NCBI RefSeq assembly: GCF_030408355.1
Contig: NZ_CP046606.1
Span: forward strand, 186,001-250,000
Direction of reading: 5' to 3'
Length of the DNA: 64,000 nt
Origin: Corynebacterium afermentans subsp. afermentans
GTDB lineage: Bacteria > Actinomycetota > Actinomycetes > Mycobacteriales > Mycobacteriaceae
Shown: positions 1 to 64,000 of the stretch, piece by piece
Position numbering within the stretch: the first letter of the stretch is position 1
How the letters are laid out: every line of letters starts with the position of its first letter
Made by a program: the position numbers and the translations under genes
The notes under the pieces: model-generated
The model's input: only the letters and a program-made list of their open reading frames with translations
Database searches by the model: none
Told to the model about the DNA's origin: nothing

Positions 1-681
1 GACGGCGTACCAGTCGCTTTCGCCCGTGGCGTTGTCGTCGTGCGTGACGGAGGAGCGCACGACGTGGCCGCCGGAGCGGGGGTTGGTCACGGAGTCGCCG
101 GTCCAGCCGGCGCCGGCGGAAACCCAGACGACGTTCGGGTGGTCGTAGGCGATGGAGGTGATCAAAACGTCGTCGCAGTTGGCGACGACGGTGGCCTCCG
201 GGTGGGCCATGACGGCTGCGCGCAGGGCGCGTTCGATGGAGTTGATCTCGCCGACCCGGTCGAGCTGGTCACGGGTGAGGTTGAGCAGTACGAACGCTGC
301 CGGCTGCAAACGTTCGGCCACCTTGGGCACGTGCAGCTCGTCGCATTCGAGGACGATGGCGTCGGCGTCTTTGCCGGCGAGCAGGGCGGAGATGATGCCG
401 GCGTCCATGTTGTCGCCGCCGTCGTTGGTGGCCACGTTGTGCTTGGTGCCGACGGCGCCGGCGAGCATGCGGGTGGTGGTGGATTTGCCGTTGGTGCCGG
501 TGACCAGGACGGCGGGGCGGCCGCCACCGAGGGAGGCCATGATGTTCGGGTCGATCGCTGCGGCGACGAGGCCGCCGATCATGCCGCCGGCTCCGCGGCC
601 GGTGGCGCGCGAGGCGGCCGTGGCCAGGTTGGCGGCGGTGGCGGCTACCGCGGTGCGGATGCGCGAGATGGGTCCTTGCAT
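1..681 (-). CDS. murT: Lipid II isoglutaminyl synthase subunit MurT (3' end outside window)
   Basis: The visible 227 codons are the N-terminal part of a Mur-ligase-fold protein. MurT works with GatD to amidate the glutamate of lipid II. The P-loop GTNGKSTTT lies at about residues 62-70, after a basic, Ala-rich N-terminus, and a Mur-type central domain follows. The N-terminus resembles MurT rather than MurC-F, because the P-loop comes very early and follows an ALA-rich helix. The gene starts 10 bp after the upstream DnaQ-like gene. A TAGCCT -10-like box that overlaps that gene's stop codon, 7 nt before the ATG, would also allow a leaderless transcript. GatD should lie just beyond the left edge; this is inferred from the usual pairing. 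Confidence 0.85.
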   Translation of the reverse strand, partial: MQGPISRIRTAVAATAANLATAASRATGRGAGGMIGGLVAAAIDPNIMASLGGGRPAVLVTGTNGKSTTTRMLAGAVGTKHNVATNDGGDNMDAGIISALLAGKDADAIVLECDELHVPKVAERLQPAAFVLLNLTRDQLDRVGEINSIERALRAAVMAHPEATVVANCDDVLITSIAYDHPNVVWVSAGAGWTGDSVTNPRSGGHVVRSSVTHDDNATGESDWYAV

Positions 682-691
682 GCGGACAAGG

Positions 692-1684
692 CTACTCCGC
701 GGATTCCATCTGGCCGACTAGCCGCGCGAATTCTTCCCCGGAGACGACTGGGATTTCTTTGCGGTGGGCGTGCATGGCTTTTCCGCGCAGCTCAGCGCCG
801 CGCTCCATGGCGTCGGAGACGGCGACGGAGGTTTCGCGGGTGAGCTTTTCGCGGTAGGTCAGCCCTGCGCGCACGCCGGCGTCGATGAGGTCGTCGGGGT
901 CGAGGGCGATGTCGTCAGAGACGACGAACTCCATGCCGCGCAGCAGCCCGCCTTTGCCGAGGCGCCCCGGGTTCGCGCCGACGGCGGGGGCTTTTTCCGC
1001 ATCCACGCGTATCGACGAGCGCTGCAACCCGAATGCGTCCGGCGCCAGATCCTCGGGGTTGAGCTCGACGAGCCCGCCGGGGGCGAGCTGGAGGTGCATG
1101 GCCACCAGTTTCAGGGTTTGGCCGCGTGAGAAGTCCGCTTCGGGCTCGCCGATGCGCTCGGTGGAAGCGGTCGGCGGGGTGGACGCTACGCCGACGAGGT
1201 TGGCCACGGCGTTGATGCGGGTGTCCACCGGGATGTGGCTCTGCCGGCGGGCGGTGGCGAGCAAGTCCACGATCGCGGTTGGCTTGGGGACGTGGCCGAC
1301 ACGCTGGCGGCGCCTGTTGCCGCGGCCGCGGCGCGAACGGTTCGCCCGGGCCGCGGCGTTCATGGCGCGGCGCGCCTCGGAAACAATGTATCCCCAGGTG
1401 ACGGGGGAGTCGTGGGTGACTACCACGCGGCCGTCGAGAAGCTTGTCCAGCGTGCGCAAGAAGCGGGAAAAGCGTGGGGCTTGGGCGAAGTCGTGCGCGG
1501 TCAGGCCGTGGGTGTGGGCGGGGCCGGGATCGGTGGCGGGGTTAACTACGGCGTGGAACTCCTCGCCCACGCGCCCGGCGACGTCGAACGTGACCGCGTC
1601 GATGGTGAGCAGGCGCCCCGTCGACGGGTGAATCCCCGTGGCCTGTGTAAACAGCGCCACGTAGGGGTAGTCGTTCTCAGTCAT
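692..1684 (-). CDS. DnaQ/epsilon-like exonuclease-fold protein with C-terminal BRCT-like domain, catalytic motifs degenerate
   Basis: 330 residues. Residues 5-110 align by eye with the DEDD exonuclease fold of the DNA polymerase III epsilon subunit (ATGIHPSTGRLL, then HGLTAHDFAQAPRF). The metal-binding residues are missing, however: the usual DTETTG is FTQATG and the usual HNAxFD is HDSPVT. Residues 235-325 look like a BRCT domain, with GLLRGMEFVVSDD, a TREKLTRETSVAVSD stretch and a PVVSGEEFARLV end. Family members in corynebacteria are usually annotated as polymerase III epsilon, but nuclease activity is doubtful here. The gene lies directly upstream of murT on the same strand. It starts at the ATG encoding MTENDYPY. 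Confidence 0.75.
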   Translation of the reverse strand: MTENDYPYVALFTQATGIHPSTGRLLTIDAVTFDVAGRVGEEFHAVVNPATDPGPAHTHGLTAHDFAQAPRFSRFLRTLDKLLDGRVVVTHDSPVTWGYIVSEARRAMNAAARANRSRRGRGNRRRQRVGHVPKPTAIVDLLATARRQSHIPVDTRINAVANLVGVASTPPTASTERIGEPEADFSRGQTLKLVAMHLQLAPGGLVELNPEDLAPDAFGLQRSSIRVDAEKAPAVGANPGRLGKGGLLRGMEFVVSDDIALDPDDLIDAGVRAGLTYREKLTRETSVAVSDAMERGAELRGKAMHAHRKEIPVVSGEEFARLVGQMESAE

Positions 1685-1698
1685 CGTTCCAAGGTAGC

Positions 1699-2940
1699 TT
1701 ACGGCTCGGCTACCTCGTACAGGGGCTGATCCAGCCTGGTGTTGGAGCGCACCTTCAGCCCGCCGATGGAGTATTCGTACTGCTGTTGTTGCGGGGCAGG
1801 CGCTGGCGCAGGTGCAGGAGCGGGGGCGGGGGCTGGCGCAGGCTCGGGTGCCGGGGCTGGCGCGGGAGCGGGGGCGGGTGCCTGCTGACGCGGCGCCGGC
1901 GCGGGTGCCGGGGCAGGCGCGGGCGCACGCTGCACCGGGGCTTGCTGTGGCTGCGGGGCAGGCGCGGGCTGCTGGACCTCCACCACCGGCTCCGGGGCCT
2001 TCTCCGGCAGCGCGGTGCTGAACTGAGAGGTCGACTCCGAAGGTTCGGTGGGCTCGGTGGGCTCAGTGGTCGCCGTTGGCTCAGTTGACTCGGTAGAGCT
2101 GCTCGGCTCCGAGACCTCCGTGGTTTCCCGGTACGCCGAGGTGGAGTCGCGCTGCATGCTCGACGGTGAGCTCATCACCACGGTGCCGATGCCAGCCAGC
2201 ACGAGCGCCACGACCGTCGCGGCGATCAGCGGGCCGCGGACCGTGCTCGGCTCGCGCGTGGCGTCCGTCGGGGACTCCTCGGTGTCCGCCGCCAGAGCCG
2301 CGGCTTCCGCGTCCACGGTGGCGAAGAAGTTCGTGCCCGGGTGCGCTACCTCCACCTCGCGCACGACTGGCGGAAGCGGGGAGATAGAGATGTCGTCGCC
2401 TTCGATCGGGCCTGCGATGACGGCTAGTGAGGTGCCGCCTACCACCGCGGTGGTGTAGCCGCGCGCCACCGCGATAAGCCCGCGGTCTTCTAAACGCCGC
2501 AGCGTTGGGGTCAGCGCCTCGCCGGCGGCCGGGTCCAGCTCGCCGACAATGTCGCCGTCGACGCACAGCTCGATGTCGCCGGCATCGTCGAAACCCATCG
2601 ACACCAGCACCTGCGCCGGCGCCTCCACCGGCAGCTCTTCGTGCAGTTCAGCCACGTAGCGCTCGCCAGCGGGCAGCAGTGCCCAAGGCTCGCGCGGCGG
2701 GGTGTTCACTGGCAGCACCTGACCCGCTGGCGGCAGTACAACCGCACCGCCGTCGGTGGCCACCACCGGGGTCACGCCAGCCGCGGCCAGCTGGGCCAGC
2801 TCCGCGTCCTCCACCGAGCCGACGACTTCACCGTCCACCACTACGTCGAGGTCCGGGGTGAGGGTGGCCGAAGGGGCGTCGATAGGCAAACGCTCCACGG
2901 GGAGGCGACGGGTGCCCGCAGGCACCTCGTACATAGCCAT
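1699..2940 (-). CDS. Single-pass membrane protein with Pro/Ala-rich extracytoplasmic tail
   Basis: 413 residues, not assigned to a characterised family. Residues 1-210 are an acidic cytoplasmic domain with two short internal echoes (VVDGEVVGS and CVDGDIVGE, each followed by a helix and a beta strand). One membrane segment follows at about 243-262 (ATVVALVLAGIGTVV). The outside part is Ser/Thr-rich, then a long run of PAPAPAP-type repeats, ending in a short domain around YEYSIGGLKVRSNTRLDQP. This layout suggests a wall-spanning stalk. The ATG at 2940 is preferred over the GTG at 2943 because GGGAGG sits 7 nt upstream of it. The gene lies between leuA and the DnaQ-like gene, all on the minus strand. 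Confidence 0.7.
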   Translation of the reverse strand: MAMYEVPAGTRRLPVERLPIDAPSATLTPDLDVVVDGEVVGSVEDAELAQLAAAGVTPVVATDGGAVVLPPAGQVLPVNTPPREPWALLPAGERYVAELHEELPVEAPAQVLVSMGFDDAGDIELCVDGDIVGELDPAAGEALTPTLRRLEDRGLIAVARGYTTAVVGGTSLAVIAGPIEGDDISISPLPPVVREVEVAHPGTNFFATVDAEAAALAADTEESPTDATREPSTVRGPLIAATVVALVLAGIGTVVMSSPSSMQRDSTSAYRETTEVSEPSSSTESTEPTATTEPTEPTEPSESTSQFSTALPEKAPEPVVEVQQPAPAPQPQQAPVQRAPAPAPAPAPAPRQQAPAPAPAPAPAPEPAPAPAPAPAPAPAPAPQQQQYEYSIGGLKVRSNTRLDQPLYEVAEP

Positions 2941-2996
2941 CACGCAACCTCCCGCTGAAATGTGTGGTCAAGTCACGCAAGTATAGCGCGCGGGGG

Positions 2997-4988
<1,992 letters not shown>

Positions 4989-5840
4989 TCATCGGATGGA
5001 TACGCGTGTAAGCATCGCGGCGGAGACGAGCATTACGCCTATCGACGTCCCAACGGCCGCCCACCCGGCAGCCGAATCAACACGGAAAGATTCGCCGAGC
5101 AAAAACACGCCCAGGGAAAACGCGACGAGCGGCTCGATGATCTTCGACGCCGGAAGCGAGGTGGCCAGGTTGCCCGCGGCGAACGCGTATTGCTGCACGA
5201 CCGTGCCGGCCGTGGCCGCCAGCAGCATGGCCCACAGCTGCCACGTGGCCAGCAGGCCGGGCACGCCGCCGTGGACGAAGCCGTCGACCGCCACTTTGGA
5301 AAACACGGCCTGGTAGCCGTACATGGCGCCGCAGGCTGAGCCGAAGATGAGGGCTTTGGAGGCCGGAGGACGTCGAGAAGCAATGGCGTAGGAGGCCGCG
5401 ATGATCGCGACCGCGGTGCCCACGACAACACCCCACTCCCAGGTGGCGGGGTCGCGCTCGCCGGGCAGCGGGCGGCCGAGTACGACCACCCCGCCCACAC
5501 TCGCGGTCAGCAGCACCGCCCAAAACGCCTCCGCGGTGTGCATGTGGCGCTTGTCCGCCCACGCCGAAAACAGCAACGTGAGCATCAAAGACAGCGCCAG
5601 GATCGGCTGCACCACCAGCAGGGACCCGAATGCCAGCGCCGCCGCCTGGAAGCCGTACGCCACAAACGCGATGCCCATCGACGCCCACCACGCCGGGCGC
5701 TTGATGGACTGCATGGGGGAGTCGTTGTTCTCCCCCTCCGAGGCGCCCGCGCGCATGATGCGGTGGCGCCACACGGTCCCCGCCGCCATGGTCGCGGCCG
5801 AGATCAGCGCGAACGCGACGGCGAGAAAATTGTTGTGCAC
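4989..5840 (-). CDS. DMT-superfamily (EamA-like) membrane transporter
   Basis: 283 residues with about nine to ten hydrophobic segments spread over the whole length, typical of drug/metabolite permeases of the EamA or DUF-type DMT family. The substrate is unknown. Cytoplasmic loops are short and basic, and the C-terminus ends MLTRVSIR. The start is taken at the GTG at 5840 (VHNNFLAVAFALISAA). A TAATAT -10 box lies 8 nt upstream and there is no Shine-Dalgarno sequence, so the transcript is probably leaderless. The gene is divergent from lysC and convergent with no neighbour. Upstream in-frame codons fall inside antisense lysC and are not used. Confidence 0.78.
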   Translation of the reverse strand: MHNNFLAVAFALISAATMAAGTVWRHRIMRAGASEGENNDSPMQSIKRPAWWASMGIAFVAYGFQAAALAFGSLLVVQPILALSLMLTLLFSAWADKRHMHTAEAFWAVLLTASVGGVVVLGRPLPGERDPATWEWGVVVGTAVAIIAASYAIASRRPPASKALIFGSACGAMYGYQAVFSKVAVDGFVHGGVPGLLATWQLWAMLLAATAGTVVQQYAFAAGNLATSLPASKIIEPLVAFSLGVFLLGESFRVDSAAGWAAVGTSIGVMLVSAAMLTRVSIR

Positions 5841-5848
5841 GGTGAATG

Positions 5849-5854
5849 ATATTA
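5849..5854 (-). promoter_or_regulatory. -10 element of the DMT transporter (leaderless)
   Basis: TAATAT on the minus strand, 8 nt before the GTG start, with no ribosome-binding site between them. The distance fits transcription starting at or next to the start codon. Confidence 0.5.
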
Positions 5855-5887
5855 ACTCGAGTGGCTGAAACGGCGGTTTTGGGACGC

Positions 5888-5893
5888 TATTCT
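5888..5893 (+). promoter_or_regulatory. Candidate -10 element of lysC
   Basis: TATTCT lies 37 nt before the lysC ATG, and the transcript would carry a GGAGG ribosome-binding site at 5921-5925. The -35 region is not obvious. Confidence 0.35.
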
Positions 5894-5930
5894 TGAACGC
5901 TGGAATGCACCCAGATCCGCGGAGGTACGA

Positions 5931-7196
5931 ATGGCACTGATCGTTCAGAAATACGGGGGCTCCTCCCTGGAAAGCGCGGAGCGGATCAAGGCCGTCGCCC
6001 AGCGGATCGTGGACACGCGCCGCGCCGGCAACGACGTCGTGGTGGTCTGCTCCGCCATGGGCGACACCACCGACGAACTGCTCGACCTCGCCGCCGAAGT
6101 CAACCCCACCCCGCCCGCGCGCGAAATGGACATGCTGCTCACCGCCGGCGAGCGCATCTCCAACTCGCTGGTGGCCATGGCGGTGCACGCGCTGGGGGAG
6201 AAGGTGCAGTCGTTCACCGGCTCCCAGGCCGGCGTGATCACCACCGAACGCCACGGCAACGCCCGCATCCTCGAAGTCACCCCGGGGCGTGTGCAGGAGG
6301 CAGTCGACGAAGGCAAGATCGCCATCGTCGCCGGCTTCCAGGGTGTGAACCGTGAAACCAAGGACGTGACCACACTCGGCCGCGGCGGCTCCGACACCAC
6401 CGCCGTGGCCCTAGCCGCGGCGATGGGCGCCGACGAATGCGAGATCTACTCCGACGTCGACGGCGTCTACACCGCCGACCCGCGCATCGTGCCCGACGCG
6501 CGCAAGCTGGACAAGCTCTGCTTCGAGGAGATGCTCGAGCTTGCCGCATCCGGGTCCAAGATCCTGGTGTTGCGCAGCGTGGAGTACGCCCGCGCGTTCA
6601 ACGTGCCCATGCGGGTGCGCTCGTCTTACAGCACAAATACCGGCACCCTGGTCGCCGGAGCATTGGAGGATATCCCCATGGAAGAAGCAGTACTTTCCGG
6701 CGTAGCCACCGACGACTCGGAGGCCAAGATCACCATCCTGGGCATCAAAGACGAGGTCGGCGAGGCCGCCAAGGTCTTCCGCGAGCTCGCCGACGGCGAA
6801 GTCAACATCGACATGGTGATCCAGAACATCTCCAACTCGCACGACAACAAGACCGACATCACCTTCACCCTGCCCAAGGCTGACGGCGCGCGCACCATGG
6901 AGAAACTGCGCGTCCTGCAGGCCACCGAGGGCTGGGAGGATTTGAGCTACGACGACCAGATCGGCAAAGTCTCCCTCGTCGGTGCCGGCATGAAGTCCCA
7001 CCCGGGGGTCACCGCCGACTTCTGCGACGCGCTGCGCGACGCCGGCATCAACATCGAGATGATCACCACCTCCGAGATCCGCATCACCGCCGTGGTGCGC
7101 CAGGCGGACGTGGCTGAGGCCGCGCGCGCCATCCACACCAAGTTCGACCTCGGCGGCGACGAGCTGGCCGTGGTATACGCAGGCACCGGACGTTAG
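5931..7196 (+). CDS. lysC: Aspartate kinase (alpha subunit; internal start for beta)
   Basis: 421 residues. The enzyme phosphorylates aspartate, the entry step to lysine, threonine and methionine. The N-terminal kinase domain begins [15 protein letters not shown] and includes the [22 protein letters not shown] region. Two ACT domains follow from about residue 265 and carry the lysine/threonine feedback site. GGAGG stands 5 nt before the ATG. An in-frame ATG at 6678 with its own GGAGGA 7 nt upstream would give a 172-residue beta subunit (6678-7196), as established for C. glutamicum LysC. asd follows after 12 bp, so the two form an operon. Confidence 0.97.
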
Positions 7197-8234
<1,038 letters not shown>

Positions 8235-8286
8235 CGCGGCGGCGCTGACAAATCCCGCCGCCCGTTTGTGCCGACCAGGCACGATA

Positions 8287-8329
8287 AAGCCCCACTGACA
8301 GATTCCGCCGGGGAACGTCAGTGGGGCTT
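8287..8329. terminator. Terminator between asd and the YkvI-type gene
   Basis: A perfect 13-bp inverted repeat (AAGCCCCACTGAC) with a 17-nt loop. It lies between two convergent genes and the stem ends are A/T-rich on both strands, so it can serve both directions. Confidence 0.75.
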
Positions 8330-8343
8330 CGGCGTTGAAAACA

Positions 8344-9855
8344 CTACAGCTTTGTGGAGCCGGTGCCCTTCGCGGAAACAGCGGTCGAGCCGCCGGTTTC
8401 CTCCACAGCGTCTTCCTCATCGTTGGCGTCGCCGCCCAGGCTGTTGTCCGGCCCGGCGGCCTCTTCGGCCTCCTCTGCGGCGATCATGTCGTCGACGGTG
8501 CGGTCGTTCCACGGCTCGTCGGGGTTGGCCGCGTACTCGTCGGCGGAGACGGGGTCGGTGTAGGAGACGTAGACGACGTCGGAGGGATTGTCGATGTCTT
8601 CCTCCTCGAACTCGCTCTCCTCGTCGTCGATCAGCTCCTGGGCGACTTCCTCTTCGAGGGCCTTGACGAGCTCCTCTTCGTCCACGTTGGACTTGGCGGT
8701 GAGGTACTCCAGCTCGCGCTCGTCGTTTTTGGTGAAGCGCTCGGCCGGGTCCATCTTCTTGCGGGTCAGCTCAAGCGCGCGACGGCGGCGGTCGCCTTCC
8801 TTGCGCAGCTTCGGGATGCCGCGGATCCACGCGAGCGTCATCACGACGATGAGCAGCAGGCCAAGGTAGCCCAGGATCGGGTAGACGGTGGACACGAGCT
8901 GCTGGAAGCCCACGAACGACAGCACGAATCCGATCAGGCAGGCGGAGATGAAGATGATGCGGAACTTGTCTTCGCGGCCGCGGGAGAGGCGCTTGCCCAG
9001 GGCGAAGAACATGCCCAGGCAGGTGGCGAAAATCATGCCGAAGATGACCAGGGACATGATCAGGCCCATGGTGGGGTTGATGTCCGAAATCAGGGCCAGA
9101 AGCGGCATGTCCTGGCCTTCGACGGTGTCGATCTTGACCAGCAGCGCCATGGCCAGCAGCATGAGCATGACCAGGTAGCCGATGCCGCCGAAGAGGCCGC
9201 CGAGGCCGGCTGCGCGGGTGTCTAGCTGGTTGCCGCCGATGACCAGTGCCATGGACACCACGCACATGACGTTCAGGCCGGTGTAGTTCAGTGCGGAGAT
9301 CCACCAGTTGGGCAGGGAGGTGTCCACCTGCGCGGCCGCGGCGTTGAGCGCCTCCCAGTTCGGGTGGGAGTTGATCAGCGTCCAGCCGCAGCCGAAGATG
9401 ACAAAGATCAGCAGAAACGGGGTGAGTGCGCCGATGGCGCCGGTGACTTTGTCCACGTCGAGCATGCCGAATCCGATGGTGGCGGCGAGCATGAGCACCG
9501 CGCCGATCCAGACGGGGATGCCGAACTGCTGGTTCAGGTTGGCGCCGGCGCCGGCGAACATGACAAACCCGATGGAGAACAGGGTGACGATGGTGGCGAT
9601 GTCCAGGATCCAGCCCATCACCTTCGAGGAGATTGAGCCGAGGACTTCCATGTGCTCTTTGGCTTGGAAGAACGAGCCGAGCTGGAGAATGGTCACACCG
9701 GCGATGAGCATGAGCGCGGAGCCCAGGACTGCGCCCCAGAGGCCTTGGGTGCCGAAGGCGGAGAAGTACAGCATCGCTTCCTGGCCGGAGGCGAAGCCGG
9801 CGCCGACGACGGTGCCGATGAAGGCGAATGAAATTAAGAGTGCGTTCTTCAACAT
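8344..9855 (-). CDS. YkvI-type membrane transporter with long acidic cytoplasmic tail
   Basis: 503 residues. The first 340 hold about ten membrane helices with a LISFAFIGTVVGAGFASGQE start, like the YkvI/APC-superfamily group of uncharacterised transporters. After residue 345 comes a hydrophilic tail of about 155 residues, first basic (KLRKEGDRRRRALELTRKK) and then strongly acidic with Glu-rich coiled-coil character (ALEEEVAQELIDDEESEFEEE). The tail is unusual for a small-molecule permease and may bind partners. Substrate unknown. The start MLKNALLIS begins directly at the first helix. Confidence 0.78.
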   Translation of the reverse strand: MLKNALLISFAFIGTVVGAGFASGQEAMLYFSAFGTQGLWGAVLGSALMLIAGVTILQLGSFFQAKEHMEVLGSISSKVMGWILDIATIVTLFSIGFVMFAGAGANLNQQFGIPVWIGAVLMLAATIGFGMLDVDKVTGAIGALTPFLLIFVIFGCGWTLINSHPNWEALNAAAAQVDTSLPNWWISALNYTGLNVMCVVSMALVIGGNQLDTRAAGLGGLFGGIGYLVMLMLLAMALLVKIDTVEGQDMPLLALISDINPTMGLIMSLVIFGMIFATCLGMFFALGKRLSRGREDKFRIIFISACLIGFVLSFVGFQQLVSTVYPILGYLGLLLIVVMTLAWIRGIPKLRKEGDRRRRALELTRKKMDPAERFTKNDERELEYLTAKSNVDEEELVKALEEEVAQELIDDEESEFEEEDIDNPSDVVYVSYTDPVSADEYAANPDEPWNDRTVDDMIAAEEAEEAAGPDNSLGGDANDEEDAVEETGGSTAVSAKGTGSTKL

Positions 9856-9880
9856 AGTGTGATCAGTCTATTCAAAGGTT

Positions 9881-10429
9881 CTACTTGGGCTGGATTTCGC
9901 TTTCGACGACCCACTTGTGCCGCTTCATGGTCATTTCCGGCGAATCGATGTCCACCATGTAGACCGTCTCGTCGGTAGCGGAGTCGATGGTCGCCTCCGC
10001 GCCCTGCATGCCGGACATGTGCTCGGCGGTGATCGTGGCCGTGTCGCCCGCGCCAAGCTTCTCGCTGCCAACACCGTCGAGCTCTTCCTGCACGACCCAC
10101 TTGTGGTTGGTCACCGGGTCGCCGCCGTCCGTGGGGGTGTAGGACACGGCGTAGGCGGTGGTGTCGAAGGCGCCGGAGATGGTTGCGGTGGCGCCGTCCA
10201 TGCCGGGCATGTGGTCGGCGGTGAGCGTGACTTCGGTGCCCACGGGGTAGGTCGGGTCGGCCGCCTCGGCGATGCCGGTCGGGGCAGGCCCGCCGTCCGC
10301 CGGGTGGTCGTGCCCACCGTGGTCAGCGTGCTCTGCGGGGGCGTCGTCGCTTTCCGACGCACACCCAGCCACCGACAGAGCCGTCACCGCCGCAAGGGTG
10401 GTCAGTGCAATTGATCGAAAGATACGCAT
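9881..10429 (-). CDS. Lipoprotein with two DUF1541 (YdhK-like) domains
   Basis: 182 residues. A lipoprotein signal peptide ends in the lipobox VAGC at residues 20-23. A His-rich linker (HADHGGHDHPADGG) follows, then two homologous halves of about 58 residues. Each half has a T-x-T-A-(D/E)-HM-x-GM core and ends in HKWVV. The conserved HMPGM/HMSGM motifs and His-rich linker suggest metal, perhaps copper, binding; this is inference. The gene sits downstream of sigC on the same strand and may belong to the SigC response. DUF1541 proteins have no established function that I know of. Confidence 0.82.
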   Translation of the reverse strand: MRIFRSIALTTLAAVTALSVAGCASESDDAPAEHADHGGHDHPADGGPAPTGIAEAADPTYPVGTEVTLTADHMPGMDGATATISGAFDTTAYAVSYTPTDGGDPVTNHKWVVQEELDGVGSEKLGAGDTATITAEHMSGMQGAEATIDSATDETVYMVDIDSPEMTMKRHKWVVESEIQPK

Positions 10430-10453
10430 GCCTTCAACCCTAGCTCTACCGGC

Positions 10454-10993
10454 CTAGTTACTCCCGGCAACCAGATCCCGTCGGGCGCGGGCCACCCGGG
10501 AGCGGATGGTGCCGACGCGCACGCCTGCGATGCGGGCTGCTTCTTCGTAGGTGTAGCCCATCACCTGCGTCAGGACTAGGGCTTCGCGGCGTTCGGGCGG
10601 CAGCTCGTCGAGAAGCGAGCGTGCGTCGATGACGTCGCCCCAGGTGTTGGGGTTGTCGGGGCTGGGGTTGGCGGCGGCGACATCTTCGTACTCGGTCGCG
10701 GATTTGCGGGGCCGGGCCATGTCGTGGCGCACGGAGTCCACCCAGGCGCGGCGCGCCAGCGACAGGATCCAGGTGCGGGCGGTGGAGCGGGCTTGGAAGC
10801 GCGGCAGGGAGCCGAGCACGCGCAGGTACGTCTCCTGTGTGAGGTCGTCGGCGTGTTGGGGTCCGGCGAGGTGGGCAAGGAGGCGCCACACGTCGTTTTG
10901 GGTGAGCCGGATGAATTCGGTGAGCGCGTGTTTGTCGCCACGGCCGGCGCGCAGTGCCAGGTCCGTGACGTACGCGTCGTCGCTAGTGCTCAC
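10454..10993 (-). CDS. sigC: ECF-type RNA polymerase sigma factor, SigC-like
   Basis: 179 residues with only regions 2 and 4 of sigma-70. Region 2 includes DDLTQETYLRVLGSLPRF and the RTWILSLARRAWVD stretch; region 4 includes YEEAARIAGVRVGTIRSRVARARRDL, a helix-turn-helix. Size and position near asd match C. glutamicum SigC, reported to control the quinol oxidase branch. No anti-sigma factor gene is adjacent. The start is GTG at 10993, and no Shine-Dalgarno sequence is evident. A TAACGT or TAATGA box just upstream may give a leaderless transcript, although readthrough from mrpG, 12 bp upstream, is also possible. Confidence 0.85.
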   Translation of the reverse strand: MSTSDDAYVTDLALRAGRGDKHALTEFIRLTQNDVWRLLAHLAGPQHADDLTQETYLRVLGSLPRFQARSTARTWILSLARRAWVDSVRHDMARPRKSATEYEDVAAANPSPDNPNTWGDVIDARSLLDELPPERREALVLTQVMGYTYEEAARIAGVRVGTIRSRVARARRDLVAGSN

Positions 10994-11005
10994 AAGCTCA
11001 TTACG

Positions 11006-11341
11006 TTAGCGGTTGCGAGGTTCGGCGAAGGTGGTTTTGTCGGAGACGGTCACGCCGTACAGGGAGCGGCCCATGATGAAGGATGCCACGGAGCCGACGA
11101 TCCACACCGCGAAGATGGCCAGCACGGCGCGGATGAAGTCGTTGAGGTCGAAGCCGGTGGTGGTCCAGGAGTGGATGAGCTTGGCCACGATGAGGATGGG
11201 GAAAGCGACGACCACGAGCGGGCCGAGCAGGTTCACGCGCGTCAGGGCGTCGGGGGCGCGCAGCTGCAGGATGGTGGTGGCGACGACGCAGATGGTGGCC
11301 ACGACAACCAGCACGGCGACGATGATTTCGGCGATGGTCAT
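11006..11341 (-). CDS. mrpG: Mrp-type Na+/H+ antiporter subunit G
   Basis: 111 residues with three membrane helices, beginning MTIAEIIVAVLVVVATICVV and containing the RAPDALTRVNLLGPLVVVAFPIL stretch typical of MnhG/PhaG. It is the last gene of a six-gene operon for the hetero-oligomeric cation/proton antiporter. The ATG at 11341 follows the mrpF stop by 2 nt; longer in-frame codons run into mrpF and are rejected. Confidence 0.92.
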   Translation of the reverse strand: MTIAEIIVAVLVVVATICVVATTILQLRAPDALTRVNLLGPLVVVAFPILIVAKLIHSWTTTGFDLNDFIRAVLAIFAVWIVGSVASFIMGRSLYGVTVSDKTTFAEPRNR

Positions 11342-11343
11342 GT

Positions 11344-11610
11344 TTAGCGGCGTCCTCTCGAAATGATTCGGGCCATGGAGATCGTCGGGATCACGCCGCA
11401 CACCAGGCCGGCGAGCAGCGGGATTTCGTAGGCGATGGCGGACGAGTTGAACAGCGTCCACACGAGGAAGATGGCGATCATGGCGTAGAAGATCACGTCT
11501 GCCATCACGGCGCGGGAGAGCTCATCTTTAGTTAGGATGACCCCGGCCAGGGAGATTAGCAGGCTGACCGCCATGATGATCAGGCAGATCTGCATGATTG
11601 TGGTGAACAT
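11344..11610 (-). CDS. mrpF: Mrp-type Na+/H+ antiporter subunit F
   Basis: 88 residues, three membrane helices, with the subunit F signature DELSRAVMADVIFYAMIAI in the second helix region. It follows mrpE after 3 nt and precedes mrpG by 2 nt, so translation is probably coupled. It is a small membrane subunit of the antiporter complex without a catalytic role of its own. Confidence 0.92.
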   Translation of the reverse strand: MFTTIMQICLIIMAVSLLISLAGVILTKDELSRAVMADVIFYAMIAIFLVWTLFNSSAIAYEIPLLAGLVCGVIPTISMARIISRGRR

Positions 11611-11613
11611 GGG

Positions 11614-12051
11614 CTACACCATCCTTTCGGCCGGCGTCACGTGGTCGTCGTGGTGGTCTGGGCCGTGGTCGACGTAGGGTTCCCAGGCCACGGTTTTCGG
11701 GTCGATGGGGCTTTTGCTTAGCGACGGCCGAAGGTGCTCCTCCATATCCACCAACCCTGCGATGACCTCTTCCGGGTCGGAGCCGAACGCCGCCTGCACT
11801 AGCAGGGTGAGCGGACCGTTGTCGGTGACGGGGTGGCGCAGCCCCATGGATAAGGTGCCCGGGGTTGCGGTGATGGAGGTGGAAAACCAGAACACGTCCC
11901 AGTCGGTGTTTATGCGCAGTGGGTAGTAGATGACGATGGGGTCGAATTTCGTGGCCGGGTTGAACGCTTTGGCAACGGCGTCGAAGCCGGCCACGAAGAT
12001 CTCTTTAGCAATCCAGATGGCGTATCCCACGCCGTGGAAGAAGCCTCGCAT
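11614..12051 (-). CDS. mrpE: Mrp-type Na+/H+ antiporter subunit E
   Basis: 145 residues. The MnhE family core is visible: an N-terminal membrane segment (VGYAIWIAKEIFVAGFDA), then the FDPIVIYYPLR, TATPGTLSMGL and LLVQAAFGSDPEEV stretches. The C-terminus is hydrophilic and His/Asp-rich (DHGPDHHDDH). The start codon overlaps the mrpD stop by one base. Confidence 0.9.
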   Translation of the reverse strand: MRGFFHGVGYAIWIAKEIFVAGFDAVAKAFNPATKFDPIVIYYPLRINTDWDVFWFSTSITATPGTLSMGLRHPVTDNGPLTLLVQAAFGSDPEEVIAGLVDMEEHLRPSLSKSPIDPKTVAWEPYVDHGPDHHDDHVTPAERMV

Positions 12052-13598
12052 TAGTTCTCGCCTCCATTGGTTTGGGCGCCGAAGGTGTCGCCGGGTGCGG
12101 GGACGCCGATGGGGTCGTCGCCGAGTACGGCGGTGGTGTAGGCGTCAACGTCGAGCAGGTCGTCGACGGCGTTGGTGGTGATGTCCCACATGTGGCCGGC
12201 GAAGATGAACATGCACAGCGACATGACCATCAGTACTGCGGACGGCAGCATGAAGCTCACGCGGACGTTGAGCGCCTCGGGGTAGTTCTGCATCGGCCGG
12301 CCCCAGAACACGCGCTGCCACATGCGCATCATGGACAGCAGCGCGCCGAAGGACGCGATGATGATGGCGGTGATGGCCACCCAGGAGCGCCAGTCCCCGG
12401 CGGAGGCGGCTGCCAGCACGACGGTGACCTTGCCGAAGATGCCGGAAAACGGCGGGAAGCCCACGATGGAAAACGCGCCGGCGACGAACACGGCGGACGT
12501 CCACGGGTCGCGCCGGGCGATGCCGGAGAGTTTCGCCATGGTGCCGGTGCCGTAGGTTTCCTCGATCGCGCCGGAGTTCAGCACGAGTGCGGCGATGGTG
12601 ATCATGTGGTGCAGGGTGTAGAGCAGGCCGGCGGCGAGGGCGTAGCGTGCGTCGTCGTTAGTAAAGGCCAGCATGATCAGGATGAACGGCATGCCGTTGA
12701 CCATCTGGTAGGCCAGCACGCGGCGCATGGTGGCCTCGGCCAGGCCGGCGAAGCCGCCGATGACCATGGAGATGACCATGACCACGATGAGCAGCGTGTT
12801 CCAGCGCGGGTCCATGTCGAACATGATCACCCAGATGCGGAACAGCATGTACACGGCCACTTTGGTGTGTAGGCCGGAGAACAGGCCCATCACGGCCGCG
12901 GAGGTGGATGGGTAGGTGCGCGGCAGCCAGGTGTAGACGGGGAACACGCCGGCCTTTGCGGCGATGGCGATGACGACGATGCCGGCGGCCACCGTCGCCG
13001 GGCCGCCGCCCGCGGCCACGCCCTGCAGCGACGCCAGGTTCACGGCGCCGGTGACGGCGTAGAGGTAGCCCACGCCGAGCACCAGCATTGTCGACGCCGC
13101 CAGGTTCACCAGCACGAACATGCGCGCGGACAACAGGCGGTGGCGGGTGCCCGTCATGGCGATCAGACCGTAGGACGGCAGCAGGCACACCTCGATCATG
13201 ACGAAGAAGTTGAACAGGTCGGCGGTGAGCAGCGCGCCGGAAACACCGGTGATGAGCACGAGTGACAGCGGCACGTAGAACCGGGACTGGGTTTCGCCGA
13301 CGACGATGGCGAACCAGTTGGACATCAGCGCCACGATCATGGTGGTCACGATCATTACGGCGGAGAACGTGTCGGCGGCGAAGGAGATGCCCACGCCGCC
13401 CTGGTACAGGCCGATGACGTGGCCAACGGTGCCGTGGTCGCGGGTGTGGCCGTAGAGCCACACGCCGAGGGCCAAGTTGATGGCGGGGATGAGGATCGCC
13501 AGGGCGTCGCTGAGCCACTTCCAGGGGCTCAGCGCCGTGACCGCGGAGACGATCAGCGGCAGCGCCACAAATACGGGCAGGATTGCGTCTACGGCCAT
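12051..13598 (-). CDS. mrpD: Mrp-type Na+/H+ antiporter subunit D
   Basis: 515 residues, about 14 membrane helices, with the proton-translocating 'Proton_antipo_M' core shared with complex I subunits NuoL/M/N. Visible marks are FFVMIEVCLLPSYGLIAMTG, the Lys in IAAKAGVFPVYTWLPRTYP and HTKVAVYMLFRI. It forms the ion path with MrpA. It overlaps mrpE and mrpC by one base at each side. Confidence 0.94.
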   Translation of the reverse strand: MAVDAILPVFVALPLIVSAVTALSPWKWLSDALAILIPAINLALGVWLYGHTRDHGTVGHVIGLYQGGVGISFAADTFSAVMIVTTMIVALMSNWFAIVVGETQSRFYVPLSLVLITGVSGALLTADLFNFFVMIEVCLLPSYGLIAMTGTRHRLLSARMFVLVNLAASTMLVLGVGYLYAVTGAVNLASLQGVAAGGGPATVAAGIVVIAIAAKAGVFPVYTWLPRTYPSTSAAVMGLFSGLHTKVAVYMLFRIWVIMFDMDPRWNTLLIVVMVISMVIGGFAGLAEATMRRVLAYQMVNGMPFILIMLAFTNDDARYALAAGLLYTLHHMITIAALVLNSGAIEETYGTGTMAKLSGIARRDPWTSAVFVAGAFSIVGFPPFSGIFGKVTVVLAAASAGDWRSWVAITAIIIASFGALLSMMRMWQRVFWGRPMQNYPEALNVRVSFMLPSAVLMVMSLCMFIFAGHMWDITTNAVDDLLDVDAYTTAVLGDDPIGVPAPGDTFGAQTNGGEN

Positions 13599-14059
13599 TA
13601 GTCGGTCACCCTCAGGCTTTCGTTGTCAACGTGGCTGATCTCGCGTGCGCGGATCTCTTCCAGCTTCTTCTGGTTCAGGCGCGCGTTGCGGCCGGCGGTG
13701 GACAGGGCCGACGGGCTCAGCCGCATCTTGGAGTAGCCGGCGTCGGTGCCGGTGGGCAGCTCCGCGGTGTCGTCGTTACGCCCCAGCGCGGAGAGCATGA
13801 GCAGGATCGTGGTGGTGGCCATCGCGATGACGATGGCGGTGAGCACGAACGCCTGGGGCAGGGGATCGCCCATGTCTTCGAAGGGCACGCGTGACGGGAA
13901 TGCTTCCCCGCGCCACGCGCCGACGCCCGCGGCGAGCAGGGTGAGGTTTGAGGCGTGGCCGAACAGGGACATGCCGAAGATGACGCGCACCATGCCGCGT
14001 TGCAGGACCAGGTACACGGATCCCGCGACCAGGACTGCGATGGTAAGTGCCATGACCAT
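13598..14059 (-). CDS. mrpC: Mrp-type Na+/H+ antiporter subunit C
   Basis: 153 residues. Three NuoK-like membrane helices fill the first 95 residues (VYLVLQRGMVRVIFGMSLFGHASNL, then GDPLPQAFVLTAIVIAMATT). A hydrophilic C-terminal extension of about 55 residues goes beyond the usual NuoK length. It lies 3 nt after mrpA and overlaps mrpD by one base. Confidence 0.92.
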   Translation of the reverse strand: MVMALTIAVLVAGSVYLVLQRGMVRVIFGMSLFGHASNLTLLAAGVGAWRGEAFPSRVPFEDMGDPLPQAFVLTAIVIAMATTTILLMLSALGRNDDTAELPTGTDAGYSKMRLSPSALSTAGRNARLNQKKLEEIRAREISHVDNESLRVTD

Positions 14060-14062
14060 GGG

Positions 14063-16972
14063 TTAGTGCTCCTTCGTGGTAACCGGTCGCGGGTCGTGCG
14101 CCGGGTTGATCGGCTCCGGGTGCGCGTCCACGGGGTTTTCGGGGTGCATGGGCTCGGGGATGCTCGGCAGCGGGTTGTCCGCTTCGTCTCGGGTGTAGTC
14201 CAGGTCCGACAGGTCCATGCCGGGGCGCAGGTAGCCGCCGAGCGCGTTGATCGCGGCGGTGACCATGCCGAGCACGGCGAGGTAGATGCCGAAGTCGAAG
14301 ATCAGCGAGGTGGTCATGTGCTCGCCGGCGATCTCGCCGTGGATGGCGTACATGAACCCGCCCTCGATGAAGCCGAGGAAGCCGGAGGCGATGGCGATGA
14401 TGATGCCCCAGCCGGTCAGTCGGATCGGGGTGAAGTTTTCCACCACGTCCGCGTCCGCGCCGCGCGACAGGTAGTTGATGGCGAACGCCGTGGCCATCAC
14501 AAGCGCTGCGACGAAGCCGCCGCCGGGGTCGGTGTGGCCGCGGAAGAAGATCAGCACGGACAGCACCACCAGCACCGGCGCGACCAGGGCTGAAGCCTTG
14601 CGCAGCGGGATGGAGTTGAGCTGGGACTGGCCGAACGGGCGCGGGCGGGTGCCAGCCTCGAACATGTGGCGCGGCATGGAGCTGACCACCGCGGCGATGA
14701 CCACGGCGCCCATGCCGAGCACGGACAGCTCGCCCAAAGTATCGACGCCACGGAACTCCACGATGATCACGGCGACGATGTTGTCCGCGCCGGTGACCTC
14801 GCCGCCTTCAGTGAGGTACCACTCGGCCAGTTCGGAGCGGTCGCGGCGGCCGGTCAGGCCGTAGACGCCGAAGAAGGTGACCACGCCCGCGATCAGGGCG
14901 AAGATGGAGGCAAGAGCTTTGCGACGAGCCTTCGTCTCCGGGAACATCCGCGGCTGGTAGCGAAGCACCACCATGATGACCACCACGGTCAGCGCCTCCA
15001 CCAGGAACTGCGTCATGGCCACGTCCGGGGCGCCCAGCAGGAACATCTGCAGGGTCATGCCCACGCCGACGGTGCCGAGCAGCACAGCGGAGGCGAGACG
15101 GGAGCGGGTGAACACCATACCCAGCACGGACATCGCGATGATGGCGAACGGGATGAGGTCCCACCACACATCCAGGCCTTCGGCGCGCGGGGCTGGGGTG
15201 ACGCCATCGATACCATCGGTGAGCACGATCACGCACAGGCCCATCGCGGTGACGGAGGCCAGCAGCGGGAAGAGGTGGCGCGACGGGTTGAAGCCGTCGG
15301 CCAGCGAGCCGAGCTGTTTGCCCAGGTCGGACAGGCTGCGGGTGAGCCAGGCCAAGACCTCGGTGCCGTCTGCGGGCAGAAGGTCCTTGTTGCCCAGTGC
15401 TGCGAAGACGCGCTTGCGGAAGAACACCACGAACACCACGCCAGCGACCAAAACTGCCACCGACACCAAAAACGGCGGGGTCACGCCGTGCCAGAGTGCG
15501 AGGTGGGTGGCGAAGCTGTCGTCGCCCGTCACGGCGCGCACGCCTGCGGAGACGGGGTTGTCCACCCAGAACAGTAGGAAGGGCAGCACCGCGGAGGTCA
15601 GGCCGGGCAGCGCGGCGGGCAGCCAGAGGGCGGTGGGGGCTTCGTGGACGTCGGGGAGGTCCTTTGGTCCGTCGATAAATGCGCCGAAGACGATCTTCGC
15701 CGAGTACACGAAGGTGAGGAACGCGGCGATGCCTGCCACCGTGAGCAGGAGCGCGCCGTAGGAGGATTCGTGGAAGGCGTCCAGGATGGATTCCTTGGAC
15801 ACGAAGCCGAACAGCGGCGGTACCGCGGCCATGGAGGCGGCGGCGATGACGGTGGAGGCGAACGTGAACGGCATCTTGTTGTAGATCGGGCCTAAACGGC
15901 GCATGTCGCGCGAGCCCGCCTCGTGGTCCACCACGCCGATGAGCATAAACAGCGAGGATTTAAACAGCGCGTGCGCGAGCGTGTGGGTCAGCGCCGCGGC
16001 CAGGGCGACCGGGGTGCCGATGCCGATCGCGGCGACGATCCAACCCAGGTGGGACACGGTGGAGTACGCGGTGAGATGTTTCAGGTCCGTCTTAGTAATG
16101 GCGAACAGCGCGGACATCAGCGCCGTGAACAGGCCTGCGGTGACCAGCAGGTAGTTCCACGCCGCGACGTCCGAGAAGATGGTGGAAAAACGCACCAGCA
16201 GGTAGATGCCGGCCTTGACCACCGCCGCGGCGTGCAGGAACGCGGAGACCGGGGTGGCAGCGGCCATGGCCTCGGGCAGCCAGAAGTGGAAGGGGAACTG
16301 CGCGGCCTTGGTGAACGCGGAGAACGCGATGAGCAGCGCGACTACGACGGTGACGCGGTTGTCGCCCCAGATATCGGCGGCGAGGATGTCCTGCAGGCGC
16401 GTCGTGCCGGTTTGCGCGGAGGCCACGGCCAGGCCAGCCAGCAGCATCAGGCCGCCGAAGAAGGTGAGGATCAGGGTGCGGTAGGACCCGGCCTCGCCGG
16501 AGGAGCCGGAGCGCGCGATGAGCAGGAACGACGCGATGGAGACGAGCTCCCAGGCGATGAACAGCAGCACGGCGTCGTCCGCAAGCACCAGCAGTAGCAC
16601 CGACAGGGTAAACGCCGTCATGATGGTGTAGAAGCTGGTGTTGCCGTCGCGCTCGGGCAGGTACGCGGCGGAGTACAAAAAGACCACGCCGCCGATGACC
16701 AGCGCTAGTAGCGCGAAGAAGATGCCCAGCCCGTCCGCGCGCAGTGCGAAGTCCACGGAGGTGCCCGTGCCCATCACGTCGCGCGCCCACTCCTTGGACC
16801 ATTCAAGGTCCGTACCGCGGGAGACTTCTGTGAACTTGGAGCCGAGCACGGCCGCGGCGGCGAAGAGAATCGCCGCGAGCGGGTACCCGGCCTTCTTGTC
16901 CATGACTCGCACGAGGATCGGTGAGAGCACCACCGTCGCTGCGACGAGCCCGATGACAAGGGGAAGCGTCAT
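14063..16972 (-). CDS. mrpA: Mrp-type Na+/H+ antiporter subunit A, fused to subunit B
   Basis: 969 residues. The N-terminal 500 residues are the NuoL-like antiporter core (LLFIAWELVSIASFLLIARSG, FPFHFWLPEAMAAATPVSAF, HLTAYSTVSHLGWI). From about 600 to 750 comes the MrpA C-terminal DUF4040 region (GAPDVAMTQFLVEALTVVVIM). Residues about 790-920 form an MnhB-like domain (VLSVLIFFRGHTDPGGGFVAALVMA), which explains why no separate mrpB follows. It is the first gene of the operon. The upstream gap to the divergent YhgE-like gene holds the promoter region. Confidence 0.93.
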   Translation of the reverse strand: MTLPLVIGLVAATVVLSPILVRVMDKKAGYPLAAILFAAAAVLGSKFTEVSRGTDLEWSKEWARDVMGTGTSVDFALRADGLGIFFALLALVIGGVVFLYSAAYLPERDGNTSFYTIMTAFTLSVLLLVLADDAVLLFIAWELVSIASFLLIARSGSSGEAGSYRTLILTFFGGLMLLAGLAVASAQTGTTRLQDILAADIWGDNRVTVVVALLIAFSAFTKAAQFPFHFWLPEAMAAATPVSAFLHAAAVVKAGIYLLVRFSTIFSDVAAWNYLLVTAGLFTALMSALFAITKTDLKHLTAYSTVSHLGWIVAAIGIGTPVALAAALTHTLAHALFKSSLFMLIGVVDHEAGSRDMRRLGPIYNKMPFTFASTVIAAASMAAVPPLFGFVSKESILDAFHESSYGALLLTVAGIAAFLTFVYSAKIVFGAFIDGPKDLPDVHEAPTALWLPAALPGLTSAVLPFLLFWVDNPVSAGVRAVTGDDSFATHLALWHGVTPPFLVSVAVLVAGVVFVVFFRKRVFAALGNKDLLPADGTEVLAWLTRSLSDLGKQLGSLADGFNPSRHLFPLLASVTAMGLCVIVLTDGIDGVTPAPRAEGLDVWWDLIPFAIIAMSVLGMVFTRSRLASAVLLGTVGVGMTLQMFLLGAPDVAMTQFLVEALTVVVIMVVLRYQPRMFPETKARRKALASIFALIAGVVTFFGVYGLTGRRDRSELAEWYLTEGGEVTGADNIVAVIIVEFRGVDTLGELSVLGMGAVVIAAVVSSMPRHMFEAGTRPRPFGQSQLNSIPLRKASALVAPVLVVLSVLIFFRGHTDPGGGFVAALVMATAFAINYLSRGADADVVENFTPIRLTGWGIIIAIASGFLGFIEGGFMYAIHGEIAGEHMTTSLIFDFGIYLAVLGMVTAAINALGGYLRPGMDLSDLDYTRDEADNPLPSIPEPMHPENPVDAHPEPINPAHDPRPVTTKEH

Positions 16973-17120
16973 GGTGAACCCATTTCATTCCATGGTTTTG
17001 GCAAGAACCCTTACGACAGTATCAAGGCTGCCGACACGGTTCTAACGGTGCGCATTCTCGGCGATGTGCTGGCGGTGCGCCTCCCGCAGCAAGTCGGGCG
17101 CGAGTGCTAAGAACAATGCC

Positions 17121-18509
17121 ATGAAATCGGGCAACGCGTGGCGGTTGGTGTGTGCGCTTCTGGCGCTGGTTGTCGGGGCGTTTTTGCCCATGAATCCGGC
17201 CGACACATGGGCGAATGCGGGGCGCGATGCTGAGGTCTCGGGCGCCCCGCAAGTCGGCCCGGACAATCTTGGCGACGCGCGCCGTGCCGCCGGTGAGGCC
17301 GGCCAGCAGGCGAAGGTGCTCAAGGAGGGCGCCGGCCAGCTCGCCGCGGGCATTGGCGAGGCGCAGGGGCAAACTCAGCAGCTTATCGACGCCCTCGCCG
17401 CCGCCCAGTCCGGCTCCCAGCAACTCGCCGACGGCATGGTTGAGCTCCAGGCCGGCACTGGCCAGCTGGGCGCGGGCGCGACGCAGCTGGCGGATTCCAT
17501 CGGCGAGGTGGTCGGCCAGGTGTCCGGGTTTGAGGCAGTGCGCGGCCAGGTGGTCGGCGCGATCGACCGTTCCCTGGAGGAGCTCAAGGGCGCGAAAGAC
17601 CCGGAGGCGGTCAAGGCCCGCGAGTCGCTGAAGGACCTGCGGACCCAGGCGGAGACAGCCCAGCTGCCGCCGGACGTGGTGGCGAAAATGAACCAGCTTC
17701 GCGACGGCTCCCGCGACCTGGCCAACCAACTCGCCGTACCGGGCTACGGCTACCACGACGGTATATATACAGCCACCAACGGCTCCGCCGAGCTGGCCGC
17801 GGGCTTGCGTGAGCTCCAGGCGCAGACCGGGCAGGCCACCGGCGGCATCGACGAGCTGGTCGCTGGCGTGGAAAAGATCGACCAGATGGCGGGCATGAAC
17901 GCCGACAAGGTTGGCGCGGTGCGCGCGGCCCTGCCAGTGCCGGCGGCCGCGTCGGGTGCCGCAGAGAACGCGCCGGCCAGCTCAACCCTCGCCCCGGTGG
18001 CCGCGATGTTGCTTGCGGCGATGGCCGTGCTCGGCGGCACCGCGCTGGCGGCGGCTGCGTGGTTCGCGTCCCGCGGGCGCTGGTGGATCTTGGGCGTCGG
18101 TTCTGTGCTTGTTGCTGCCGCCGGCACCATCCTGGCTGGGGTAATCGGGTCCGGGTTTGGCGTGCAGGAATACGGGGTGGCGTTTGCGGGTCTGCTGCTG
18201 GGCACGCTCGCTAGCGCGGGGCTGGCTTCCGTGTTAAGTCGAGCATTCGGCGCTGGGGTTGGTCTTGGTTTAGCCGGCGTGCTTGCGCTGGTGCAGACCG
18301 GACTCGTCGGCTGGGTGTGGCGCACCGCGACCACCGCGCAGGTCGACTCTGCGTGGGTTTCGTTGTCCCAGGCAGCGCCGATGCACTGGGTGTCCACCGC
18401 TGTCTCGGCGGGCGGCAACGGTGGCGACTACCGCGGCATCGTCTCGGCGGTGCTGCTGTCCGCTCTGCTTGCGGTGGCGGGCCTGGTTGGGGCACGGGGG
18501 CGTCGTTAA
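17121..18509 (+). CDS. YhgE/Pip-like membrane protein with Gly-Leu heptad region
   Basis: 462 residues. An N-terminal hydrophobic segment (WRLVCALLALVVGAFLPM) acts as a signal anchor. Residues 45-290 form a long extracytoplasmic helical region rich in QLxxGxxxL heptads (AGQLAAGIGEAQ, GSQQLADGMVEL, GTGQLGAGATQLAD), as in YhgE/Pip and RND-linked proteins. The last 170 residues contain about five membrane helices. The family is often coupled to envelope transport or phage infection; the function here is unknown. The ATG at 17121 encodes MKSGNAWRLV; the 19 upstream in-frame codons are not hydrophobic and lack a ribosome-binding site. It is divergent from the mrp operon. Confidence 0.7.
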   Translation: MKSGNAWRLVCALLALVVGAFLPMNPADTWANAGRDAEVSGAPQVGPDNLGDARRAAGEAGQQAKVLKEGAGQLAAGIGEAQGQTQQLIDALAAAQSGSQQLADGMVELQAGTGQLGAGATQLADSIGEVVGQVSGFEAVRGQVVGAIDRSLEELKGAKDPEAVKARESLKDLRTQAETAQLPPDVVAKMNQLRDGSRDLANQLAVPGYGYHDGIYTATNGSAELAAGLRELQAQTGQATGGIDELVAGVEKIDQMAGMNADKVGAVRAALPVPAAASGAAENAPASSTLAPVAAMLLAAMAVLGGTALAAAAWFASRGRWWILGVGSVLVAAAGTILAGVIGSGFGVQEYGVAFAGLLLGTLASAGLASVLSRAFGAGVGLGLAGVLALVQTGLVGWVWRTATTAQVDSAWVSLSQAAPMHWVSTAVSAGGNGGDYRGIVSAVLLSALLAVAGLVGARGRR

Positions 18510-18523
18510 ACAAACGCTTAGGT

Positions 18524-18535
18524 AGACAGCTGTCT
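18524..18535. promoter_or_regulatory. 12-bp palindrome, candidate operator
   Basis: The perfect palindrome AGACAGCTGTCT lies 15 bp after the YhgE-like gene. It resembles AGAC-N4-GTCT operators of TetR-type repressors. Before the IS insertion it would have stood about 80 bp upstream of the giant surface-protein gene, so it may belong to that gene's old promoter. No regulator is identified. Confidence 0.35.
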
Positions 18536-18596
18536 TCCCAACCCCTAAAATGTGATGTTATCTGCCACCTCTCCGTTGGGACGTGGTGACACTTCA

Positions 18597-19982
18597 GGGT
18601 TAAACGACAAAAAGTGTGTCTGATTCAGCGTGTCGTGGGGGTTAGATTTGGCCTTTTTGGATGCCGATTGAGTGTGTGTAGTTGGTGTCGATAGCGTTGT
18701 CGTAGAGGGCTGGTCGTCCGGTTTCGTGGTCGGCTTCGTTCTCGTTTCGGGTCAGGGTGGATACTTTGGCGAGTTGGCCCTGGCCCCAGTCGGACTGACT
18801 GGCGATTCGTACTGGATCGTCAGGCAGTTCCGTTTTCAAATAGAGCCACCAATCCAGCATGCGGCGTTGTCGTTCACCTGATCTGCCGCGGTGTGTTCTG
18901 GCGAGCAGTTTGAGCTGGGCGTTGATGCCGCCTTCCAGGCTGTTGGTGGTGGATTTGATCCACTCTGGTTGAAGTACTGCTTTTGGCGGGTTGAGGTAGA
19001 CAAACAGCATCTCGGACCGCCAAAGATGGTTGAGGCTGTTGTATGCCTTGCGCACGTTGTGATGCGTCCACACGCGGGTCCATGCACCGGTTTTGGGATC
19101 TTTGACCAGGGTTTTCTCGTCCATCCATGACCGGTAGAGCGTGGAGAACTCGTGCAGCTGCGCACCCCATGCAGCGGCTTCATCCAGCGTGGTGATCCGG
19201 GTCAGCTTCAGCGCAAGTCGGTAGATGGTGCGCCCGGCATCGGTGCGTGGGTTACTGGTGGTGTAGCGGCGTACCACGCGTTGGGCGTGGACGAGGCAGC
19301 GTTGAATTTTCGTAGTCGGCCAGCACTTTTTGATCGCGCTGTATGCGCCTTGGCCGCCGTCGATGACGGCGATGAGTGGGGCTTCGATGCGCTCAAGCAG
19401 CAGTTGGTAGTCGCGGGTGGTTTCGTGTTTGCACCAGTGCCAGGCAATCACGTGGTCGATCGTCGCCGCGACGATCAAGCAGCCGCCAGCGGTGTAGGTG
19501 CCGTCAAGGAAGATCTGGTCGTAGACCCGCTTGTCGTGGCCGGCGGTGGGGTCAGGCACATCAACGAACCAGAACGGTTCGAATCGACGTTGCATCGTGC
19601 GCGGTGAGCACCCCACACGGCGGGCAACGGTATCGAGGCTGGCGCCGGTGGTGAGGTGGTCGATGAAGACGGTGAACGCCGCCGCGTTGGTGATGTCGCT
19701 TCTGCGTTTCACGCTGGAGGCGCCGCATCGTTTGCAGCGCCACCTGGTGGTGCCTTTGCTAGTGGTGCCGTTTCGTTTCATTTCTCCGCCGCAGTGGCAG
19801 CGTGGTTGGTTCTTTGACATTGCGACACCACACCACGCCGCACATAGCACATCACGGCAGCCACACCGAGGATTGAACGCTCGAGACCTAAATATATGCC
19901 CCCGAAGCATATATTTCCCTGAAACCTACAGGTCAAACCCTGAAAATCGTCGATTCCAGACACACTTTTTGTCGTTTAACCC
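18597..19982 (-). mobile_element. IS1249-type insertion sequence (IS256-related), complete
   Basis: 1386 bp with perfect 26-bp terminal inverted repeats at 18597-18622 and 19957-19982, beginning GGGTTAAACGACAAAAAGTG. It is flanked by the 8-bp target duplication ACACTTCA (18589-18596 and 19983-19990). Length, ends and transposase match the IS1249 group described from Corynebacterium. The clean duplication and intact transposase point to a recent insertion. A 10-bp hairpin (19890-19899 with 19907-19916) lies between the transposase start and the right end and may shield the element from outside transcription. The element sits 26 bp before the giant surface-protein gene. Confidence 0.93.
18642..19820 (-). 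CDS. IS1249-family transposase
   Basis: 392 residues. The N-terminus carries a CHCG...CKRCG zinc ribbon (residues 7-32) and a helix-turn-helix-like stretch (LDTVARRVGCSPRTMQRR). The DDE residues are probably the Asp in FLDGTYTAGG, the Asp in AVIDGGQGAY and the Glu in NSLEGGINAQL. The ATG at 19820 (MSKNQPRC) directly precedes the zinc ribbon; a longer frame of 30 codons runs back into the hairpin near the IS end and is not preferred. No frameshift is seen. Confidence 0.9.
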   Translation of the reverse strand: MSKNQPRCHCGGEMKRNGTTSKGTTRWRCKRCGASSVKRRSDITNAAAFTVFIDHLTTGASLDTVARRVGCSPRTMQRRFEPFWFVDVPDPTAGHDKRVYDQIFLDGTYTAGGCLIVAATIDHVIAWHWCKHETTRDYQLLLERIEAPLIAVIDGGQGAYSAIKKCWPTTKIQRCLVHAQRVVRRYTTSNPRTDAGRTIYRLALKLTRITTLDEAAAWGAQLHEFSTLYRSWMDEKTLVKDPKTGAWTRVWTHHNVRKAYNSLNHLWRSEMLFVYLNPPKAVLQPEWIKSTTNSLEGGINAQLKLLARTHRGRSGERQRRMLDWWLYLKTELPDDPVRIASQSDWGQGQLAKVSTLTRNENEADHETGRPALYDNAIDTNYTHSIGIQKGQI

Positions 19983-20008
19983 ACACTTCACTTCAAAGAG
20001 GAGCAAAA

Positions 20009-23000
20009 ATGGCTGAATCATCTCGTCGTTTCCGTAAATCAACCTCGCGCAGCATTGCGGCATCGTCCGCGATTGCGCTCGCGCTTGGCGGCATCAGCAT
20101 CGTGGGGCCGGGGCCGCTGGCGCCGCACGCTGCCGCTGACACCCTGCGCGGCGGCATCCGCGAGAAGTCCGGCGCGGTCGAACAGGACGTCCAGCAGGAG
20201 TCCGACCTGCCGGCGGGTTCGTGTGTTGTTGACAGCGGTAAGCCGAGCGGAAGTCAGGCAGGTTTCAGCTGGAACACCCTGGAGCCGAATGCAGAAAGCC
20301 CCGACAAGAAAGCTTGGGGCCTGAGCGTCTCCTTTGATAACTCGAAGGACCGCACGTTTACGGATTGGTACTTTTCCAATACGGGGGACCTTAAGGACGT
20401 CTTGAATACCGGCCAGGTGCCCTCCATGGAGGCCGACCAGACCTTCCTTGGCAAGAGCGTCACTCACAAGGCTGACGAGAGCATCGACATTACTGCTAGT
20501 GGTCGCAGACTGCGAAGCTTGAATGTCTACGCAGACCTGACCGGTGAGAAAGTCAAGCAGTTCGCTTCGGCCTCTGCCGGTAACCCTGTGCGTTACGCCT
20601 GGCAAAGCAATTACAAGCAGGACAATCCTTATGGCTCGAATGCCACCCAGGGGGGCAGCGCTACTTTTGGCGCTACTGTGAACCCGTGGCCGAGCGAGAA
20701 CATCGAATGTAACCCGATCTCGGTGTCGTGGGAGTCTGCCGAGGTAGCCGAGAAGCATGTGATCGTCCCTGGTGAGGAAACGAAGGTCGGTCACATCAAC
20801 GTCCCTGAGCTGTCTAACGGCGAGACGGACGACTCGCTGTCCCGCATGGTCGTGGAAGCCTATGACGGCAACGGCGAGTTCATCGGCACCACAGACCCAG
20901 AAGCCTCCGGCGGTGAGCAGCTCCTGCGCGTCGACGAAAAGACCGGCGACATCTTCTTCACCTGGCCTGAGTACCGCGGTACCGACCAGGCGACCGACAA
21001 GAACGTGAACTTCTCCGTTCTGGCGAAGCCGCGTAGCGTTAACCAGCTCCAAGCTGCCACTGAGCACAACAACGACGGCAATGGCGAGGCCTTCGACAGC
21101 TCCAACTCGCTGGATCGCTACAGCAAGGCGAACGTGATCGACTCGAAGGCGTTCTCACTGGACGACACCGAGTATCACGACCCGAAGTACGACAAGACGG
21201 ACGCTTCGATTATTTCGGGCGTCGATAGCGCGACGGGCCCGCTCGCTACCGAGCCGCAGAAAGTGACTTTCACCCAGGTTTCGGACCTGATTAAGGACCT
21301 GGAGAAGAAGAAGGGCGACGGCGGCTTCGAAGCCAAGGTTTCCCTCGACGAGAAGTACGTCTATGACGGTTGGACCGTCGAGATGGACGAGGACTACAAC
21401 GTCACTGTCACCGCCCCGGAGGAACCGAAGCCGGGCACCTTCGCCCGACCGGTGGTCACCGTCGAGTACTCGAACGGCTCGACCGATGAGCTCGAGCTGC
21501 TCGTGGTTGTTGACCCGAACAACACCCAGGTCACCGACCTTGTTCGCCCGAGTCTGACCAAGGGCACCATTGGCGACGACCTCACCGCCCAGGTGGGCAC
21601 CAAGTCCATCATGAAGGGGCACAAGCCGGTCCACCCGGCAAAATTCGAGGTTGACCCGTCCACCGTCCCCGATGGCTGGACCGTCACCGTCGATGATACC
21701 GGTAAGGTCACCGCGAAGGCGGACGACACCGTCGCGCCGGGCACGATCATCACGCCGAAGGTCAAGGCAACCTACCCTGACCAGACCACAGATGAGATCG
21801 AGACCCAGTTCCAGGCCGTCGTGGACATCAAGGTTCCGGACTACGACACGGTGACTAACAAGCCCGGCACCAACGTGAGCCTGCCGCCGACTGTTCCGGA
21901 TGTTGGTCTGAGCGGTAATAAGGATGACGAGGCTCCGACTCGATACACCTTCGAGGGCGAAAAAACTGAGCTCACGATCGAGGACGAGGCCGGGACGTGG
22001 ACCGTCAAGATCGATGAGGAAACCGGCGAGATCACTACCACGATCCCGAGGACCGCTCCCGAGGGACACGTCTTGGATGTCCCGGTTCTCGCTTACTACA
22101 GCGAGGAGAAACCACAGCAGGTCAAGGGCACTGTCGTCGTGCTCAAGGGCGATATCGCACCGGTCTACTCCGTTGAGTCCACCGGCCCGAGCAAACCTGT
22201 GGACCACCAGATCCAGGACGCGCCGAAGGGTTCGACATACTCCTTTGGCAAGGATGAAAACGACGAGCCGATCACCGAGATGGAAACTGTCGACGGCTGG
22301 AAGTACACGATCGACCCGGACACCGGTGTCGTTTCTTCCACGCCGCCGGCCGACTCCAAGCCGGGCGACAAGAAGACCATTAGCGTCACCGTGGACACGC
22401 CGGACGGCTCCTCCCCGAAGGTTCCTGTGACCACCGTGGTGAACCTGGCCAACAATTGGGAAGCCGATCCGACCTATCCTGAGGAAACGGTTTACCCGGG
22501 TGGTACGGCAACGCTGCCGGTGACTCTGGAGAAGCCGGACAACGTCAACGTTGCGGAGGAAAACCCTTACAAGTTGGGTGATCTCCCCGAGGGTTGGACC
22601 GTCAGTATCGACGACAACGGCGTAATTACCGCAACTTCACCGGCAGACGCAGAGCCGGGCAGCCAGGTCGAGATCCCCGTCACCGTGACCTACGAAGACG
22701 GTTCTACGGACACCGCCAAGGCTGTGGTGAACGTCGTCGACGTTCCGACACGCGAGCTTCCGTTCGACGTCGAGTACAAGTTCGACGACACCATCCCAGC
22801 CGGCGAGTACAAGGTTGAGACCGAGGGCGCGCCGGGCGAGGAGAAGCAGAACAAGGACGGCACCTGGGAGCAGACCACAGCCCCGACCAACGAGGTCGTC
22901 GTCATTGGCACCAAGCCTGCCGAGAGCGCTAAGGATGTGACCTGGACGTTCCCGATCCCGTTCCCGACTGAGGTCCGCGAGAACTCGGAGCTGGCACCTG

Positions 23001-26000
23001 GCGAGACCAAGGTTGTCCAGGAGGGCGAGAAGGGCGAGAAGACCTACACCGCCAAGTTCACCGCTAAGGGCGACAAGGCTGACGTTGTTGAAGATGAGAA
23101 CACCAAGGAACCGGTCAAGCGCATCATCGAGTACGGCCCGCGTCTCGGTGCTGACGAGCTGGTGACCAAGACCGACAAGCCGATCCCGTTCACCACCAAG
23201 GTCGTCTTCGATGACACCCTCGCAGAGGGCGAGCAGGTCGTCGATCAGCAAGGCGAGCTCGGCAATGAGGTCTCCACTTCCACGCAGAAGCTTGTCGACG
23301 GCAAGCCCTCCGGTGACCCGACCGTCACCACGGAGCGCACCAAGGAGCCGACTGAGCAGATCATCCGCGTGGGCACCAAGACCGCCGGCCAGACCGTGAA
23401 CTCTGTTGAGGCCGAGATCCCGTTCCCGACCCGTATCGTCTACGACCCGACCCTGGCGCCGGGCGAGCAGAAGGTCACCCAGGAAGGCAAGCCGGGCACG
23501 AAGAAGGTCACCGTCACGCAGCCGGTTGAGAACAGCCAGCCGAACAGCGAGGCGACCTCCACCGAGGAGATCCTGGAAGAGCCGACTGAGCAGATCATCG
23601 CTGTCGGCACGAAGCCGGATGAGGCTACCGAGCAGGTCGAGTGGACCGCACCGGTGCCGTTCAACACCGAGGTCAAGCCGAACCCTGAGCTGAAGCCGGG
23701 CGAGGTCAAGGTTGTCACCGAGGGCGTGCTGGGTGAGAAGAAGTTCACCGCTGACTTCTCTTCCAAGGGCAGCGACGCAACGGTGACCCCGAAGGAAGAG
23801 CAGACCAAGGATCCGGTGGACGCGCTCATTGAGTACGGCCCGACCATCGCTGACCAGACGCTGATCTCCACCAAGACCCGCGAGGTCGCCTTCGAGACCG
23901 AGATCGTCTTCGACGAGACGCTGCCGGCAGGCGAGCAGGTCGTCGACCAGCAGGGCGAAAAGGGCGAAGAGCTGATCACCTCGACGCAGGAGATTAAGGA
24001 CGGCAAGCCTTCCGGCGAGCCGACCATCTCCACCGAGGAGACCAAGGCTCCGAAGAAGGCCATCATCCGCGTCGGTACGAAGCAGGTGGATCCGGATGAG
24101 CCGGCCCCGGCGCCGTCGCCAAGCGTTGAGCCCCTCACCATCCCGGTCGCGTACCCGGTGAAGTACGAGTTCGACCCGAACCTGCCTGCGGGCGAAGAGG
24201 TCGTCGATCAGGAGGGCACCCCGGGCTCCAAGACGCTCCGCCCGAAGCTGGAGATGGTCGACGGCAAGCCGGTGTGGACGATCGAAGAGGTTGAAACCCA
24301 AAAGCCGGTCCAGCGCGTTGTTCGCGTGGGCACCAAGCAGGCGGAAACCAACCCGTTCACCTGGACCTCCGAGGTTCCGTTCAACACGACCGTTAAGCCC
24401 AACCCCGAGCTCGCACCCGGCGAGAGTCGCGTTGTGCAGGTTGGCGAGAACGGCTCCACGAAGTACTCCGCAGACCCGGCAACCGGCGAGGTGACCAAGC
24501 TCGAGGAGAAGAAACCGGTCGAGCGCATCGTCGAATACGGCCCGAAGGACGATGTCGCCGTGACCAAGGTGACGCGTCCGGTGCCGTTCGAGACCGAGGT
24601 GATTTACGACCCCGATCTGCCGGAGGGCGCGCAGCGCATCGAGCAGGGTGAAGTCGGTGAAGAAGTTGTCACCACCACCCAGAACTTTAAGGACGGCCAG
24701 CTGGTTGGTGAGCCGACCACGAACACCGAGCGGACCCGCGAGCCGAAGAACGCCGTCGTCCGCATCGGCACCAAGAAGACGCCGAAGAACGCGTCCGTGA
24801 CCGAGCTGGAGGTTCCGCCGACCACGCAGCTGATCTTCGACCCGTCGCTCGAGCCGGGCGAGCAGGTTGTTGTCCGCGAGGGCACGCCGGGCACCGTCCG
24901 TGTGACCACCGTCGATGATGAGACCACCGTGGAAAACACCCTGGACGCCATCCCGCGCCTCGTCCGCGTTGGTGCGAAGCAGCCGGACCAGCTGAACTGG
25001 CTCGAGCCGCTGCCGTTCAAGGTGATTGCGACGGAGAACCCGGACCTGCCGGCCGGCGAGCACAAGGTGATCCAGGAAGGTAAGCCGGGCCTGGTGCAGC
25101 ACGTGGGCGACACCGCCACCACTGTCACCGAGCCGCAGGATTACATCCTGGAGATCGGCACCGCGAAGGATGTGCAGGAAAAACGCGAGGTCATCACCGA
25201 GCCGATCCCGTTCGAGACCATCGTCGAAGAGGACGACACCCTGGCCGCTGGCGTGGTCAAGGTGGTCACCCAGGGCGAGAATGGTGCCAAGCGCACCACC
25301 AAGGTCTGGGAGATGAAGGAAGGCAAGGAACTCGGCGACCCGACGGTGACCGACGAGACGCTGCGCGAGCCGACCAACCTGGTCATCCGCGTGGGCACCG
25401 GCAAACCGGTCGAGGAAAAGCCGGAGGATCCGAAGCCGGAGCAGCCGAAGCCGGATACTCCGGTGGAGGACGAGAAGGGCTCGTCCGCGGAGCGTTGCGT
25501 CGCCAACGCGTTCGCCGCGAACAGCCCGCTGCTGTGGCTGCTGCCGGTCGGTCTTCTCGGCGCAATCGGCTACGGCGTCAACGAGATGTACGGCCCGCAG
25601 ATCAACCAGGCATCCGGCGCGTTGAACGCCCGCTGGGAGGCATTCGTCCGCGAGAACACCCCGGACTTCGGCCACGGCCACCGTGGCATTGAGAAGCCGG
25701 AGTGGGTCCGCCAGGCGGAGGCTCAGGCCAACGCGCTGAACCAGCAGTTCAATCAGCGCTTCGCCGGCTACGGCGAGCAGCTTCGCCCGGTGGGTATCGC
25801 CCTCGGCGCCCTTGCTGCAGTCGCGCTGACGGGCACGCTGATCGCGCAGGCTTGTAGCGAGGAGGGCTTCGACAACGGGATGACCGTGCTCGGATCCACT
25901 GAGCGCAAGTTGGACTTCGGCGCGTCGTCAGAGAAGGCGGACGGCGCGAAGGCTGGCTCATCCTCCCGTGAGGCTGGTTCTTCTAAGAAGAACGCGCTGA

Positions 26001-26032
26001 CCACCGCAGCGAAACCGACAGGCGAGAAGTAA
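20009..26032 (+). CDS. Giant secreted surface protein with Rib-like and G5-like repeats
   Basis: 2007 residues. A signal peptide (RSIAASSAIALALGGISIVG, cut near HAAADT) leads to a non-repetitive head to about residue 395. About five Rib/alpha-like beta domains follow, to residue 914, each with a GWTVxxDxxG...PG core. Twelve G5-like repeats of about 73 residues span residues 915-1796, then comes a short EKPEDPKPEQPKPD spacer. The end is unusual: two hydrophobic segments (LLWLLPVGLLGAIGYGV and VGIALGALAAVALTGTLIA) flank a helical region, and there is no LPXTG sortase signal. It is probably a stalked adhesin held in the envelope. AGAGGAG precedes the ATG by 5 nt. The IS1249 element immediately upstream separates the gene from its original promoter region. 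Confidence 0.85.
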   Translation: MAESSRRFRKSTSRSIAASSAIALALGGISIVGPGPLAPHAAADTLRGGIREKSGAVEQDVQQESDLPAGSCVVDSGKPSGSQAGFSWNTLEPNAESPDKKAWGLSVSFDNSKDRTFTDWYFSNTGDLKDVLNTGQVPSMEADQTFLGKSVTHKADESIDITASGRRLRSLNVYADLTGEKVKQFASASAGNPVRYAWQSNYKQDNPYGSNATQGGSATFGATVNPWPSENIECNPISVSWESAEVAEKHVIVPGEETKVGHINVPELSNGETDDSLSRMVVEAYDGNGEFIGTTDPEASGGEQLLRVDEKTGDIFFTWPEYRGTDQATDKNVNFSVLAKPRSVNQLQAATEHNNDGNGEAFDSSNSLDRYSKANVIDSKAFSLDDTEYHDPKYDKTDASIISGVDSATGPLATEPQKVTFTQVSDLIKDLEKKKGDGGFEAKVSLDEKYVYDGWTVEMDEDYNVTVTAPEEPKPGTFARPVVTVEYSNGSTDELELLVVVDPNNTQVTDLVRPSLTKGTIGDDLTAQVGTKSIMKGHKPVHPAKFEVDPSTVPDGWTVTVDDTGKVTAKADDTVAPGTIITPKVKATYPDQTTDEIETQFQAVVDIKVPDYDTVTNKPGTNVSLPPTVPDVGLSGNKDDEAPTRYTFEGEKTELTIEDEAGTWTVKIDEETGEITTTIPRTAPEGHVLDVPVLAYYSEEKPQQVKGTVVVLKGDIAPVYSVESTGPSKPVDHQIQDAPKGSTYSFGKDENDEPITEMETVDGWKYTIDPDTGVVSSTPPADSKPGDKKTISVTVDTPDGSSPKVPVTTVVNLANNWEADPTYPEETVYPGGTATLPVTLEKPDNVNVAEENPYKLGDLPEGWTVSIDDNGVITATSPADAEPGSQVEIPVTVTYEDGSTDTAKAVVNVVDVPTRELPFDVEYKFDDTIPAGEYKVETEGAPGEEKQNKDGTWEQTTAPTNEVVVIGTKPAESAKDVTWTFPIPFPTEVRENSELAPGETKVVQEGEKGEKTYTAKFTAKGDKADVVEDENTKEPVKRIIEYGPRLGADELVTKTDKPIPFTTKVVFDDTLAEGEQVVDQQGELGNEVSTSTQKLVDGKPSGDPTVTTERTKEPTEQIIRVGTKTAGQTVNSVEAEIPFPTRIVYDPTLAPGEQKVTQEGKPGTKKVTVTQPVENSQPNSEATSTEEILEEPTEQIIAVGTKPDEATEQVEWTAPVPFNTEVKPNPELKPGEVKVVTEGVLGEKKFTADFSSKGSDATVTPKEEQTKDPVDALIEYGPTIADQTLISTKTREVAFETEIVFDETLPAGEQVVDQQGEKGEELITSTQEIKDGKPSGEPTISTEETKAPKKAIIRVGTKQVDPDEPAPAPSPSVEPLTIPVAYPVKYEFDPNLPAGEEVVDQEGTPGSKTLRPKLEMVDGKPVWTIEEVETQKPVQRVVRVGTKQAETNPFTWTSEVPFNTTVKPNPELAPGESRVVQVGENGSTKYSADPATGEVTKLEEKKPVERIVEYGPKDDVAVTKVTRPVPFETEVIYDPDLPEGAQRIEQGEVGEEVVTTTQNFKDGQLVGEPTTNTERTREPKNAVVRIGTKKTPKNASVTELEVPPTTQLIFDPSLEPGEQVVVREGTPGTVRVTTVDDETTVENTLDAIPRLVRVGAKQPDQLNWLEPLPFKVIATENPDLPAGEHKVIQEGKPGLVQHVGDTATTVTEPQDYILEIGTAKDVQEKREVITEPIPFETIVEEDDTLAAGVVKVVTQGENGAKRTTKVWEMKEGKELGDPTVTDETLREPTNLVIRVGTGKPVEEKPEDPKPEQPKPDTPVEDEKGSSAERCVANAFAANSPLLWLLPVGLLGAIGYGVNEMYGPQINQASGALNARWEAFVRENTPDFGHGHRGIEKPEWVRQAEAQANALNQQFNQRFAGYGEQLRPVGIALGALAAVALTGTLIAQACSEEGFDNGMTVLGSTERKLDFGASSEKADGAKAGSSSREAGSSKKNALTTAAKPTGEK
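22751..25407 (+). repeat. Twelve G5-like repeats arranged as four tandem triplets
   Basis: The twelve repeats fall into three subtypes that recur in fixed order. The second of each triplet begins with a Trp and a KPNPELxPGE-like core and in the first three triplets ends EYGP. The third carries QGExGEE-like and EPTxxIIRVGTK cores. The first has an EGxPG core. Unit borders are near 22751, 23398, 24137 and 24799. A three-domain module therefore appears to have been duplicated three times. Confidence 0.75.
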
Positions 26033-26057
26033 CTCGCGCTAGCCCGCGCGAAGAAAG

Positions 26058-26089
26058 ACGGCCTACGGAGCGATCCGAAGGCCGTTTTT
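26058..26089 (+). terminator. Terminator of the giant surface-protein gene
   Basis: The inverted repeat ACGGCCT...AGGCCGT is followed by five T residues, 25 bp after the stop codon. It is a standard intrinsic terminator. Confidence 0.85.
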
Positions 26090-26212
26090 GCATTGAAGGT
26101 CCGGTTGCTGGGGGAGTGGTCAGACCTCTCGTGACGAATAAAGCGCCGCTAGTTGAACACCGATTTCACTTACCTGCAACAAATATAGGGCCAGGAGCTG
26201 TGCTGATGCGGA

Positions 26213-26245
26213 CGTAACCTGAAATTCACCTGAATGTCACCTCCT
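26213..26245 (+). promoter_or_regulatory. PHO box of three 11-bp direct repeats
   Basis: Three in-phase 11-bp repeats: CGTAACC-TGAA, ATTCACC-TGAA and TGTCACC-TCCT. They match the GTTCACC-type half-sites bound by actinobacterial PhoP/PhoR response regulators. A weak -10-like TAGCTT stands at 26262-26267, so the last repeat covers the -35 region, as for activator-dependent Pho promoters. The alkaline phosphatase gene starts 67 bp further on. Phosphate-starvation control is inferred. Confidence 0.7.
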
Positions 26246-26312
26246 GTACGCAACCTGGGAGTAGCTTGCGCCATGGTTACAAAAACCGTCCCTCTTACCT
26301 CAAGGAATTCTT

Positions 26313-29300
26313 ATGCGTTTCTCCTCCAAGGCAGTGGCAGCTGTCGTCAGCGTCTCCGCGCTGGCACTGGCAAACCTGCCGGTTTCTCTCGCTCAGTCCG
26401 CGGAGCAGGCGTTCAACGGCAAGGACACCTGCATCTCCATTGATTCCGAAGGCAACGTCGTCGCGCCGCAGCCGGGCGATTGCACCCAGTTTGGCAAGGG
26501 CGGCCAGGGCAACTCCGACGCCCAGGCCCGCAACGTCATCTTCATCCTGGGCGACGGCATGGGCCACCAGGAGATCACCGCGGCGCGCAACTACCTCAAG
26601 GGCGCGAACGGTCGCTTCGAGGGCCTCGACGAGCTCACCGCGTCCGGCGCGTACACCACCTTCGCAATCGGTGAGGACGGCAAGCGTCAGTACGTCACCG
26701 ACTCCGCCGCGTCCGCGACGGGCTGGTCCACCGGTGGAAAGACCTACAACGGCGCGCTGTCCGTGGACATCACAGGCAAGCCGCATGAGAACCTCCTGGA
26801 GATGGCCAAGAACGCCGGCATGCGCACCGGCAACGTCTCCACCGCGGAGATCCAGGACGCCACTCCGGGCGCGATGCACTCCCACATTTCCAAGCGTGGC
26901 TACTACTCGCCGTCCGGCGACGCGAAGCCGGTCAAGGGTGCTGAAGCTCGCGAAAACGGCGGTCTCGGATCCATCTCCGAGCAGATCATCGATACTCGCG
27001 CCGACGTTACTCTGGGCGGCGGCCGCAAGTACTTCGACGCCGAGGTGCTTGAGGGCGGCGAAAACCGCAACCCGTTCCTGACGGAGAAGAACGACGGCGG
27101 CGCTGACTGGGAGGACGGCAAGTCCGTCCGCGAGAACGCGATTGCCAAGGGCTACCAGGTTGTCGACGACAAGCAGGGCCTCGAGGACATCACCGTAGCG
27201 AACCAGGACCAGCCGGTGCTCGGCCTGTTCCACGACAAAAACATGACCCGCAAATTCGAGCAGACCGTACCGGTGAAGTCCGATGGCACCACCGAGCCTG
27301 AGGTCTGCAAGGAAGCTGATCGCGGTGACGAGCCGTCCGCAGCTGAAATGACCAAGAAGGCCATCGAGCTTCTCGACGACAAGAGCTCCGACAAGGGCTT
27401 CTTCCTGCAGGTCGAGTCCGCATCCATCGACAAGGCGGACCACGCGGCCGACGCCTGCGGCATGATCGGCGAGACCGAGCAGATCGACGAGGTGATCAAG
27501 GAGGCCCTGGACTTTGCCAAGGCTGACGGTGAGACCATGATCGTCGTCACCGCCGACCACGCACACACCGCGGAAATCATCCCGGACGGGCGCCCGTCCG
27601 TCTCTGCTGTGACCCGCCTGCAGTCCCCGAAGGACGGCGGCGCGGTCATGTCCGTCGGTTTCGGCACCCAGCCGTGGTTGGATGAGAACGGCAACCCAGT
27701 TTTTGACAAGAAGGAAAACGGCGACCCGTTCGACACCCCGGGCTTCTCCATGATGCACACCGGCACCCAGGTGCGCATCGCAGGCTTCGGTCCGGGTTCC
27801 GAGAACGTCAACGGCCAGCTCGACCAGACCGACGCCTTCTACGTCATGGCGAACGCGCTCGGACTCAACGGCGGCACCGACGGTGGCCAGAAGCCGTGGA
27901 AGATCAATAAGGACAACAAGGTCGTATCCCTGGCCAACCGCTCCAAGGCGAAGCCGGGCGACGAGCTCTGCTACCTCGTCGCCGCTGGCGAAGCTCCGAA
28001 GGTGGGCGACTGCGCCCAGTTTGGCAAGGACGGCCAGGGCATCGACAACGCCAAGGCGAAGAACGTCGTGGTCCTGATCGGCGACGGCACCGGTGATTCC
28101 GAGATCACCGCAGCCCGCAACTACCTGAAGGGCTCCGCTGGCCGCTTCGAGGGCCTGGACAACCTGGACTATACCGGCTACCTGACCACCTTCTCCCTGG
28201 ATAAGGAGACCGGCCTGCCAAACTACGTGGCAGACTCCGCCGCCACCGGTACCGCATGGAACTCCGGCGTGAAGTCGTACAACGGCGCCATCGGTGTGGA
28301 CAACGCCGGTAAGCCGGTCGCCACCACGGGTGAGCTGGCCAAGGCCCGCGGGATGAAGATCGGCAACGTCTCCACTGCCGAGATCCAGGACGCCACCCCG
28401 GCGGCCTTCGCCGCGCACGCGCTCGACCGCTCCTACTACGCACCGTCCGGCGACAAGAAGGTGGCCAAGGGCGATCAGCTGCGTGAAAACGGCGGTTTGG
28501 GCTCCATCTCGGAGCAGATCGTGGACCTGCGCGCCGACGTCACTCTCGGCGGCGGCAGCAAGTACTTCGACACCGAGGTCGTTCAAGGCGGCAAGTGGAA
28601 CGCCAGCGGCAACACCTGGACCGCCGGCAAGTCGGTGTTGGACAACGCGAAGGACAACGGCTACCAGGTGGTGACGAACGCGTCCGAGCTTGAGGCCATC
28701 GCCGAGGCCAATTCCGACAAGCCGGTGCTGGGCCTGTTCTCCGAGGGCAACATGCCGCGCGTGCTCAACCAGTCCATCCCGACGACCGACGGTGGCGACC
28801 AGCAGCCGGCGACCTGTGTGGCGAACCCGGAGTTCACCGAGGAGACCCCGCGCTTGGGCGCGATGACCTCCAAGGCGCTGGAGCTGCTGCAGAACGACAA
28901 CGGATTCCTGCTCCAGGTCGAGTCCGCGTCCCCGGACAAGGCCGACCACCAGGCGGACGCCTGCGGCCTGATCGGTGAGGTTGGTCAGCTCGACGAGGCC
29001 GTCCAGGCTGTGCAGAAGTGGGTCGAAGAGACTGGCGAGGAGACCCTCATCGTCGCCACCGCCGACCACGCCCACACCGCGCAGATCACCTACGACAACG
29101 CCAACACCGCTGGCCGCGTGACCCAGCTGACCACGGTGGATGGCTCCACCATGGCCGTCAACTTCGCCACCTCCAAGACAAACGAGGACGAGGACGCCCT
29201 CGGTGGCCAGCAGCACACCGGCGCGCAGCTGCGCGTCGCGGCATCCGGCCCGGGTGCGGCGAACGTGACCGGCCAGATCGACCAGACTGACCTGTTCTTC

Positions 29301-29543
29301 CTGGTCAATAATGCTCTCGGCATCGAGAGCATTAACCACGGTCTCACCTTCGACACCACGATGACGCCGGTTGAGGCCCAGCCGGAGGGGGATTCCGAGG
29401 GCTCTGCGCAGGGATCCTCGACCACCAGCCCGTGGCTGATCGCCGTGCTGTCCATCTCGGGCATCATCGGCCTGCTGTCGCTCATCTCGCTGCTCTTCCC
29501 GTTCCCGATCGATGAGGTGCTTGGCCCGATCGCGAAGCGCTAA
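26313..29543 (+). CDS. Tandem double-domain alkaline phosphatase, secreted and membrane-anchored
   Basis: 1076 residues: a signal peptide (residues 1-28), two complete E. coli PhoA-like domains (about 55-530 and 565-1000) and a C-terminal membrane helix (LIAVLSISGIIGLLSLISLL). Each domain has its own nucleophile, Ser131 in TDSAASATGW and Ser642 in ADSAATGTAW. Each also has the metal ligands: GDG near the start, STAEIQDATP, the Glu of LQVESAS, DKADH, TADHAHT and HTG(T/A)Q. Both halves therefore look active. Single-domain PhoA is about 470 residues, so this is a fused duplication. AAGGAA precedes the ATG. It lies downstream of a PHO box and should release phosphate from organic esters outside the cell. 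Confidence 0.93.
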   Translation: MRFSSKAVAAVVSVSALALANLPVSLAQSAEQAFNGKDTCISIDSEGNVVAPQPGDCTQFGKGGQGNSDAQARNVIFILGDGMGHQEITAARNYLKGANGRFEGLDELTASGAYTTFAIGEDGKRQYVTDSAASATGWSTGGKTYNGALSVDITGKPHENLLEMAKNAGMRTGNVSTAEIQDATPGAMHSHISKRGYYSPSGDAKPVKGAEARENGGLGSISEQIIDTRADVTLGGGRKYFDAEVLEGGENRNPFLTEKNDGGADWEDGKSVRENAIAKGYQVVDDKQGLEDITVANQDQPVLGLFHDKNMTRKFEQTVPVKSDGTTEPEVCKEADRGDEPSAAEMTKKAIELLDDKSSDKGFFLQVESASIDKADHAADACGMIGETEQIDEVIKEALDFAKADGETMIVVTADHAHTAEIIPDGRPSVSAVTRLQSPKDGGAVMSVGFGTQPWLDENGNPVFDKKENGDPFDTPGFSMMHTGTQVRIAGFGPGSENVNGQLDQTDAFYVMANALGLNGGTDGGQKPWKINKDNKVVSLANRSKAKPGDELCYLVAAGEAPKVGDCAQFGKDGQGIDNAKAKNVVVLIGDGTGDSEITAARNYLKGSAGRFEGLDNLDYTGYLTTFSLDKETGLPNYVADSAATGTAWNSGVKSYNGAIGVDNAGKPVATTGELAKARGMKIGNVSTAEIQDATPAAFAAHALDRSYYAPSGDKKVAKGDQLRENGGLGSISEQIVDLRADVTLGGGSKYFDTEVVQGGKWNASGNTWTAGKSVLDNAKDNGYQVVTNASELEAIAEANSDKPVLGLFSEGNMPRVLNQSIPTTDGGDQQPATCVANPEFTEETPRLGAMTSKALELLQNDNGFLLQVESASPDKADHQADACGLIGEVGQLDEAVQAVQKWVEETGEETLIVATADHAHTAQITYDNANTAGRVTQLTTVDGSTMAVNFATSKTNEDEDALGGQQHTGAQLRVAASGPGAANVTGQIDQTDLFFLVNNALGIESINHGLTFDTTMTPVEAQPEGDSEGSAQGSSTTSPWLIAVLSISGIIGLLSLISLLFPFPIDEVLGPIAKR

Positions 29544-29569
29544 ACGCCTCACGCTTATCGACGCCACGT

Positions 29570-29604
29570 CCCGTCCACCCCGCAATTCTTAAGGGGTGGG
29601 CGGG
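29570..29604. terminator. Terminator between the alkaline phosphatase and the convergent secreted-protein gene
   Basis: A 12-bp stem, CCCGTCCACCCC paired with GGGGTGGGCGGG (one G-T pair), with an 11-nt A/T-rich loop. There is no clear T-tract. It lies between convergent genes and probably serves both. Confidence 0.55.
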
Positions 29605-29630
29605 ATGTGTCATTGACGCGGCTCTTTGGA

Positions 29631-30377
29631 CTACAAGCCGGGCATGCTTATGCCGGGCAGGTTAATGCCCAGCATCGGCAACGCCGCCGCGATGCCAGCC
29701 AGCGCCAACAGGGCAGCGATTACGCCACCAACGATGGCGGCGACGTTCGGGGTATCCTTCATGTCGCCCGGCTTGGTCTTATCCAGCGCGATGGGGGCAG
29801 TGGGGAAGTCCAGCTCCTTCACGTCGCCGCTGGCGCAGGAGGTGGCGGCCGCGGCGTTAGCTTCGTCGATAAGCTGCTGGTTCATGAAGAGCATGCCGCT
29901 GGGGGTTGCGGACCATGCCTCGTAGAGCTCGGTGCCCTCGGTGAACGGGGCTTCAGCCATCGGCGTGGTGGAGGGGCCGACCATCCACGCGTCCACGTTG
30001 ACGCCCTCGAGGGTGGTGGCGGTGGTCGGTTCGGTCTCGTCGAGCATCCGCAACGCATCGGTGTACGGCTTGACCAGCTCTGCCGGCAGGATCTTGGAGT
30101 AGTCCGGCGCCTCGCCTTTGAGAGCGGACTCGTTGGCGGCCATGACACCCGGGTAGACCGTCTCCACAGCGGCGATGAAATCGCGGGCGCGCTCGTGCGC
30201 GCCGATCTGCTTGGCCTGGTCGAAGGTGTCCATGATGAACTCCTTCTCCATGTCCGTGAGGGTGACGGCGCAGTTCCCGCCCGCGTCCTTCTCGCCGACG
30301 GTGGCGGCGTGTGCCGGGGCGGCGACGGCGCCGAGCGCGATCGCGCACGCGGCGGCGCTGGTGATGATGCGTTTCAT
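29631..30377 (-). CDS. Secreted protein with C-terminal membrane segment, function unknown
   Basis: 248 residues. A signal peptide (IITSAAACAIALGAVAAPAHA) is cut after residue 24. A mostly helical, acidic domain follows with two Cys residues (GNCAVTL and TSCASGD) that could form a disulfide. A hydrophobic end (VAAIVGGVIAALLALAGIAAAL) precedes the short tail GINLPGISMPGL. This 'secreted head plus C-terminal helix' layout is common in corynebacterial envelope proteins. I do not recognise the family. The ATG at 30377 has AAGGAA upstream; the earlier in-frame codons precede the signal peptide and are rejected. It is convergent with the alkaline phosphatase. Confidence 0.72.
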   Translation of the reverse strand: MKRIITSAAACAIALGAVAAPAHAATVGEKDAGGNCAVTLTDMEKEFIMDTFDQAKQIGAHERARDFIAAVETVYPGVMAANESALKGEAPDYSKILPAELVKPYTDALRMLDETEPTTATTLEGVNVDAWMVGPSTTPMAEAPFTEGTELYEAWSATPSGMLFMNQQLIDEANAAAATSCASGDVKELDFPTAPIALDKTKPGDMKDTPNVAAIVGGVIAALLALAGIAAALPMLGINLPGISMPGL

Positions 30378-30499
30378 ATGGACTTCCTTGAGGTGTAGGT
30401 GTGTACTCGAAGCGGTACACGCACCAGTTTGATGGGGGCCATGTTGCAAGAGCGTTAACGCGGAGGGTGAGCATGCACCCCGACGCCCCCAAATGCGAA

Positions 30500-30523
30500 A
30501 AACCCGCCTTGAAAGGCGGGTTT
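30500..30523 (-). terminator. Original tRNA-Pro terminator
   Basis: A 10-bp stem (AAACCCGCCT with AGGCGGGTTT) and a 4-nt loop, followed by T residues on the minus strand. It stands 3 bp from the truncated 3' end of a tRNA-Pro copy. It is most simply the terminator of the ancestral tRNA-Pro locus, now separated from the intact tRNA by an IS and an island. Confidence 0.75.
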
Positions 30524-30542
30524 GTGTTGGTCGGGATAACAG

Positions 30543-31974
30543 TGTCTGAAGTCACGACATATTTGACGGGGTGTGCCTGCGGAAGACGTTGTGATCCTTG
30601 ACAGGTCAGTCGCGTCATTGTTGACACTTAGGGCTACCTCAGTCGTGTCGGTGATGTTTGACTGGTGAGTCGGGACATGTTTGACACTATGAACAATCCT
30701 AACCGCAACATCGCCATCGTCAGAGCCGTCAGAGATCAAGGCGGCACACCCACCAGCGTCGCCAAACGCTTCGGCATCTCACGGCAACGCGTCCACCAGA
30801 TCCTCAACGCCTACGACGCAGGCGGCGCCGAAGCAATCGCACCGAAATCACGCGCCCCTCACACCCACCCGCACGCCGTGCCGGAAGCACTACGCAACGA
30901 AATCATCAGCATCCGCAAACAACTCACCCGACACGGACTCGACGCCGGGCCCGAAACCATTGCCTACCACCTCGAACAGGCCGGCAAACGCGCCCCCTCA
31001 ACATCAACGATCCGCCGCATCCTCACCAACGAGGGCTTGATCACCCCGCAGCCGCAAAAGAAGCCGAAAAGCTCTTACATCCGCTTCGAAGCCGCGATGC
31101 CCAACGAATGCTGGCAAGCCGACATCACACACCTCTTCCTCGCTGATAACACGCGGATAGAAGTCCTCGACTTCCTCGACGACCACTCGCGATACCTGTT
31201 ATCAATCACCGCGGCCGCCGCATTTACAGGCCCCGCCGTCGCCGCCGAACTCACCCGCCTGATCGGCGCATACGGCCCGCCAGCATCCACGCTGACGGAC
31301 AACGGCCTGGTGTTCACCGCCCGCCTAGCCGGGCGCAAAGGCGGGCGAAACGCATTCGAAAAAGTGCTCGCCACACACAAAATCCAACAGAAAAACGGCC
31401 GGCCAGGCCACCCCCAAACCCAAGGAAAAATTGAGCGATTCCACCAAACCCTCAAAAAATGGATCACCGCCCGACCCCCAGCACAAACCATCGATGAGCT
31501 GCAACAACTCCTCAACGAATTTCGCCAATACTACAACTGCACCCGACCCCACCGCGCCCTAGGCAGACACACCCCGCAACAGGCATACACCACCGGAGTC
31601 AAAGCCACACCCAACGACAACCCCAAAGAAGAATGGCGCACCCGAAACGACACAGTCGACAAAAACGGCAAAGTCTCCGTGCGCTACGCCGGCAAACTCT
31701 TCCACCTCGGCATCGGACGCGCCTACAAACACAAGAAAATCCTCATGGTCATCACCGACAACCACATCATCACATCACTGGCCGAAACCGGAGAAGTCAT
31801 CACCGAGCACTACATCGACACCGCCCGCGACTACCAAAAGGCCTACTGGAAACACGGCGACCCACCACTGCCCCCCGAATGAACAAAACCGGCACCCCAG
31901 AACAAAAACAACTGGGATGCCGGTCCGTCCAGCATGTCGCGACTCATGCGTCAAGCATGACGCGACTCATGACA
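30543..31974 (+). mobile_element. IS481-family insertion sequence, apparently complete
   Basis: About 1432 bp with related ends (TGTCTGAAGTC and, on the other strand, TGTCATGAGTC). It is flanked by a 16-bp direct repeat, TTGGTCGGGATAACAG (30527-30542 and 31975-31990), inside the displaced 3' end of a tRNA-Pro. Subterminal 17-bp iterons close to GTCRCGWCATGTTTGAC occur at 30551, 30609 and 30669, and inverted at 31950 and 31927, probably as transposase-binding sites. A hairpin at 31889-31923 just after the transposase may terminate its transcript. Confidence 0.82.
30689..31882 (+). CDS. IS481-family transposase
   Basis: 397 residues. An N-terminal helix-turn-helix (TSVAKRFGISRQRVHQILNA) is followed by a second HTH-like region and an rve integrase core. 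The DDE residues are in CWQADITHLF, TLTDNGLVF and GKIERFHQTL, and the YYNCTRPHRALG motif is typical of IS481. The reading frame is intact. The ATG at 30689 (MNNPNRN) is used; an ATG at 30677 in the same frame is an alternative, overlapping the last left-end iteron. Confidence 0.92.
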   Translation: MNNPNRNIAIVRAVRDQGGTPTSVAKRFGISRQRVHQILNAYDAGGAEAIAPKSRAPHTHPHAVPEALRNEIISIRKQLTRHGLDAGPETIAYHLEQAGKRAPSTSTIRRILTNEGLITPQPQKKPKSSYIRFEAAMPNECWQADITHLFLADNTRIEVLDFLDDHSRYLLSITAAAAFTGPAVAAELTRLIGAYGPPASTLTDNGLVFTARLAGRKGGRNAFEKVLATHKIQQKNGRPGHPQTQGKIERFHQTLKKWITARPPAQTIDELQQLLNEFRQYYNCTRPHRALGRHTPQQAYTTGVKATPNDNPKEEWRTRNDTVDKNGKVSVRYAGKLFHLGIGRAYKHKKILMVITDNHIITSLAETGEVITEHYIDTARDYQKAYWKHGDPPLPPE

Positions 31975-31975
31975 T

Positions 31976-32025
<50 letters not shown>

Positions 32026-32312
32026 TGGAACTGCCGGAGTGTGTCGTCTACCTCGTAGTTCACGTTTGTTCGGGGCTCTCTTGCGTGTCTCGTTTGTCTC
32101 GTATCGTCACCCTGGGTGAGAAACGGGTGACAAGAATGTGCCATGAGACGGGCACGAAAGAAGCGAAGAAATCAGTCCACGTTGGACCTTGTGAGCATCC
32201 GGTCGGTCAGTTAAGTGCCCCGCGATGAGCTCGTCGCAGCATGCACGTTGACATCGAGCAAGAAGTTACTCAGTCATCCAGAACGCTTTCACCTTCTTAG
32301 GTTGATCCATGC

Positions 32313-32603
32313 CTACAGATAATCTTGGTCATGTTTCGGCTTCGTTGCAGCGTAAGCGAAAGCACAAATAAAGAGCCCTGCTGTAGCGGCAACTATAGCG
32401 CTATCGTTAATTCCATAAAGTAACAGCAACGTCGCCGAAGCTAGGTAACTGACGAAAGAAATAGCGAATAAAACCGCTCCCCAAATCGAGCGATCACTAA
32501 CCAGCGGATGATTGGGACGGCGTCTGCATGCGGAATAGCTTGCAGTAGCCATGACCACTGAGGCGCTGAGAGTTATCAAAATTGGAAACCAAGAGCTAGC
32601 CAA
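32313..32603 (-). CDS. Small hypothetical membrane protein (island orphan)
   Basis: 96 residues with three hydrophobic segments (ILITLSASVVMATASYSA, WGAVLFAISFVSYLASATLLLLYG, AAIVAATAGL-like) and a charged C-terminus (KPKHDQDYL). It starts with TTG; GTGAGGA lies 4-5 nt upstream. Codon use is richer in A/T than in neighbouring core genes, fitting foreign origin. Family unknown. Confidence 0.5.
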   Translation of the reverse strand: MASSWFPILITLSASVVMATASYSACRRRPNHPLVSDRSIWGAVLFAISFVSYLASATLLLLYGINDSAIVAATAGLFICAFAYAATKPKHDQDYL

Positions 32604-33133
32604 AATTCCTCACCCCTGAGAGGGCCACCGTTAGGACAACAGCAGCGGTAAAAGCCTGCTTGGTAGGGATAAAGTTTTGGCCTATCAAAATGTTCTCCAA
32701 ATCATTACGGTAAGCGTACTTTCAGATTCTTCGACTTTCCCAGAAGGAGCCCCGAAGGTTGAGGTACTTGCTCGGTGTTAGCAACTTGTTTTAGTGAGTC
32801 TATGCCGGAGGCGTCAGCTCTAGCTCAACAGGAGTTGAAAATAACTGCAAATTCCTCGTTTGCACCTCCACTCTTCCAATGCCCTGGCAAAGGTACCGTA
32901 ATATTTACGGAACAAATACGCTCCCCTTGTGGAACCAGCAACGTACCCGCGATTGGGACGGAGGCACGCAAGGTCTGGAACAAAGAACGTAGTCCTCGGG
33001 GAGCTCCCAAAGACCGCAGTGGGAGAAGGTGTTCGGTCAAGTCCTGGGAAGTGGTGTATTTGGCTTTCGGGTATGTGGTTAGTTTCGGGGGCGGGTGCTT
33101 GGGGCCGTCTCGGGGGCGGGGGGTGGGTTAGCA

Positions 33134-33798
33134 TTAGGCGGCGATCTTTTTGCTGTCGGTGGGAGTGTCGTCGACGAGGTTGGCAGCGATGATTTCCTTG
33201 GTCTGGGTCAGGCTGGTCAGCGACATGTAGCGTTTTTGCTGGATCCACTCATCGTGTTGTTCCACCAGGACGGCCCTGACCAGCCGGATGACGGCTTCAC
33301 AGTTTGGGAAGATCCCGACGACGTCGGTGCGACGTCGGATTTCTCGGTTGAGCCGTTCGGTGGGGTTATTAGACCAGATCTTGGTTCATACCGGTTTCGG
33401 TGCAGTAGTAAAAAGCTAACAGCGCATCGGGTGATTCCTCCAGGTAGTCGGCCACATGAGGAAATTTTTGCCCGCAGAACCTTACAACCTCACGGGCCTG
33501 AGCACAGACGCTGTCAGCGTCGGGCTGCTGGAAGAGAGTGTGAAACATTGCCGATAGCGTCGGCCATTGTGTTTTCGGCACCTGCGAGTAGAGGTTCTTC
33601 GCGGATTGGGTCCGGCACCGTTGCCAACTCACCTGCGGTAAGCAGTGACCAACGGCTGCTTGGATACCAAGATGTGCATCACTGGTGACGAGGAAAACCC
33701 GGTCAGGCCACGGGCGATTCAGTCGCGGAAGAACCCAGTCCAAAAGGCAGTGGACTCAGCCGTGGCGACCTGCATGTCCAACAACTCCCGGTAGCCAG
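33134..33798 (-). pseudogene. Remnant of an IS256-family transposase
   Basis: The C-terminal half of an IS256/mutator transposase can be read only across several frames. The first piece is LLDMQVATAESTAFWTGFFRD, then a TGA stop. The next is FLVTSDAHLGIQAAVGHCLPQ through EESPDALLAF, then a frameshift near 33370. The last is [24 protein letters not shown] through [13 protein letters not shown], ending at TAA. The N-terminal half and the left inverted repeat are missing. It is truncated next to the tRNA-Pro terminator and has decayed beyond function. Confidence 0.85.
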
Positions 33799-33817
33799 GT
33801 GACAAACAAAGCACAAA

Positions 33818-33868
33818 AGAAACGGGCCGAATCACTGCATTTGAAGTAAATGCAGGTCATCGACCCGT
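33818..33868 (-). terminator. Terminator of the intact tRNA-Pro
   Basis: A two-part stem: outer ACGGG...CCCGT and inner CTGCATTT...AAATGCAG with a 5-nt loop. It is followed on the minus strand by TTTCTTTTG. It differs from the terminator at 30500-30523, as expected if this tRNA 3' half and terminator came with the island. Confidence 0.7.
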
Positions 33869-33873
33869 TGAGG

Positions 33874-33950
<77 letters not shown>

Positions 33951-34034
33951 GTTGTATCTGCAGGCTCTCGCCCGCGGTACTGGCAACACATTACCCCCGG
34001 GTGGCGATTCGGCCAAAACACCAGGTAGGTCGGC

Positions 34035-34931
34035 CTATTCTCCTCGCTCCACCACGCGGATCAGGCTCGCGGACGGCGGACAGAACAGCCGCACCGGCGC
34101 GTACTTGGACTGGCCCAGGCCGTTGGAGACCTCCATCCACATCTCGCCGTACTTGTGCAGGCCGGATGCGCGCTCGCGGTCGATGTCGGCGTTGGTTACA
34201 ATCGCGCGCTGACCGGGGAGGCAGATCTGCCCGCCGTGGGTGTGTCCGGACAGGGCAAGCTGGTAGCCGTCGGTTTCAAATGAATCCAGCACCCTCCGGT
34301 ACGGCGCGTGGAGCAGGCCAATGGACAGATCCGCGTCCCTGTTAGGCGCGCCTGCCACCTCGGAGTAGCGGTCCAGCTCGTGGTGGGGGTCGTCCACGCC
34401 CGCCAGCGCCAGGCGCACCCCGGACGCCTTGAATTCCAGCCGGGCGTGGGTGGCGTCTTGCCAGCCGCGCTCCACAAACGCGGCGCGCATGCCCTCCCAC
34501 GGCAGGTCCTCGTACGACGGCTCGCGCTTCGCCCCGGTCACGTACTTCAGCGGGTTGACCGGCCGTGGCGCCCAGTAGTCGTTGGTGCCGAACACGAACG
34601 CGCCCGGGCGGTTCAGCAGCGGGCCCAGGGCGTCGAGCACCCACGGCACGCCGCCGACATCCGACAGATTGTCGCCGGTGTTAATCACCAGGTCCGGCTC
34701 GAGCGCGTCCAGGCTGGAGACGAACTCCACCTTCCGCCGCTGCCCCGGGATCATGTGCAGGTCGGAGATGTGCAGCACCTTGAACGCATCACGACCGTCC
34801 AACACACCCGGTGCGAGCAGGGGCAATGTGTATTCACGCAGCTGGAAATTGTTGCGTTGGGTGTACCCCCACGTCAGCGCGGCGGCGCCCGTCGATAGGC
34901 AAAGTGCTCCGATTCCCGTCAACTTCTTCAC
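34035..34931 (-). CDS. Membrane-anchored metallophosphoesterase
   Basis: 298 residues. One N-terminal hydrophobic segment (LTGIGALCLSTGAAALTWGY) precedes a calcineurin-like phosphoesterase domain. The metal-binding motifs are seen in order: ISDLHM, NTGDNLSDVGG, GTNDYWAP (the usual GNHD, here with Thr-Asn-Asp) and LSGHTHGGQICLP. It resembles the YkuE/YaeI group of UDP-2,3-diacylglucosamine-like or general phosphoesterases. The GTG at 34931 is chosen because a TACAGT -10 box ends exactly 7 nt upstream, giving a leaderless transcript. The gene is divergent from yqeY with only 24 bp between the start codons. Confidence 0.85.
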   Translation of the reverse strand: MKKLTGIGALCLSTGAAALTWGYTQRNNFQLREYTLPLLAPGVLDGRDAFKVLHISDLHMIPGQRRKVEFVSSLDALEPDLVINTGDNLSDVGGVPWVLDALGPLLNRPGAFVFGTNDYWAPRPVNPLKYVTGAKREPSYEDLPWEGMRAAFVERGWQDATHARLEFKASGVRLALAGVDDPHHELDRYSEVAGAPNRDADLSIGLLHAPYRRVLDSFETDGYQLALSGHTHGGQICLPGQRAIVTNADIDRERASGLHKYGEMWMEVSNGLGQSKYAPVRLFCPPSASLIRVVERGE

Positions 34932-34955
34932 CCGCACCACTGTAATCTCGCAAGC
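34932..34955. promoter_or_regulatory. Overlapping divergent leaderless promoters
   Basis: In 24 bp there are two -10 elements that share two bases: TAATCT on the plus strand (34943-34948) and TACAGT on the minus strand (34939-34944). Each ends exactly 7 nt from its start codon. The -35 regions must lie inside the opposite coding sequences. Confidence 0.6.
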
Positions 34956-35405
34956 ATGAGTGCACTGAAAGACCAGATCCGCGCAGACCTCAAGGAAGCC
35001 ATGAAGGCGAAGGAAAAGGAGCGCACCGGCACCATCCGCATGCTGCTGGCCGCGATCCAGACCGCCGAGACCGAGGGCTCCAAGCACGAGGTGGATGACG
35101 CGGAGATTCAGAAGATCATCGCCCGTGAGATAAAGAAGCGCCGCGAGTCCGCGGACATTTATAAAACCAACGGCCGCGACGACCTCGCGGACGCCGAGCT
35201 CGCGGAGGCGGGCATCCTCGAGGCGTACCAGCCGAAGCAGCTGGATGACCAGGAGCTTGCCAAGCTTATCGACGAAGCTATCGCCGAAACCGGCGCCGAG
35301 TCCATGGCCCAGATGGGGCAGGTTATGAAGGCCGCCACGGCGAAGGCTGCAGGCCGCGCCGACGGCAAGCGCCTGTCCGAGGCCGTCAAGGCCCGCCTGA
35401 GCTAG
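34956..35405 (+). CDS. GatB/YqeY domain protein
   Basis: 149 residues covering a complete YqeY family member: MSALKDQIRADLKEAMKAKEK at the start, RTGTIRMLLAAIQ, and QMGQVMKAATAKAAGRADGKRLSEAV at the end. It is related to the tail domain of the GatB amidotransferase, and a role in tRNA-linked metabolism is presumed but unproven. It starts at a leaderless ATG 7 nt after TAATCT. The stop codon overlaps the convergent penicillin-binding protein gene by 4 bp. Confidence 0.92.
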   Translation: MSALKDQIRADLKEAMKAKEKERTGTIRMLLAAIQTAETEGSKHEVDDAEIQKIIAREIKKRRESADIYKTNGRDDLADAELAEAGILEAYQPKQLDDQELAKLIDEAIAETGAESMAQMGQVMKAATAKAAGRADGKRLSEAVKARLS

Positions 35406-37858
35406 TTCGGGGCTGCGTCGTTGCCGGCGTCGTTGCCGGCGTCGTTGCCGACGCCGAAAGCGTCGGCGATGGCATCGCGGGCGTCGTTGAGCGATTGCTC
35501 GAGCCCCTCGATGCCCGGCGGGGGAGCGGGGCTTGGCGAAGGCGGCGCGGTCGGCGACGTGGGCGCCGGCGAGGTGGTCGGCGGCGCGGTGGGACTAGCG
35601 CTGGTAGCGCCGGCGCCGTCAGAGATGTTGAGAGTCACCGTGGTATTCGCGCCGTCCTGAACCGCAGAGACCACCGTGCCAGCCGGCGCGCCGGCGCCGT
35701 AAACCGTGTTCAGCGTGACCACGTAGCCCTGCGCCTCAAGCTGGGACTTCGCGGCGGAGGAGTACTGTCCGACCACCGCGTCCAGCGCCCCGCGCTTGGT
35801 GCCGCGCACGTGCGCCGGGCTCGCAGGCGGCAAACCACCAGCCGCGGCACCCGGCACCCCGGCCGCAGCCTGGAACCAGGTGTCTGCGGCCTCGTTGCCG
35901 CCGAACAGGGTGCCGTACTGGCACTGGCGCACCGGCTGGGTGCAAAGCGGGGTGGACTGCACGCCGTCGTTGTAGATGTACGGCGCCGCCGCCATGCCGC
36001 GGGTGAATCCCAAAAACGCGGTGGAGTGGTGGGACTCCGTCGTGCCCGTCTTCGCGGCCGTTTGGGCTGACCAGCCGTTGTTGCGGGCAGAAGCGGACGC
36101 GGTGCCGTCGATAATGTCCTTCGACATACCGTGCGACAGCGCGCCAGCGACCTCCGGCGAGACGGCCTGTTCGCAGGCGGGACGGTCGATAAAGACTTGC
36201 TTGCCGTGCTGATCCAGCACTTCCTTGATCGGGTTCGGCTCGCACCAACGCCCACCCGAGGCCAAGGTGGCGCCCACGTTGGACAGCTCCAGCGCGTTGA
36301 CCGCCAGCGGGCCCAAGGTGAAGGCACCCATGTTGTCCTCCTTCGCCGCCTGGGCGATGGAGCGGCCGTCGCCGAACGAGTTCTCGTCCGCGTACGAGCG
36401 CAAGCCCAGGCGCACCGCCAAGTCAACCACCGGCGTCACACCGGTTTTCTGGATCAGCTCCACAAACGTGGTGTTCGGCGACTGCGCCAGCGCATCCTGC
36501 AGCGTCATACGCGGGGCGTAAGTGCCGGCGTTTTCCACGCAGTAGGCACCCGGCGGGCAGTTGGCTGCGCCGCCGCCGCCCATGCCGTAAAGCACCGAGC
36601 GCACCGGCGTTTCCAGCATCGTGTTCAAACCGTAGCCCTGCTCCAGTGCCGCGGCGGCGGTGAAGATCTTGAACACTGAACCTGCGCCGGCACCTACCAG
36701 CGACACCGGCTGCGGCAGGATCGTCTGGCTCTGGTCCAGGTCCAGGCCGTAGAACCGCGAGGACGCCATGGCCAAAATGTCGCGGGAATCAGCGCCGGGG
36801 CGGACGATGTTCATCACCTCGGCCACACCCGGGGCATAGGGGCTGACATTGTTGCGGACCGCGTTGTTGGCCACCTGCTGCACCGCCGGATCCAAGGTGG
36901 TGGTGATGGTGTAAGAGCCGTTGAGGATGGTCTCCGTGTCCAGCCCCTTGTCCTCCAGGTAGCGCAGGGCGTAGTCGCACATGAACCCCTTGTCGCCGGC
37001 GGCGATGCAGCCCTGCGGCAGCGTCTTCGGTCGCTCCAAGATGCCCAGTGGGGTGCCGGCCAGGCGGTCCGCTTCCGCCTGGTCCATGTAGCCCTGGGCT
37101 GCCATGTTGTTCAAAACCACGTTGCGGCGCTGGGTGGCTCCCTCCGGGTTGGTGTACGGATTGAGCGCTTCCACGGACTGCAGGATGCCCACCAGGAGTG
37201 CCGCCTGTTCCGGCTTGAGGTCGCGGGCGGGGACGTCGAAGTACGTCAGCGCCGCCGCCTCGATGCCGAAGGCGTGATTGCCAAAAGAGACGAGGTTGAG
37301 GTACCTGGTTAGCACCTCGTCCTTTTCCAGCGTCTTGTCCAGGTCGGAGGCCATGCGCATCTCGCGCAGCTTGCGCGGGATGGACTGCTCGGTGGCGGCG
37401 TTGGCCTCTTCCTCGTTTTCCGCGTCGATGAGCCAGAGGTAGTTCTTCACGTACTGCTGGTTGATCGTGGACGCGCCCTGCTCCACACCACCGGCGAGCA
37501 CGTTGGTCACCATCGCGCGGGCGAAGCCTTGCATGTCCACGCCTTCGTGCTGGTAGAAGCGGCGGTCCTCCGTTGCCACCAGGGCGTCTTTGACGTGCTG
37601 GGAGATCCCGTCGCTGGCCACCTCGTAGCGGCGTTGCTTGAAAATCCAGGCCATGGGGGCGCCGGTGGCGTCGTTAATTGTGGTGACGCCGGGGACTTCG
37701 CCGTGCGTGAGGTCGGAGAGATTGGACTGCATCGTCTCGTCGGTGCGGGCGACGGCGGCGCCGCCCAGGCCTGCGACAGGAGCGAGGCAAAGGGCAATAG
37801 CCAGCGCCGCAGCAACGAGCGCGGCCAGGAGGCTTCCTAGGGATTTCAGTGCGGACAC
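35402..37858 (-). CDS. pbp1a: Bifunctional class A penicillin-binding protein with PASTA domain
   Basis: 818 residues. After an N-terminal membrane helix comes the GT51 glycosyltransferase (VATEDRRFYQHEGVD, QGASTINQQYVKN). The transpeptidase follows, with SVFK, SPNTTF and KTGT motifs around residues 395, 475 and 625. A single PASTA domain lies near residues 715-770, then a Pro/Ser/Thr-rich linker and a GNDAGNDAGNDA tail encoded by a 12-bp direct repeat. It polymerises and cross-links peptidoglycan. The start is GTG at 37858; TAAGGT 6 nt upstream may be a leaderless -10. In C. glutamicum pbp1a also lies next to whcA. Confidence 0.95.
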   Translation of the reverse strand: MSALKSLGSLLAALVAAALAIALCLAPVAGLGGAAVARTDETMQSNLSDLTHGEVPGVTTINDATGAPMAWIFKQRRYEVASDGISQHVKDALVATEDRRFYQHEGVDMQGFARAMVTNVLAGGVEQGASTINQQYVKNYLWLIDAENEEEANAATEQSIPRKLREMRMASDLDKTLEKDEVLTRYLNLVSFGNHAFGIEAAALTYFDVPARDLKPEQAALLVGILQSVEALNPYTNPEGATQRRNVVLNNMAAQGYMDQAEADRLAGTPLGILERPKTLPQGCIAAGDKGFMCDYALRYLEDKGLDTETILNGSYTITTTLDPAVQQVANNAVRNNVSPYAPGVAEVMNIVRPGADSRDILAMASSRFYGLDLDQSQTILPQPVSLVGAGAGSVFKIFTAAAALEQGYGLNTMLETPVRSVLYGMGGGGAANCPPGAYCVENAGTYAPRMTLQDALAQSPNTTFVELIQKTGVTPVVDLAVRLGLRSYADENSFGDGRSIAQAAKEDNMGAFTLGPLAVNALELSNVGATLASGGRWCEPNPIKEVLDQHGKQVFIDRPACEQAVSPEVAGALSHGMSKDIIDGTASASARNNGWSAQTAAKTGTTESHHSTAFLGFTRGMAAAPYIYNDGVQSTPLCTQPVRQCQYGTLFGGNEAADTWFQAAAGVPGAAAGGLPPASPAHVRGTKRGALDAVVGQYSSAAKSQLEAQGYVVTLNTVYGAGAPAGTVVSAVQDGANTTVTLNISDGAGATSASPTAPPTTSPAPTSPTAPPSPSPAPPPGIEGLEQSLNDARDAIADAFGVGNDAGNDAGNDAAPN

Positions 37859-38038
37859 GCCAATACCTTAAATGACTGGGCCTGTGCGTGGGAATATAAA
37901 AGGCCCCCCGAAAATGTGATCCATTCGACAGCAAACTTTTTTATGTGATTACATTTACATGGGACCGGAGATATGCGGTCAGATGTATAAAACTGCGCCC
38001 AGGAGGCGGCGCAGGCGAACGAGAAAAGGAGCACGGCT

Positions 38039-38398
38039 ATGAGCACGGCTTTGGGTAACAGGACGCAGCGAAACGCACAACGGACCACGTCCCGCAAGTG
38101 CGACGCATCCGGACATCTCGTTTTTGACCGGGGGGATTGGGTAACTCACGCACAGTGTCGCGGCAAGGACCCGGACGCCTTGTTCGTGCGCGGCGCGGAG
38201 CAGCGTAAGGCGGCCGCGATCTGCCGCGCGTGCCCGGTACTCACCGAGTGCCGAGCGGACGCGCTGGACAACAAGGTCGAGTTCGGTGTCTGGGGCGGGC
38301 TGACGGAGCGTCAGCGCCGCGCGGTGCTGCGGAAGAACCCGCACGTGACCGACTGGGCGGAGCACCTGTCCGCCGGCGGCGAAGTTGTCGGCCTGTAG
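38039..38398 (+). CDS. whcA: WhiB-family iron-sulfur regulator, WhcA-like
   Basis: 119 residues with the four cluster-binding cysteines: AQCRG, then ICRACPVLTEC. The GVWGGLTERQRRAV turn and a basic C-terminus (VLRKNP) for DNA or sigma-factor contact follow. WhcA of C. glutamicum acts in oxidative stress; the same role is inferred from position beside pbp1a and sequence type. AAAGGAG stands upstream of the ATG. Divergent from the penicillin-binding protein gene. Confidence 0.9.
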   Translation: MSTALGNRTQRNAQRTTSRKCDASGHLVFDRGDWVTHAQCRGKDPDALFVRGAEQRKAAAICRACPVLTECRADALDNKVEFGVWGGLTERQRRAVLRKNPHVTDWAEHLSAGGEVVGL

Positions 38399-38413
38399 GT
38401 AGTGTTGGGCGCC

Positions 38414-38569
38414 ATGACGAAATGGGAGTACGCAACGGTTCCGTTGCTCACGCACGCCACCAAGCAAATTCTGGACACCTGGGGCGAGGACGGTTGGGAG
38501 CTCGTCTCCGTCGTTCCGGGCCCAACCCAGGACAACGTTGTCGCTTACATGAAGCGGGAGGTCGAGTAA
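38414..38569 (+). CDS. DUF4177 family small protein
   Basis: 51 residues, beginning MTKWEYATVPLLTHATKQIL with the WELVSVVPG core that marks DUF4177. Two beta strands and a helix are expected. The TAA is directly followed by the ATG of the RidA gene, so translation is coupled. Conserved next to whcA in corynebacteria to my recollection. Function unknown. Confidence 0.85.
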   Translation: MTKWEYATVPLLTHATKQILDTWGEDGWELVSVVPGPTQDNVVAYMKREVE

Positions 38570-39025
38570 ATGTGGACTGACCGTCTGAAGGAACTGGGCA
38601 TCGAGCTGCCCGCCGTCGCCGCGCCTGTGGCGGCGTACGTGCCCGCTGTCCAGGCCGGCAACCAGGTGTGGACGTCCGGCCAGCTGCCGTTTACCGACGG
38701 CAAGCTGCCCGCCACCGGCAAGGTCGGCGCGGAAGTCACCGAGGAGGCCGCCTACGGCTACGCCCGCCAGGCCGCGCTCAACGCTATCGCCGCGGTGGAT
38801 GACCTTGTGGGCATCGACAACGTCGCGCGTGTGCTCAAGATCGTCGGCTTTGTCACCTCTGACCCGGCGTTTACCGGCCAGCCCGCCGTGATCAACGGCG
38901 CCTCCGAGCTTTTGCAGGAGGTCTTCGGCGAGGCCGGCGCGCACGCCCGGTCCGCAGTGGGCGTGGCGGCGCTGCCGATGGACACGCCGGTCGAGGTCGA
39001 GCTCGTCGTCGAGCTGAAGAGCTAG
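38570..39025 (+). CDS. RidA/YjgF family protein
   Basis: 151 residues. The trimeric RidA fold clears reactive enamine/imine intermediates made by PLP enzymes. Visible marks are VWTSGQLPFTDGKLPATGKV, ARQAALNAIAAVDDLVG and RVLKIVGFVTSD. The end VEVELVVELKS is typical. The catalytic Arg of canonical RidA (in the R-S-A-V stretch) is present as ARSAVGVAALPMD. It begins directly at the stop codon of the DUF4177 gene. Confidence 0.9.
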   Translation: MWTDRLKELGIELPAVAAPVAAYVPAVQAGNQVWTSGQLPFTDGKLPATGKVGAEVTEEAAYGYARQAALNAIAAVDDLVGIDNVARVLKIVGFVTSDPAFTGQPAVINGASELLQEVFGEAGAHARSAVGVAALPMDTPVEVELVVELKS

Positions 39026-39065
39026 AACTCCAATAAACGGCTGCTAAGCGGGTACGCTGGGGCAC

Positions 39066-39878
39066 ATGCAACATCCCGCTTACAGCCAACTGCGCCCTGT
39101 GACCGCCAACGCCGCGGTGGTCCTGGCGCCGAACCCCAGCTACGCGGCGCTCGAGGGGACCAACTCCTGGGTGATCAGGGGTGAGGGGGATCAGCGAAGC
39201 ATCGTCGTTGATCCGGGCCCGGAGGACGAGGGCCATCTCAACGTCCTCCACTCCAAGGCGGGGGAGGTGGCGCTGATTTTGCTCACGCACCGCCACCACG
39301 ATCACGCTGATGGCGCGGAGCGTTTCCGTCAGCTCACTGGTGCACCGGTTCGCTCGTTGGACCCGCAGTACAGCTCGGGGGCTGATCCGCTTGTCGACGG
39401 CGAAGTGGTCGCCGTCGACGGCATCACCCCACGCCTGAAGGTCGTGGCCACCCCGGGCCACACCAGCGATTCCGTGTGCTTCTACGTCTACCCGGGCGAC
39501 CCGGACTCCACTGAGCTGGAGGGCATCATCACCGGCGACACCATCGCCGGCCGCCACACCACCATGATTTCGGAGACCGACGGCGACCTGGGCAAGTACC
39601 TGGATTCCCTGGAGCTTCTGGAAGAGCAGGGCAAGGACATCCCGCTGTTGCCGGGCCACGGCCCCGAGGGCGCGGACCTGTCGGCCTATGCCCGCAAGTA
39701 CATCGACCGCCGCAACCAGCGCCTGGAGCAGATCCGCGAGGCGCTGAAGATCCACGGCGAAAACGCCGACATCAACACGCTGGTCGACGCGATCTACGAC
39801 GACGTCGACCCGGTGCTGCGCGGCGCCGCTGAGCAGTCCACCCGCGTGGCCCTGCGCTACTTGAAGGCCGCGCCCTAG
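39066..39878 (+). CDS. Metallo-beta-lactamase-fold hydrolase
   Basis: 270 residues. The zinc motif THRHHDHADGA stands near residue 76, with VVATPGHTSDSVCFY and the IITGDTIAG Asp further on, and PLLPGHGPEG near residue 200. It has the LACTB2-like layout with a C-terminal helical winged domain (residues 210-265), often RNA- or thioester-acting; the substrate here is unknown. The ATG follows a TACGCT -10-like box by 7 nt, so it is probably leaderless. Confidence 0.88.
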   Translation: MQHPAYSQLRPVTANAAVVLAPNPSYAALEGTNSWVIRGEGDQRSIVVDPGPEDEGHLNVLHSKAGEVALILLTHRHHDHADGAERFRQLTGAPVRSLDPQYSSGADPLVDGEVVAVDGITPRLKVVATPGHTSDSVCFYVYPGDPDSTELEGIITGDTIAGRHTTMISETDGDLGKYLDSLELLEEQGKDIPLLPGHGPEGADLSAYARKYIDRRNQRLEQIREALKIHGENADINTLVDAIYDDVDPVLRGAAEQSTRVALRYLKAAP

Positions 39879-39892
39879 GGGCGCCCGTCGTA

Positions 39893-39933
39893 AAAGCTCC
39901 GGCCTCTCCCTTAAATGGAAAAGCCGGAGCTTT
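39893..39933. terminator. Bidirectional terminator between the hydrolase gene and glxR
   Basis: A perfect 11-bp stem, AAAGCTCCGGC, with A-rich and T-rich flanks on both sides. It lies between convergent genes. Confidence 0.85.
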
Positions 39934-39944
39934 GTCGCTTCGTG

Positions 39945-40628
39945 CTAACGGGCGCGGCGGGCCAGGTGCTCGGTGTCGACGATGAGCACGCTCTTGCCCT
40001 CCAGGCGGATCCAGCCGCGGTGGGCGAAGGTGGCCAGTGCCTTGTTCACCGTCTCGCGGGAGGCGCCGACGAGCTGGGCGATTTCTTCCTGCGTCAGGTC
40101 GTGGTTGACGCGCAGCGCCCCGCCTTCGTGGGTGCCGAAGCGGTTGGCCAGCTGCAGCAGCGTCTTGGCCACGCGGCCGGGCACGTCGGTGAAGATGAGG
40201 TCCGCCAGCGAGGCGTTAGTGCGGCGCAGGCGGCGGGCCAGCACGCGCAGCAGCTGCTGGGAAATTTCCGGGTGGGTGTCAATCCAGGTGCGCAGCATGG
40301 TGGAGTCCATGGTGGCGCAGGTGACTTCGGTGACGCACACGGCGGAGGAGGTGCGCGGGCCCGGGTCGAAGATGGACAGCTCGCCGAACATGTCGGACGG
40401 GCCCATCACGGACAGCAGGTTCTCACGGCCGTCTGGGGCGTGGCGGGCGAGCTTAATTTTGCCGTCCACGATGATGTAGAGACGGTCGCCGGGCTCGCCT
40501 TCGTCGAAGATGGTGGTGCCCTTGGGGAAGGTCACCGTGTCCATCTCGTTGATCAGCGCGGCTACGGCTTCCGGGTCCACGCCCTGGAAAATGCCGGCGC
40601 GGGCGAGTGTGTCCTGTACACCTTCCAT
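39945..40628 (-). CDS. glxR: cAMP-responsive transcription regulator GlxR (Crp family)
   Basis: 227 residues. The cyclic-nucleotide-binding domain includes [14 protein letters not shown], the phosphate-binding [17 protein letters not shown] and the C-helix. The DNA-binding winged HTH is [24 protein letters not shown]. GlxR is the global regulator of carbon metabolism in corynebacteria and needs cAMP, presumably made by the cyclase encoded at 58711-60234. A strong GAGGAGG precedes the ATG. Convergent with the hydrolase gene. Confidence 0.96.
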
Positions 40629-40763
40629 GAATCCTCCTCATTGCGGGACGGCCAGGGGTAGTGGTTACAGTCACTTTCGCGTAACTTTTTAGCAGCCGTC
40701 ACAGTGCGTTTCGCACTTTACCACCCGTTTGCAGTCTTGGTCAGGTGGTTGGCCAAGTTGGTG

Positions 40764-40853
40764 TTAATCCACTACGCGCGCCTCGAGCCGCTCCATCGCC
40801 AGTGGGAACGCCCCGAGCACAAGCGGGACCAGCAGCACGAGGATCACATTCAT
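40764..40853 (-). CDS. Small single-helix membrane protein
   Basis: 29 residues, [20 protein letters not shown] followed by ERLEARVVD: one membrane helix and a charged tail. TAAAAT ends 7 nt before this ATG, so a leaderless transcript is likely. An in-frame ATG at 40862 would add three residues (MTP) but overlaps the -10. It is divergent from nth with about 30 bp between. I believe similar mini-proteins occur between crp-type and nth genes in related actinobacteria, but cannot check. Confidence 0.55.
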
Positions 40854-40883
40854 AGGTGTCATTTTACGCCACGGGTAACTAGC

Positions 40884-41666
40884 ATGTCCGTCATGTCCTC
40901 CACCTCTCCGAAGAAGCACCGCCGTGCCGGGGCGCACCCGGCGGCGAAGGGGGCGGAGACGGATTTAGGGCGCACCAGGAGGGCCCGCCGCATCAACCGC
41001 ACGCTGGCGGAAACGTTCCCAAATGCGCACGCTGAGCTGGACTTTTCCAACCCTCTGGAGCTGCTGGTGGCAACGGTGCTCTCGGCGCAGACCACGGACG
41101 TGCGCGTCAACATGGTCACCCCGGCGTTGTTTGCCAAGTACCCCACCGCCGAAGCGTACGCGGAAGCGGATCAGGCGGAGGTGGAGGAGCTGATCCGCTC
41201 CACCGGTTTTTACCGCTCGAAGGCCAAAAATCTGATCGGCCTGGGACAGAAGCTTGTCACCGATTTCGGTGGGGAAGTGCCCACCAAGCTGGAGGATCTC
41301 GTGTCGCTTCCGGGGGTGGGCCGCAAGACGGCGCACGTGGTGCGCGGCAACGCGTTCGGCATCCCGGGGTTGACGGTGGACACACACTTCCAACGGCTGG
41401 TGGGCCGCCTCATGCTCACCGTTGAGACGGATCCGGTGAAGATCGAGCATGCCATCGCCGAGCTCATCCAGCGCCGCGAGTGGACCATGTTCTCCCACCG
41501 CATCATCTTCCACGGCCGCCGCATCTGTCACGCCCGCAAACCGGCGTGCGGCGTGTGCCCGATCGCGTTCGACTGCCCCAGCTTTGGCGCCGGCCCGGTG
41601 GACCCCGAGGCGGCCGCGGGGCTGGTCACGGGACCGGAGCGCGAGCATATTTTGGGGCTTGTATGA
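40884..41666 (+). CDS. nth: Endonuclease III
   Basis: 260 residues. The enzyme is a DNA glycosylase/AP lyase that removes oxidised pyrimidines. The helix-hairpin-helix is [18 protein letters not shown] with the catalytic Lys, and the catalytic Asp is in TVDTHFQR. The 4Fe-4S site is C-X6-C-X2-C-X5-C ([17 protein letters not shown]). A basic N-terminal extension of about 35 residues precedes the core. The start is the ATG at 40884 or the one at 40893; a TAACTA -10 box at 40876 fits the second better. The stop overlaps the ATG of the next gene. Confidence 0.94.
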
Positions 41667-42196
41667 AGCGCGCGATCTGGGTGAGTGTTGCGGTCATCGC
41701 GGCGGCCACGGTGCTGCTCGTTTTCGGGGTGCGCAGTTTGCTTATGGACGATCAACCTCCGGGGGAACCTGTGGCCGTCGACAAGCAAGTGCCTCAACGG
41801 CCCGACTGCCCGGCTGGGCTGGACCTGCCGTGCCTGGGCGGGGACGTGGCCGGCGAAGCCAAGGAGATCACCGTGGTCAACGTATGGGCCTGGTGGTGCG
41901 ACCCGTGCCGCGCGGAGCTGCCGGCGGTAGAGGAGTTCGCGCGGACGCACCCGGAGTACACCGTGGTGGGCGTGCACGCGGACCGAAACGCCGGCAACGG
42001 CGCGGCGCTGCTGGAGGATCTCGGTGTGAGCCTGCCCAGCTACCAGGACGACTCAGGCGCCTTCGCCGCGGCGCAGGGGCTGCCGCCAGTGGTGCCGGTG
42101 ACGGTGGTGCTGCGCGGCAACGAGCAGGTGGCGGTGTTTGCCAAGGAGTTCACCTCGGCCGAAGAGCTCGCCGAGGCGGTCGAGGGGGCCGTGTAA
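41663..42196 (+). CDS. TlpA-like membrane-anchored thioredoxin
   Basis: 177 residues. An N-terminal signal anchor ([20 protein letters not shown]) leads to an extracytoplasmic thioredoxin fold with the active site WWCDPCR near residue 78 and a cis-Pro in [11 protein letters not shown] second Cys pair ([14 protein letters not shown]) precedes it. It is probably a periplasmic thiol reductase or oxidase. The ATG overlaps the nth TGA (ATGA) and the stop abuts the NUDIX GTG. Confidence 0.9.
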
Positions 42197-42895
42197 GTGG
42201 ACGTGCCGCTGCGCCCGGACCGCGCGCCCAGGTGGCTCGTGCCGCTACTTGAGGCCATCGCGGATGGCGGGGCAGAGATCCCGCGCAGGCTCCTGTCGCC
42301 GCGCGTGCCGCAAAAAGACGGCGCAGATCAAGCCGCGGTGCTGATCCTGTTCGCCGGCGACCCGCGCGCCACCGAGCTGCCGGAAGACGCGCGGGTGCTG
42401 ATTACCCACCGTACCCCGCGTATGCGCAGCCACTCCGGGCAGATGGCGTTTCCTGGCGGCCACATCGACGCCGCGGACGGCGGGCCGGTTGGCGCCGCGC
42501 TGCGTGAAGCGTGGGAGGAAACCGGCCTGGACCCGGACCGGGTGATCCCGCTGGCCATGCTCGACGCGGCCACCACCGGCGGCAGCAACCGCCGTGTGCG
42601 CCCCGTGGTGGCGTTCACCCCGGAGCCGGGCGAGGTCTACCCGGCCAGCGAGGAGGAAACCGACGCGGTGTTTTTCGTGCCGGTTCGCGAGCTAGTGGAT
42701 CCGCGAAACCGGGCGATGCTGGGCATCAAGGAGTGGTCGGGGCCCGCGTTTTGGGCGGGCGAGTTTCTGGTGTGGGGCTTTACCGGGGTGCTGCTCGCCG
42801 TGGTGCTGAAGCTGGGCGGCTGGGTGCGGCCCTGGGACGAAAAGCCCGGCGACTTGCGGGCTGCGCTGGCGCGCTCTGCCAACCGTGAGCGGTAA
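42197..42895 (+). CDS. NUDIX hydrolase, CoA pyrophosphatase-like
   Basis: 232 residues. The CoA-pyrophosphatase (NudL) type signature is seen: ITHRTPRMRSHSGQMAFPGG, then the Nudix box GGHIDAADGGPVGAALREAWEETGL. Its REAWEETG metal core is intact, although the first Glu of the box is an Asp. The C-terminal part includes FLVWGFTGVLLAVVLKLGGW. It likely hydrolyses CoA or related dinucleotides. The GTG directly follows the TlpA gene's stop. Confidence 0.88.
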   Translation: MDVPLRPDRAPRWLVPLLEAIADGGAEIPRRLLSPRVPQKDGADQAAVLILFAGDPRATELPEDARVLITHRTPRMRSHSGQMAFPGGHIDAADGGPVGAALREAWEETGLDPDRVIPLAMLDAATTGGSNRRVRPVVAFTPEPGEVYPASEEETDAVFFVPVRELVDPRNRAMLGIKEWSGPAFWAGEFLVWGFTGVLLAVVLKLGGWVRPWDEKPGDLRAALARSANRER

Positions 42896-42905
42896 CATCA
42901 CCGAA

Positions 42906-44093
42906 ATGCACCTGGTTATCGACGTCCTGCTCGCGCTCGCCGTCGTCGCCGCCTTTATCAGCGGCTGGCGTCAGGGGGCGCTGTCCGCGGTGCTTTCTGC
43001 TGTTGGCGTTGTGGCGGGCCTGGTCATCGGTCTTGCGTTGGCGCCGTTCACGCTGGACCTGTCGGAATCCCAGACGGTGCGCATCGTCCTGCTCATCGCC
43101 CTGGTCGTGCTGTTTGTGGGGCTGGGCAACCTGGTCGGCGTCACCGTCGGCGGGAACCTGCGCGGGCGCGTGCGTTCGAAGGGTCGCCGCACGCTGGATT
43201 CCGCGCTCGGCGCGACGTTCCAGTCGGTGGCGGTGGCGGCGGTGCTGTGGTTCATCTCCATCCCGCTGGCTGCCTCGGTGCCGGGCGAGATCGGCGACGG
43301 CATCCGCTCCTCCCGCGTCTTCGGCACCATCGACGCCGCCGCCCCCGAGGCGGCCTCCAAGCTGCCGGCGAGGTTCGCCGCGCTTCTCGACGAATCCGGG
43401 CTCCCGCCTTTGGTCTCGCCCTTCCAATCGCCGGGCGGGGCGCAGGTGGCGGCGCCGGATGAGTCCGTGGTGGCCCCGGGGGTCGTGGAGAAGCTGCGCC
43501 CAAGCGTGGTGCACGTGATGGGTGATGCGGAAACCTGCCGGCGGCGCCTCATGGGCACCGGTTTTGTCATCGAGGACGGCTACGTGCTCACCAACGCGCA
43601 CGTGGTGGCCGGCACCGAGCGGGTGGCCCTGGACACCGTGGTGGGAGTCAAGCCCGCGCAGGTGGTGCTGTTCGACCCCGACACCGACATTGCGGTGCTG
43701 CGCGCCGAGGCGCTGGGTCTTCCGGAGCTGCAGTGGGCGGACGACGAGCTAGCAGTGGGCGATGACGCCGTGGTGATGGGCCACCCCCGCTCCGGCCCGT
43801 TTGAGGCGGCGCCGGTGCGCATCCGCGGCAAGCTGGACATCGCAGGCCCGGACATCTACACCACCGGGCGCGTGGAGCGCGAGGCGTACACCATCCGCGG
43901 CAACATCCGCCAGGGCAACTCCGGCGGGCCGCTGCTCACTCCGGACGGTGAGGTCGCGGGCATGATCTTCGGGGCGTCGCTGGACACCTCAGAAACGGGA
44001 TACGCGCTGACTGCACACCAAGTGCAGCAGCGCGTAGGGGATGTGCGGAGCTTAACGCGCCCCGCGGATACGCAAGCGTGCGTTAGCGGTTAA
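42906..44093 (+). CDS. marP: MarP-like membrane serine protease (CvpA + trypsin domains)
   Basis: 395 residues. Four N-terminal CvpA-type membrane helices (1-150) are followed by an extracytoplasmic chymotrypsin-fold protease. The triad is His in TNAHVVAG, Asp in DPDTDIAVLRA and Ser in RQGNSGGPLL. Mycobacterial MarP protects against acid and oxidative stress by processing the wall hydrolase RipA; a similar role is inferred. The ATG at 42906 is exactly 7 nt after TAACAT (leaderless) and is preferred over an upstream GTG that overlaps the NUDIX gene. Two C-terminal-side cysteines (ETCRRR, TQACVSG) may pair. Confidence 0.9.
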   Translation: MHLVIDVLLALAVVAAFISGWRQGALSAVLSAVGVVAGLVIGLALAPFTLDLSESQTVRIVLLIALVVLFVGLGNLVGVTVGGNLRGRVRSKGRRTLDSALGATFQSVAVAAVLWFISIPLAASVPGEIGDGIRSSRVFGTIDAAAPEAASKLPARFAALLDESGLPPLVSPFQSPGGAQVAAPDESVVAPGVVEKLRPSVVHVMGDAETCRRRLMGTGFVIEDGYVLTNAHVVAGTERVALDTVVGVKPAQVVLFDPDTDIAVLRAEALGLPELQWADDELAVGDDAVVMGHPRSGPFEAAPVRIRGKLDIAGPDIYTTGRVEREAYTIRGNIRQGNSGGPLLTPDGEVAGMIFGASLDTSETGYALTAHQVQQRVGDVRSLTRPADTQACVSG

Positions 44094-44640
44094 CGGCGGT
44101 GGAGCCAGTGCGCGGCAAAGAGGAGCCGGTGCCGGTGGAGGTGTAAAGACCAGCCTCGTCCTTTGCCAGGTTCTTCTGTGCCTGGCCCGGCTTGAGGTTC
44201 TTCAGCTCGTTGACAGACTCGATAGTCTTCTCCGGCGCCTTGATCTTCTTGACCTTCTTGAAGCCGATGAAAGCGAGCAGGCCCGCCAGCGCCAGCATGG
44301 CCAGGAAAACGATCAGGAACGCCCAGCCGCGGTGCATCCAGGACGCGAGCATCTCCGCGATGGCGAAGAAGAGGAAGAAGGTGGAGTACAGCGCGATCAC
44401 GCCGGCCGCGGCGAACAGGCCGCCGCCCATCGCGCCCTTCTTCACCTCGCCGACAACCTCGGCCTTGGCCAGCTCGATCTCGCCGCGGACCAGGGTGGAG
44501 ACCTGCTGGGACGCGTTGGACATCAGGGTGCCGATGGAGTCGTTGCCCGGCTGGGTGGCGTAGGTGTCGCGCAGCGGGATGGAGTCCACCTTGGCGTTCA
44601 CGGCGGTGGAGCCGCTGGTGTAGAGGCCTTCGTTGCTCAC
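44083..44640 (-). CDS. Holin-X-like (phage holin family) membrane protein
   Basis: 185 residues of the actinobacterial 'phage holin family' type, PF07332-like. An amphipathic region (TLVRGEIELAKAEVVGEVKKG) is followed by two membrane helices (FAAAGVIALYSTFFLFFAIAEM, WAFLIVFLAMLALAGLLAFIGF) and a Lys-rich segment. These chromosomal proteins are not phage holins; the function is unknown. The N- and C-termini share a motif, GLYTSGSTAVN and GLYTS...GSTAVN. The start is GTG. The end overlaps marP by 11 bp. Confidence 0.8.
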   Translation of the reverse strand: MSNEGLYTSGSTAVNAKVDSIPLRDTYATQPGNDSIGTLMSNASQQVSTLVRGEIELAKAEVVGEVKKGAMGGGLFAAAGVIALYSTFFLFFAIAEMLASWMHRGWAFLIVFLAMLALAGLLAFIGFKKVKKIKAPEKTIESVNELKNLKPGQAQKNLAKDEAGLYTSTGTGSSLPRTGSTAVNR

Positions 44641-44759
44641 TTGTAGTTCACCTTCCTGGGTGGCTTATACACGGCACCCGGGAAGGTGCCTGGAAATTCT
44701 TTACACGATGTTAGCGATGTATGGAGGCATTTGCCCGAATCGGGGTAGAAATGTAGAGC

Positions 44760-45785
44760 ATGAGGGCGCTGAGACGTATTGGCAAAGTGGCGGCGTGGTG
44801 CGTTGCCGTGGTTGCGGTGCTGGCGCTGGTGGTGGCCGGCCTGCGGGCCTACAACGCGAACAAGTACCCGATCGCGCAGATGGAAGCCTCGGGCGGTGCC
44901 AGCGCGGCGGAGTACCCGCAAAGCGATCACGTGCGCAAGATTTCCGGCGACTACCTCAACGGTTTCCACTTCCTGCCCGCCGAGGGCGCAACCGAGCGCC
45001 GCGGCGTGGTTGTGGTCTACGGCGGGTCCGAGGGCTCGCCGGACTACTCGCGCGCGGAAAAGCTGGCCCAGGACGGCTACGAGGTGCTCAGCCTGTACTT
45101 CTTCGGCCAGGACAACCAGCGCCCGACGCTGGCCGAGGTGCCCTTAGAACAATTCGACGAGGTCACCGGCTACATCGAAGAGCACGTGGCGGAGAAGTCC
45201 CCGGTGACGGTGGTGGGCACCTCCAAGGGGGCGGAGTTTGCGTCGCTTTTGGCCGCCAACGGGTTCGCGGTGGATAACCTCGTCGCGTTCGTGCCCGCGC
45301 ACTACTCCTACAGCGGCCTGGATTTCTCTACGGGCAAGGACCTGCCGTCGTTTAGCCTGCGGGGCGAGGCGGTGCCGTTCGCGTCCTTTAGGCAGTCCGG
45401 CGTGCTCACGGGGCTGAAGATGCTCGGCCGCATGATCGCGGCGTACCCGGTGGCGTACCGGCCGACCTACGAGGGGGCGGCCAGCTCCGCCGAGGATGCC
45501 GCCCGGATCGAGCTTGACGGCTTTGACGGCAACGCCGTGTTCTTCGGCGCCGGCGACGACCGGATGTGGCAGTCCGACGTCGCGGCGCGTGCGCTGGCGG
45601 AGCAGTCCCCGCGCGCCGAGGCGCACGTTTTTGAGGACGCGGGCCACATCTTCTTCGAGGACTCGGACGCGCAGCAGAACGGCTGGCAGATCATGTTCGG
45701 CGGCACGCAGGAGGCCAACCGTCGCGCCCACGACGAGTCTTGGCAGGTGCTGCGCGAGCGCCTGGCCAAGTGGCACGGACAGTAG
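44760..45785 (+). CDS. Alpha/beta hydrolase of the BAAT/acyl-CoA thioesterase C-terminal type
   Basis: 341 residues. A signal anchor (AAWCVAVVAVLALVVAGLRAY) precedes an alpha/beta-hydrolase domain. The nucleophile elbow is VVGTSKGAEFASLL, the Asp is in FGAGDDRMW and the His in AGHIFFED. The GTSKG elbow is typical of bile-acid-CoA:amino-acid acyltransferase/thioesterase-like enzymes. It is exported or anchored. The substrate is unknown. The ATG at 44760 has TAGAAA 8 nt upstream and no ribosome-binding site (leaderless). Confidence 0.82.
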   Translation: MRALRRIGKVAAWCVAVVAVLALVVAGLRAYNANKYPIAQMEASGGASAAEYPQSDHVRKISGDYLNGFHFLPAEGATERRGVVVVYGGSEGSPDYSRAEKLAQDGYEVLSLYFFGQDNQRPTLAEVPLEQFDEVTGYIEEHVAEKSPVTVVGTSKGAEFASLLAANGFAVDNLVAFVPAHYSYSGLDFSTGKDLPSFSLRGEAVPFASFRQSGVLTGLKMLGRMIAAYPVAYRPTYEGAASSAEDAARIELDGFDGNAVFFGAGDDRMWQSDVAARALAEQSPRAEAHVFEDAGHIFFEDSDAQQNGWQIMFGGTQEANRRAHDESWQVLRERLAKWHGQ

Positions 45786-45792
45786 GGGTGGC

Positions 45793-46605
45793 TTAGGCCG
45801 AGCGCTCGCCGTCGCTGCCGCCCATTGCGCGGGCGATGAGGACGCCGGCAACCGCCAGGGCCGTCACGCCCGCGATCACGCCGGCGCCGATACCCACCTC
45901 GCGCGCGTTCGGCATCTGGAACAACGGCTCCGGGTTTTTGAAGGTGCGGGCCTGCCAGCCGTTGGCCAGTGCGTGCTTCTTCAGCGCCCGGTCCGGGTTC
46001 ACGGCCACCGGGTTGCCCACCAGCTCCAGCATGGGGATGTCGGTGGCGGAGTCGGAGTACGCGTAGCTGTTGTCCAGGTCGAAGTCGTGCTCGGCGGCGA
46101 ACTGGCGCACCGCCTCGGCCTTCGCGTCGCCTTTGAGGTAGCGGGTGATCTCGCCGGTGAGCTTGCCGTTTTCAACAGCCATTTCGGTGGCCACCACGGT
46201 GTCCACACCGAGTTCTTCGGCGATCGGCTCCACCAGGATTTTTGCGGAGGCGGAGATGATGATGACGTGGTGGCCGGCGGCGACGTGGTCGTCGATAAGC
46301 TGGCGCGCCTCGGCGTAAATGGCGGGGGCGACGACCTCGCGCAGGGTGTCGCGGGTGATGCGCTGGATGTCCTTGACGTCCCAGCCGGCGACCATCTGCG
46401 CCAGCGCGTCGCGGGTGGAGTCCATCCTCTCGCTGGACTGTCCCACCAGCATGTACTGCGCTTTGGTGATGTAGAGCTCCCAGGCTTCCTGGCGGGTGAT
46501 CATCCCGTTGTTCAGGAATTCTTTGCCGAAGGCGAACGCGGACGACGTCGCAATGATCGTCTTGTCCAGGTCGAAGAAGGCCGCCACCGGCGTGTTAGCA
46601 GACAT
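45793..46605 (-). CDS. HAD-IB family phosphatase with C-terminal membrane helix
   Basis: 270 residues. Motif I is FFDLDKTII, motif II IIISASAK, and motif IV AYSDSATDIPMLELVG. This subgroup resembles phosphoserine-phosphatase-like HAD-IB hydrolases and the SerB2/CicA group. A membrane segment (VGIGAGVIAGVTALAVAGVLIA) ends the protein, so it is probably held at the membrane. The gene lies divergently beside the Tad cluster and convergent with the BAAT-type hydrolase gene. Confidence 0.85.
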   Translation of the reverse strand: MSANTPVAAFFDLDKTIIATSSAFAFGKEFLNNGMITRQEAWELYITKAQYMLVGQSSERMDSTRDALAQMVAGWDVKDIQRITRDTLREVVAPAIYAEARQLIDDHVAAGHHVIIISASAKILVEPIAEELGVDTVVATEMAVENGKLTGEITRYLKGDAKAEAVRQFAAEHDFDLDNSYAYSDSATDIPMLELVGNPVAVNPDRALKKHALANGWQARTFKNPEPLFQMPNAREVGIGAGVIAGVTALAVAGVLIARAMGGSDGERSA

Positions 46606-46681
46606 ACTCCTGCAGTGTAGACCCCAATCCCTACGGCTGCGTAGCTATACGCTGAGAAACCAGTGTGACGTATGGTGCGAC

Positions 46682-46733
46682 TTATCCACAGGGAAATTGT
46701 TGAAGCGTCCGCAAGTAGGGCGGGTTATCCACA
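46682..46733 (+). promoter_or_regulatory. Two DnaA-box-like sequences upstream of ssd
   Basis: TTATCCACA at 46682-46690 and 46725-46733, same orientation, 43 bp apart, between the HAD gene and ssd. Both are exact consensus DnaA boxes. The region is not the chromosome origin. It may bind DnaA as a regulator, or may belong to a promoter class shared with the HNH gene at 57616. Confidence 0.5.
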
Positions 46734-46784
46734 GAAAAAATTTTACCCATTGTTTCCGGGTTGTCGCGGTTGCACGCTACCGCC

Positions 46785-47801
46785 ATGACACACACGAACA
46801 CAGGCCCCATTGTCGTCGCGGTCGCGGACCCGGCGCTGCACTCCGAAGCCATCCATATCGCCGCCGCCACAGGCCGCAAGGTCATCGACGCCGCCGACGA
46901 CACCCAGCTCGCCCGCCACGCACCCAAGGCGCATGCCTTGCTTATCGACGACCTCCGGGCCCCCTCCCTACACCCCCAACCACGGGGACCGAACGTGTTC
47001 ACCGTGGTGGCGGACACCGCCCCGGGCGCGACACGCGAGGGCGTTTTTGCCCTGCCTGCGCAGGCCGCGGACGTGCTGCGCAGCATCGGCGCGCTGGCGC
47101 TGGCACCGGCGGCGCACACGGCGCGCGGCAAGGTGGTCGCCGTCCTCGGCGCGTGCGGCGGGGCTGGCGCCTCGGTGTTTTCCGCGGTGCTGTGCCGGGT
47201 GGCCGGCGACGCCACGTTGATCGACGCCCACCAGTTCTCCGGCGGGCTGGACCTGCTGCTGGGCCTGGAGGCCACGCCCGGCGCGCGCTGGGGCGACATC
47301 GATTTCACCGCCGGCGGGGCGGTCTCGCGCGCGGAGATGCGCGGCGCGCTGCCCGCCACCGAGGACGACACCGCCCTTTTGACGTTTCCGCGCACAACCG
47401 TGGCGGATCCCTTCCGGCTCTCGCCAGAGGAGCTCAACGCGGTGGTCCATGCCGCCGGCACCGAGGGCCTGACAGCGGTGGATACGCCGCTTGCGCTGCT
47501 GCCGGACCGGTGCGACCTCGCCGTGGTGGTGCTGCGCCCGGAGCTGCGCGCCGCCGCTGCCGCCGCCCGGATCGTCGCCGAGTGCAACGCCGCCGGGGTG
47601 GCCAACGCGCTGCTGCTGCGCCAGAGTTCGTGGGCGTCGCTGGAGCCGGCGCAGGTGGAGGACACGGCGAAAGCGCCCGTGATCGCGCAGGTACAGCAGG
47701 TCCGCGGGCTGACCAAGCAGCTGGACCAGTCCGGCCTGCCGGCGAAGCTGCCACGCACGCTCGCCCGCGCCGCCGAGGCTGTGCTGGGGGAGGTGGCCTA
47801 G
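46785..47801 (+). CDS. ssd: Septum-site-determining protein Ssd / CpaE-like
   Basis: 338 residues. A degenerate receiver-like N-terminal domain (IVVAVADPALHSEAIHIAAATG) is followed by a MinD/ParA-type domain. The Walker motif is altered (VLGACGGAGASVF, without the usual Lys-Thr/Ser), as in CpaE-like proteins. It heads the tad operon, where such proteins localise the pilus machinery; mycobacterial Ssd affects septation. The ATG at 46785 (MTHTNTGPI) is used. The stop abuts the tadA ATG. Confidence 0.85.
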   Translation: MTHTNTGPIVVAVADPALHSEAIHIAAATGRKVIDAADDTQLARHAPKAHALLIDDLRAPSLHPQPRGPNVFTVVADTAPGATREGVFALPAQAADVLRSIGALALAPAAHTARGKVVAVLGACGGAGASVFSAVLCRVAGDATLIDAHQFSGGLDLLLGLEATPGARWGDIDFTAGGAVSRAEMRGALPATEDDTALLTFPRTTVADPFRLSPEELNAVVHAAGTEGLTAVDTPLALLPDRCDLAVVVLRPELRAAAAAARIVAECNAAGVANALLLRQSSWASLEPAQVEDTAKAPVIAQVQQVRGLTKQLDQSGLPAKLPRTLARAAEAVLGEVA

Positions 47802-48923
47802 ATGGACGACGTGCTCGCCCGCGTGAAGCACCGCCTGGCCGACGAGCCGGCCCAGCCCGACCCGGCGCGCATCGCCGCGATCATCCGCGAGGAAGCAGTG
47901 GTGATCAGCGACATCGGGGTGCTAGACATCATGCGCAAGCTTCGCGACGACACCACGGGCGCCGGGCCATTAGAAGCCATCCTGGCGGACCCGGCCGTGA
48001 CCGACATCTGCGTCAACGCCCCGGACGAGGTGTACGTGGACACCGGCCAGGGGCTGGAGCGGACGAGCCTGACGTTCGACTCGGAAGCCTCCGTGCGCCG
48101 CCTGGCCACCCGCCTGGCCGTCAGTTGCGGGCGCAGGTTGGACGACGCGCAACCGTTCTGCGACGGGCACGTCACCCGCGACGACGGCACCCTGCTGCGC
48201 TTCCACGCCGTGCTCGCACCGACCGCCCAGGCGGGCACCTGCATCTCCCTGCGCGTGCTGCGCACCGCCTCGGCCACGCTGGACGACTTGGTGGCGCGCG
48301 GCGCTCTCGACGATGAGAGGGCGGCGCTGGTGCGTGGGATCGTCGCCAAGCGAAAGGCGTTCGTGGTCGTCGGCGGCACCGGCTCCGGCAAGACCACGCT
48401 GCTGTCCGCCCTGCTCGCGGAGACGGATCCGGCCGAGCGCATCGTGGCGATTGAAGACACGCTCGAGCTCACGCCGGATCATCCGCACGTGGTGAACCTG
48501 ACCAGCCGCGGCGCCAACGCCGACGGCGCTGGCGCGATCACGATCGCGGACCTGGTGCGCCAATCGCTGCGCATGCGCCCGGACCGCATCGTCGTCGGCG
48601 AGATCCGCGGCGGGGAAGTGGTGGACCTGCTCGCCGCGCTCAACACCGGCCACGACGGCGGCGCCGGCACCCTGCACGCCAACTCCATCGAGGAGGTGCC
48701 CGCCCGCTTCGAGGCGCTCGCTGCACTTGGCGGGATGGACCGCGCCGGGCTGCACGCCCAGCTCGCCGCCGCCATCGACGTGGTATTGGTGGTCAAACGG
48801 CGCACCGACGGCACCCGCTACCTCCAGCAGATCGGTGTGCTCGAGGGCGAGCCGGTGCGCGCGAAGGTGGTCTGGGACGCCGAGCGCGGCGAGCTGGACG
48901 GCTACGAGGAGCTGGCCCGATGA
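47802..48923 (+). CDS. tadA: Tad pilus assembly ATPase TadA (CpaF family)
   Basis: 373 residues of a type II/IV secretion ATPase. The Walker A is VVGGTGSGKTTLLSAL near residue 190, and the Walker B region is DRIVVGEIRGGEVVDLL. The Asp/His boxes are VAIEDTLELTPDHPHVVNL and GHDGGAGTLHANS. It powers assembly of Flp-type pili. It abuts ssd and overlaps tadB by 4 bp. Confidence 0.94.
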   Translation: MDDVLARVKHRLADEPAQPDPARIAAIIREEAVVISDIGVLDIMRKLRDDTTGAGPLEAILADPAVTDICVNAPDEVYVDTGQGLERTSLTFDSEASVRRLATRLAVSCGRRLDDAQPFCDGHVTRDDGTLLRFHAVLAPTAQAGTCISLRVLRTASATLDDLVARGALDDERAALVRGIVAKRKAFVVVGGTGSGKTTLLSALLAETDPAERIVAIEDTLELTPDHPHVVNLTSRGANADGAGAITIADLVRQSLRMRPDRIVVGEIRGGEVVDLLAALNTGHDGGAGTLHANSIEEVPARFEALAALGGMDRAGLHAQLAAAIDVVLVVKRRTDGTRYLQQIGVLEGEPVRAKVVWDAERGELDGYEELAR

Positions 48924-49663
48924 TCGCCGTGGTACTCCTCGCCTGCGCTGTCGCCGCCGCCGCGCCATCGCCCGTGTACCGGGTGGTTGAGCGCACCCTG
49001 CGGCCCGCGCCTCGGCTCATCCCGGCCACTGTGGTGCTCGCAGCTGTTGGCACAGTGCTGTTGGGGCGGGTCAGCCTGGTGGTCGCCGCGGCCATGGCCG
49101 GCGCGACGCTGGCGCACGTGCTGCGCGCCCGCCGCGACGACAGCACCACCCGGCGGCGCAGCGAGGCGGCCGCGACGTACCTCGGGGCGGTGTCCACTAA
49201 CCTGCAGGCCGGTGCAGCCATGCCGGACGCGCTCGCGCGTGCCGCCGAGCAGGTGCCGTCGCCGTTGCAGCAAGAAGCTGCCCGTTTAACGCAGCTTGCC
49301 CGCTCCGGCGCGACGCTGGAGACCCACGTGCCGGAGCTTGAGCGCCTCGGCACGCTGTGGGCCCTGTCGGTCTCGCGCGGAGTGCCGCTGGCGAAGCTGG
49401 TCGCCGCACTTCGCGACGACATCGACCACGCCAACCGCCATCGCGACGCCACCCGCGCAGCCCTCGCCGGTCCGCAGACAACCGCCGTGGTGCTGGCGCT
49501 GCTGCCGATTGCCGGGGTGTTCATGGGCACCGCGATGGGTGCGAAACCGCTGGCATTTCTCACCGGCGGCGGGCTCGGCGGGGTGCTGCTGGTTGTCGGC
49601 ACCGCGCTGGTGTGCGCCGGGGTTGCGGTCTCGCGCCGCATCATCGAGGGGGCCAGCGCATGA
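48920..49663 (+). CDS. tadB: Tad pilus inner-membrane protein TadB
   Basis: 247 residues, with N-terminal hydrophobic segments. The GspF-like cytoplasmic domain (YLGAVSTNLQAGAAMPDALARAAEQVP, SRGVPLAKLVAALRDDI) is followed by two C-terminal helices. It forms the platform for TadA together with TadC. The ATGA overlap on both sides shows tight translational coupling. Confidence 0.88.
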   Translation: MIAVVLLACAVAAAAPSPVYRVVERTLRPAPRLIPATVVLAAVGTVLLGRVSLVVAAAMAGATLAHVLRARRDDSTTRRRSEAAATYLGAVSTNLQAGAAMPDALARAAEQVPSPLQQEAARLTQLARSGATLETHVPELERLGTLWALSVSRGVPLAKLVAALRDDIDHANRHRDATRAALAGPQTTAVVLALLPIAGVFMGTAMGAKPLAFLTGGGLGGVLLVVGTALVCAGVAVSRRIIEGASA

Positions 49664-50208
49664 TCGGCCTTGTTCCTGCACTGCTTGTCGCAGCAGCACT
49701 GTGCGTGGCACCAGCCGGGCCCGGCAGCCGCGTCACCGCAACCACGCCGAAGGCGCCCCGCGACGGCCCCACAGGAGCCGACCCGGAGCGCTGCGCCAGC
49801 GACATCGAACTGTTCGCGGCATGCGTCTCAGCGGGCCTGCCCGCCGCCACCGCGGCGGCTGCGGTTGCCGACACCCACGGCGAACGCAGCCCGTGGCACA
49901 CCGTGGCCTCGCTGACGGCGCTGGGGGTAGAGCCCCAGCGCGCCTGGGCCGAGATCCGCCACCTGCCAGGCGGCGAGGATCTCGCCGGGCTTGTTGCCCT
50001 ATCCGCCACCTCCGGAACCTCGCTGGCCGCAGGCTGCGGTCGCATCGCCGCCCAGCTGCGCGCGGGCGCGGGGGACCGGGCCAAAGCCAAAGCGGAACGC
50101 GCGGGCGTGCTCATCGCCATCCCGCTGACCGCGTTTTTCCTGCCGGCGTTTTTCGTCCTCGGGCTCGCGCCCGCGGTGATCAGCCTCGGTACCTCACTGA
50201 TCAACTAG
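49660..50208 (+). CDS. tadC: Tad pilus inner-membrane protein TadC
   Basis: 182 residues. A signal-anchor segment is followed by a half GspF domain (DIELFAACVSAGLPAATAAAAVAD, LSATSGTSLAAGCGRIAAQL) and a strongly hydrophobic C-terminus (LIAIPLTAFFLPAFFVLGLAPAVISL). It is shorter than proteobacterial TadC, as is usual in actinobacteria. Its ATG overlaps the tadB stop. Confidence 0.87.
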   Translation: MIGLVPALLVAAALCVAPAGPGSRVTATTPKAPRDGPTGADPERCASDIELFAACVSAGLPAATAAAAVADTHGERSPWHTVASLTALGVEPQRAWAEIRHLPGGEDLAGLVALSATSGTSLAAGCGRIAAQLRAGAGDRAKAKAERAGVLIAIPLTAFFLPAFFVLGLAPAVISLGTSLIN

Positions 50209-50221
50209 AAGGAGTTTTCCC

Positions 50222-50443
50222 ATGCACCATCTCAATTCTGCACTCGTATCTGTCCACCTCTATGCTGTGTCTCGCGCCCAGAAAATGCGCTCTGACCAGG
50301 GCATGTCCACCATCGAATATGCGTTCGGTTCGCTGGCGGCCGCGGCCCTCGCCGGCGTGCTGTACCTCGTGGTCAACGGCGACGCTGTCACAGGCGCCAT
50401 CGAAAGCGTCATCACCGACGCGCTGAGCAACACGCCGGGCTAA
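50222..50443 (+). CDS. Flp-like pilin, DUF4244 family
   Basis: 73 residues. A 28-residue basic leader ends in G, then MSTIEYAFGSLAAAALAGVLYLVV: the class III prepilin cleavage site (G|MSTIEY, with Glu at +5) and hydrophobic pilin helix. It is the probable major pilin subunit of the Tad system. AAGGAG stands 7 nt upstream. It overlaps the next gene by one base. No prepilin peptidase gene is in the window. Confidence 0.87.
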   Translation: MHHLNSALVSVHLYAVSRAQKMRSDQGMSTIEYAFGSLAAAALAGVLYLVVNGDAVTGAIESVITDALSNTPG

Positions 50444-50712
50444 TGAGCACCATCGAAACCGCGCTGTCGCTGTCGGCTCTCGTGGTGGCCACCGCCGCGA
50501 TCGTGGGCGGGATCGCCACCGTTGCCGCCTACATCACGGCCGTGGACATCGCCGGTGCCGCTGCCCGCGCCCACGCCCTGGGGGTGGACTACGCAGTACC
50601 CCGCGGCGAGGTCGCCGTCACCGAAAACGCGGGCCTGGCCACCGCGGCGGCCTCGGTTCCGGCGCCGATCGGCACCATGCGCGCCACGGCCGTGTTCCCC
50701 GTGGAGTTCTAG
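50443..50712 (+). CDS. TadE-like pseudopilin
   Basis: 89 residues. The N-terminus MSTIETALSLSALVVATAAI looks like the mature end of a pilin without any leader. The rest includes GGIATVAAYITAVDIAGAAARAHALG, typical of TadE-type proteins where small residues lead into an extracytoplasmic domain. It is a minor pilin candidate, overlapping the pilin gene by one base and abutting the next gene. Confidence 0.82.
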   Translation: MSTIETALSLSALVVATAAIVGGIATVAAYITAVDIAGAAARAHALGVDYAVPRGEVAVTENAGLATAAASVPAPIGTMRATAVFPVEF

Positions 50713-51027
50713 ATGCGTCTGCTTTCTAGCGACGGCTCCGCCACCGTCACCGCCACCGGCATCATCACCTCCGTGGTCTCGCTCGCGCTGGCGGTGGTGG
50801 CGTTCGGGGTGCACGTGTCTGACACGCACCGGGCCCGCGTCGCCGCGGACCTCGCCGCGGTGGCCGGGGCGACCGCGATGTACCGCGGCGCCGACGCCTG
50901 CGCCAGCGCCGATCGCACCGCGCAGCTCAACGGCGCGCGCGTGGTGTCCTGCGAGGTCACCGCAGGCGACGTCGTGGTGGCAGCCACCCGCCGCCGGGCG
51001 GAGGCCGCCGCCCGCGCCGGGCCGTAA
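50713..51027 (+). CDS. Rv3654c-type TadE-like pilus protein
   Basis: 104 residues: a short N-terminus, one helix (IITSVVSLALAVVAFGVHVSDTH), then RARVAADLAAVAGATAMYRGADAC, the hallmark of 'helicase/secretion neighbourhood TadE-like' proteins. Two Cys residues (DACAS, VVSCEV) probably form a disulfide. It is last in the tad operon and faces the convergent helicase gene, as in mycobacteria. Confidence 0.85.
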   Translation: MRLLSSDGSATVTATGIITSVVSLALAVVAFGVHVSDTHRARVAADLAAVAGATAMYRGADACASADRTAQLNGARVVSCEVTAGDVVVAATRRRAEAAARAGP

Positions 51028-51039
51028 CGTGCGCACCGC

Positions 51040-53391
51040 CTAGCGCGGTGCCCCGCCCGCCGTCATGGTCACAAGCGCGCCGAGCAGCTTTAACGCGGCG
51101 CGCTTGTCCAGCGGCTGGTTGCCGTTGCCGCACTTCGGCGACTGCACGCACGACGGGCAGCCGTCCTCGCAGCCGCAGGAGCGCACGGTCTCCCAGGTCG
51201 CCTCGATCCACTCGTGGAAGCGGGCGAAGCCCTCGTCGGCGAAGCCCGCTCCACCGGGGTGGCCGTCGTAGACAAAGACGGTGGGCAGCATCGTGTCTGG
51301 GTGCAGCGCGGTGGACACGCCGCCGATGTCCCAGCGGTCGCACGTGGCTAAAAGCGGCAAAAGCCCGATCGCGGCGTGCTCGGCGGCGTGCAGGGCGCCG
51401 GGGATCTCGCCGGCGGTGATGCCCAGCTCGTCCAGCACCAGCGGGTCGATCGTGTACGCCACCGCCCGGGTGACCAGGCGCTGCTCGGGCAGGTCGAGGG
51501 GGATGTGCTCGCTGACGGTGCCGTCTGAAAGCCGCACCACATACCCGGTGACGCGGTCGATGACCTCCACGTCCACGCTGGCCACCCACAGCCCCGGCGA
51601 CGGGTTGACCAGCTCGTGGGGCTTGCCCAGGATCGTGATATCCGTGGTCGAGCGCGCCTGCGTGGAATAGTCCGGCCGCTCCGGCGCCACCAGCGCGACG
51701 TAGTCGTCCAGGTCCAGCGCTTGGACCACGAAGTACTCGCCCTGGTGGATGTAGACCGCCCCGTCGTGCACCTGGCTCATCGCGCGCGCCGCATCCACGG
51801 TGCCGAGCAGGCGTCCGTCGGTGACGTCCACGATCATCACCTGCTCACCAACCCCGCCACGCAACGACACCGAGGCGTGCGCCGACTCCGGCGTGACCTC
51901 CCCGTCCAGCTGCGGCACCGCGAACCAGCCGGCCGGCCGGCGGCGCAAAAGGCCCGCGGCGGTCAGGTCATCCACCACGTCGCGCGCGCCGAACGCCCCC
52001 ACGTCGGCCTCACTCAACGGCCGCTCCACCGCCGCGCAGTACACGTGCCCGCGCAGAATGAACGGGTTGGTGGGGTCGAACACGGAGTTTTCCACCGGCG
52101 TGCCCAACAGCGCGTCGGGGTGGTGGACCAGGTAGGTGTCCATCGGCTCGTCGCGGGCCACCAGCACCGCCACCGAGCTTTGCCCGCGCCGGCCCGCGCG
52201 CCCGGCCTGTTGCCGAAACGACGCCACCGTGCCCGGAAACCCCGCCATCACCACCGCGTCCAGCCCGCCGACGTCGATGCCCAGCTCCAGCGCGTTCGTG
52301 GACGCCACCCCCAGCAGCTCACCGGAGTCCAAGCGGCGCTCCAGCTCGCGGCGGTCCTCCGCCAGATACCCCGCCCGGTAGGGTGCGACGCGCTCGGCCA
52401 CATCCGCCCGGCCCGCCGCCGACAGGTGCTCCTGGGTGCGCATCGCCACCGTTTCCGCGGCGCGCCGGGACCGCACGAACGTCAGCGTCCGCGCGCCTTG
52501 CAGCAGCAGCTCCGCGGACACCGAAGCGGCCTCCGTGGTGGCGGGGTAGCGTACCGGCGCGCCACCTTCGCCTTCCGCCCCTTCGATGAAGCCGGGCTCC
52601 CACAACACGATGGTGCGCTCGCCAGCCGGGGCGGCGTCGTCGGTTACGGCCACCGCTTCGCGGCCGCTTAACCGGCGAGCCTGGCCCGCCGGGTCCGCCG
52701 CGGTGGCTGACGCGTAGATCAGCGTCGGCGACGCACCGTAGGCGGCCGCGATGCGCAGCAGTCGCCGTAGCACCAGCGCCACATTCGCGCCGAAAACACC
52801 CCGGTAGGTGTGGCACTCGTCCACCACCACGTACTTCAAATGCCGCAGCACCCGCGCCCACCGCGCGTGCGAGCCCAGCACAGACGCGTGCAGCATGTCC
52901 GGGTTGGTGAACACGTAGCGCGTGTGCTCCCTAATGCCCGCGCGCGACTCTGCGGGCGTGTCGCCGTCGTAAGGCGCCGGGTGGATGCCCTCCAGCCCCG
53001 CGGCCTGCACCATCCGCAGCGTGGCCTGCAGCTGGTCCGAACCCAGCGCCTTCGTCGGCGTTAAATACACCGCGCACGCCGTCGGATCCTGCGCCAACGT
53101 GGTCAGCACCGGCAGCTGGTAGCCCAAAGACTTGCCGGAAGACGTCCCCGTCGCCACCACCACATCGTCTCCGCGCCAGGCGTGTTCTGCGCACTGGGCT
53201 TGGTGGAGGTAGGGGGAGGCGAAGCCTTCGTCGATAAGCAATTGCTGCAAACGCGGCTCCACCCACCCCGGCCATTCGCTGTACCGGGCGTGCCGTGCGG
53301 GAACGTGCTCGACATGCGTGATCGTCGCCGCGGGGTGGCGGCGCTTCAGCGCGCCGAGCAGCTCGGCACCGAACGGGGAAACCATAATCAC
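51040..53391 (-). CDS. DEAD/DEAH-box helicase with C-terminal Zn-binding DUF1998-like domain
   Basis: 783 residues. The Walker A is ATGTSSGKSLGYQLP near residue 85 and the DEAH-type box is VVDECHTYRGVFG. Motif VI is QQAGRAGRRGQSSVAVLVA. The C-terminal CGCEDGCPSCVQSPKCG binds metal as in MrfA/YprA-type repair helicases. It is the actinobacterial helicase found beside tad clusters (Rv3649 type); a role in DNA repair is inferred from MrfA. The start is the GTG at 53391 or the ATG at 53385; CATACT stands just upstream. Confidence 0.9.
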   Translation of the reverse strand: MIMVSPFGAELLGALKRRHPAATITHVEHVPARHARYSEWPGWVEPRLQQLLIDEGFASPYLHQAQCAEHAWRGDDVVVATGTSSGKSLGYQLPVLTTLAQDPTACAVYLTPTKALGSDQLQATLRMVQAAGLEGIHPAPYDGDTPAESRAGIREHTRYVFTNPDMLHASVLGSHARWARVLRHLKYVVVDECHTYRGVFGANVALVLRRLLRIAAAYGASPTLIYASATAADPAGQARRLSGREAVAVTDDAAPAGERTIVLWEPGFIEGAEGEGGAPVRYPATTEAASVSAELLLQGARTLTFVRSRRAAETVAMRTQEHLSAAGRADVAERVAPYRAGYLAEDRRELERRLDSGELLGVASTNALELGIDVGGLDAVVMAGFPGTVASFRQQAGRAGRRGQSSVAVLVARDEPMDTYLVHHPDALLGTPVENSVFDPTNPFILRGHVYCAAVERPLSEADVGAFGARDVVDDLTAAGLLRRRPAGWFAVPQLDGEVTPESAHASVSLRGGVGEQVMIVDVTDGRLLGTVDAARAMSQVHDGAVYIHQGEYFVVQALDLDDYVALVAPERPDYSTQARSTTDITILGKPHELVNPSPGLWVASVDVEVIDRVTGYVVRLSDGTVSEHIPLDLPEQRLVTRAVAYTIDPLVLDELGITAGEIPGALHAAEHAAIGLLPLLATCDRWDIGGVSTALHPDTMLPTVFVYDGHPGGAGFADEGFARFHEWIEATWETVRSCGCEDGCPSCVQSPKCGNGNQPLDKRAALKLLGALVTMTAGGAPR

Positions 53392-53566
53392 AGGGAAGTA
53401 TGCCAGTTCCCAGTGCTAAGGCCCGCACTTCATGGCACACTGGGTGGCGGTCACAGGTTTTGTGTGCGCCCGTAAGCGGTGCTCGCGAGGATTGTGCACG
53501 CGGGCACCAGGACCCGTTAGGCCCTGGTGGACGACATCTCTACGCAAATTTTTGAAAGGTTTCACC

Positions 53567-53770
53567 ATGGCAACCGGTACCGTGAAGTGGTTCAACGCCG
53601 AAAAGGGCTTCGGCTTCATCGCCCCGGACGACGGCTCCTCCGACGTCTTCGTCCACTACTCCGAAATCCAGGGCTCCGGATTCCGCACCCTGGAAGAAAA
53701 CCAGCAGGTCGAGTTCGAGGTCGGCGAGGGCGCCAAGGGGCCGCAGGCACAGCAGGTGCGCGCGCTCTAA
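53567..53770 (+). CDS. cspA: Cold-shock protein CspA
   Basis: 67 residues: [20 protein letters not shown] with RNP1 (KGFGFI) and RNP2 (VFVHYS) motifs of the OB-fold RNA chaperone. GAAAGG stands about 8 nt upstream. The 175-bp gap to the helicase gene leaves room for a long 5' leader, as is usual in csp genes. It ends at the terminator at 53789. Confidence 0.97.
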
Positions 53771-53788
53771 GCACTCATTGCTTATCGA

Positions 53789-53816
53789 CGGGGCTTCGCT
53801 CGAAGCCCCGTTTTTT
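53789..53816. terminator. Bidirectional terminator of cspA and the DedA gene
   Basis: A perfect 10-bp stem, CGGGGCTTCG with CGAAGCCCCG, then six T residues. The first base overlaps an 11-mer repeat copy (53780-53790). Confidence 0.92.
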
Positions 53817-54441
53817 ATACGTTACTCACGCCTTGGCGCACATCACGCCACTCGGCCAGCTTGTTCTGGCCCTTTTGGATCAGGTAGCCGACAGACGAGC
53901 CGAGCACCACGCCCAGAAGCATCGCCAACAGCGGGTAGTCCTGCAAGATGCGCCCGCCCAGGTAGCCGACGCCGACGCTCAAAAACGCCCACAGAATTAC
54001 ACCAATGGTGTCGAAGAAGACGAACTTGAACCAGTTGTAGCGCACCGACCCCAGCACAATCGTTGCCACCCAGCGCGCCCAGGGGATGAAACGCGCGACG
54101 ATAATCGTCGCGCCCGCGCCGCGGTTCATGTTCCGGCGCACCCAGCGGATCGCCTGGCCCGCTTTCGACTCCGGGTCCAGCGCCTCCACCCGGCTGATGA
54201 GCTTTCCGCCGAGCGCGAAGCAGATGTTGTCGCCGATGATCCCGCCGATGATCGCCGCAACGATCACGCCCCACACGCTCGGCACCCCGCGGGAGGCGGA
54301 AAACGCGCCCGCCAAGTTCAGCACCGTCTCCGACGGCACCACAGGCGCCAGCGCATCAGCGACAATAAGTACCGTCACCAGCGGGTAAAACACCGGCATC
54401 GCCATGAGCGTATGCAGGAAATCGATGAGGGAATCGACCAC
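53815..54441 (-). CDS. DedA-family membrane protein
   Basis: 208 residues with about five hydrophobic segments. The DedA/SNARE-associated core contains VVPSETVLNLAGAF, IIGDNICFALGG and ARFIPWARWVATIVLGS. DedA proteins are linked to lipid-carrier recycling and membrane homeostasis. The GTG at 54441 (VVDSLIDFLH) follows AAAGGA by 9 nt; an earlier in-frame start adds a basic stretch without a ribosome-binding site. Confidence 0.9.
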   Translation of the reverse strand: MVDSLIDFLHTLMAMPVFYPLVTVLIVADALAPVVPSETVLNLAGAFSASRGVPSVWGVIVAAIIGGIIGDNICFALGGKLISRVEALDPESKAGQAIRWVRRNMNRGAGATIIVARFIPWARWVATIVLGSVRYNWFKFVFFDTIGVILWAFLSVGVGYLGGRILQDYPLLAMLLGVVLGSSVGYLIQKGQNKLAEWRDVRQGVSNV

Positions 54442-54577
54442 GTAGACGCATCCTTTCCGCCCCCGACGTACACGGCACCGGGGCACCCGAGCAGTGTAGT
54501 CCTATTACCCGGGTGCACAATCGTGTGCTAGTTGTCTGTTAGGCAATAACTCTGTGTAAAGCGAGGTGTCAGTCAAC

Positions 54578-57460
54578 GTGGCTGAAGGCGGCAAGACTCT
54601 GGTGATCGTGGAGTCCGCGACGAAGGCGAAGAAGATCCAGAAGTACCTGGGCGACGACTTTATTGTGGAAGCCTCCGTCGGCCACATCCGTGACCTGCCC
54701 GGCCGCGCCGCCGACATCCCCGCCAAGTACAAGAAGGAGGCGTGGGCGAAGCTCGGCGTCAACCCCGAGGACGGCTTCACGCCCATCTACGTCGTCTCCG
54801 CGGACAAGAAAAAGAAGGTCACCGACCTCAAATCCAAGCTCAAGCAGGCCGACAAACTCCTGCTCGCGACAGACCCGGACCGCGAAGGCGAAGCCATTGC
54901 CTGGCACCTGTTGGAAACCCTCAAGCCCAAGGTGCCGGTGGAGCGCATGGTGTTCAACGAGATCACCGAATCCGCGATCCGCGAAGCCGCCGAAAACACC
55001 CGCGAGCTGGACATGGCGCTCGTCGACGCCCAGGAGACCCGCCGCATCCTCGACCGCCTCTACGGCTACGAAGTCTCGCCCGTGTTGTGGAAGAAGGTCA
55101 TGCCGCGCCTGTCCGCCGGGCGCGTGCAGTCCGTGGCCACCCGCGTCATCGTCGAGCGTGAACGCGAACGCATGGCGTTCATCCCCGCCGAGTACTGGGA
55201 CTTGGTTGCGTCTCTCGTCCCTCAAGACGCATCCAAGCAGACCCCGACGGAGTTCGACGCCAAGCTCGTCGCCCTCGACGGCAAGCGCATCGCCCAGGGC
55301 CGCGACTTCGACGACCGGGGGCGGCTGAAGGGCGAGGCGGTGATCGTCGATAAGCAAAAGGCGCACTCGCTTGCCGACGCGCTGGGCACCGCACCCATGC
55401 ACGTCACCGCAGTGGAGGAAAAGCCCTACTCGCGCAAACCCTACGCGCCGTTTATGACCTCCACGCTGCAGCAAGAAGCCGGGCGCAAACTGCACTTCAC
55501 CTCCGCGCGCACCATGCGCATCGCGCAACGGCTGTACGAAAACGGCCACATCACCTACATGCGTACAGACTCGACCTCCCTGTCCAAACAGGGCCTCGAC
55601 GCCGCCCGTTCCGCCGCCCGCGAACTGTACGGCGCCGATTACGTCACCGATGCGCCGCGCACCTACGACCGAAAAGTGAAAAACTCGCAGGAAGCCCACG
55701 AAGCCATCCGCCCCGCCGGCGAACGCTTCGCCACCCCCGGGCAACTGGCGGGGTCCTTGGACGCCGAGGAGTTCAAGCTCTACGAACTCATCTGGGCGCG
55801 CACCGTCGCCTCCCAAATGCAAGACGCCCGCGGCACCTCGATGAAGGTCACCGTCGCCGGCGATGCCTCCGGCGAGGCGTGCGAGTTCGCCGCCACCGGC
55901 CGCACCGTCACCTTCCCCGGCTGGCTGCGCGCCTACTCCGACCGCCAAGCCAACGAAACCCGCCTGCCGCAGCTGGCCAAGGGCGACGAGTTGGCCACGC
56001 AGAAGGTCACCGCGGATGGCCACTCCACCAACCCGCCGGCGCGCTACACCGAAGCCTCGCTGGTGAAAAAGATGGAGGAGCTCGGCATCGGGCGCCCGTC
56101 CACCTACGCGTCGATCATCAAAACCATCCAGGACCGCGGCTACGTCTTCGTCCGCGGCAACGCGCTGGTGCCGTCCTGGGTCGCGTTCTCCGTGGTGGGC
56201 CTGCTGGAGAACAACTTCGACGCGCTGGTGGACTACGACTTCACCTCGTCCATGGAGGACGAGCTCGACGAAATCGCTCACGGCAACCAGGACCGCACCA
56301 AGTGGCTGTCCGGCTTCTATTTCGGCGACGCCGACGCACGCGAATCCATGGCGCAAGCACTCGCGCGCCGCGGCGGGCTGAAGCACATGATCGAGAACAA
56401 CCTCGAGGCCATCGACGCGCGCGCCGCGAACTCGCTGAAGCTTTTCGACGACGCCTCCGGCCGCCCCGTCGTCGTCCGCGTCGGACGCTACGGGCCCTAC
56501 ATCGAGCGCGTGATCGGCGAAAAGGACGGCGAGCCCGAGTACCAGCGCGCCAACCTGCCCGAGTCCGCCACCCCGGACGAAATCACCCTGGAGATGGCTG
56601 AAAAGCTCTTCGCCACCCCGCAGTCCGGCCGCGAACTCGGCGTCAACCCCGCCAACGGCCGCACCGTGGTGGCGAAGGAGGGCCGCTTCGGCCCGTACGT
56701 CACGGAGCTCGTGCGTGACGACGAGCGCGCCACCGCCGAAGCCCGCGCCGAGGAAGTCATCGCCGCGGAGCGCGCCGAGGAGGACGCCCAGCGCGCCGAG
56801 GAAGGCAAACGCGCGAAGAACTGGGAGACCAAGACGGCGGCTGCTCAGAAGGAGAAGCGCATGGCGCAGCTCGTCGACGAGCAGCTCAAGCCCGCCACCG
56901 CGTCACTGTTTTCCACGATGGAGCCGTCGAGCGTCACCTTCGACGAGGCGATGCAGCTGCTGTCGCTGCCGCGCGAGGTCGGCGAGGACCCGTCGGACGG
57001 CGAGATGATCACCGCGCAGAACGGCCGCTACGGCCCGTACCTGAAGAAGGGCTCCGATTCGCGCTCGCTGGCCAGCGAAGACCAGATCTTCTCCATCACG
57101 CTTGACGAGGCCCGCCGCATCTACGCCGAGCCGAAGCGCCGCGGGCGCGCTGCCGCGAAGCCGCCGCTGAAAATGCTCGGCGACAACGACGTCTCCGGCA
57201 AGCCCATGACCGTCAAGGACGGCCGCTTCGGCCCGTATGTCACCGACGGCGAAACGAACGCGTCCCTGCAGCGCGGCGACACCCCGGAAACCATGACGGA
57301 CCAGCGCGCCAACGAGCTGCTCTCCGCCCGCCGCGCCCGCGAGGCGGAAGGCGGCGGCAAGAAAGCCACCAAGAAGAAGACGACGAAGAAGAAGGCTGCC
57401 AAGAAGGCCGCGAAGCCGAAGCAGACCACGAAGCGCGTAGTGAAGGCCCGCAAGCGCTAA
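54578..57460 (+). CDS. topA: DNA topoisomerase I
   Basis: 960 residues. The TOPRIM domain has TLVIVESATKAKKI and TDPDREGEAIAWH, and the catalytic Tyr is in HITYMRTDSTSLS. After residue 600 come several topoisomerase C-terminal repeats (GRFGPYVT, GRYGPYLKKG, GRFGPYVTDG) and a Lys-rich tail (KKATKKKTTKKKAAKKAA). It lacks the zinc fingers of E. coli TopA, as in other actinobacteria. The GTG at 54578 has GCGAGG 11 nt upstream; a GTG at 54566 is an alternative. Confidence 0.96.
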   Translation: MAEGGKTLVIVESATKAKKIQKYLGDDFIVEASVGHIRDLPGRAADIPAKYKKEAWAKLGVNPEDGFTPIYVVSADKKKKVTDLKSKLKQADKLLLATDPDREGEAIAWHLLETLKPKVPVERMVFNEITESAIREAAENTRELDMALVDAQETRRILDRLYGYEVSPVLWKKVMPRLSAGRVQSVATRVIVERERERMAFIPAEYWDLVASLVPQDASKQTPTEFDAKLVALDGKRIAQGRDFDDRGRLKGEAVIVDKQKAHSLADALGTAPMHVTAVEEKPYSRKPYAPFMTSTLQQEAGRKLHFTSARTMRIAQRLYENGHITYMRTDSTSLSKQGLDAARSAARELYGADYVTDAPRTYDRKVKNSQEAHEAIRPAGERFATPGQLAGSLDAEEFKLYELIWARTVASQMQDARGTSMKVTVAGDASGEACEFAATGRTVTFPGWLRAYSDRQANETRLPQLAKGDELATQKVTADGHSTNPPARYTEASLVKKMEELGIGRPSTYASIIKTIQDRGYVFVRGNALVPSWVAFSVVGLLENNFDALVDYDFTSSMEDELDEIAHGNQDRTKWLSGFYFGDADARESMAQALARRGGLKHMIENNLEAIDARAANSLKLFDDASGRPVVVRVGRYGPYIERVIGEKDGEPEYQRANLPESATPDEITLEMAEKLFATPQSGRELGVNPANGRTVVAKEGRFGPYVTELVRDDERATAEARAEEVIAAERAEEDAQRAEEGKRAKNWETKTAAAQKEKRMAQLVDEQLKPATASLFSTMEPSSVTFDEAMQLLSLPREVGEDPSDGEMITAQNGRYGPYLKKGSDSRSLASEDQIFSITLDEARRIYAEPKRRGRAAAKPPLKMLGDNDVSGKPMTVKDGRFGPYVTDGETNASLQRGDTPETMTDQRANELLSARRAREAEGGGKKATKKKTTKKKAAKKAAKPKQTTKRVVKARKR

Positions 57461-57477
57461 AACTTCGCAACGTATAC

Positions 57478-57507
57478 CGCGGTGGCGTGCTTGCGCCACC
57501 GCGTTTT
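57478..57507 (+). terminator. topA terminator
   Basis: The perfect 10-bp stem CGCGGTGGCG with CGCCACCGCG, a 6-nt loop, then TTTT. 17 bp after the topA stop. Confidence 0.88.
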
Positions 57508-57514
57508 GCGTTGC

Positions 57515-57562
57515 TGTGGACAACTGTGTTGCGGCGTCAACAACCGGCGGGGTTTATCCACA
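57515..57562. promoter_or_regulatory. DnaA-box-like pair upstream of the HNH gene
   Basis: TTATCCACA on the plus strand at 57554-57562 and TTGTCCACA (one mismatch) on the minus strand at 57515-57523. The spacing from TTATCCACA to the ATG (53 bp) is almost the same as for ssd (51 bp), and both gaps contain TTGTTT followed by a GGGTTG core. Confidence 0.45.
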
Positions 57563-57615
57563 GATTTTGATTTGGGTCTTGTTTGGGGTTGCGTGGCCGC
57601 CATAGCTTTCGGGCC

Positions 57616-58653
57616 ATGAACTTCACCGACTTTGTCACCGCAGGCGTAAGTGTCCTCGCCGACTTCGACCGCGACATAGCTATGGCCGCCGGCCTGTCCA
57701 CCGGGCGGGTGCGCGATTTGGCGCGGGTGCACCACACCTACTTTGGGCCGACCCAATTCACCCGCAAACAACGCGACGCTTTAGCCGCCGCCGAGGGCTT
57801 ACCGGTCGACCAGCTCGTGCACATCGAGAAAAAGCTGCTCGCCGTCGAAGGGGCCGCGGAACGCTGGCGCATCCGGTTGGATTTGGTGCGCCACCGCGGC
57901 TCGTATCGGGCCTTAACCAAGCGCATCAAGCGGCTGATCAAACAGCCCGTTAAACCAGCCCCACCCTCGTGCAGGTTTTCCCGCTCGAAGGCGGGCATGC
58001 GCACCATGATCCTGACCTACAACGAGCGCGATCTGGCCGATCTTGAGCACCTGCTGCGTAAACTCATCGACGCCGACGACCCGGCGGCCGCCCAAATGGC
58101 CCACACGCTTATCGGGATCCTGCGCGACGGCAAAGGAGTGCCGAAGGCGAACTTCCGGCCGATCATCCTGGTGCCGATCGCCGACTGGGCCCGCATCCAA
58201 TCCGGCCACGCAGACGAAGTCACCCTGATCTGCACCGACGGCACCACCATGACAGGGGCCGAATACATGGAGCACGAATTCGGCGACATCCTCGAAGTCG
58301 CCGCGTTCCACCCCCAAGAAGGCCCCGTCAACCTCTACCACGCAAAGCGCTGCGCCAACCCCAAACAAAAGACCATGTCGAAACTGCTCTGCCCGGCCTG
58401 TGCGTTTCCCGACTGCAAACACTCCGCCGAAACCACCCAAACACACCACATCAACGCATGGCGCTACGGCGGGATGACCAACATGGACAACCTCGCCGAA
58501 CTCTGCCCCTTCCACAACGGGGTCAACGCCGACAACAAAAACGGCCCGTTCGGCTACATCGACAACCCCAACGCGCGGATCCACTGGGTCGCCCCCAACG
58601 GCACACAAGTCCCCATGACCACCCCAGGCGCGATGGAGCTGCTCTTCGACTAA
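57616..58653 (+). CDS. HNH endonuclease-domain protein
   Basis: 345 residues. The first 130 are basic and helical. The C-terminal HNH domain reads CPACAFPDC...THHINAWRYGG...NLAELCPFHN, with paired Cys residues for zinc and the His/Asn catalytic set. It belongs to the repeated actinobacterial HNH group often present in several copies per genome; its biological role is not established. The ATG at 57616 is exactly 7 nt after TAGCTT, so probably leaderless. DnaA-box-like sequences lie upstream. Confidence 0.85.
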   Translation: MNFTDFVTAGVSVLADFDRDIAMAAGLSTGRVRDLARVHHTYFGPTQFTRKQRDALAAAEGLPVDQLVHIEKKLLAVEGAAERWRIRLDLVRHRGSYRALTKRIKRLIKQPVKPAPPSCRFSRSKAGMRTMILTYNERDLADLEHLLRKLIDADDPAAAQMAHTLIGILRDGKGVPKANFRPIILVPIADWARIQSGHADEVTLICTDGTTMTGAEYMEHEFGDILEVAAFHPQEGPVNLYHAKRCANPKQKTMSKLLCPACAFPDCKHSAETTQTHHINAWRYGGMTNMDNLAELCPFHNGVNADNKNGPFGYIDNPNARIHWVAPNGTQVPMTTPGAMELLFD

Positions 58654-58710
58654 CTACCACACACCGAAAACCCGCCCCACCCGGGCGAGGCACATCGGCA
58701 TGCCCAAAAA

Positions 58711-60234
58711 CTACGAGCGGTCGGCCAATGTGGAGCGCACCGGGCGCGCCAGCTGCGTCATCTTGCCGCGGCCGCGCAGCTCCACGGACTTCATCAGCGT
58801 CCAGCGCTGCTGCTCCACCTCGTTCGCTGCGCGCAGGGTCGCGGCGTTGGTCAGCACCAGGCCCGGGGTGTCTTTCGCCATGTCGGTCAGGCGCGCCGCG
58901 GCGTTGACGGCGTCGCCGATCACGGTGTACTCGAAGCGGTCCGAGCCGCCGATGTGGCCCGCCACCACGTGCCCGGACGCCACACCGATGCCGGCGCGCA
59001 GCTCCTGGCCGGCCAGGTCCCGTTGGAGTTCGCGGGCGGCTTGGAGGGCGTGCGATGCGGCGTCGTGAAGCGAAACGGGCGCCCCGAACACCGCCAAGGC
59101 CGCATCGCCCTGGAACTTGTTAATCACGCCCTTGTTGCGGTGCACCACCTCGACGACGACGTCGAAGAAGTCGTTCAACGCCGCGACGACCTCCTCCGGG
59201 GTGTGGTCCACGGCGTAGGTGGTGGACCCGACGACGTCGATGAACAGCACCGCCACCTTGCGCTCCTCGCCGCCGAGCTCCGGGATCTCCTCCAGCGCCT
59301 TCTGCGCCACCTCCGCGCCGACGTACTGGCCGAAGATGTCGCGGACGCGCTGGCGGTCGCGCAGCCCCTTCATCATCTCGTTGAACCCTGCCTGCAGCAC
59401 GCCGATCTCGGAACCGTCGTAGATGTCCACCTGCGTGTTTTGCTCGCCTCGGCGCACACGGTTGATCGCGGCTTGCAGCTCCTTGATCGGGTCGACCACG
59501 CTCATGATCACCAGCGTGGTGCCCACAAACCCGGTGGCCATGCCGGCGGTGATCAGCGCGACGATAGCGGAGGTGAGCTCGCCCACGTTGCCGGTGAAGT
59601 AGCCGTGGCGCTGCGCCACCGTCAGCAACAAAACGCCCACCATCGGCACGGCGGAGGTGGTGAACCACGTCAGGTACAGCTGCCACTTGATCGGCGGCTG
59701 CAGCGTGGAGTCCTCGAAGCGGCGCGCCAGCGCGGAGGCGGCGATGGGGCGCACGAGGCGCTCGGCCTGCAGGTAGGTCAGCACCGCGGTGACAAAAGCG
59801 GTCAGCGAGGCGGTGGCGAGGACGACGGTGGCCAGGCGGGCGTCGACACGCCAGGCCCCCGCGGTGACAATCGCGATGCCGATACCCCACACGCCCACCA
59901 CAATGATGGTTTGCAGCACCGGCAGCCGCATGACCAGGTGGCGCACCATGTTCGGGTCATGCCCGTCGGGGTGGCGCTGCCATTCCAGCACGGGCCGGAA
60001 CAGGTACAGCGTGACCACCACGCCCAGCACGACGGCGACCGCCGCGTAGATCACGCCGATGGCGCCGAGTTGCCCGCCAAGGCCGAGTTCACGCACTTCC
60101 GGCATGGGGATGAGGTAGCGCACGAACAGCATCGAGCCGATGGCGGCGATGACGTTGGTTCCCAGCACGGTCGCGGCGTACAGGGGCCATGACGTGCCCC
60201 AGAGCCACCGCAGATCGCGCCAGAATCGTTCCAT
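58711..60234 (-). CDS. cyaB: Class III adenylate cyclase, membrane-bound with HAMP domain
   Basis: 507 residues. About six membrane helices (1-240) are followed by a HAMP linker (MSVVDPIKELQAAINRVRRG) and a class III cyclase domain (about 325-490). Its metal motif is AVLFIDVVGSTTY and it also has NKFQGDAALAVFGAP. It makes cAMP, the ligand of GlxR encoded at 39945-40628. It matches the position of C. glutamicum cyaB downstream of topA. TAAGGT 8 nt before the ATG suggests a leaderless transcript. Divergent from holB. Confidence 0.93.
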   Translation of the reverse strand: MERFWRDLRWLWGTSWPLYAATVLGTNVIAAIGSMLFVRYLIPMPEVRELGLGGQLGAIGVIYAAVAVVLGVVVTLYLFRPVLEWQRHPDGHDPNMVRHLVMRLPVLQTIIVVGVWGIGIAIVTAGAWRVDARLATVVLATASLTAFVTAVLTYLQAERLVRPIAASALARRFEDSTLQPPIKWQLYLTWFTTSAVPMVGVLLLTVAQRHGYFTGNVGELTSAIVALITAGMATGFVGTTLVIMSVVDPIKELQAAINRVRRGEQNTQVDIYDGSEIGVLQAGFNEMMKGLRDRQRVRDIFGQYVGAEVAQKALEEIPELGGEERKVAVLFIDVVGSTTYAVDHTPEEVVAALNDFFDVVVEVVHRNKGVINKFQGDAALAVFGAPVSLHDAASHALQAARELQRDLAGQELRAGIGVASGHVVAGHIGGSDRFEYTVIGDAVNAAARLTDMAKDTPGLVLTNAATLRAANEVEQQRWTLMKSVELRGRGKMTQLARPVRSTLADRS

Positions 60235-60271
60235 GGTGTATCACCTTAGCGCGCGGGTAGTGTGATCATCC

Positions 60272-61471
60272 GTGACTACCCGTAGCGTCAGTGAGCGGCT
60301 TGCCGGTACGCCGGCGGTGCGCGAGGCAATCATGTCGGCGGCGAAGGCCGCAAGGCTTGGCGACGGCTACGCCATGACCCACGCCTGGCTTTTCACCGGT
60401 CCTCCGGGGGCGGGCCGCTCGCAGGCCGCGTTGGCGTTCGCGGCGGCGCTGATGTGCACCGACCCGGACGAGATCGGGTGCGGGCGCTGCGAGGCGTGCC
60501 GGTTGGCGTTGGCGGGCACGCACACTGATCTGCTGCACGTGGTGCCGCAGCGGGTGAACATCCCGGTGGATTACGTGCGGCGCACGATCGTGCCGCAAGC
60601 AGCCCGCCTGCCGACGGTCGCCGCCTGGCGCGTCATCGTCATCGAAAACGCCGACCGGTTGAACACGGACGCCGCCGACGCGTTGCTGAAGACCGTGGAG
60701 GAGCCGCCGGAGCACACCGTGATCATCATGTGCGCCCCGTCGGCGGACCCGCAGGACTTTTCGCAGACGCTGCGTTCGCGCTGCCGCCACCTGTACGTGC
60801 CGGCGCCGACGGAGCACGAGGTCGTGCGCATCCTGGTCGAAGAGGAGGGCGCGACCGAGCACGACGCGCGCCTTGCCGCCGCCGCGACGATGCGGCACGT
60901 GGGGCGTGCGCGGCTTTTGGTGCGCTCGGACCAGGTGCAGAAGCGCCGCTCCATGGCGATCAACCTGGCAGAGCTGGTGTTCCACGGTGCGCAGGCGTTC
61001 CAGGCCGTCGGCGGGCTGGTCAAAGCGGCGGAAACCGAGGCGGTGGAGGCCCACAAGGCCGAGGACGAAGCCGAGCGCGCGAAGCTGGAAAACGCGCTCG
61101 GCATGGGCGCGAAAGGCAAGGGGGCGGGCAGGGCGTTGGGTGGCGTTGCGTCGTCGATAAAAGCGCTCGAAGAGGAGCAGAAGAAACGCGGCACCCGCCG
61201 CAAACGCGACATGTTCGACCTGGTCCTGGTGGACCTGGCGGGGGTGTACCGCGACGCCATGATCATCCAGTCCGGTGCCGGTCTTGCCCTGATCCACCCG
61301 GACTACGAGGGCCTGGCGCGAGAGATCGCGGAGCGCACCACCCCAGAAGACCTGGTGGAGTGCCAGGAGGCCATCGCGCAATGCCGCGAGCGGCTGGCGC
61401 AGCAGGTGCAGCCGGCGGTGGCGTTTGGTGGGATGCTCGGCCGGATCCGGCTCGCCTGCAAGGTGTCCTGA
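60272..61471 (+). CDS. holB: DNA polymerase III subunit delta'
   Basis: 399 residues of the clamp loader. The P-loop region is WLFTGPPGAGRSQAALAFAAAL, and the zinc site is CTDPDEIGCGRCEAC. Sensor motifs VIVIENADRLNTDAADALLKTVEEPP follow. The C-terminal part is long and charged. The GTG at 60272 stands 8 nt after TAGTGT without a ribosome-binding site, so probably leaderless. Confidence 0.95.
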   Translation: MTTRSVSERLAGTPAVREAIMSAAKAARLGDGYAMTHAWLFTGPPGAGRSQAALAFAAALMCTDPDEIGCGRCEACRLALAGTHTDLLHVVPQRVNIPVDYVRRTIVPQAARLPTVAAWRVIVIENADRLNTDAADALLKTVEEPPEHTVIIMCAPSADPQDFSQTLRSRCRHLYVPAPTEHEVVRILVEEEGATEHDARLAAAATMRHVGRARLLVRSDQVQKRRSMAINLAELVFHGAQAFQAVGGLVKAAETEAVEAHKAEDEAERAKLENALGMGAKGKGAGRALGGVASSIKALEEEQKKRGTRRKRDMFDLVLVDLAGVYRDAMIIQSGAGLALIHPDYEGLAREIAERTTPEDLVECQEAIAQCRERLAQQVQPAVAFGGMLGRIRLACKVS

Positions 61472-61536
61472 GCTGCCGGTTTCTCAGTTCCCTTCGGCTG
61501 CACTACACTTTCGCGGTGGTGCATCTTGTATGCCCG

Positions 61537-61609
61537 GCCACTATAGCTCAGTCGGTAGAGCATCTCACTCGTAATGAGAAGGTCGCGAGTTCGATTCTCG
61601 CTGGTGGCT
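61537..61609 (+). tRNA. tRNA-Thr(CGT)
   Basis: 73 nt, CCA not encoded. The acceptor stem is GCCACTA/TGGTGGC. The anticodon stem is TCTCA/TGAGA with loop CTCGTAA, giving anticodon CGT. The T arm has GTTCGATTC. A run of seven T residues follows and probably ends transcription. The last base overlaps the stop of the convergent acyl-CoA synthetase gene. Confidence 0.95.
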
Positions 61610-63252
61610 CAATTTTTTTGCCCTAAACCGGGAAGAAACCGCGGCACGACCTTGCCAACAGCGTTGCGCGGCAGCTCGTCCACGAAGTACACGTCCCGGG
61701 GGATGGAGTGGTCGGCCAGGTGGGCGCGCACCCAGTCGCGCACCGCATCGGCGGTGAGGTCGGCGCTTTTTACCACCCACACGGCGATGCGTTTGAACAT
61801 ATCGTCGTCGTCGACGCCGTGCGCGTACACCTCGCCGACTCCCGGCATGTCCTCGAGCACTTCCACCACGGATTGCGGGTGGACGTTTTCGCCGCCGACG
61901 ATGATCATGTCGTCGTTGCGTGACTGCACGTGCAGGTACCCTCGGTCGTCGAGGTAGCCGAGGTCGCCCATTTCCACCAGGCCGTCGATCTCCACCATCT
62001 CGGTCGCCGGGTTGGTGTAGCCGCGCAGCGCGGTTTCGTTGTGCAGGAAGATGCGGCCGGTTTCGCCGGTTTGGACTTCGTTGCCGTGGTCGTCGTAAAG
62101 CTTGAGCACCGTGCCGGGCGGGATTTTGCCCACAGTGGTGGGGTCGGCCTGCATCTGTTCGGGCGAGGCGGCCGCGGCGAGTGCGAGTTCGGTGGAGCCG
62201 TAGATGTTGGCCAGAATCGGGCCGAAGCGCTCGGTGGTGCGGCGCAGCAGCGACGGGGTGACGGCGTTGCCGGCGGAGGCGAGGTAGCGCAGCGTGGACG
62301 TGTCGTAGCTTTCCTCCAGGTCCAGCATCTGTTTGAAGAAGATGGGTGAGGAAATCAGCCCGTCGCAGCGGTATTTCTGGATGTCGCGGAAGCAGGCCTC
62401 CGGATCGAAGATGCGGCGGGTGACGATGGTGGAGCGCGTCGCCAGCGCCACCTGGAGGGCGGACCAGCCCCAGGTGTGGAAGATCGACGCGGTTAGTTGC
62501 ACGGTGTCGCCGGCGCGCCACGGGATGGCTTCGAGGTAGCCGGCGACCACGAACGGCATGCGCGGTTCGGGCCGCACGATGCCTTTGGGGATGCCGGTGG
62601 TGCCGGAGCTCATCAGGACAAGGTTGCCGTGTTGCGGCCAGCGGGGCAGTTGCCTATCGACGTCCATCCGGACCACCTGCCCAATAGAGAGCCCGGCGCC
62701 GCCGTCCTCGTGCGCGCGCACGATGGTGATGCCGGCGGTGTTGGCAGTGTTGGCAGTGTCGGCGGGGAGGCGGTCGGCGAACTCGTCGTCGATGAACAGC
62801 ACGTTGATGTCATTTTCGGCGAAGATGCCCGCGAGCTGCTCCGGCGAGGAGCCGATGTTGAGCAGGAAGATGTGTGCCCCGACGTAGCCTTTGGCGGCTA
62901 GCGGGAGGATGATGCCGCGGCCGTTTCGGGCCATGACGCCTATGCGCAGCTCGTCCAGGCCGCGTTTTTCCTGCACGTCGAGGAGCCACTTGGCTAGGGT
63001 GCGTGAGTCGTCGCGGAGTTGGCGGTAGGTGGTCACGCCCGTGTCGTCGATAAGCGCGATGCGGTCCGGTGCGGCGGCGGCGCCCTGTTCGACTTCGCGG
63101 GCGGTGGTGAACCAGTAGCGCGCGAGGTTGGGGGTGAGTGCGAGGGCCGCGCGGGGGCCGCCTTCGGCGCTGACGATGCCGGCGCGTGTAACGGCGGGCA
63201 CGAAGCGGGCGAAAGACTTGAGTAAGAACAGCGGACGGTGAGTGGGTCGCAT
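61609..63252 (-). CDS. Acyl-CoA synthetase (AMP-forming, FadD-type)
   Basis: 547 residues of the adenylate-forming family. The P-loop is LMSSGTTGIPKG, then NIYGSTELA. Adenylation motifs A8/A10 are seen as GDLGYLDDRGYLHVQSRNDDMIIVGG and RNAVGKVVP with the catalytic Lys. It probably activates fatty acids. The ATG at 63252 (MRPTHRPLFL) is exactly 6 nt after TACATT, so leaderless. TTATCCACA overlaps this promoter. Earlier in-frame codons lie upstream of the -10 and are rejected. Confidence 0.9.
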   Translation of the reverse strand: MRPTHRPLFLLKSFARFVPAVTRAGIVSAEGGPRAALALTPNLARYWFTTAREVEQGAAAAPDRIALIDDTGVTTYRQLRDDSRTLAKWLLDVQEKRGLDELRIGVMARNGRGIILPLAAKGYVGAHIFLLNIGSSPEQLAGIFAENDINVLFIDDEFADRLPADTANTANTAGITIVRAHEDGGAGLSIGQVVRMDVDRQLPRWPQHGNLVLMSSGTTGIPKGIVRPEPRMPFVVAGYLEAIPWRAGDTVQLTASIFHTWGWSALQVALATRSTIVTRRIFDPEACFRDIQKYRCDGLISSPIFFKQMLDLEESYDTSTLRYLASAGNAVTPSLLRRTTERFGPILANIYGSTELALAAAASPEQMQADPTTVGKIPPGTVLKLYDDHGNEVQTGETGRIFLHNETALRGYTNPATEMVEIDGLVEMGDLGYLDDRGYLHVQSRNDDMIIVGGENVHPQSVVEVLEDMPGVGEVYAHGVDDDDMFKRIAVWVVKSADLTADAVRDWVRAHLADHSIPRDVYFVDELPRNAVGKVVPRFLPGLGQKN

Positions 63253-63305
63253 GTGGATAATGTAGCCTACTGTTACGCAAGAAACCTCTGTGAAAGGATT
63301 TCGCC

Positions 63306-64000
63306 GTGTCATTTTCCCGCCGCCTTGCCGCCATTTTCGTTGCGGCGGCCGCGCTTGTCGCCCCGCTCGCCCCGGCGGCGCAGGCGCAGGACCGCAACAT
63401 GGTCATCTTCGGCGACTCTGTCATCTCCGACCCGAACATGGGCCAGTGGGCCGCCGGCAAGCTGGGGCTGGACCCGCGCGGGCGCTCGGATAACGGCACC
63501 TGGTGCCCGACCTCCCCCACGAACTGGGGCAAACGCTCCGCCGCCAAGCTCGGCCTGGCTGCGCGCGACTACTCCTGCACCGGCGTGGTGACCATCTCCA
63601 AGGGACCTGGTTTCTTCCAGCAGGTGGACCGCGCGATCGCGGACCGGGGCCTGTCCCCGGCGACGGCGCGCGTGATCATCTCCGCAGGCTTCAACGACAC
63701 GTACAACAACAACTCGCGCCCGGACGGCGACATCCGCCGCGACTTCACCCGCTACATGGTCCCGCAGATCAACCGCATCCGCGCCGCCGCGCCGAACGCG
63801 CGCATCCAGATCGTGGGCTACCCCAAGATCACCGCCGGCGACCGCGTGTGCCTGTTCCACATCGCCCCGAACGTCGCAGACGCCACCCGGTTGGTGGAGG
63901 CGCAGCGCTGGGAGAACCTCGCGCAGTGGATGCAGGTCGACGCCGCCCGCGCCGCTGGCGTGGAGTTTTTGGACCTGAAACCCTCCACCTGGCACAACAA
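63306..64000 (+). CDS. Secreted SGNH/GDSL-type hydrolase (3' end outside window)
   Basis: 231 visible codons. The signal peptide is LAAIFVAAAALVAPLAPAAQAQ. The nucleophile block is VIFGDSVISDP (GDS), with the second block VIISAGFNDTYNN. The Asp-x-x-His block should be near or beyond the edge (LDLKPSTWHN is the last part visible). Cys residues in TWCPTSP, YSCTG and VCLFH suggest disulfides. It is an esterase, lipase or acyl-transferring enzyme of the envelope. The GTG at 63306 has GAAAGGA 8 nt upstream. Confidence 0.9.
   Translation, partial: MSFSRRLAAIFVAAAALVAPLAPAAQAQDRNMVIFGDSVISDPNMGQWAAGKLGLDPRGRSDNGTWCPTSPTNWGKRSAAKLGLAARDYSCTGVVTISKGPGFFQQVDRAIADRGLSPATARVIISAGFNDTYNNNSRPDGDIRRDFTRYMVPQINRIRAAAPNARIQIVGYPKITAGDRVCLFHIAPNVADATRLVEAQRWENLAQWMQVDAARAAGVEFLDLKPSTWHN

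Follow-up and report, generated by a model that had tools for sequence, protein, structure and literature searches.

Why does the 11-mer CGTCGATARGC recur on both strands of a 64,000-nucleotide stretch (hereafter the window) of Corynebacterium afermentans subsp. afermentans (NZ_CP046606.1, positions 186,001 to 250,000)? An earlier note on this DNA had reported 15 copies. All 15 were recovered, 8 on the forward and 7 on the reverse strand, and its rough expectation of well below one copy agrees with dinucleotide shuffles of the window (0.05 copies expected; maximum 1 in 100 shuffles). Across the organism's genome, a single contig of 2,375,453 bp, the 11-mer is present in 439 copies (237 forward, 202 reverse); the control, which is the pattern read backwards, gives 1 and 0. 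The 11-mer is thus a real repeat, but merely the commonest spelling of a looser core, CGTCG-NN-AAGC. This core, CGTCGNNAAGC, is found in 1,194 copies versus 89 matches for the reversed control, and further spellings are ..ATAGGC and ..ATACGC. The original observation was correct, but the phenomenon is far larger than the 15 copies in the window. A 13-column PWM, not strictly converging, retrieved about 430 sites in 464 kb versus 85 for the control. A free-running 40-column PWM drifted into codon periodicity and was discarded.

The core sites considered in the window are given below. Sites already reported in the earlier note are marked "reported"; all lines come from the orthologous-site comparison. 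Gene coordinates and gene ends are those of our own simple predictor.

1432..1442, +, CGTCGAGAAGC
2877..2887, +, CGTCGATAGGC, reported
5037..5047, -, CGTCGATAGGC, reported
5371..5381, +, CGTCGAGAAGC, kept in 5 of 5 aligned relatives (3 of 8 not aligned)
7772..7782, +, CGTCGATAAGC, reported
7844..7854, -, CGTCGACAAGC
10349..10359, -, CGTCGGAAAGC
10606..10616, +, CGTCGAGAAGC
11716..11726, -, CGTCGCTAAGC
14916..14926, -, CGTCGCAAAGC
17381..17391, -, CGTCGATAAGC, reported
17696..17706, -, CGTCGCGAAGC
23290..23300, -, CGTCGACAAGC
24114..24124, +, CGTCGCCAAGC
27368..27378, -, CGTCGAGAAGC
29553..29563, -, CGTCGATAAGC, reported; intergenic, 9 bases past a predicted stop, with an inverted repeat (by eye) beyond
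29864..29874, +, CGTCGATAAGC, reported
34890..34900, +, CGTCGATAGGC, reported; intergenic, divergent predicted genes on either side
35264..35274, -, CGTCGATAAGC, reported
39389..39399, -, CGTCGACAAGC
41776..41786, +, CGTCGACAAGC, fixed bases kept, middle bases different in all 3 relatives that could be aligned (the other 5 of 8 did not align)
43382..43392, -, CGTCGAGAAGC
46290..46300, +, CGTCGATAAGC, reported
46940..46950, -, CGTCGATAAGC, reported; within the ssd-like gene
47939..47949, -, CGTCGCGAAGC, within tadA
48341..48351, +, CGTCGCCAAGC, within tadA
53229..53239, +, CGTCGATAAGC, reported; core kept in 7 of 8 relatives
53780..53790, -, CGTCGATAAGC, reported; intergenic, between the stop of a presumably cold-shock-like gene (named after the earlier note and by eye) and a hairpin (by eye)
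55345..55355, +, CGTCGATAAGC, reported; within a topA-like gene (named by eye)
55369..55379, -, CGTCGGCAAGC, within the topA-like gene
56440..56450, -, CGTCGAAAAGC, within the topA-like gene
59061..59071, +, CGTCGTGAAGC
60355..60365, -, CGTCGCCAAGC
62091..62101, +, CGTCGTAAAGC
62652..62662, -, CGTCGATAGGC, reported
63045..63055, +, CGTCGATAAGC, reported

By gene prediction, three of the reported copies are intergenic (29553, 34890 and 53780), rather than the two previously counted.

Coding constraints do not explain the motif. When 424 genes predicted over 484 kb of the genome were shuffled 100 times with codons preserved, 2.8 +/- 1.7 copies of CGTCGATARGC (maximum 7) were obtained versus 87 observed in coding DNA, and 23 +/- 4.9 copies of CGTCGNNAAGC (maximum 38) versus 221. 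A coding explanation is ruled out by these shuffles. At orthologous sites in close relatives, the fixed core bases are kept while the two middle bases drift. The DNA-level selection proposed from the window alone is therefore upheld by both a codon-aware, genome-wide excess and conservation at orthologous sites. It is further borne out by the occurrence of two dialects across the genus and by a polar, G-rich arm that lies beyond the 11-mer. The motif is a DNA tag maintained through selection on DNA itself. Site density is only modestly higher in conserved DNA (25 sites in 41.5 kb versus 7 in 18.5 kb), a point against the uptake reading discussed below.

The core, of general form C[G/A]TCGNNAAGC, is part of a longer, polar element (about 50 bp). 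A G-rich, C-poor arm of about 30 bp is followed on the same strand by the core, AA and a C-rich tail. This extended element is seen around the core in both dialects, and position-wise deviation is concentrated between -35 and +19.

Orientation relative to genes raises the possibility of an RNA-level element, for instance a processing or Rho-utilisation site. Among 109 core sites compared with predicted genes, 60 are antisense and 27 sense. Moreover, 19 of the 24 intergenic sites nearest a gene 3' end are antisense to that gene, so that the transcript there is C-rich. However, 56 of the 60 intragenic antisense sites lie in a single reading phase, coding Leu-Ile-Asp or Pro-Ile-Asp, and the tolerance of proteins for this phase accounts for the bias. 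Sense and divergent-intergenic sites also exist, and the G-rich arm persists in pooled sites outside this phase. We therefore consider an RNA-level role very improbable.

The motif is widespread in Corynebacterium, most of the species sampled having some 1,000 copies in each genome. With cut-offs set by us (150 copies and 3-fold for the CG form; 150 copies and 5-fold for the CA form), it is present in 152 of 201 genomes, including three counted positive on modest counts (G073, G084 and G200), and several negatives show weak enrichment (for example G041, G062, G120, G129, G132, G160 and G194). Positive genomes have CGTCGNNAAGC only (134), CATCGNNAAGC only (13) or both (5). In sister genera, none of 185 genomes (30 genera) reaches 3-fold enrichment. 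The dialects track phylogeny: in trees that also include 5 CG-only genomes of the 201 and one named record, the 7 of 18 CA-positive genomes placed there group together. One of these CA-positive genomes, G143, clearly holds both dialects (352 and 1,337 copies). When the motif-less genomes G014, G030, G066, G152, G163, G039 and G133 were screened by k-mers, no clear further dialect emerged; GTCGNNGAGC is weak in G133 and G039.

On the chromosome, no leading-strand excess is seen (133 leading versus 156 lagging), and the strong replichore polarity of KOPS-type sites is absent. Nor are sites confined to ter or ori, as matS-like or parS-like sites would be: they occur in the window and in all 21 sampled stretches, at 3.0 to 8.0 per 10 kb. 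Spacing is more even than random (CV 0.87) and inverted pairs show no enrichment (3 gaps shorter than 50 bp versus 8.2 expected). A short, widely dispersed motif might come from restriction-modification (a methylase site), a replication-strand signal of the KOPS, matS or parS kind, or a mobile repeat. The absence of strand or regional bias argues against this. Restriction sites tend to be avoided in genomes, not enriched. Strand skew is near zero in the flanks (-60 to -35 and +25 to +48), so no larger repeat is apparent, and orthologous sites are conserved while their middle bases drift. An artefact of these kinds is hardly credible.

The mobile DNA counted carries few copies. Relative to the density of the chromosome (1,225 in 2,375,453 bp), and with hosts that may or may not be motif-positive, six corynephages hold 14 matches in 381,687 bp (control 6) versus about 197, and eleven plasmids 30 matches in 531,457 bp (control 15) versus about 274. 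The scarcity in phages would fit a Chi-like signal, whose single-stranded core would be read by a helicase-nuclease (AdnAB or RecB-like) during resection, the G-rich arm favouring RecA loading. RecA is loaded 5' of Chi, and the arm does lie 5' of the core on the same strand. A preference of RecA for TGG repeats appears in a passage of PMC3763553. PDDEXK_1 proteins were found in 75 of 75 genomes searched, some in open frames of 1,000-1,240 aa, and may or may not be AdnAB; however, genomes with and without the motif have this family alike. The arm is G-rich but not clearly T-rich, its T-over-A skew being 0.10 in the own genome, 0.05 in the remaining CG genomes and 0.01 in the CA ones. Known Chi sites favour the leading strand, a bias that the strand counts above lack. 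A Chi-like role thus appears quite unlikely.

Even spacing, presence on both strands and chromosome-wide distribution, together with a polar 50-bp element conserved at orthologous sites, might also be expected of a binding site for an architectural or nucleoid-associated protein that most Corynebacterium would have kept and several lineages lost. We know of no architectural protein with a 50-bp polar site. Plasmids need packing too, yet the motif is sparse on the eleven counted, and a one-base switch at about 1,000 sites would be reached more easily by drive through biased import than by site-by-site selection. Such a protein site is a rather unlikely explanation.

Among the roles that the earlier note had offered, an uptake-like one appears, by analogy, to fit best of those considered. 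In Corynebacterium the motif is probably a DNA uptake (self-recognition) sequence, serving a transformation system made of ComEA/ComEC and a Tad/Flp pilus; most of these features would nevertheless also suit a Chi-like or architectural site. The best-known uptake sequences are those of bacteria possessing an outer membrane, and Corynebacterium has an outer mycomembrane. The window contains a candidate pilus locus:

46761..47801, +, gene presumed Ssd-like, first in the Tad/Flp pilus locus, by position and tblastn
47802..48923, +, tadA, type II/IV secretion ATPase of 373 aa (PF00437, 176.8 bits)
48920..49663, +, tadB-like inner-membrane platform (PF00482)
49660..50208, +, tadC-like inner-membrane platform (PF00482 on the longer same-frame ORF 49357-50208)
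50222..50443, +, Flp-like pilin gene, a short ORF with a tblastn match in 20 of 20 other genomes
50443..50712, +, TadE-like pseudopilin gene, tblastn match in 13 of 20 other genomes
50713..51027, +, TadF-like pseudopilin gene, tblastn match in 16 of 20 other genomes

The last three we take to be Flp-like, TadE-like and TadF-like from their position. TadA, TadB, TadC and Flp were found in 21 of 21 genomes, and ComEA and ComEC in 21 of 21, the two sets having 13 genomes in common, the own genome included. TadE or TadF was missed by tblastn in some genomes, motif-positive and motif-less alike. In the actinobacterium Micrococcus luteus, tadA1, tadA2 and comEA are termed competence-related genes in a passage of PMC6667448. 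A contig scan with generic ATPase motifs kept 80 loci, 2 of them from Corynebacterium.

Among the machinery genes searched, none is lost along with the motif, which weighs against the uptake reading: motif-less genomes retain ComEC, ComEA and the orthologous Tad locus. An initial association of TadA presence with the motif (Fisher p 3e-18, ignoring kinship) was discarded, the orthologous Tad locus being found in all 20 further genomes; the "weak" TadA class results from divergence of the orthologue. Seven motif-positive genomes, all kept in the counts, lack a strong TadA match: G101 and G112 have two matches, G021 has only a weaker one, and G075, G092, G113 and G119, whose assemblies are fragmented or incomplete, have none. 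ComEC (71 of 71 genomes, motif-less ones too), ComEA (21/21) and PDDEXK_1 (75/75) likewise do not separate motif-positive from motif-less genomes. HHH_3 was found in 201 of 201 genomes and is uninformative, its best match in the own genome being a different protein of 768 aa. Alignments of Flp, TadE and TadF showed no clear dialect-linked residues and nothing decisive with respect to motif presence, a further point against uptake.

In the proposed uptake mechanism, a surface or periplasmic receptor, perhaps a Tad/Flp pseudopilin, would bind the element on free DNA. The tagged DNA would be drawn through the mycomembrane by the pilus and one strand passed inward by ComEA and ComEC. Through recombination of preferentially imported DNA, molecular drive could then multiply and maintain the element. 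The switch between dialects, G to A at the second base, would correspond to a change of receptor, and motif-less lineages may have lost receptor specificity or transformation. We infer that transformation takes place in Corynebacterium. The fuller proposal, slightly favoured, is an undescribed transformation system with a Tad/Flp pilus, ComEA/ComEC, a receptor for the polar 50-bp tag and at least two dialects acting as species boundaries. Among the literature matches listed, no paper concerned natural transformation or uptake sequences in Corynebacterium, and those to pieces of the motif letters were unrelated by title.

To our knowledge, this would be the first actinobacterial uptake-sequence system, and no other has been linked to a Tad pilus. 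If so, natural transformation would occur, or would have occurred until recently, in most species of a large genus that matters in industry, on skin and in the clinic; a species tag would shape gene flow between them, and self-recognizing DNA uptake would extend to mycomembrane bacteria. Should the role differ, a genus-wide, polar 50-bp element with two dialects and about 1,000 copies per genome would nonetheless represent a new chromosomal signal, one that calls for a protein. Either reading can be tested directly, given the dialects and the repeated absences.

Compared with MITE or REP sequences, the Corynebacterium element shows no conserved repeat of greater length, by flank skew and position-wise deviation. 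HIP1 of cyanobacteria, a palindromic octamer of unknown role, is likewise iterated genome-wide and lineage-restricted, but the Corynebacterium motif is non-palindromic and extended. Chi of RecBCD/AddAB is polar, G-rich on one strand and frequent in its host, as is the motif, which in contrast is longer, bipartite, without leading-strand excess and split into dialects within one genus.

The USS of Pasteurellaceae has a 9-bp core, AAGTGCGGT, with AT tracts. Like the motif, it joins a core and a flanking arm in a polar element, at about one copy per 1-2 kb, but the sequences are unrelated and the Corynebacterium arm is upstream and G-rich, not AT-rich. A passage of PMC7811141 gives a full USS length of 31 bp, with 1,465 USS cores in Haemophilus influenzae and 1,892 DUS in Neisseria meningitidis. 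The 1,194 copies of CGTCGNNAAGC are of the same order.

The DUS of Neisseriaceae (10-12 bp; receptor ComP) differs from the motif, which is unrelated in sequence and has a bipartite core with two free bases and a long G-rich arm. Neisseria terminators typically carry inverted pairs, whereas close pairs are not enriched here; no ComP-like receptor was seen among the Flp, TadE and TadF proteins aligned, and the pilus locus is of the Tad/Flp type. The distribution of DUS has been used for identifying integrative elements, as stated in a passage of an ICE study (PMC7371117). DUS resemble the motif in number (hundreds to thousands in a small genome), in occupying both strands, in lying within coding DNA as well as near terminators, and in having several dialects that follow phylogeny. 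Two DUS dialects in the single genome of Simonsiella muelleri, described in a passage of PMC3630211, resemble the situation in Corynebacterium G143.

The 15 copies of CGTCGATARGC that the earlier note had located in the window were recovered at the same positions, and the excess extends to the whole genome of 2,375,453 bp, with 439 copies against one match to the reversed pattern. As a core, the 11-mer is too strict. Other spellings are far above expectation in 464 kb of the C. afermentans genome (the window and a further 20 stretches, each 20 kb long).

Core spellings, copies in 464 kb (expected about 0.4 to 1.8 for each of the last five)
CGTCGATAAGC, 71 copies
CGTCGAGAAGC, 41 copies
CGTCGATAGGC, 34 copies
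CGTCGACAAGC, 19 copies
CGTCGATACGC, 18 copies
CGTCGCAAAGC, 17 copies

The looser core CGTCG-NN-AAGC occurs 1,194 times in the genome versus 89 for its reverse. Taken together with ..ATAGGC in 484 kb, its sites have a mean gap of 1.6 kb and are spaced more evenly than at random (CV 0.87; 22 of 267 gaps below 200 bp, 31 expected), without enrichment of close pairs.

Coding does not account for these copies, as the earlier note had argued. In the same 484 kb, with 424 predicted genes, 60 of the 109 CGTCGATARGC sites are antisense to a gene and 27 in sense orientation; 20 lie between genes and the other 2 at gene ends. One phase is common to 56 of the 60 antisense sites, where ..ATAAGC reads as Leu-Ile-Asp and ..ATAGGC as Pro-Ile-Asp. 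CTT represents 7.5% of leucine codons, yet CTT-ATC-GAC spells 48 of the 88 Leu-Ile-Asp tripeptides. Shuffling of synonymous codons, repeated 100 times, left 2.8 of the 87 copies in coding DNA; for CGTCGNNAAGC, coding was also rejected as the source (221 copies, 23 after shuffling). The expected positional conservation was found as well. When 36 window sites were traced in up to eight relatives, the fixed core positions inside genes exceeded the codon-phase expectation in all eight, least in G118.

Identity at fixed core positions, sites inside genes
Genome G049, 0.947 vs 0.855 expected
Genome G016, 0.966 vs 0.791 expected
Genome G189, 0.932 vs 0.778 expected
Five more distant genomes, still above expectation, lowest in G118 (0.733 vs 0.720)

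The two middle core bases drift while the others are kept, for example at site 41776 (41776..41786, forward strand). For many window sites, one or more relatives have lost the site or do not align there, and core sites therefore turn over; no relative aligned at 24114, 62091, 62652 or 63045, of which the last three are outside the stretches compared. Over window positions up to 60 kb, the 41.5 kb that could be aligned in four or more of six relatives contain 25 core sites, and the remaining 18.5 kb contain 7. Core sites are absent from 30551-33867, where two neighbouring stretches are poorly conserved, have reduced G+C (0.58 and 0.53) and were possibly acquired. A gene 3' end is nearest to 24 of 33 intergenic sites, 19 of these 24 being antisense to that gene, and several have a stop codon on one side and, on the other, a hairpin recognised by eye.

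The element is polar and about 50 bp long. After codon-phase correction, the core strand is enriched in G and depleted in C between about -32 and -2; on the 3' side, AA is found at +11/+12 and G at +15, with a C-rich tail reaching +19. The 162 sites of the main antisense phase show this pattern, and so do 126 others, many positions being somewhat weaker in the latter.

G-over-C skew, -32..-9
C. afermentans genome, +0.35 (253 sites)
Other CG-dialect genomes (core starting CGTCG), +0.25 (429 sites)
CA-dialect genomes (A as second core base), +0.29 (141 sites)

The skew is near zero further out (-60..-35 and +25..+48) and at chance core matches in motif-less genomes (-0.03, 6 sites; -0.07, 14 sites). 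CGTCG matches in CA genomes give +0.20, at three sites, too few to judge. Arm strength varies, with lower values in G026 (+0.09), G048 (+0.11) and G099 (+0.14). A G-rich arm 5' of the core is also what a Chi-like recombination signal, the strongest rival named, would offer, but the core sites have no strand skew: with replichores drawn from GC skew (origin near the contig start, terminus near 1.35 Mb), 133 are leading and 156 lagging, hence no leading-strand excess. Because the Chi reading lacks this skew and uptake sequences are the best match, the motif is probably a DNA uptake sequence.

Across Corynebacterium (G000 and 200 genomes drawn evenly), CGTCGATARGC varies from 0 to 789 copies per genome. 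At least 150 copies of CGTCGNNAAGC and at least 3-fold the reversed control were found in 139 of 201 genomes (CG-positive); CATCGNNAAGC passes CA thresholds that we set in 18. Both dialects pass in 5 genomes, and 152 carry the motif. The 134 CG-only genomes have a median of 1,100 copies vs 65 for the control, shared evenly by the two strands (forward fraction 0.49996). Phylogenies built from TopA and the helicase next to it covered 20 of the 201 genomes, of which 5 are CG-only, 7 CA-positive and 8 motif-less, and were later extended with four Nocardia/Mycobacterium outgroups and a named Corynebacterium record (L151), which groups with G026 inside the genus sample. Several deep lineages have the CG dialect, among them the one that branches first in the helicase tree. 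All seven CA-positive genomes cluster together, in a group that also contains motif-less G014, and motif-less genomes occupy at least four separate positions.

Placement of the motif-less genomes
G039, standing with G164 and G099
G163, in the helicase tree on a long branch and joining the next clade
Clade of G030, G128, G148 and G033
G152
G014

Most likely, the CG signal was ancestral, changed to CA once and was lost several times; support is weak for some of the deep branches. In k-mer screens, GTCGNNGAGC stood at 43 vs 13 in G133 (L105-L109) and 43 vs 12 in G039 (L101-L104), and CGTCGNNAATC at 10 vs 0.7 in G048 (L058-L062); either additional dialects or codon bias could explain these counts. 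The screen of G053 (L063-L067) is dominated by a CRISPR-like repeat, ATCCCCGCTGG.., in about 36 copies.

In a family sample of 201 genomes (16 of Corynebacterium, 185 of 30 other genera), CRTCGNNAAGC reached at most 2.7-fold the control among the 185 (449 vs 168, G304), several other sister-genus genomes being near 2-fold. A C. urealyticum metagenome assembly was close to control (108 vs 78). In six corynephages, four of them related and 381,687 bp in total, there are 14 matches vs 6 for the control; eleven plasmids totalling 531,457 bp give 30 vs 15. These densities are about 14-fold and 9-fold below that of the C. afermentans chromosome, which served as the reference for all of them. In these partly related phages (W01-W06), every one of the 14 matches lies on the forward strand.

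Candidate machinery is partly encoded in the window, where a Tad/Flp pilus locus (46761-51027) comprises TadA (PF00437), TadB and TadC (both PF00482), then small pilin-like genes; its tadA contains two core copies. ComEA (HHH_3 plus a sub-threshold SLBB match) and ComEC (PF03772) adjoin each other outside the window (L090). ComEA, ComEC and Tad genes are also present in motif-less genomes, so their presence does not explain which lineages bear the motif. Among 20 other genomes, tblastn gave no match for TadE in 7, motif-positive G099 included, and for TadF in 4. TadA is 43-48% identical to that of the window in motif-less G030, G033, G066, G128 and G148 and 48% in G163, versus 56-72% in the motif-positive genomes compared alongside. 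TopA diverges less (68-74% in G030, G033, G128 and G148 vs 72-79%; the G066 stretch had no TopA match). TadA divergence may reflect a changed pilus role in one clade; as a general rule for motif loss it was rejected, motif-less G014, G039 and G152 (62, 56 and 58%) lying inside the positive range.

TadA open frames of motif-less G039 (764 aa, L122) and G163 (831 aa, L124) are about twice the usual length. Across the ComEC loci compared (L246-L265, L090), seven genomes without the motif (G030, G128, G033, G148, G066, G147, G015) have open frames of 672-754 aa and motif-less G039 one of 822 aa, and of 11 motif-positive genomes 10 have frames of 419-554 aa; exceptions are G164 (672 aa, positive) and G014 and G163 (568 aa, motif-less). 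In G114, rich in motif copies, the ComEC match is in two pieces (C13:122007-122782).

Among the papers listed from the open-access library searched, none describes the CGTCG-NN-AAGC motif, and none deals with uptake sequences or natural transformation of Corynebacterium; PMC5217627 reports CRISPR-related motif pairs in this genus. In Micrococcus luteus, Tad and comEA genes are competence-related, according to a section of PMC6667448. The uptake reading is preferred because of abundance, strand balance, dialects (double dialect included), restriction to the genus, sparseness on the phages and plasmids counted, even spacing and the arm. Compared with uptake sequences as treated in parts of PMC3630211 and PMC7811141, these combined features fit that class better than any other known to us.
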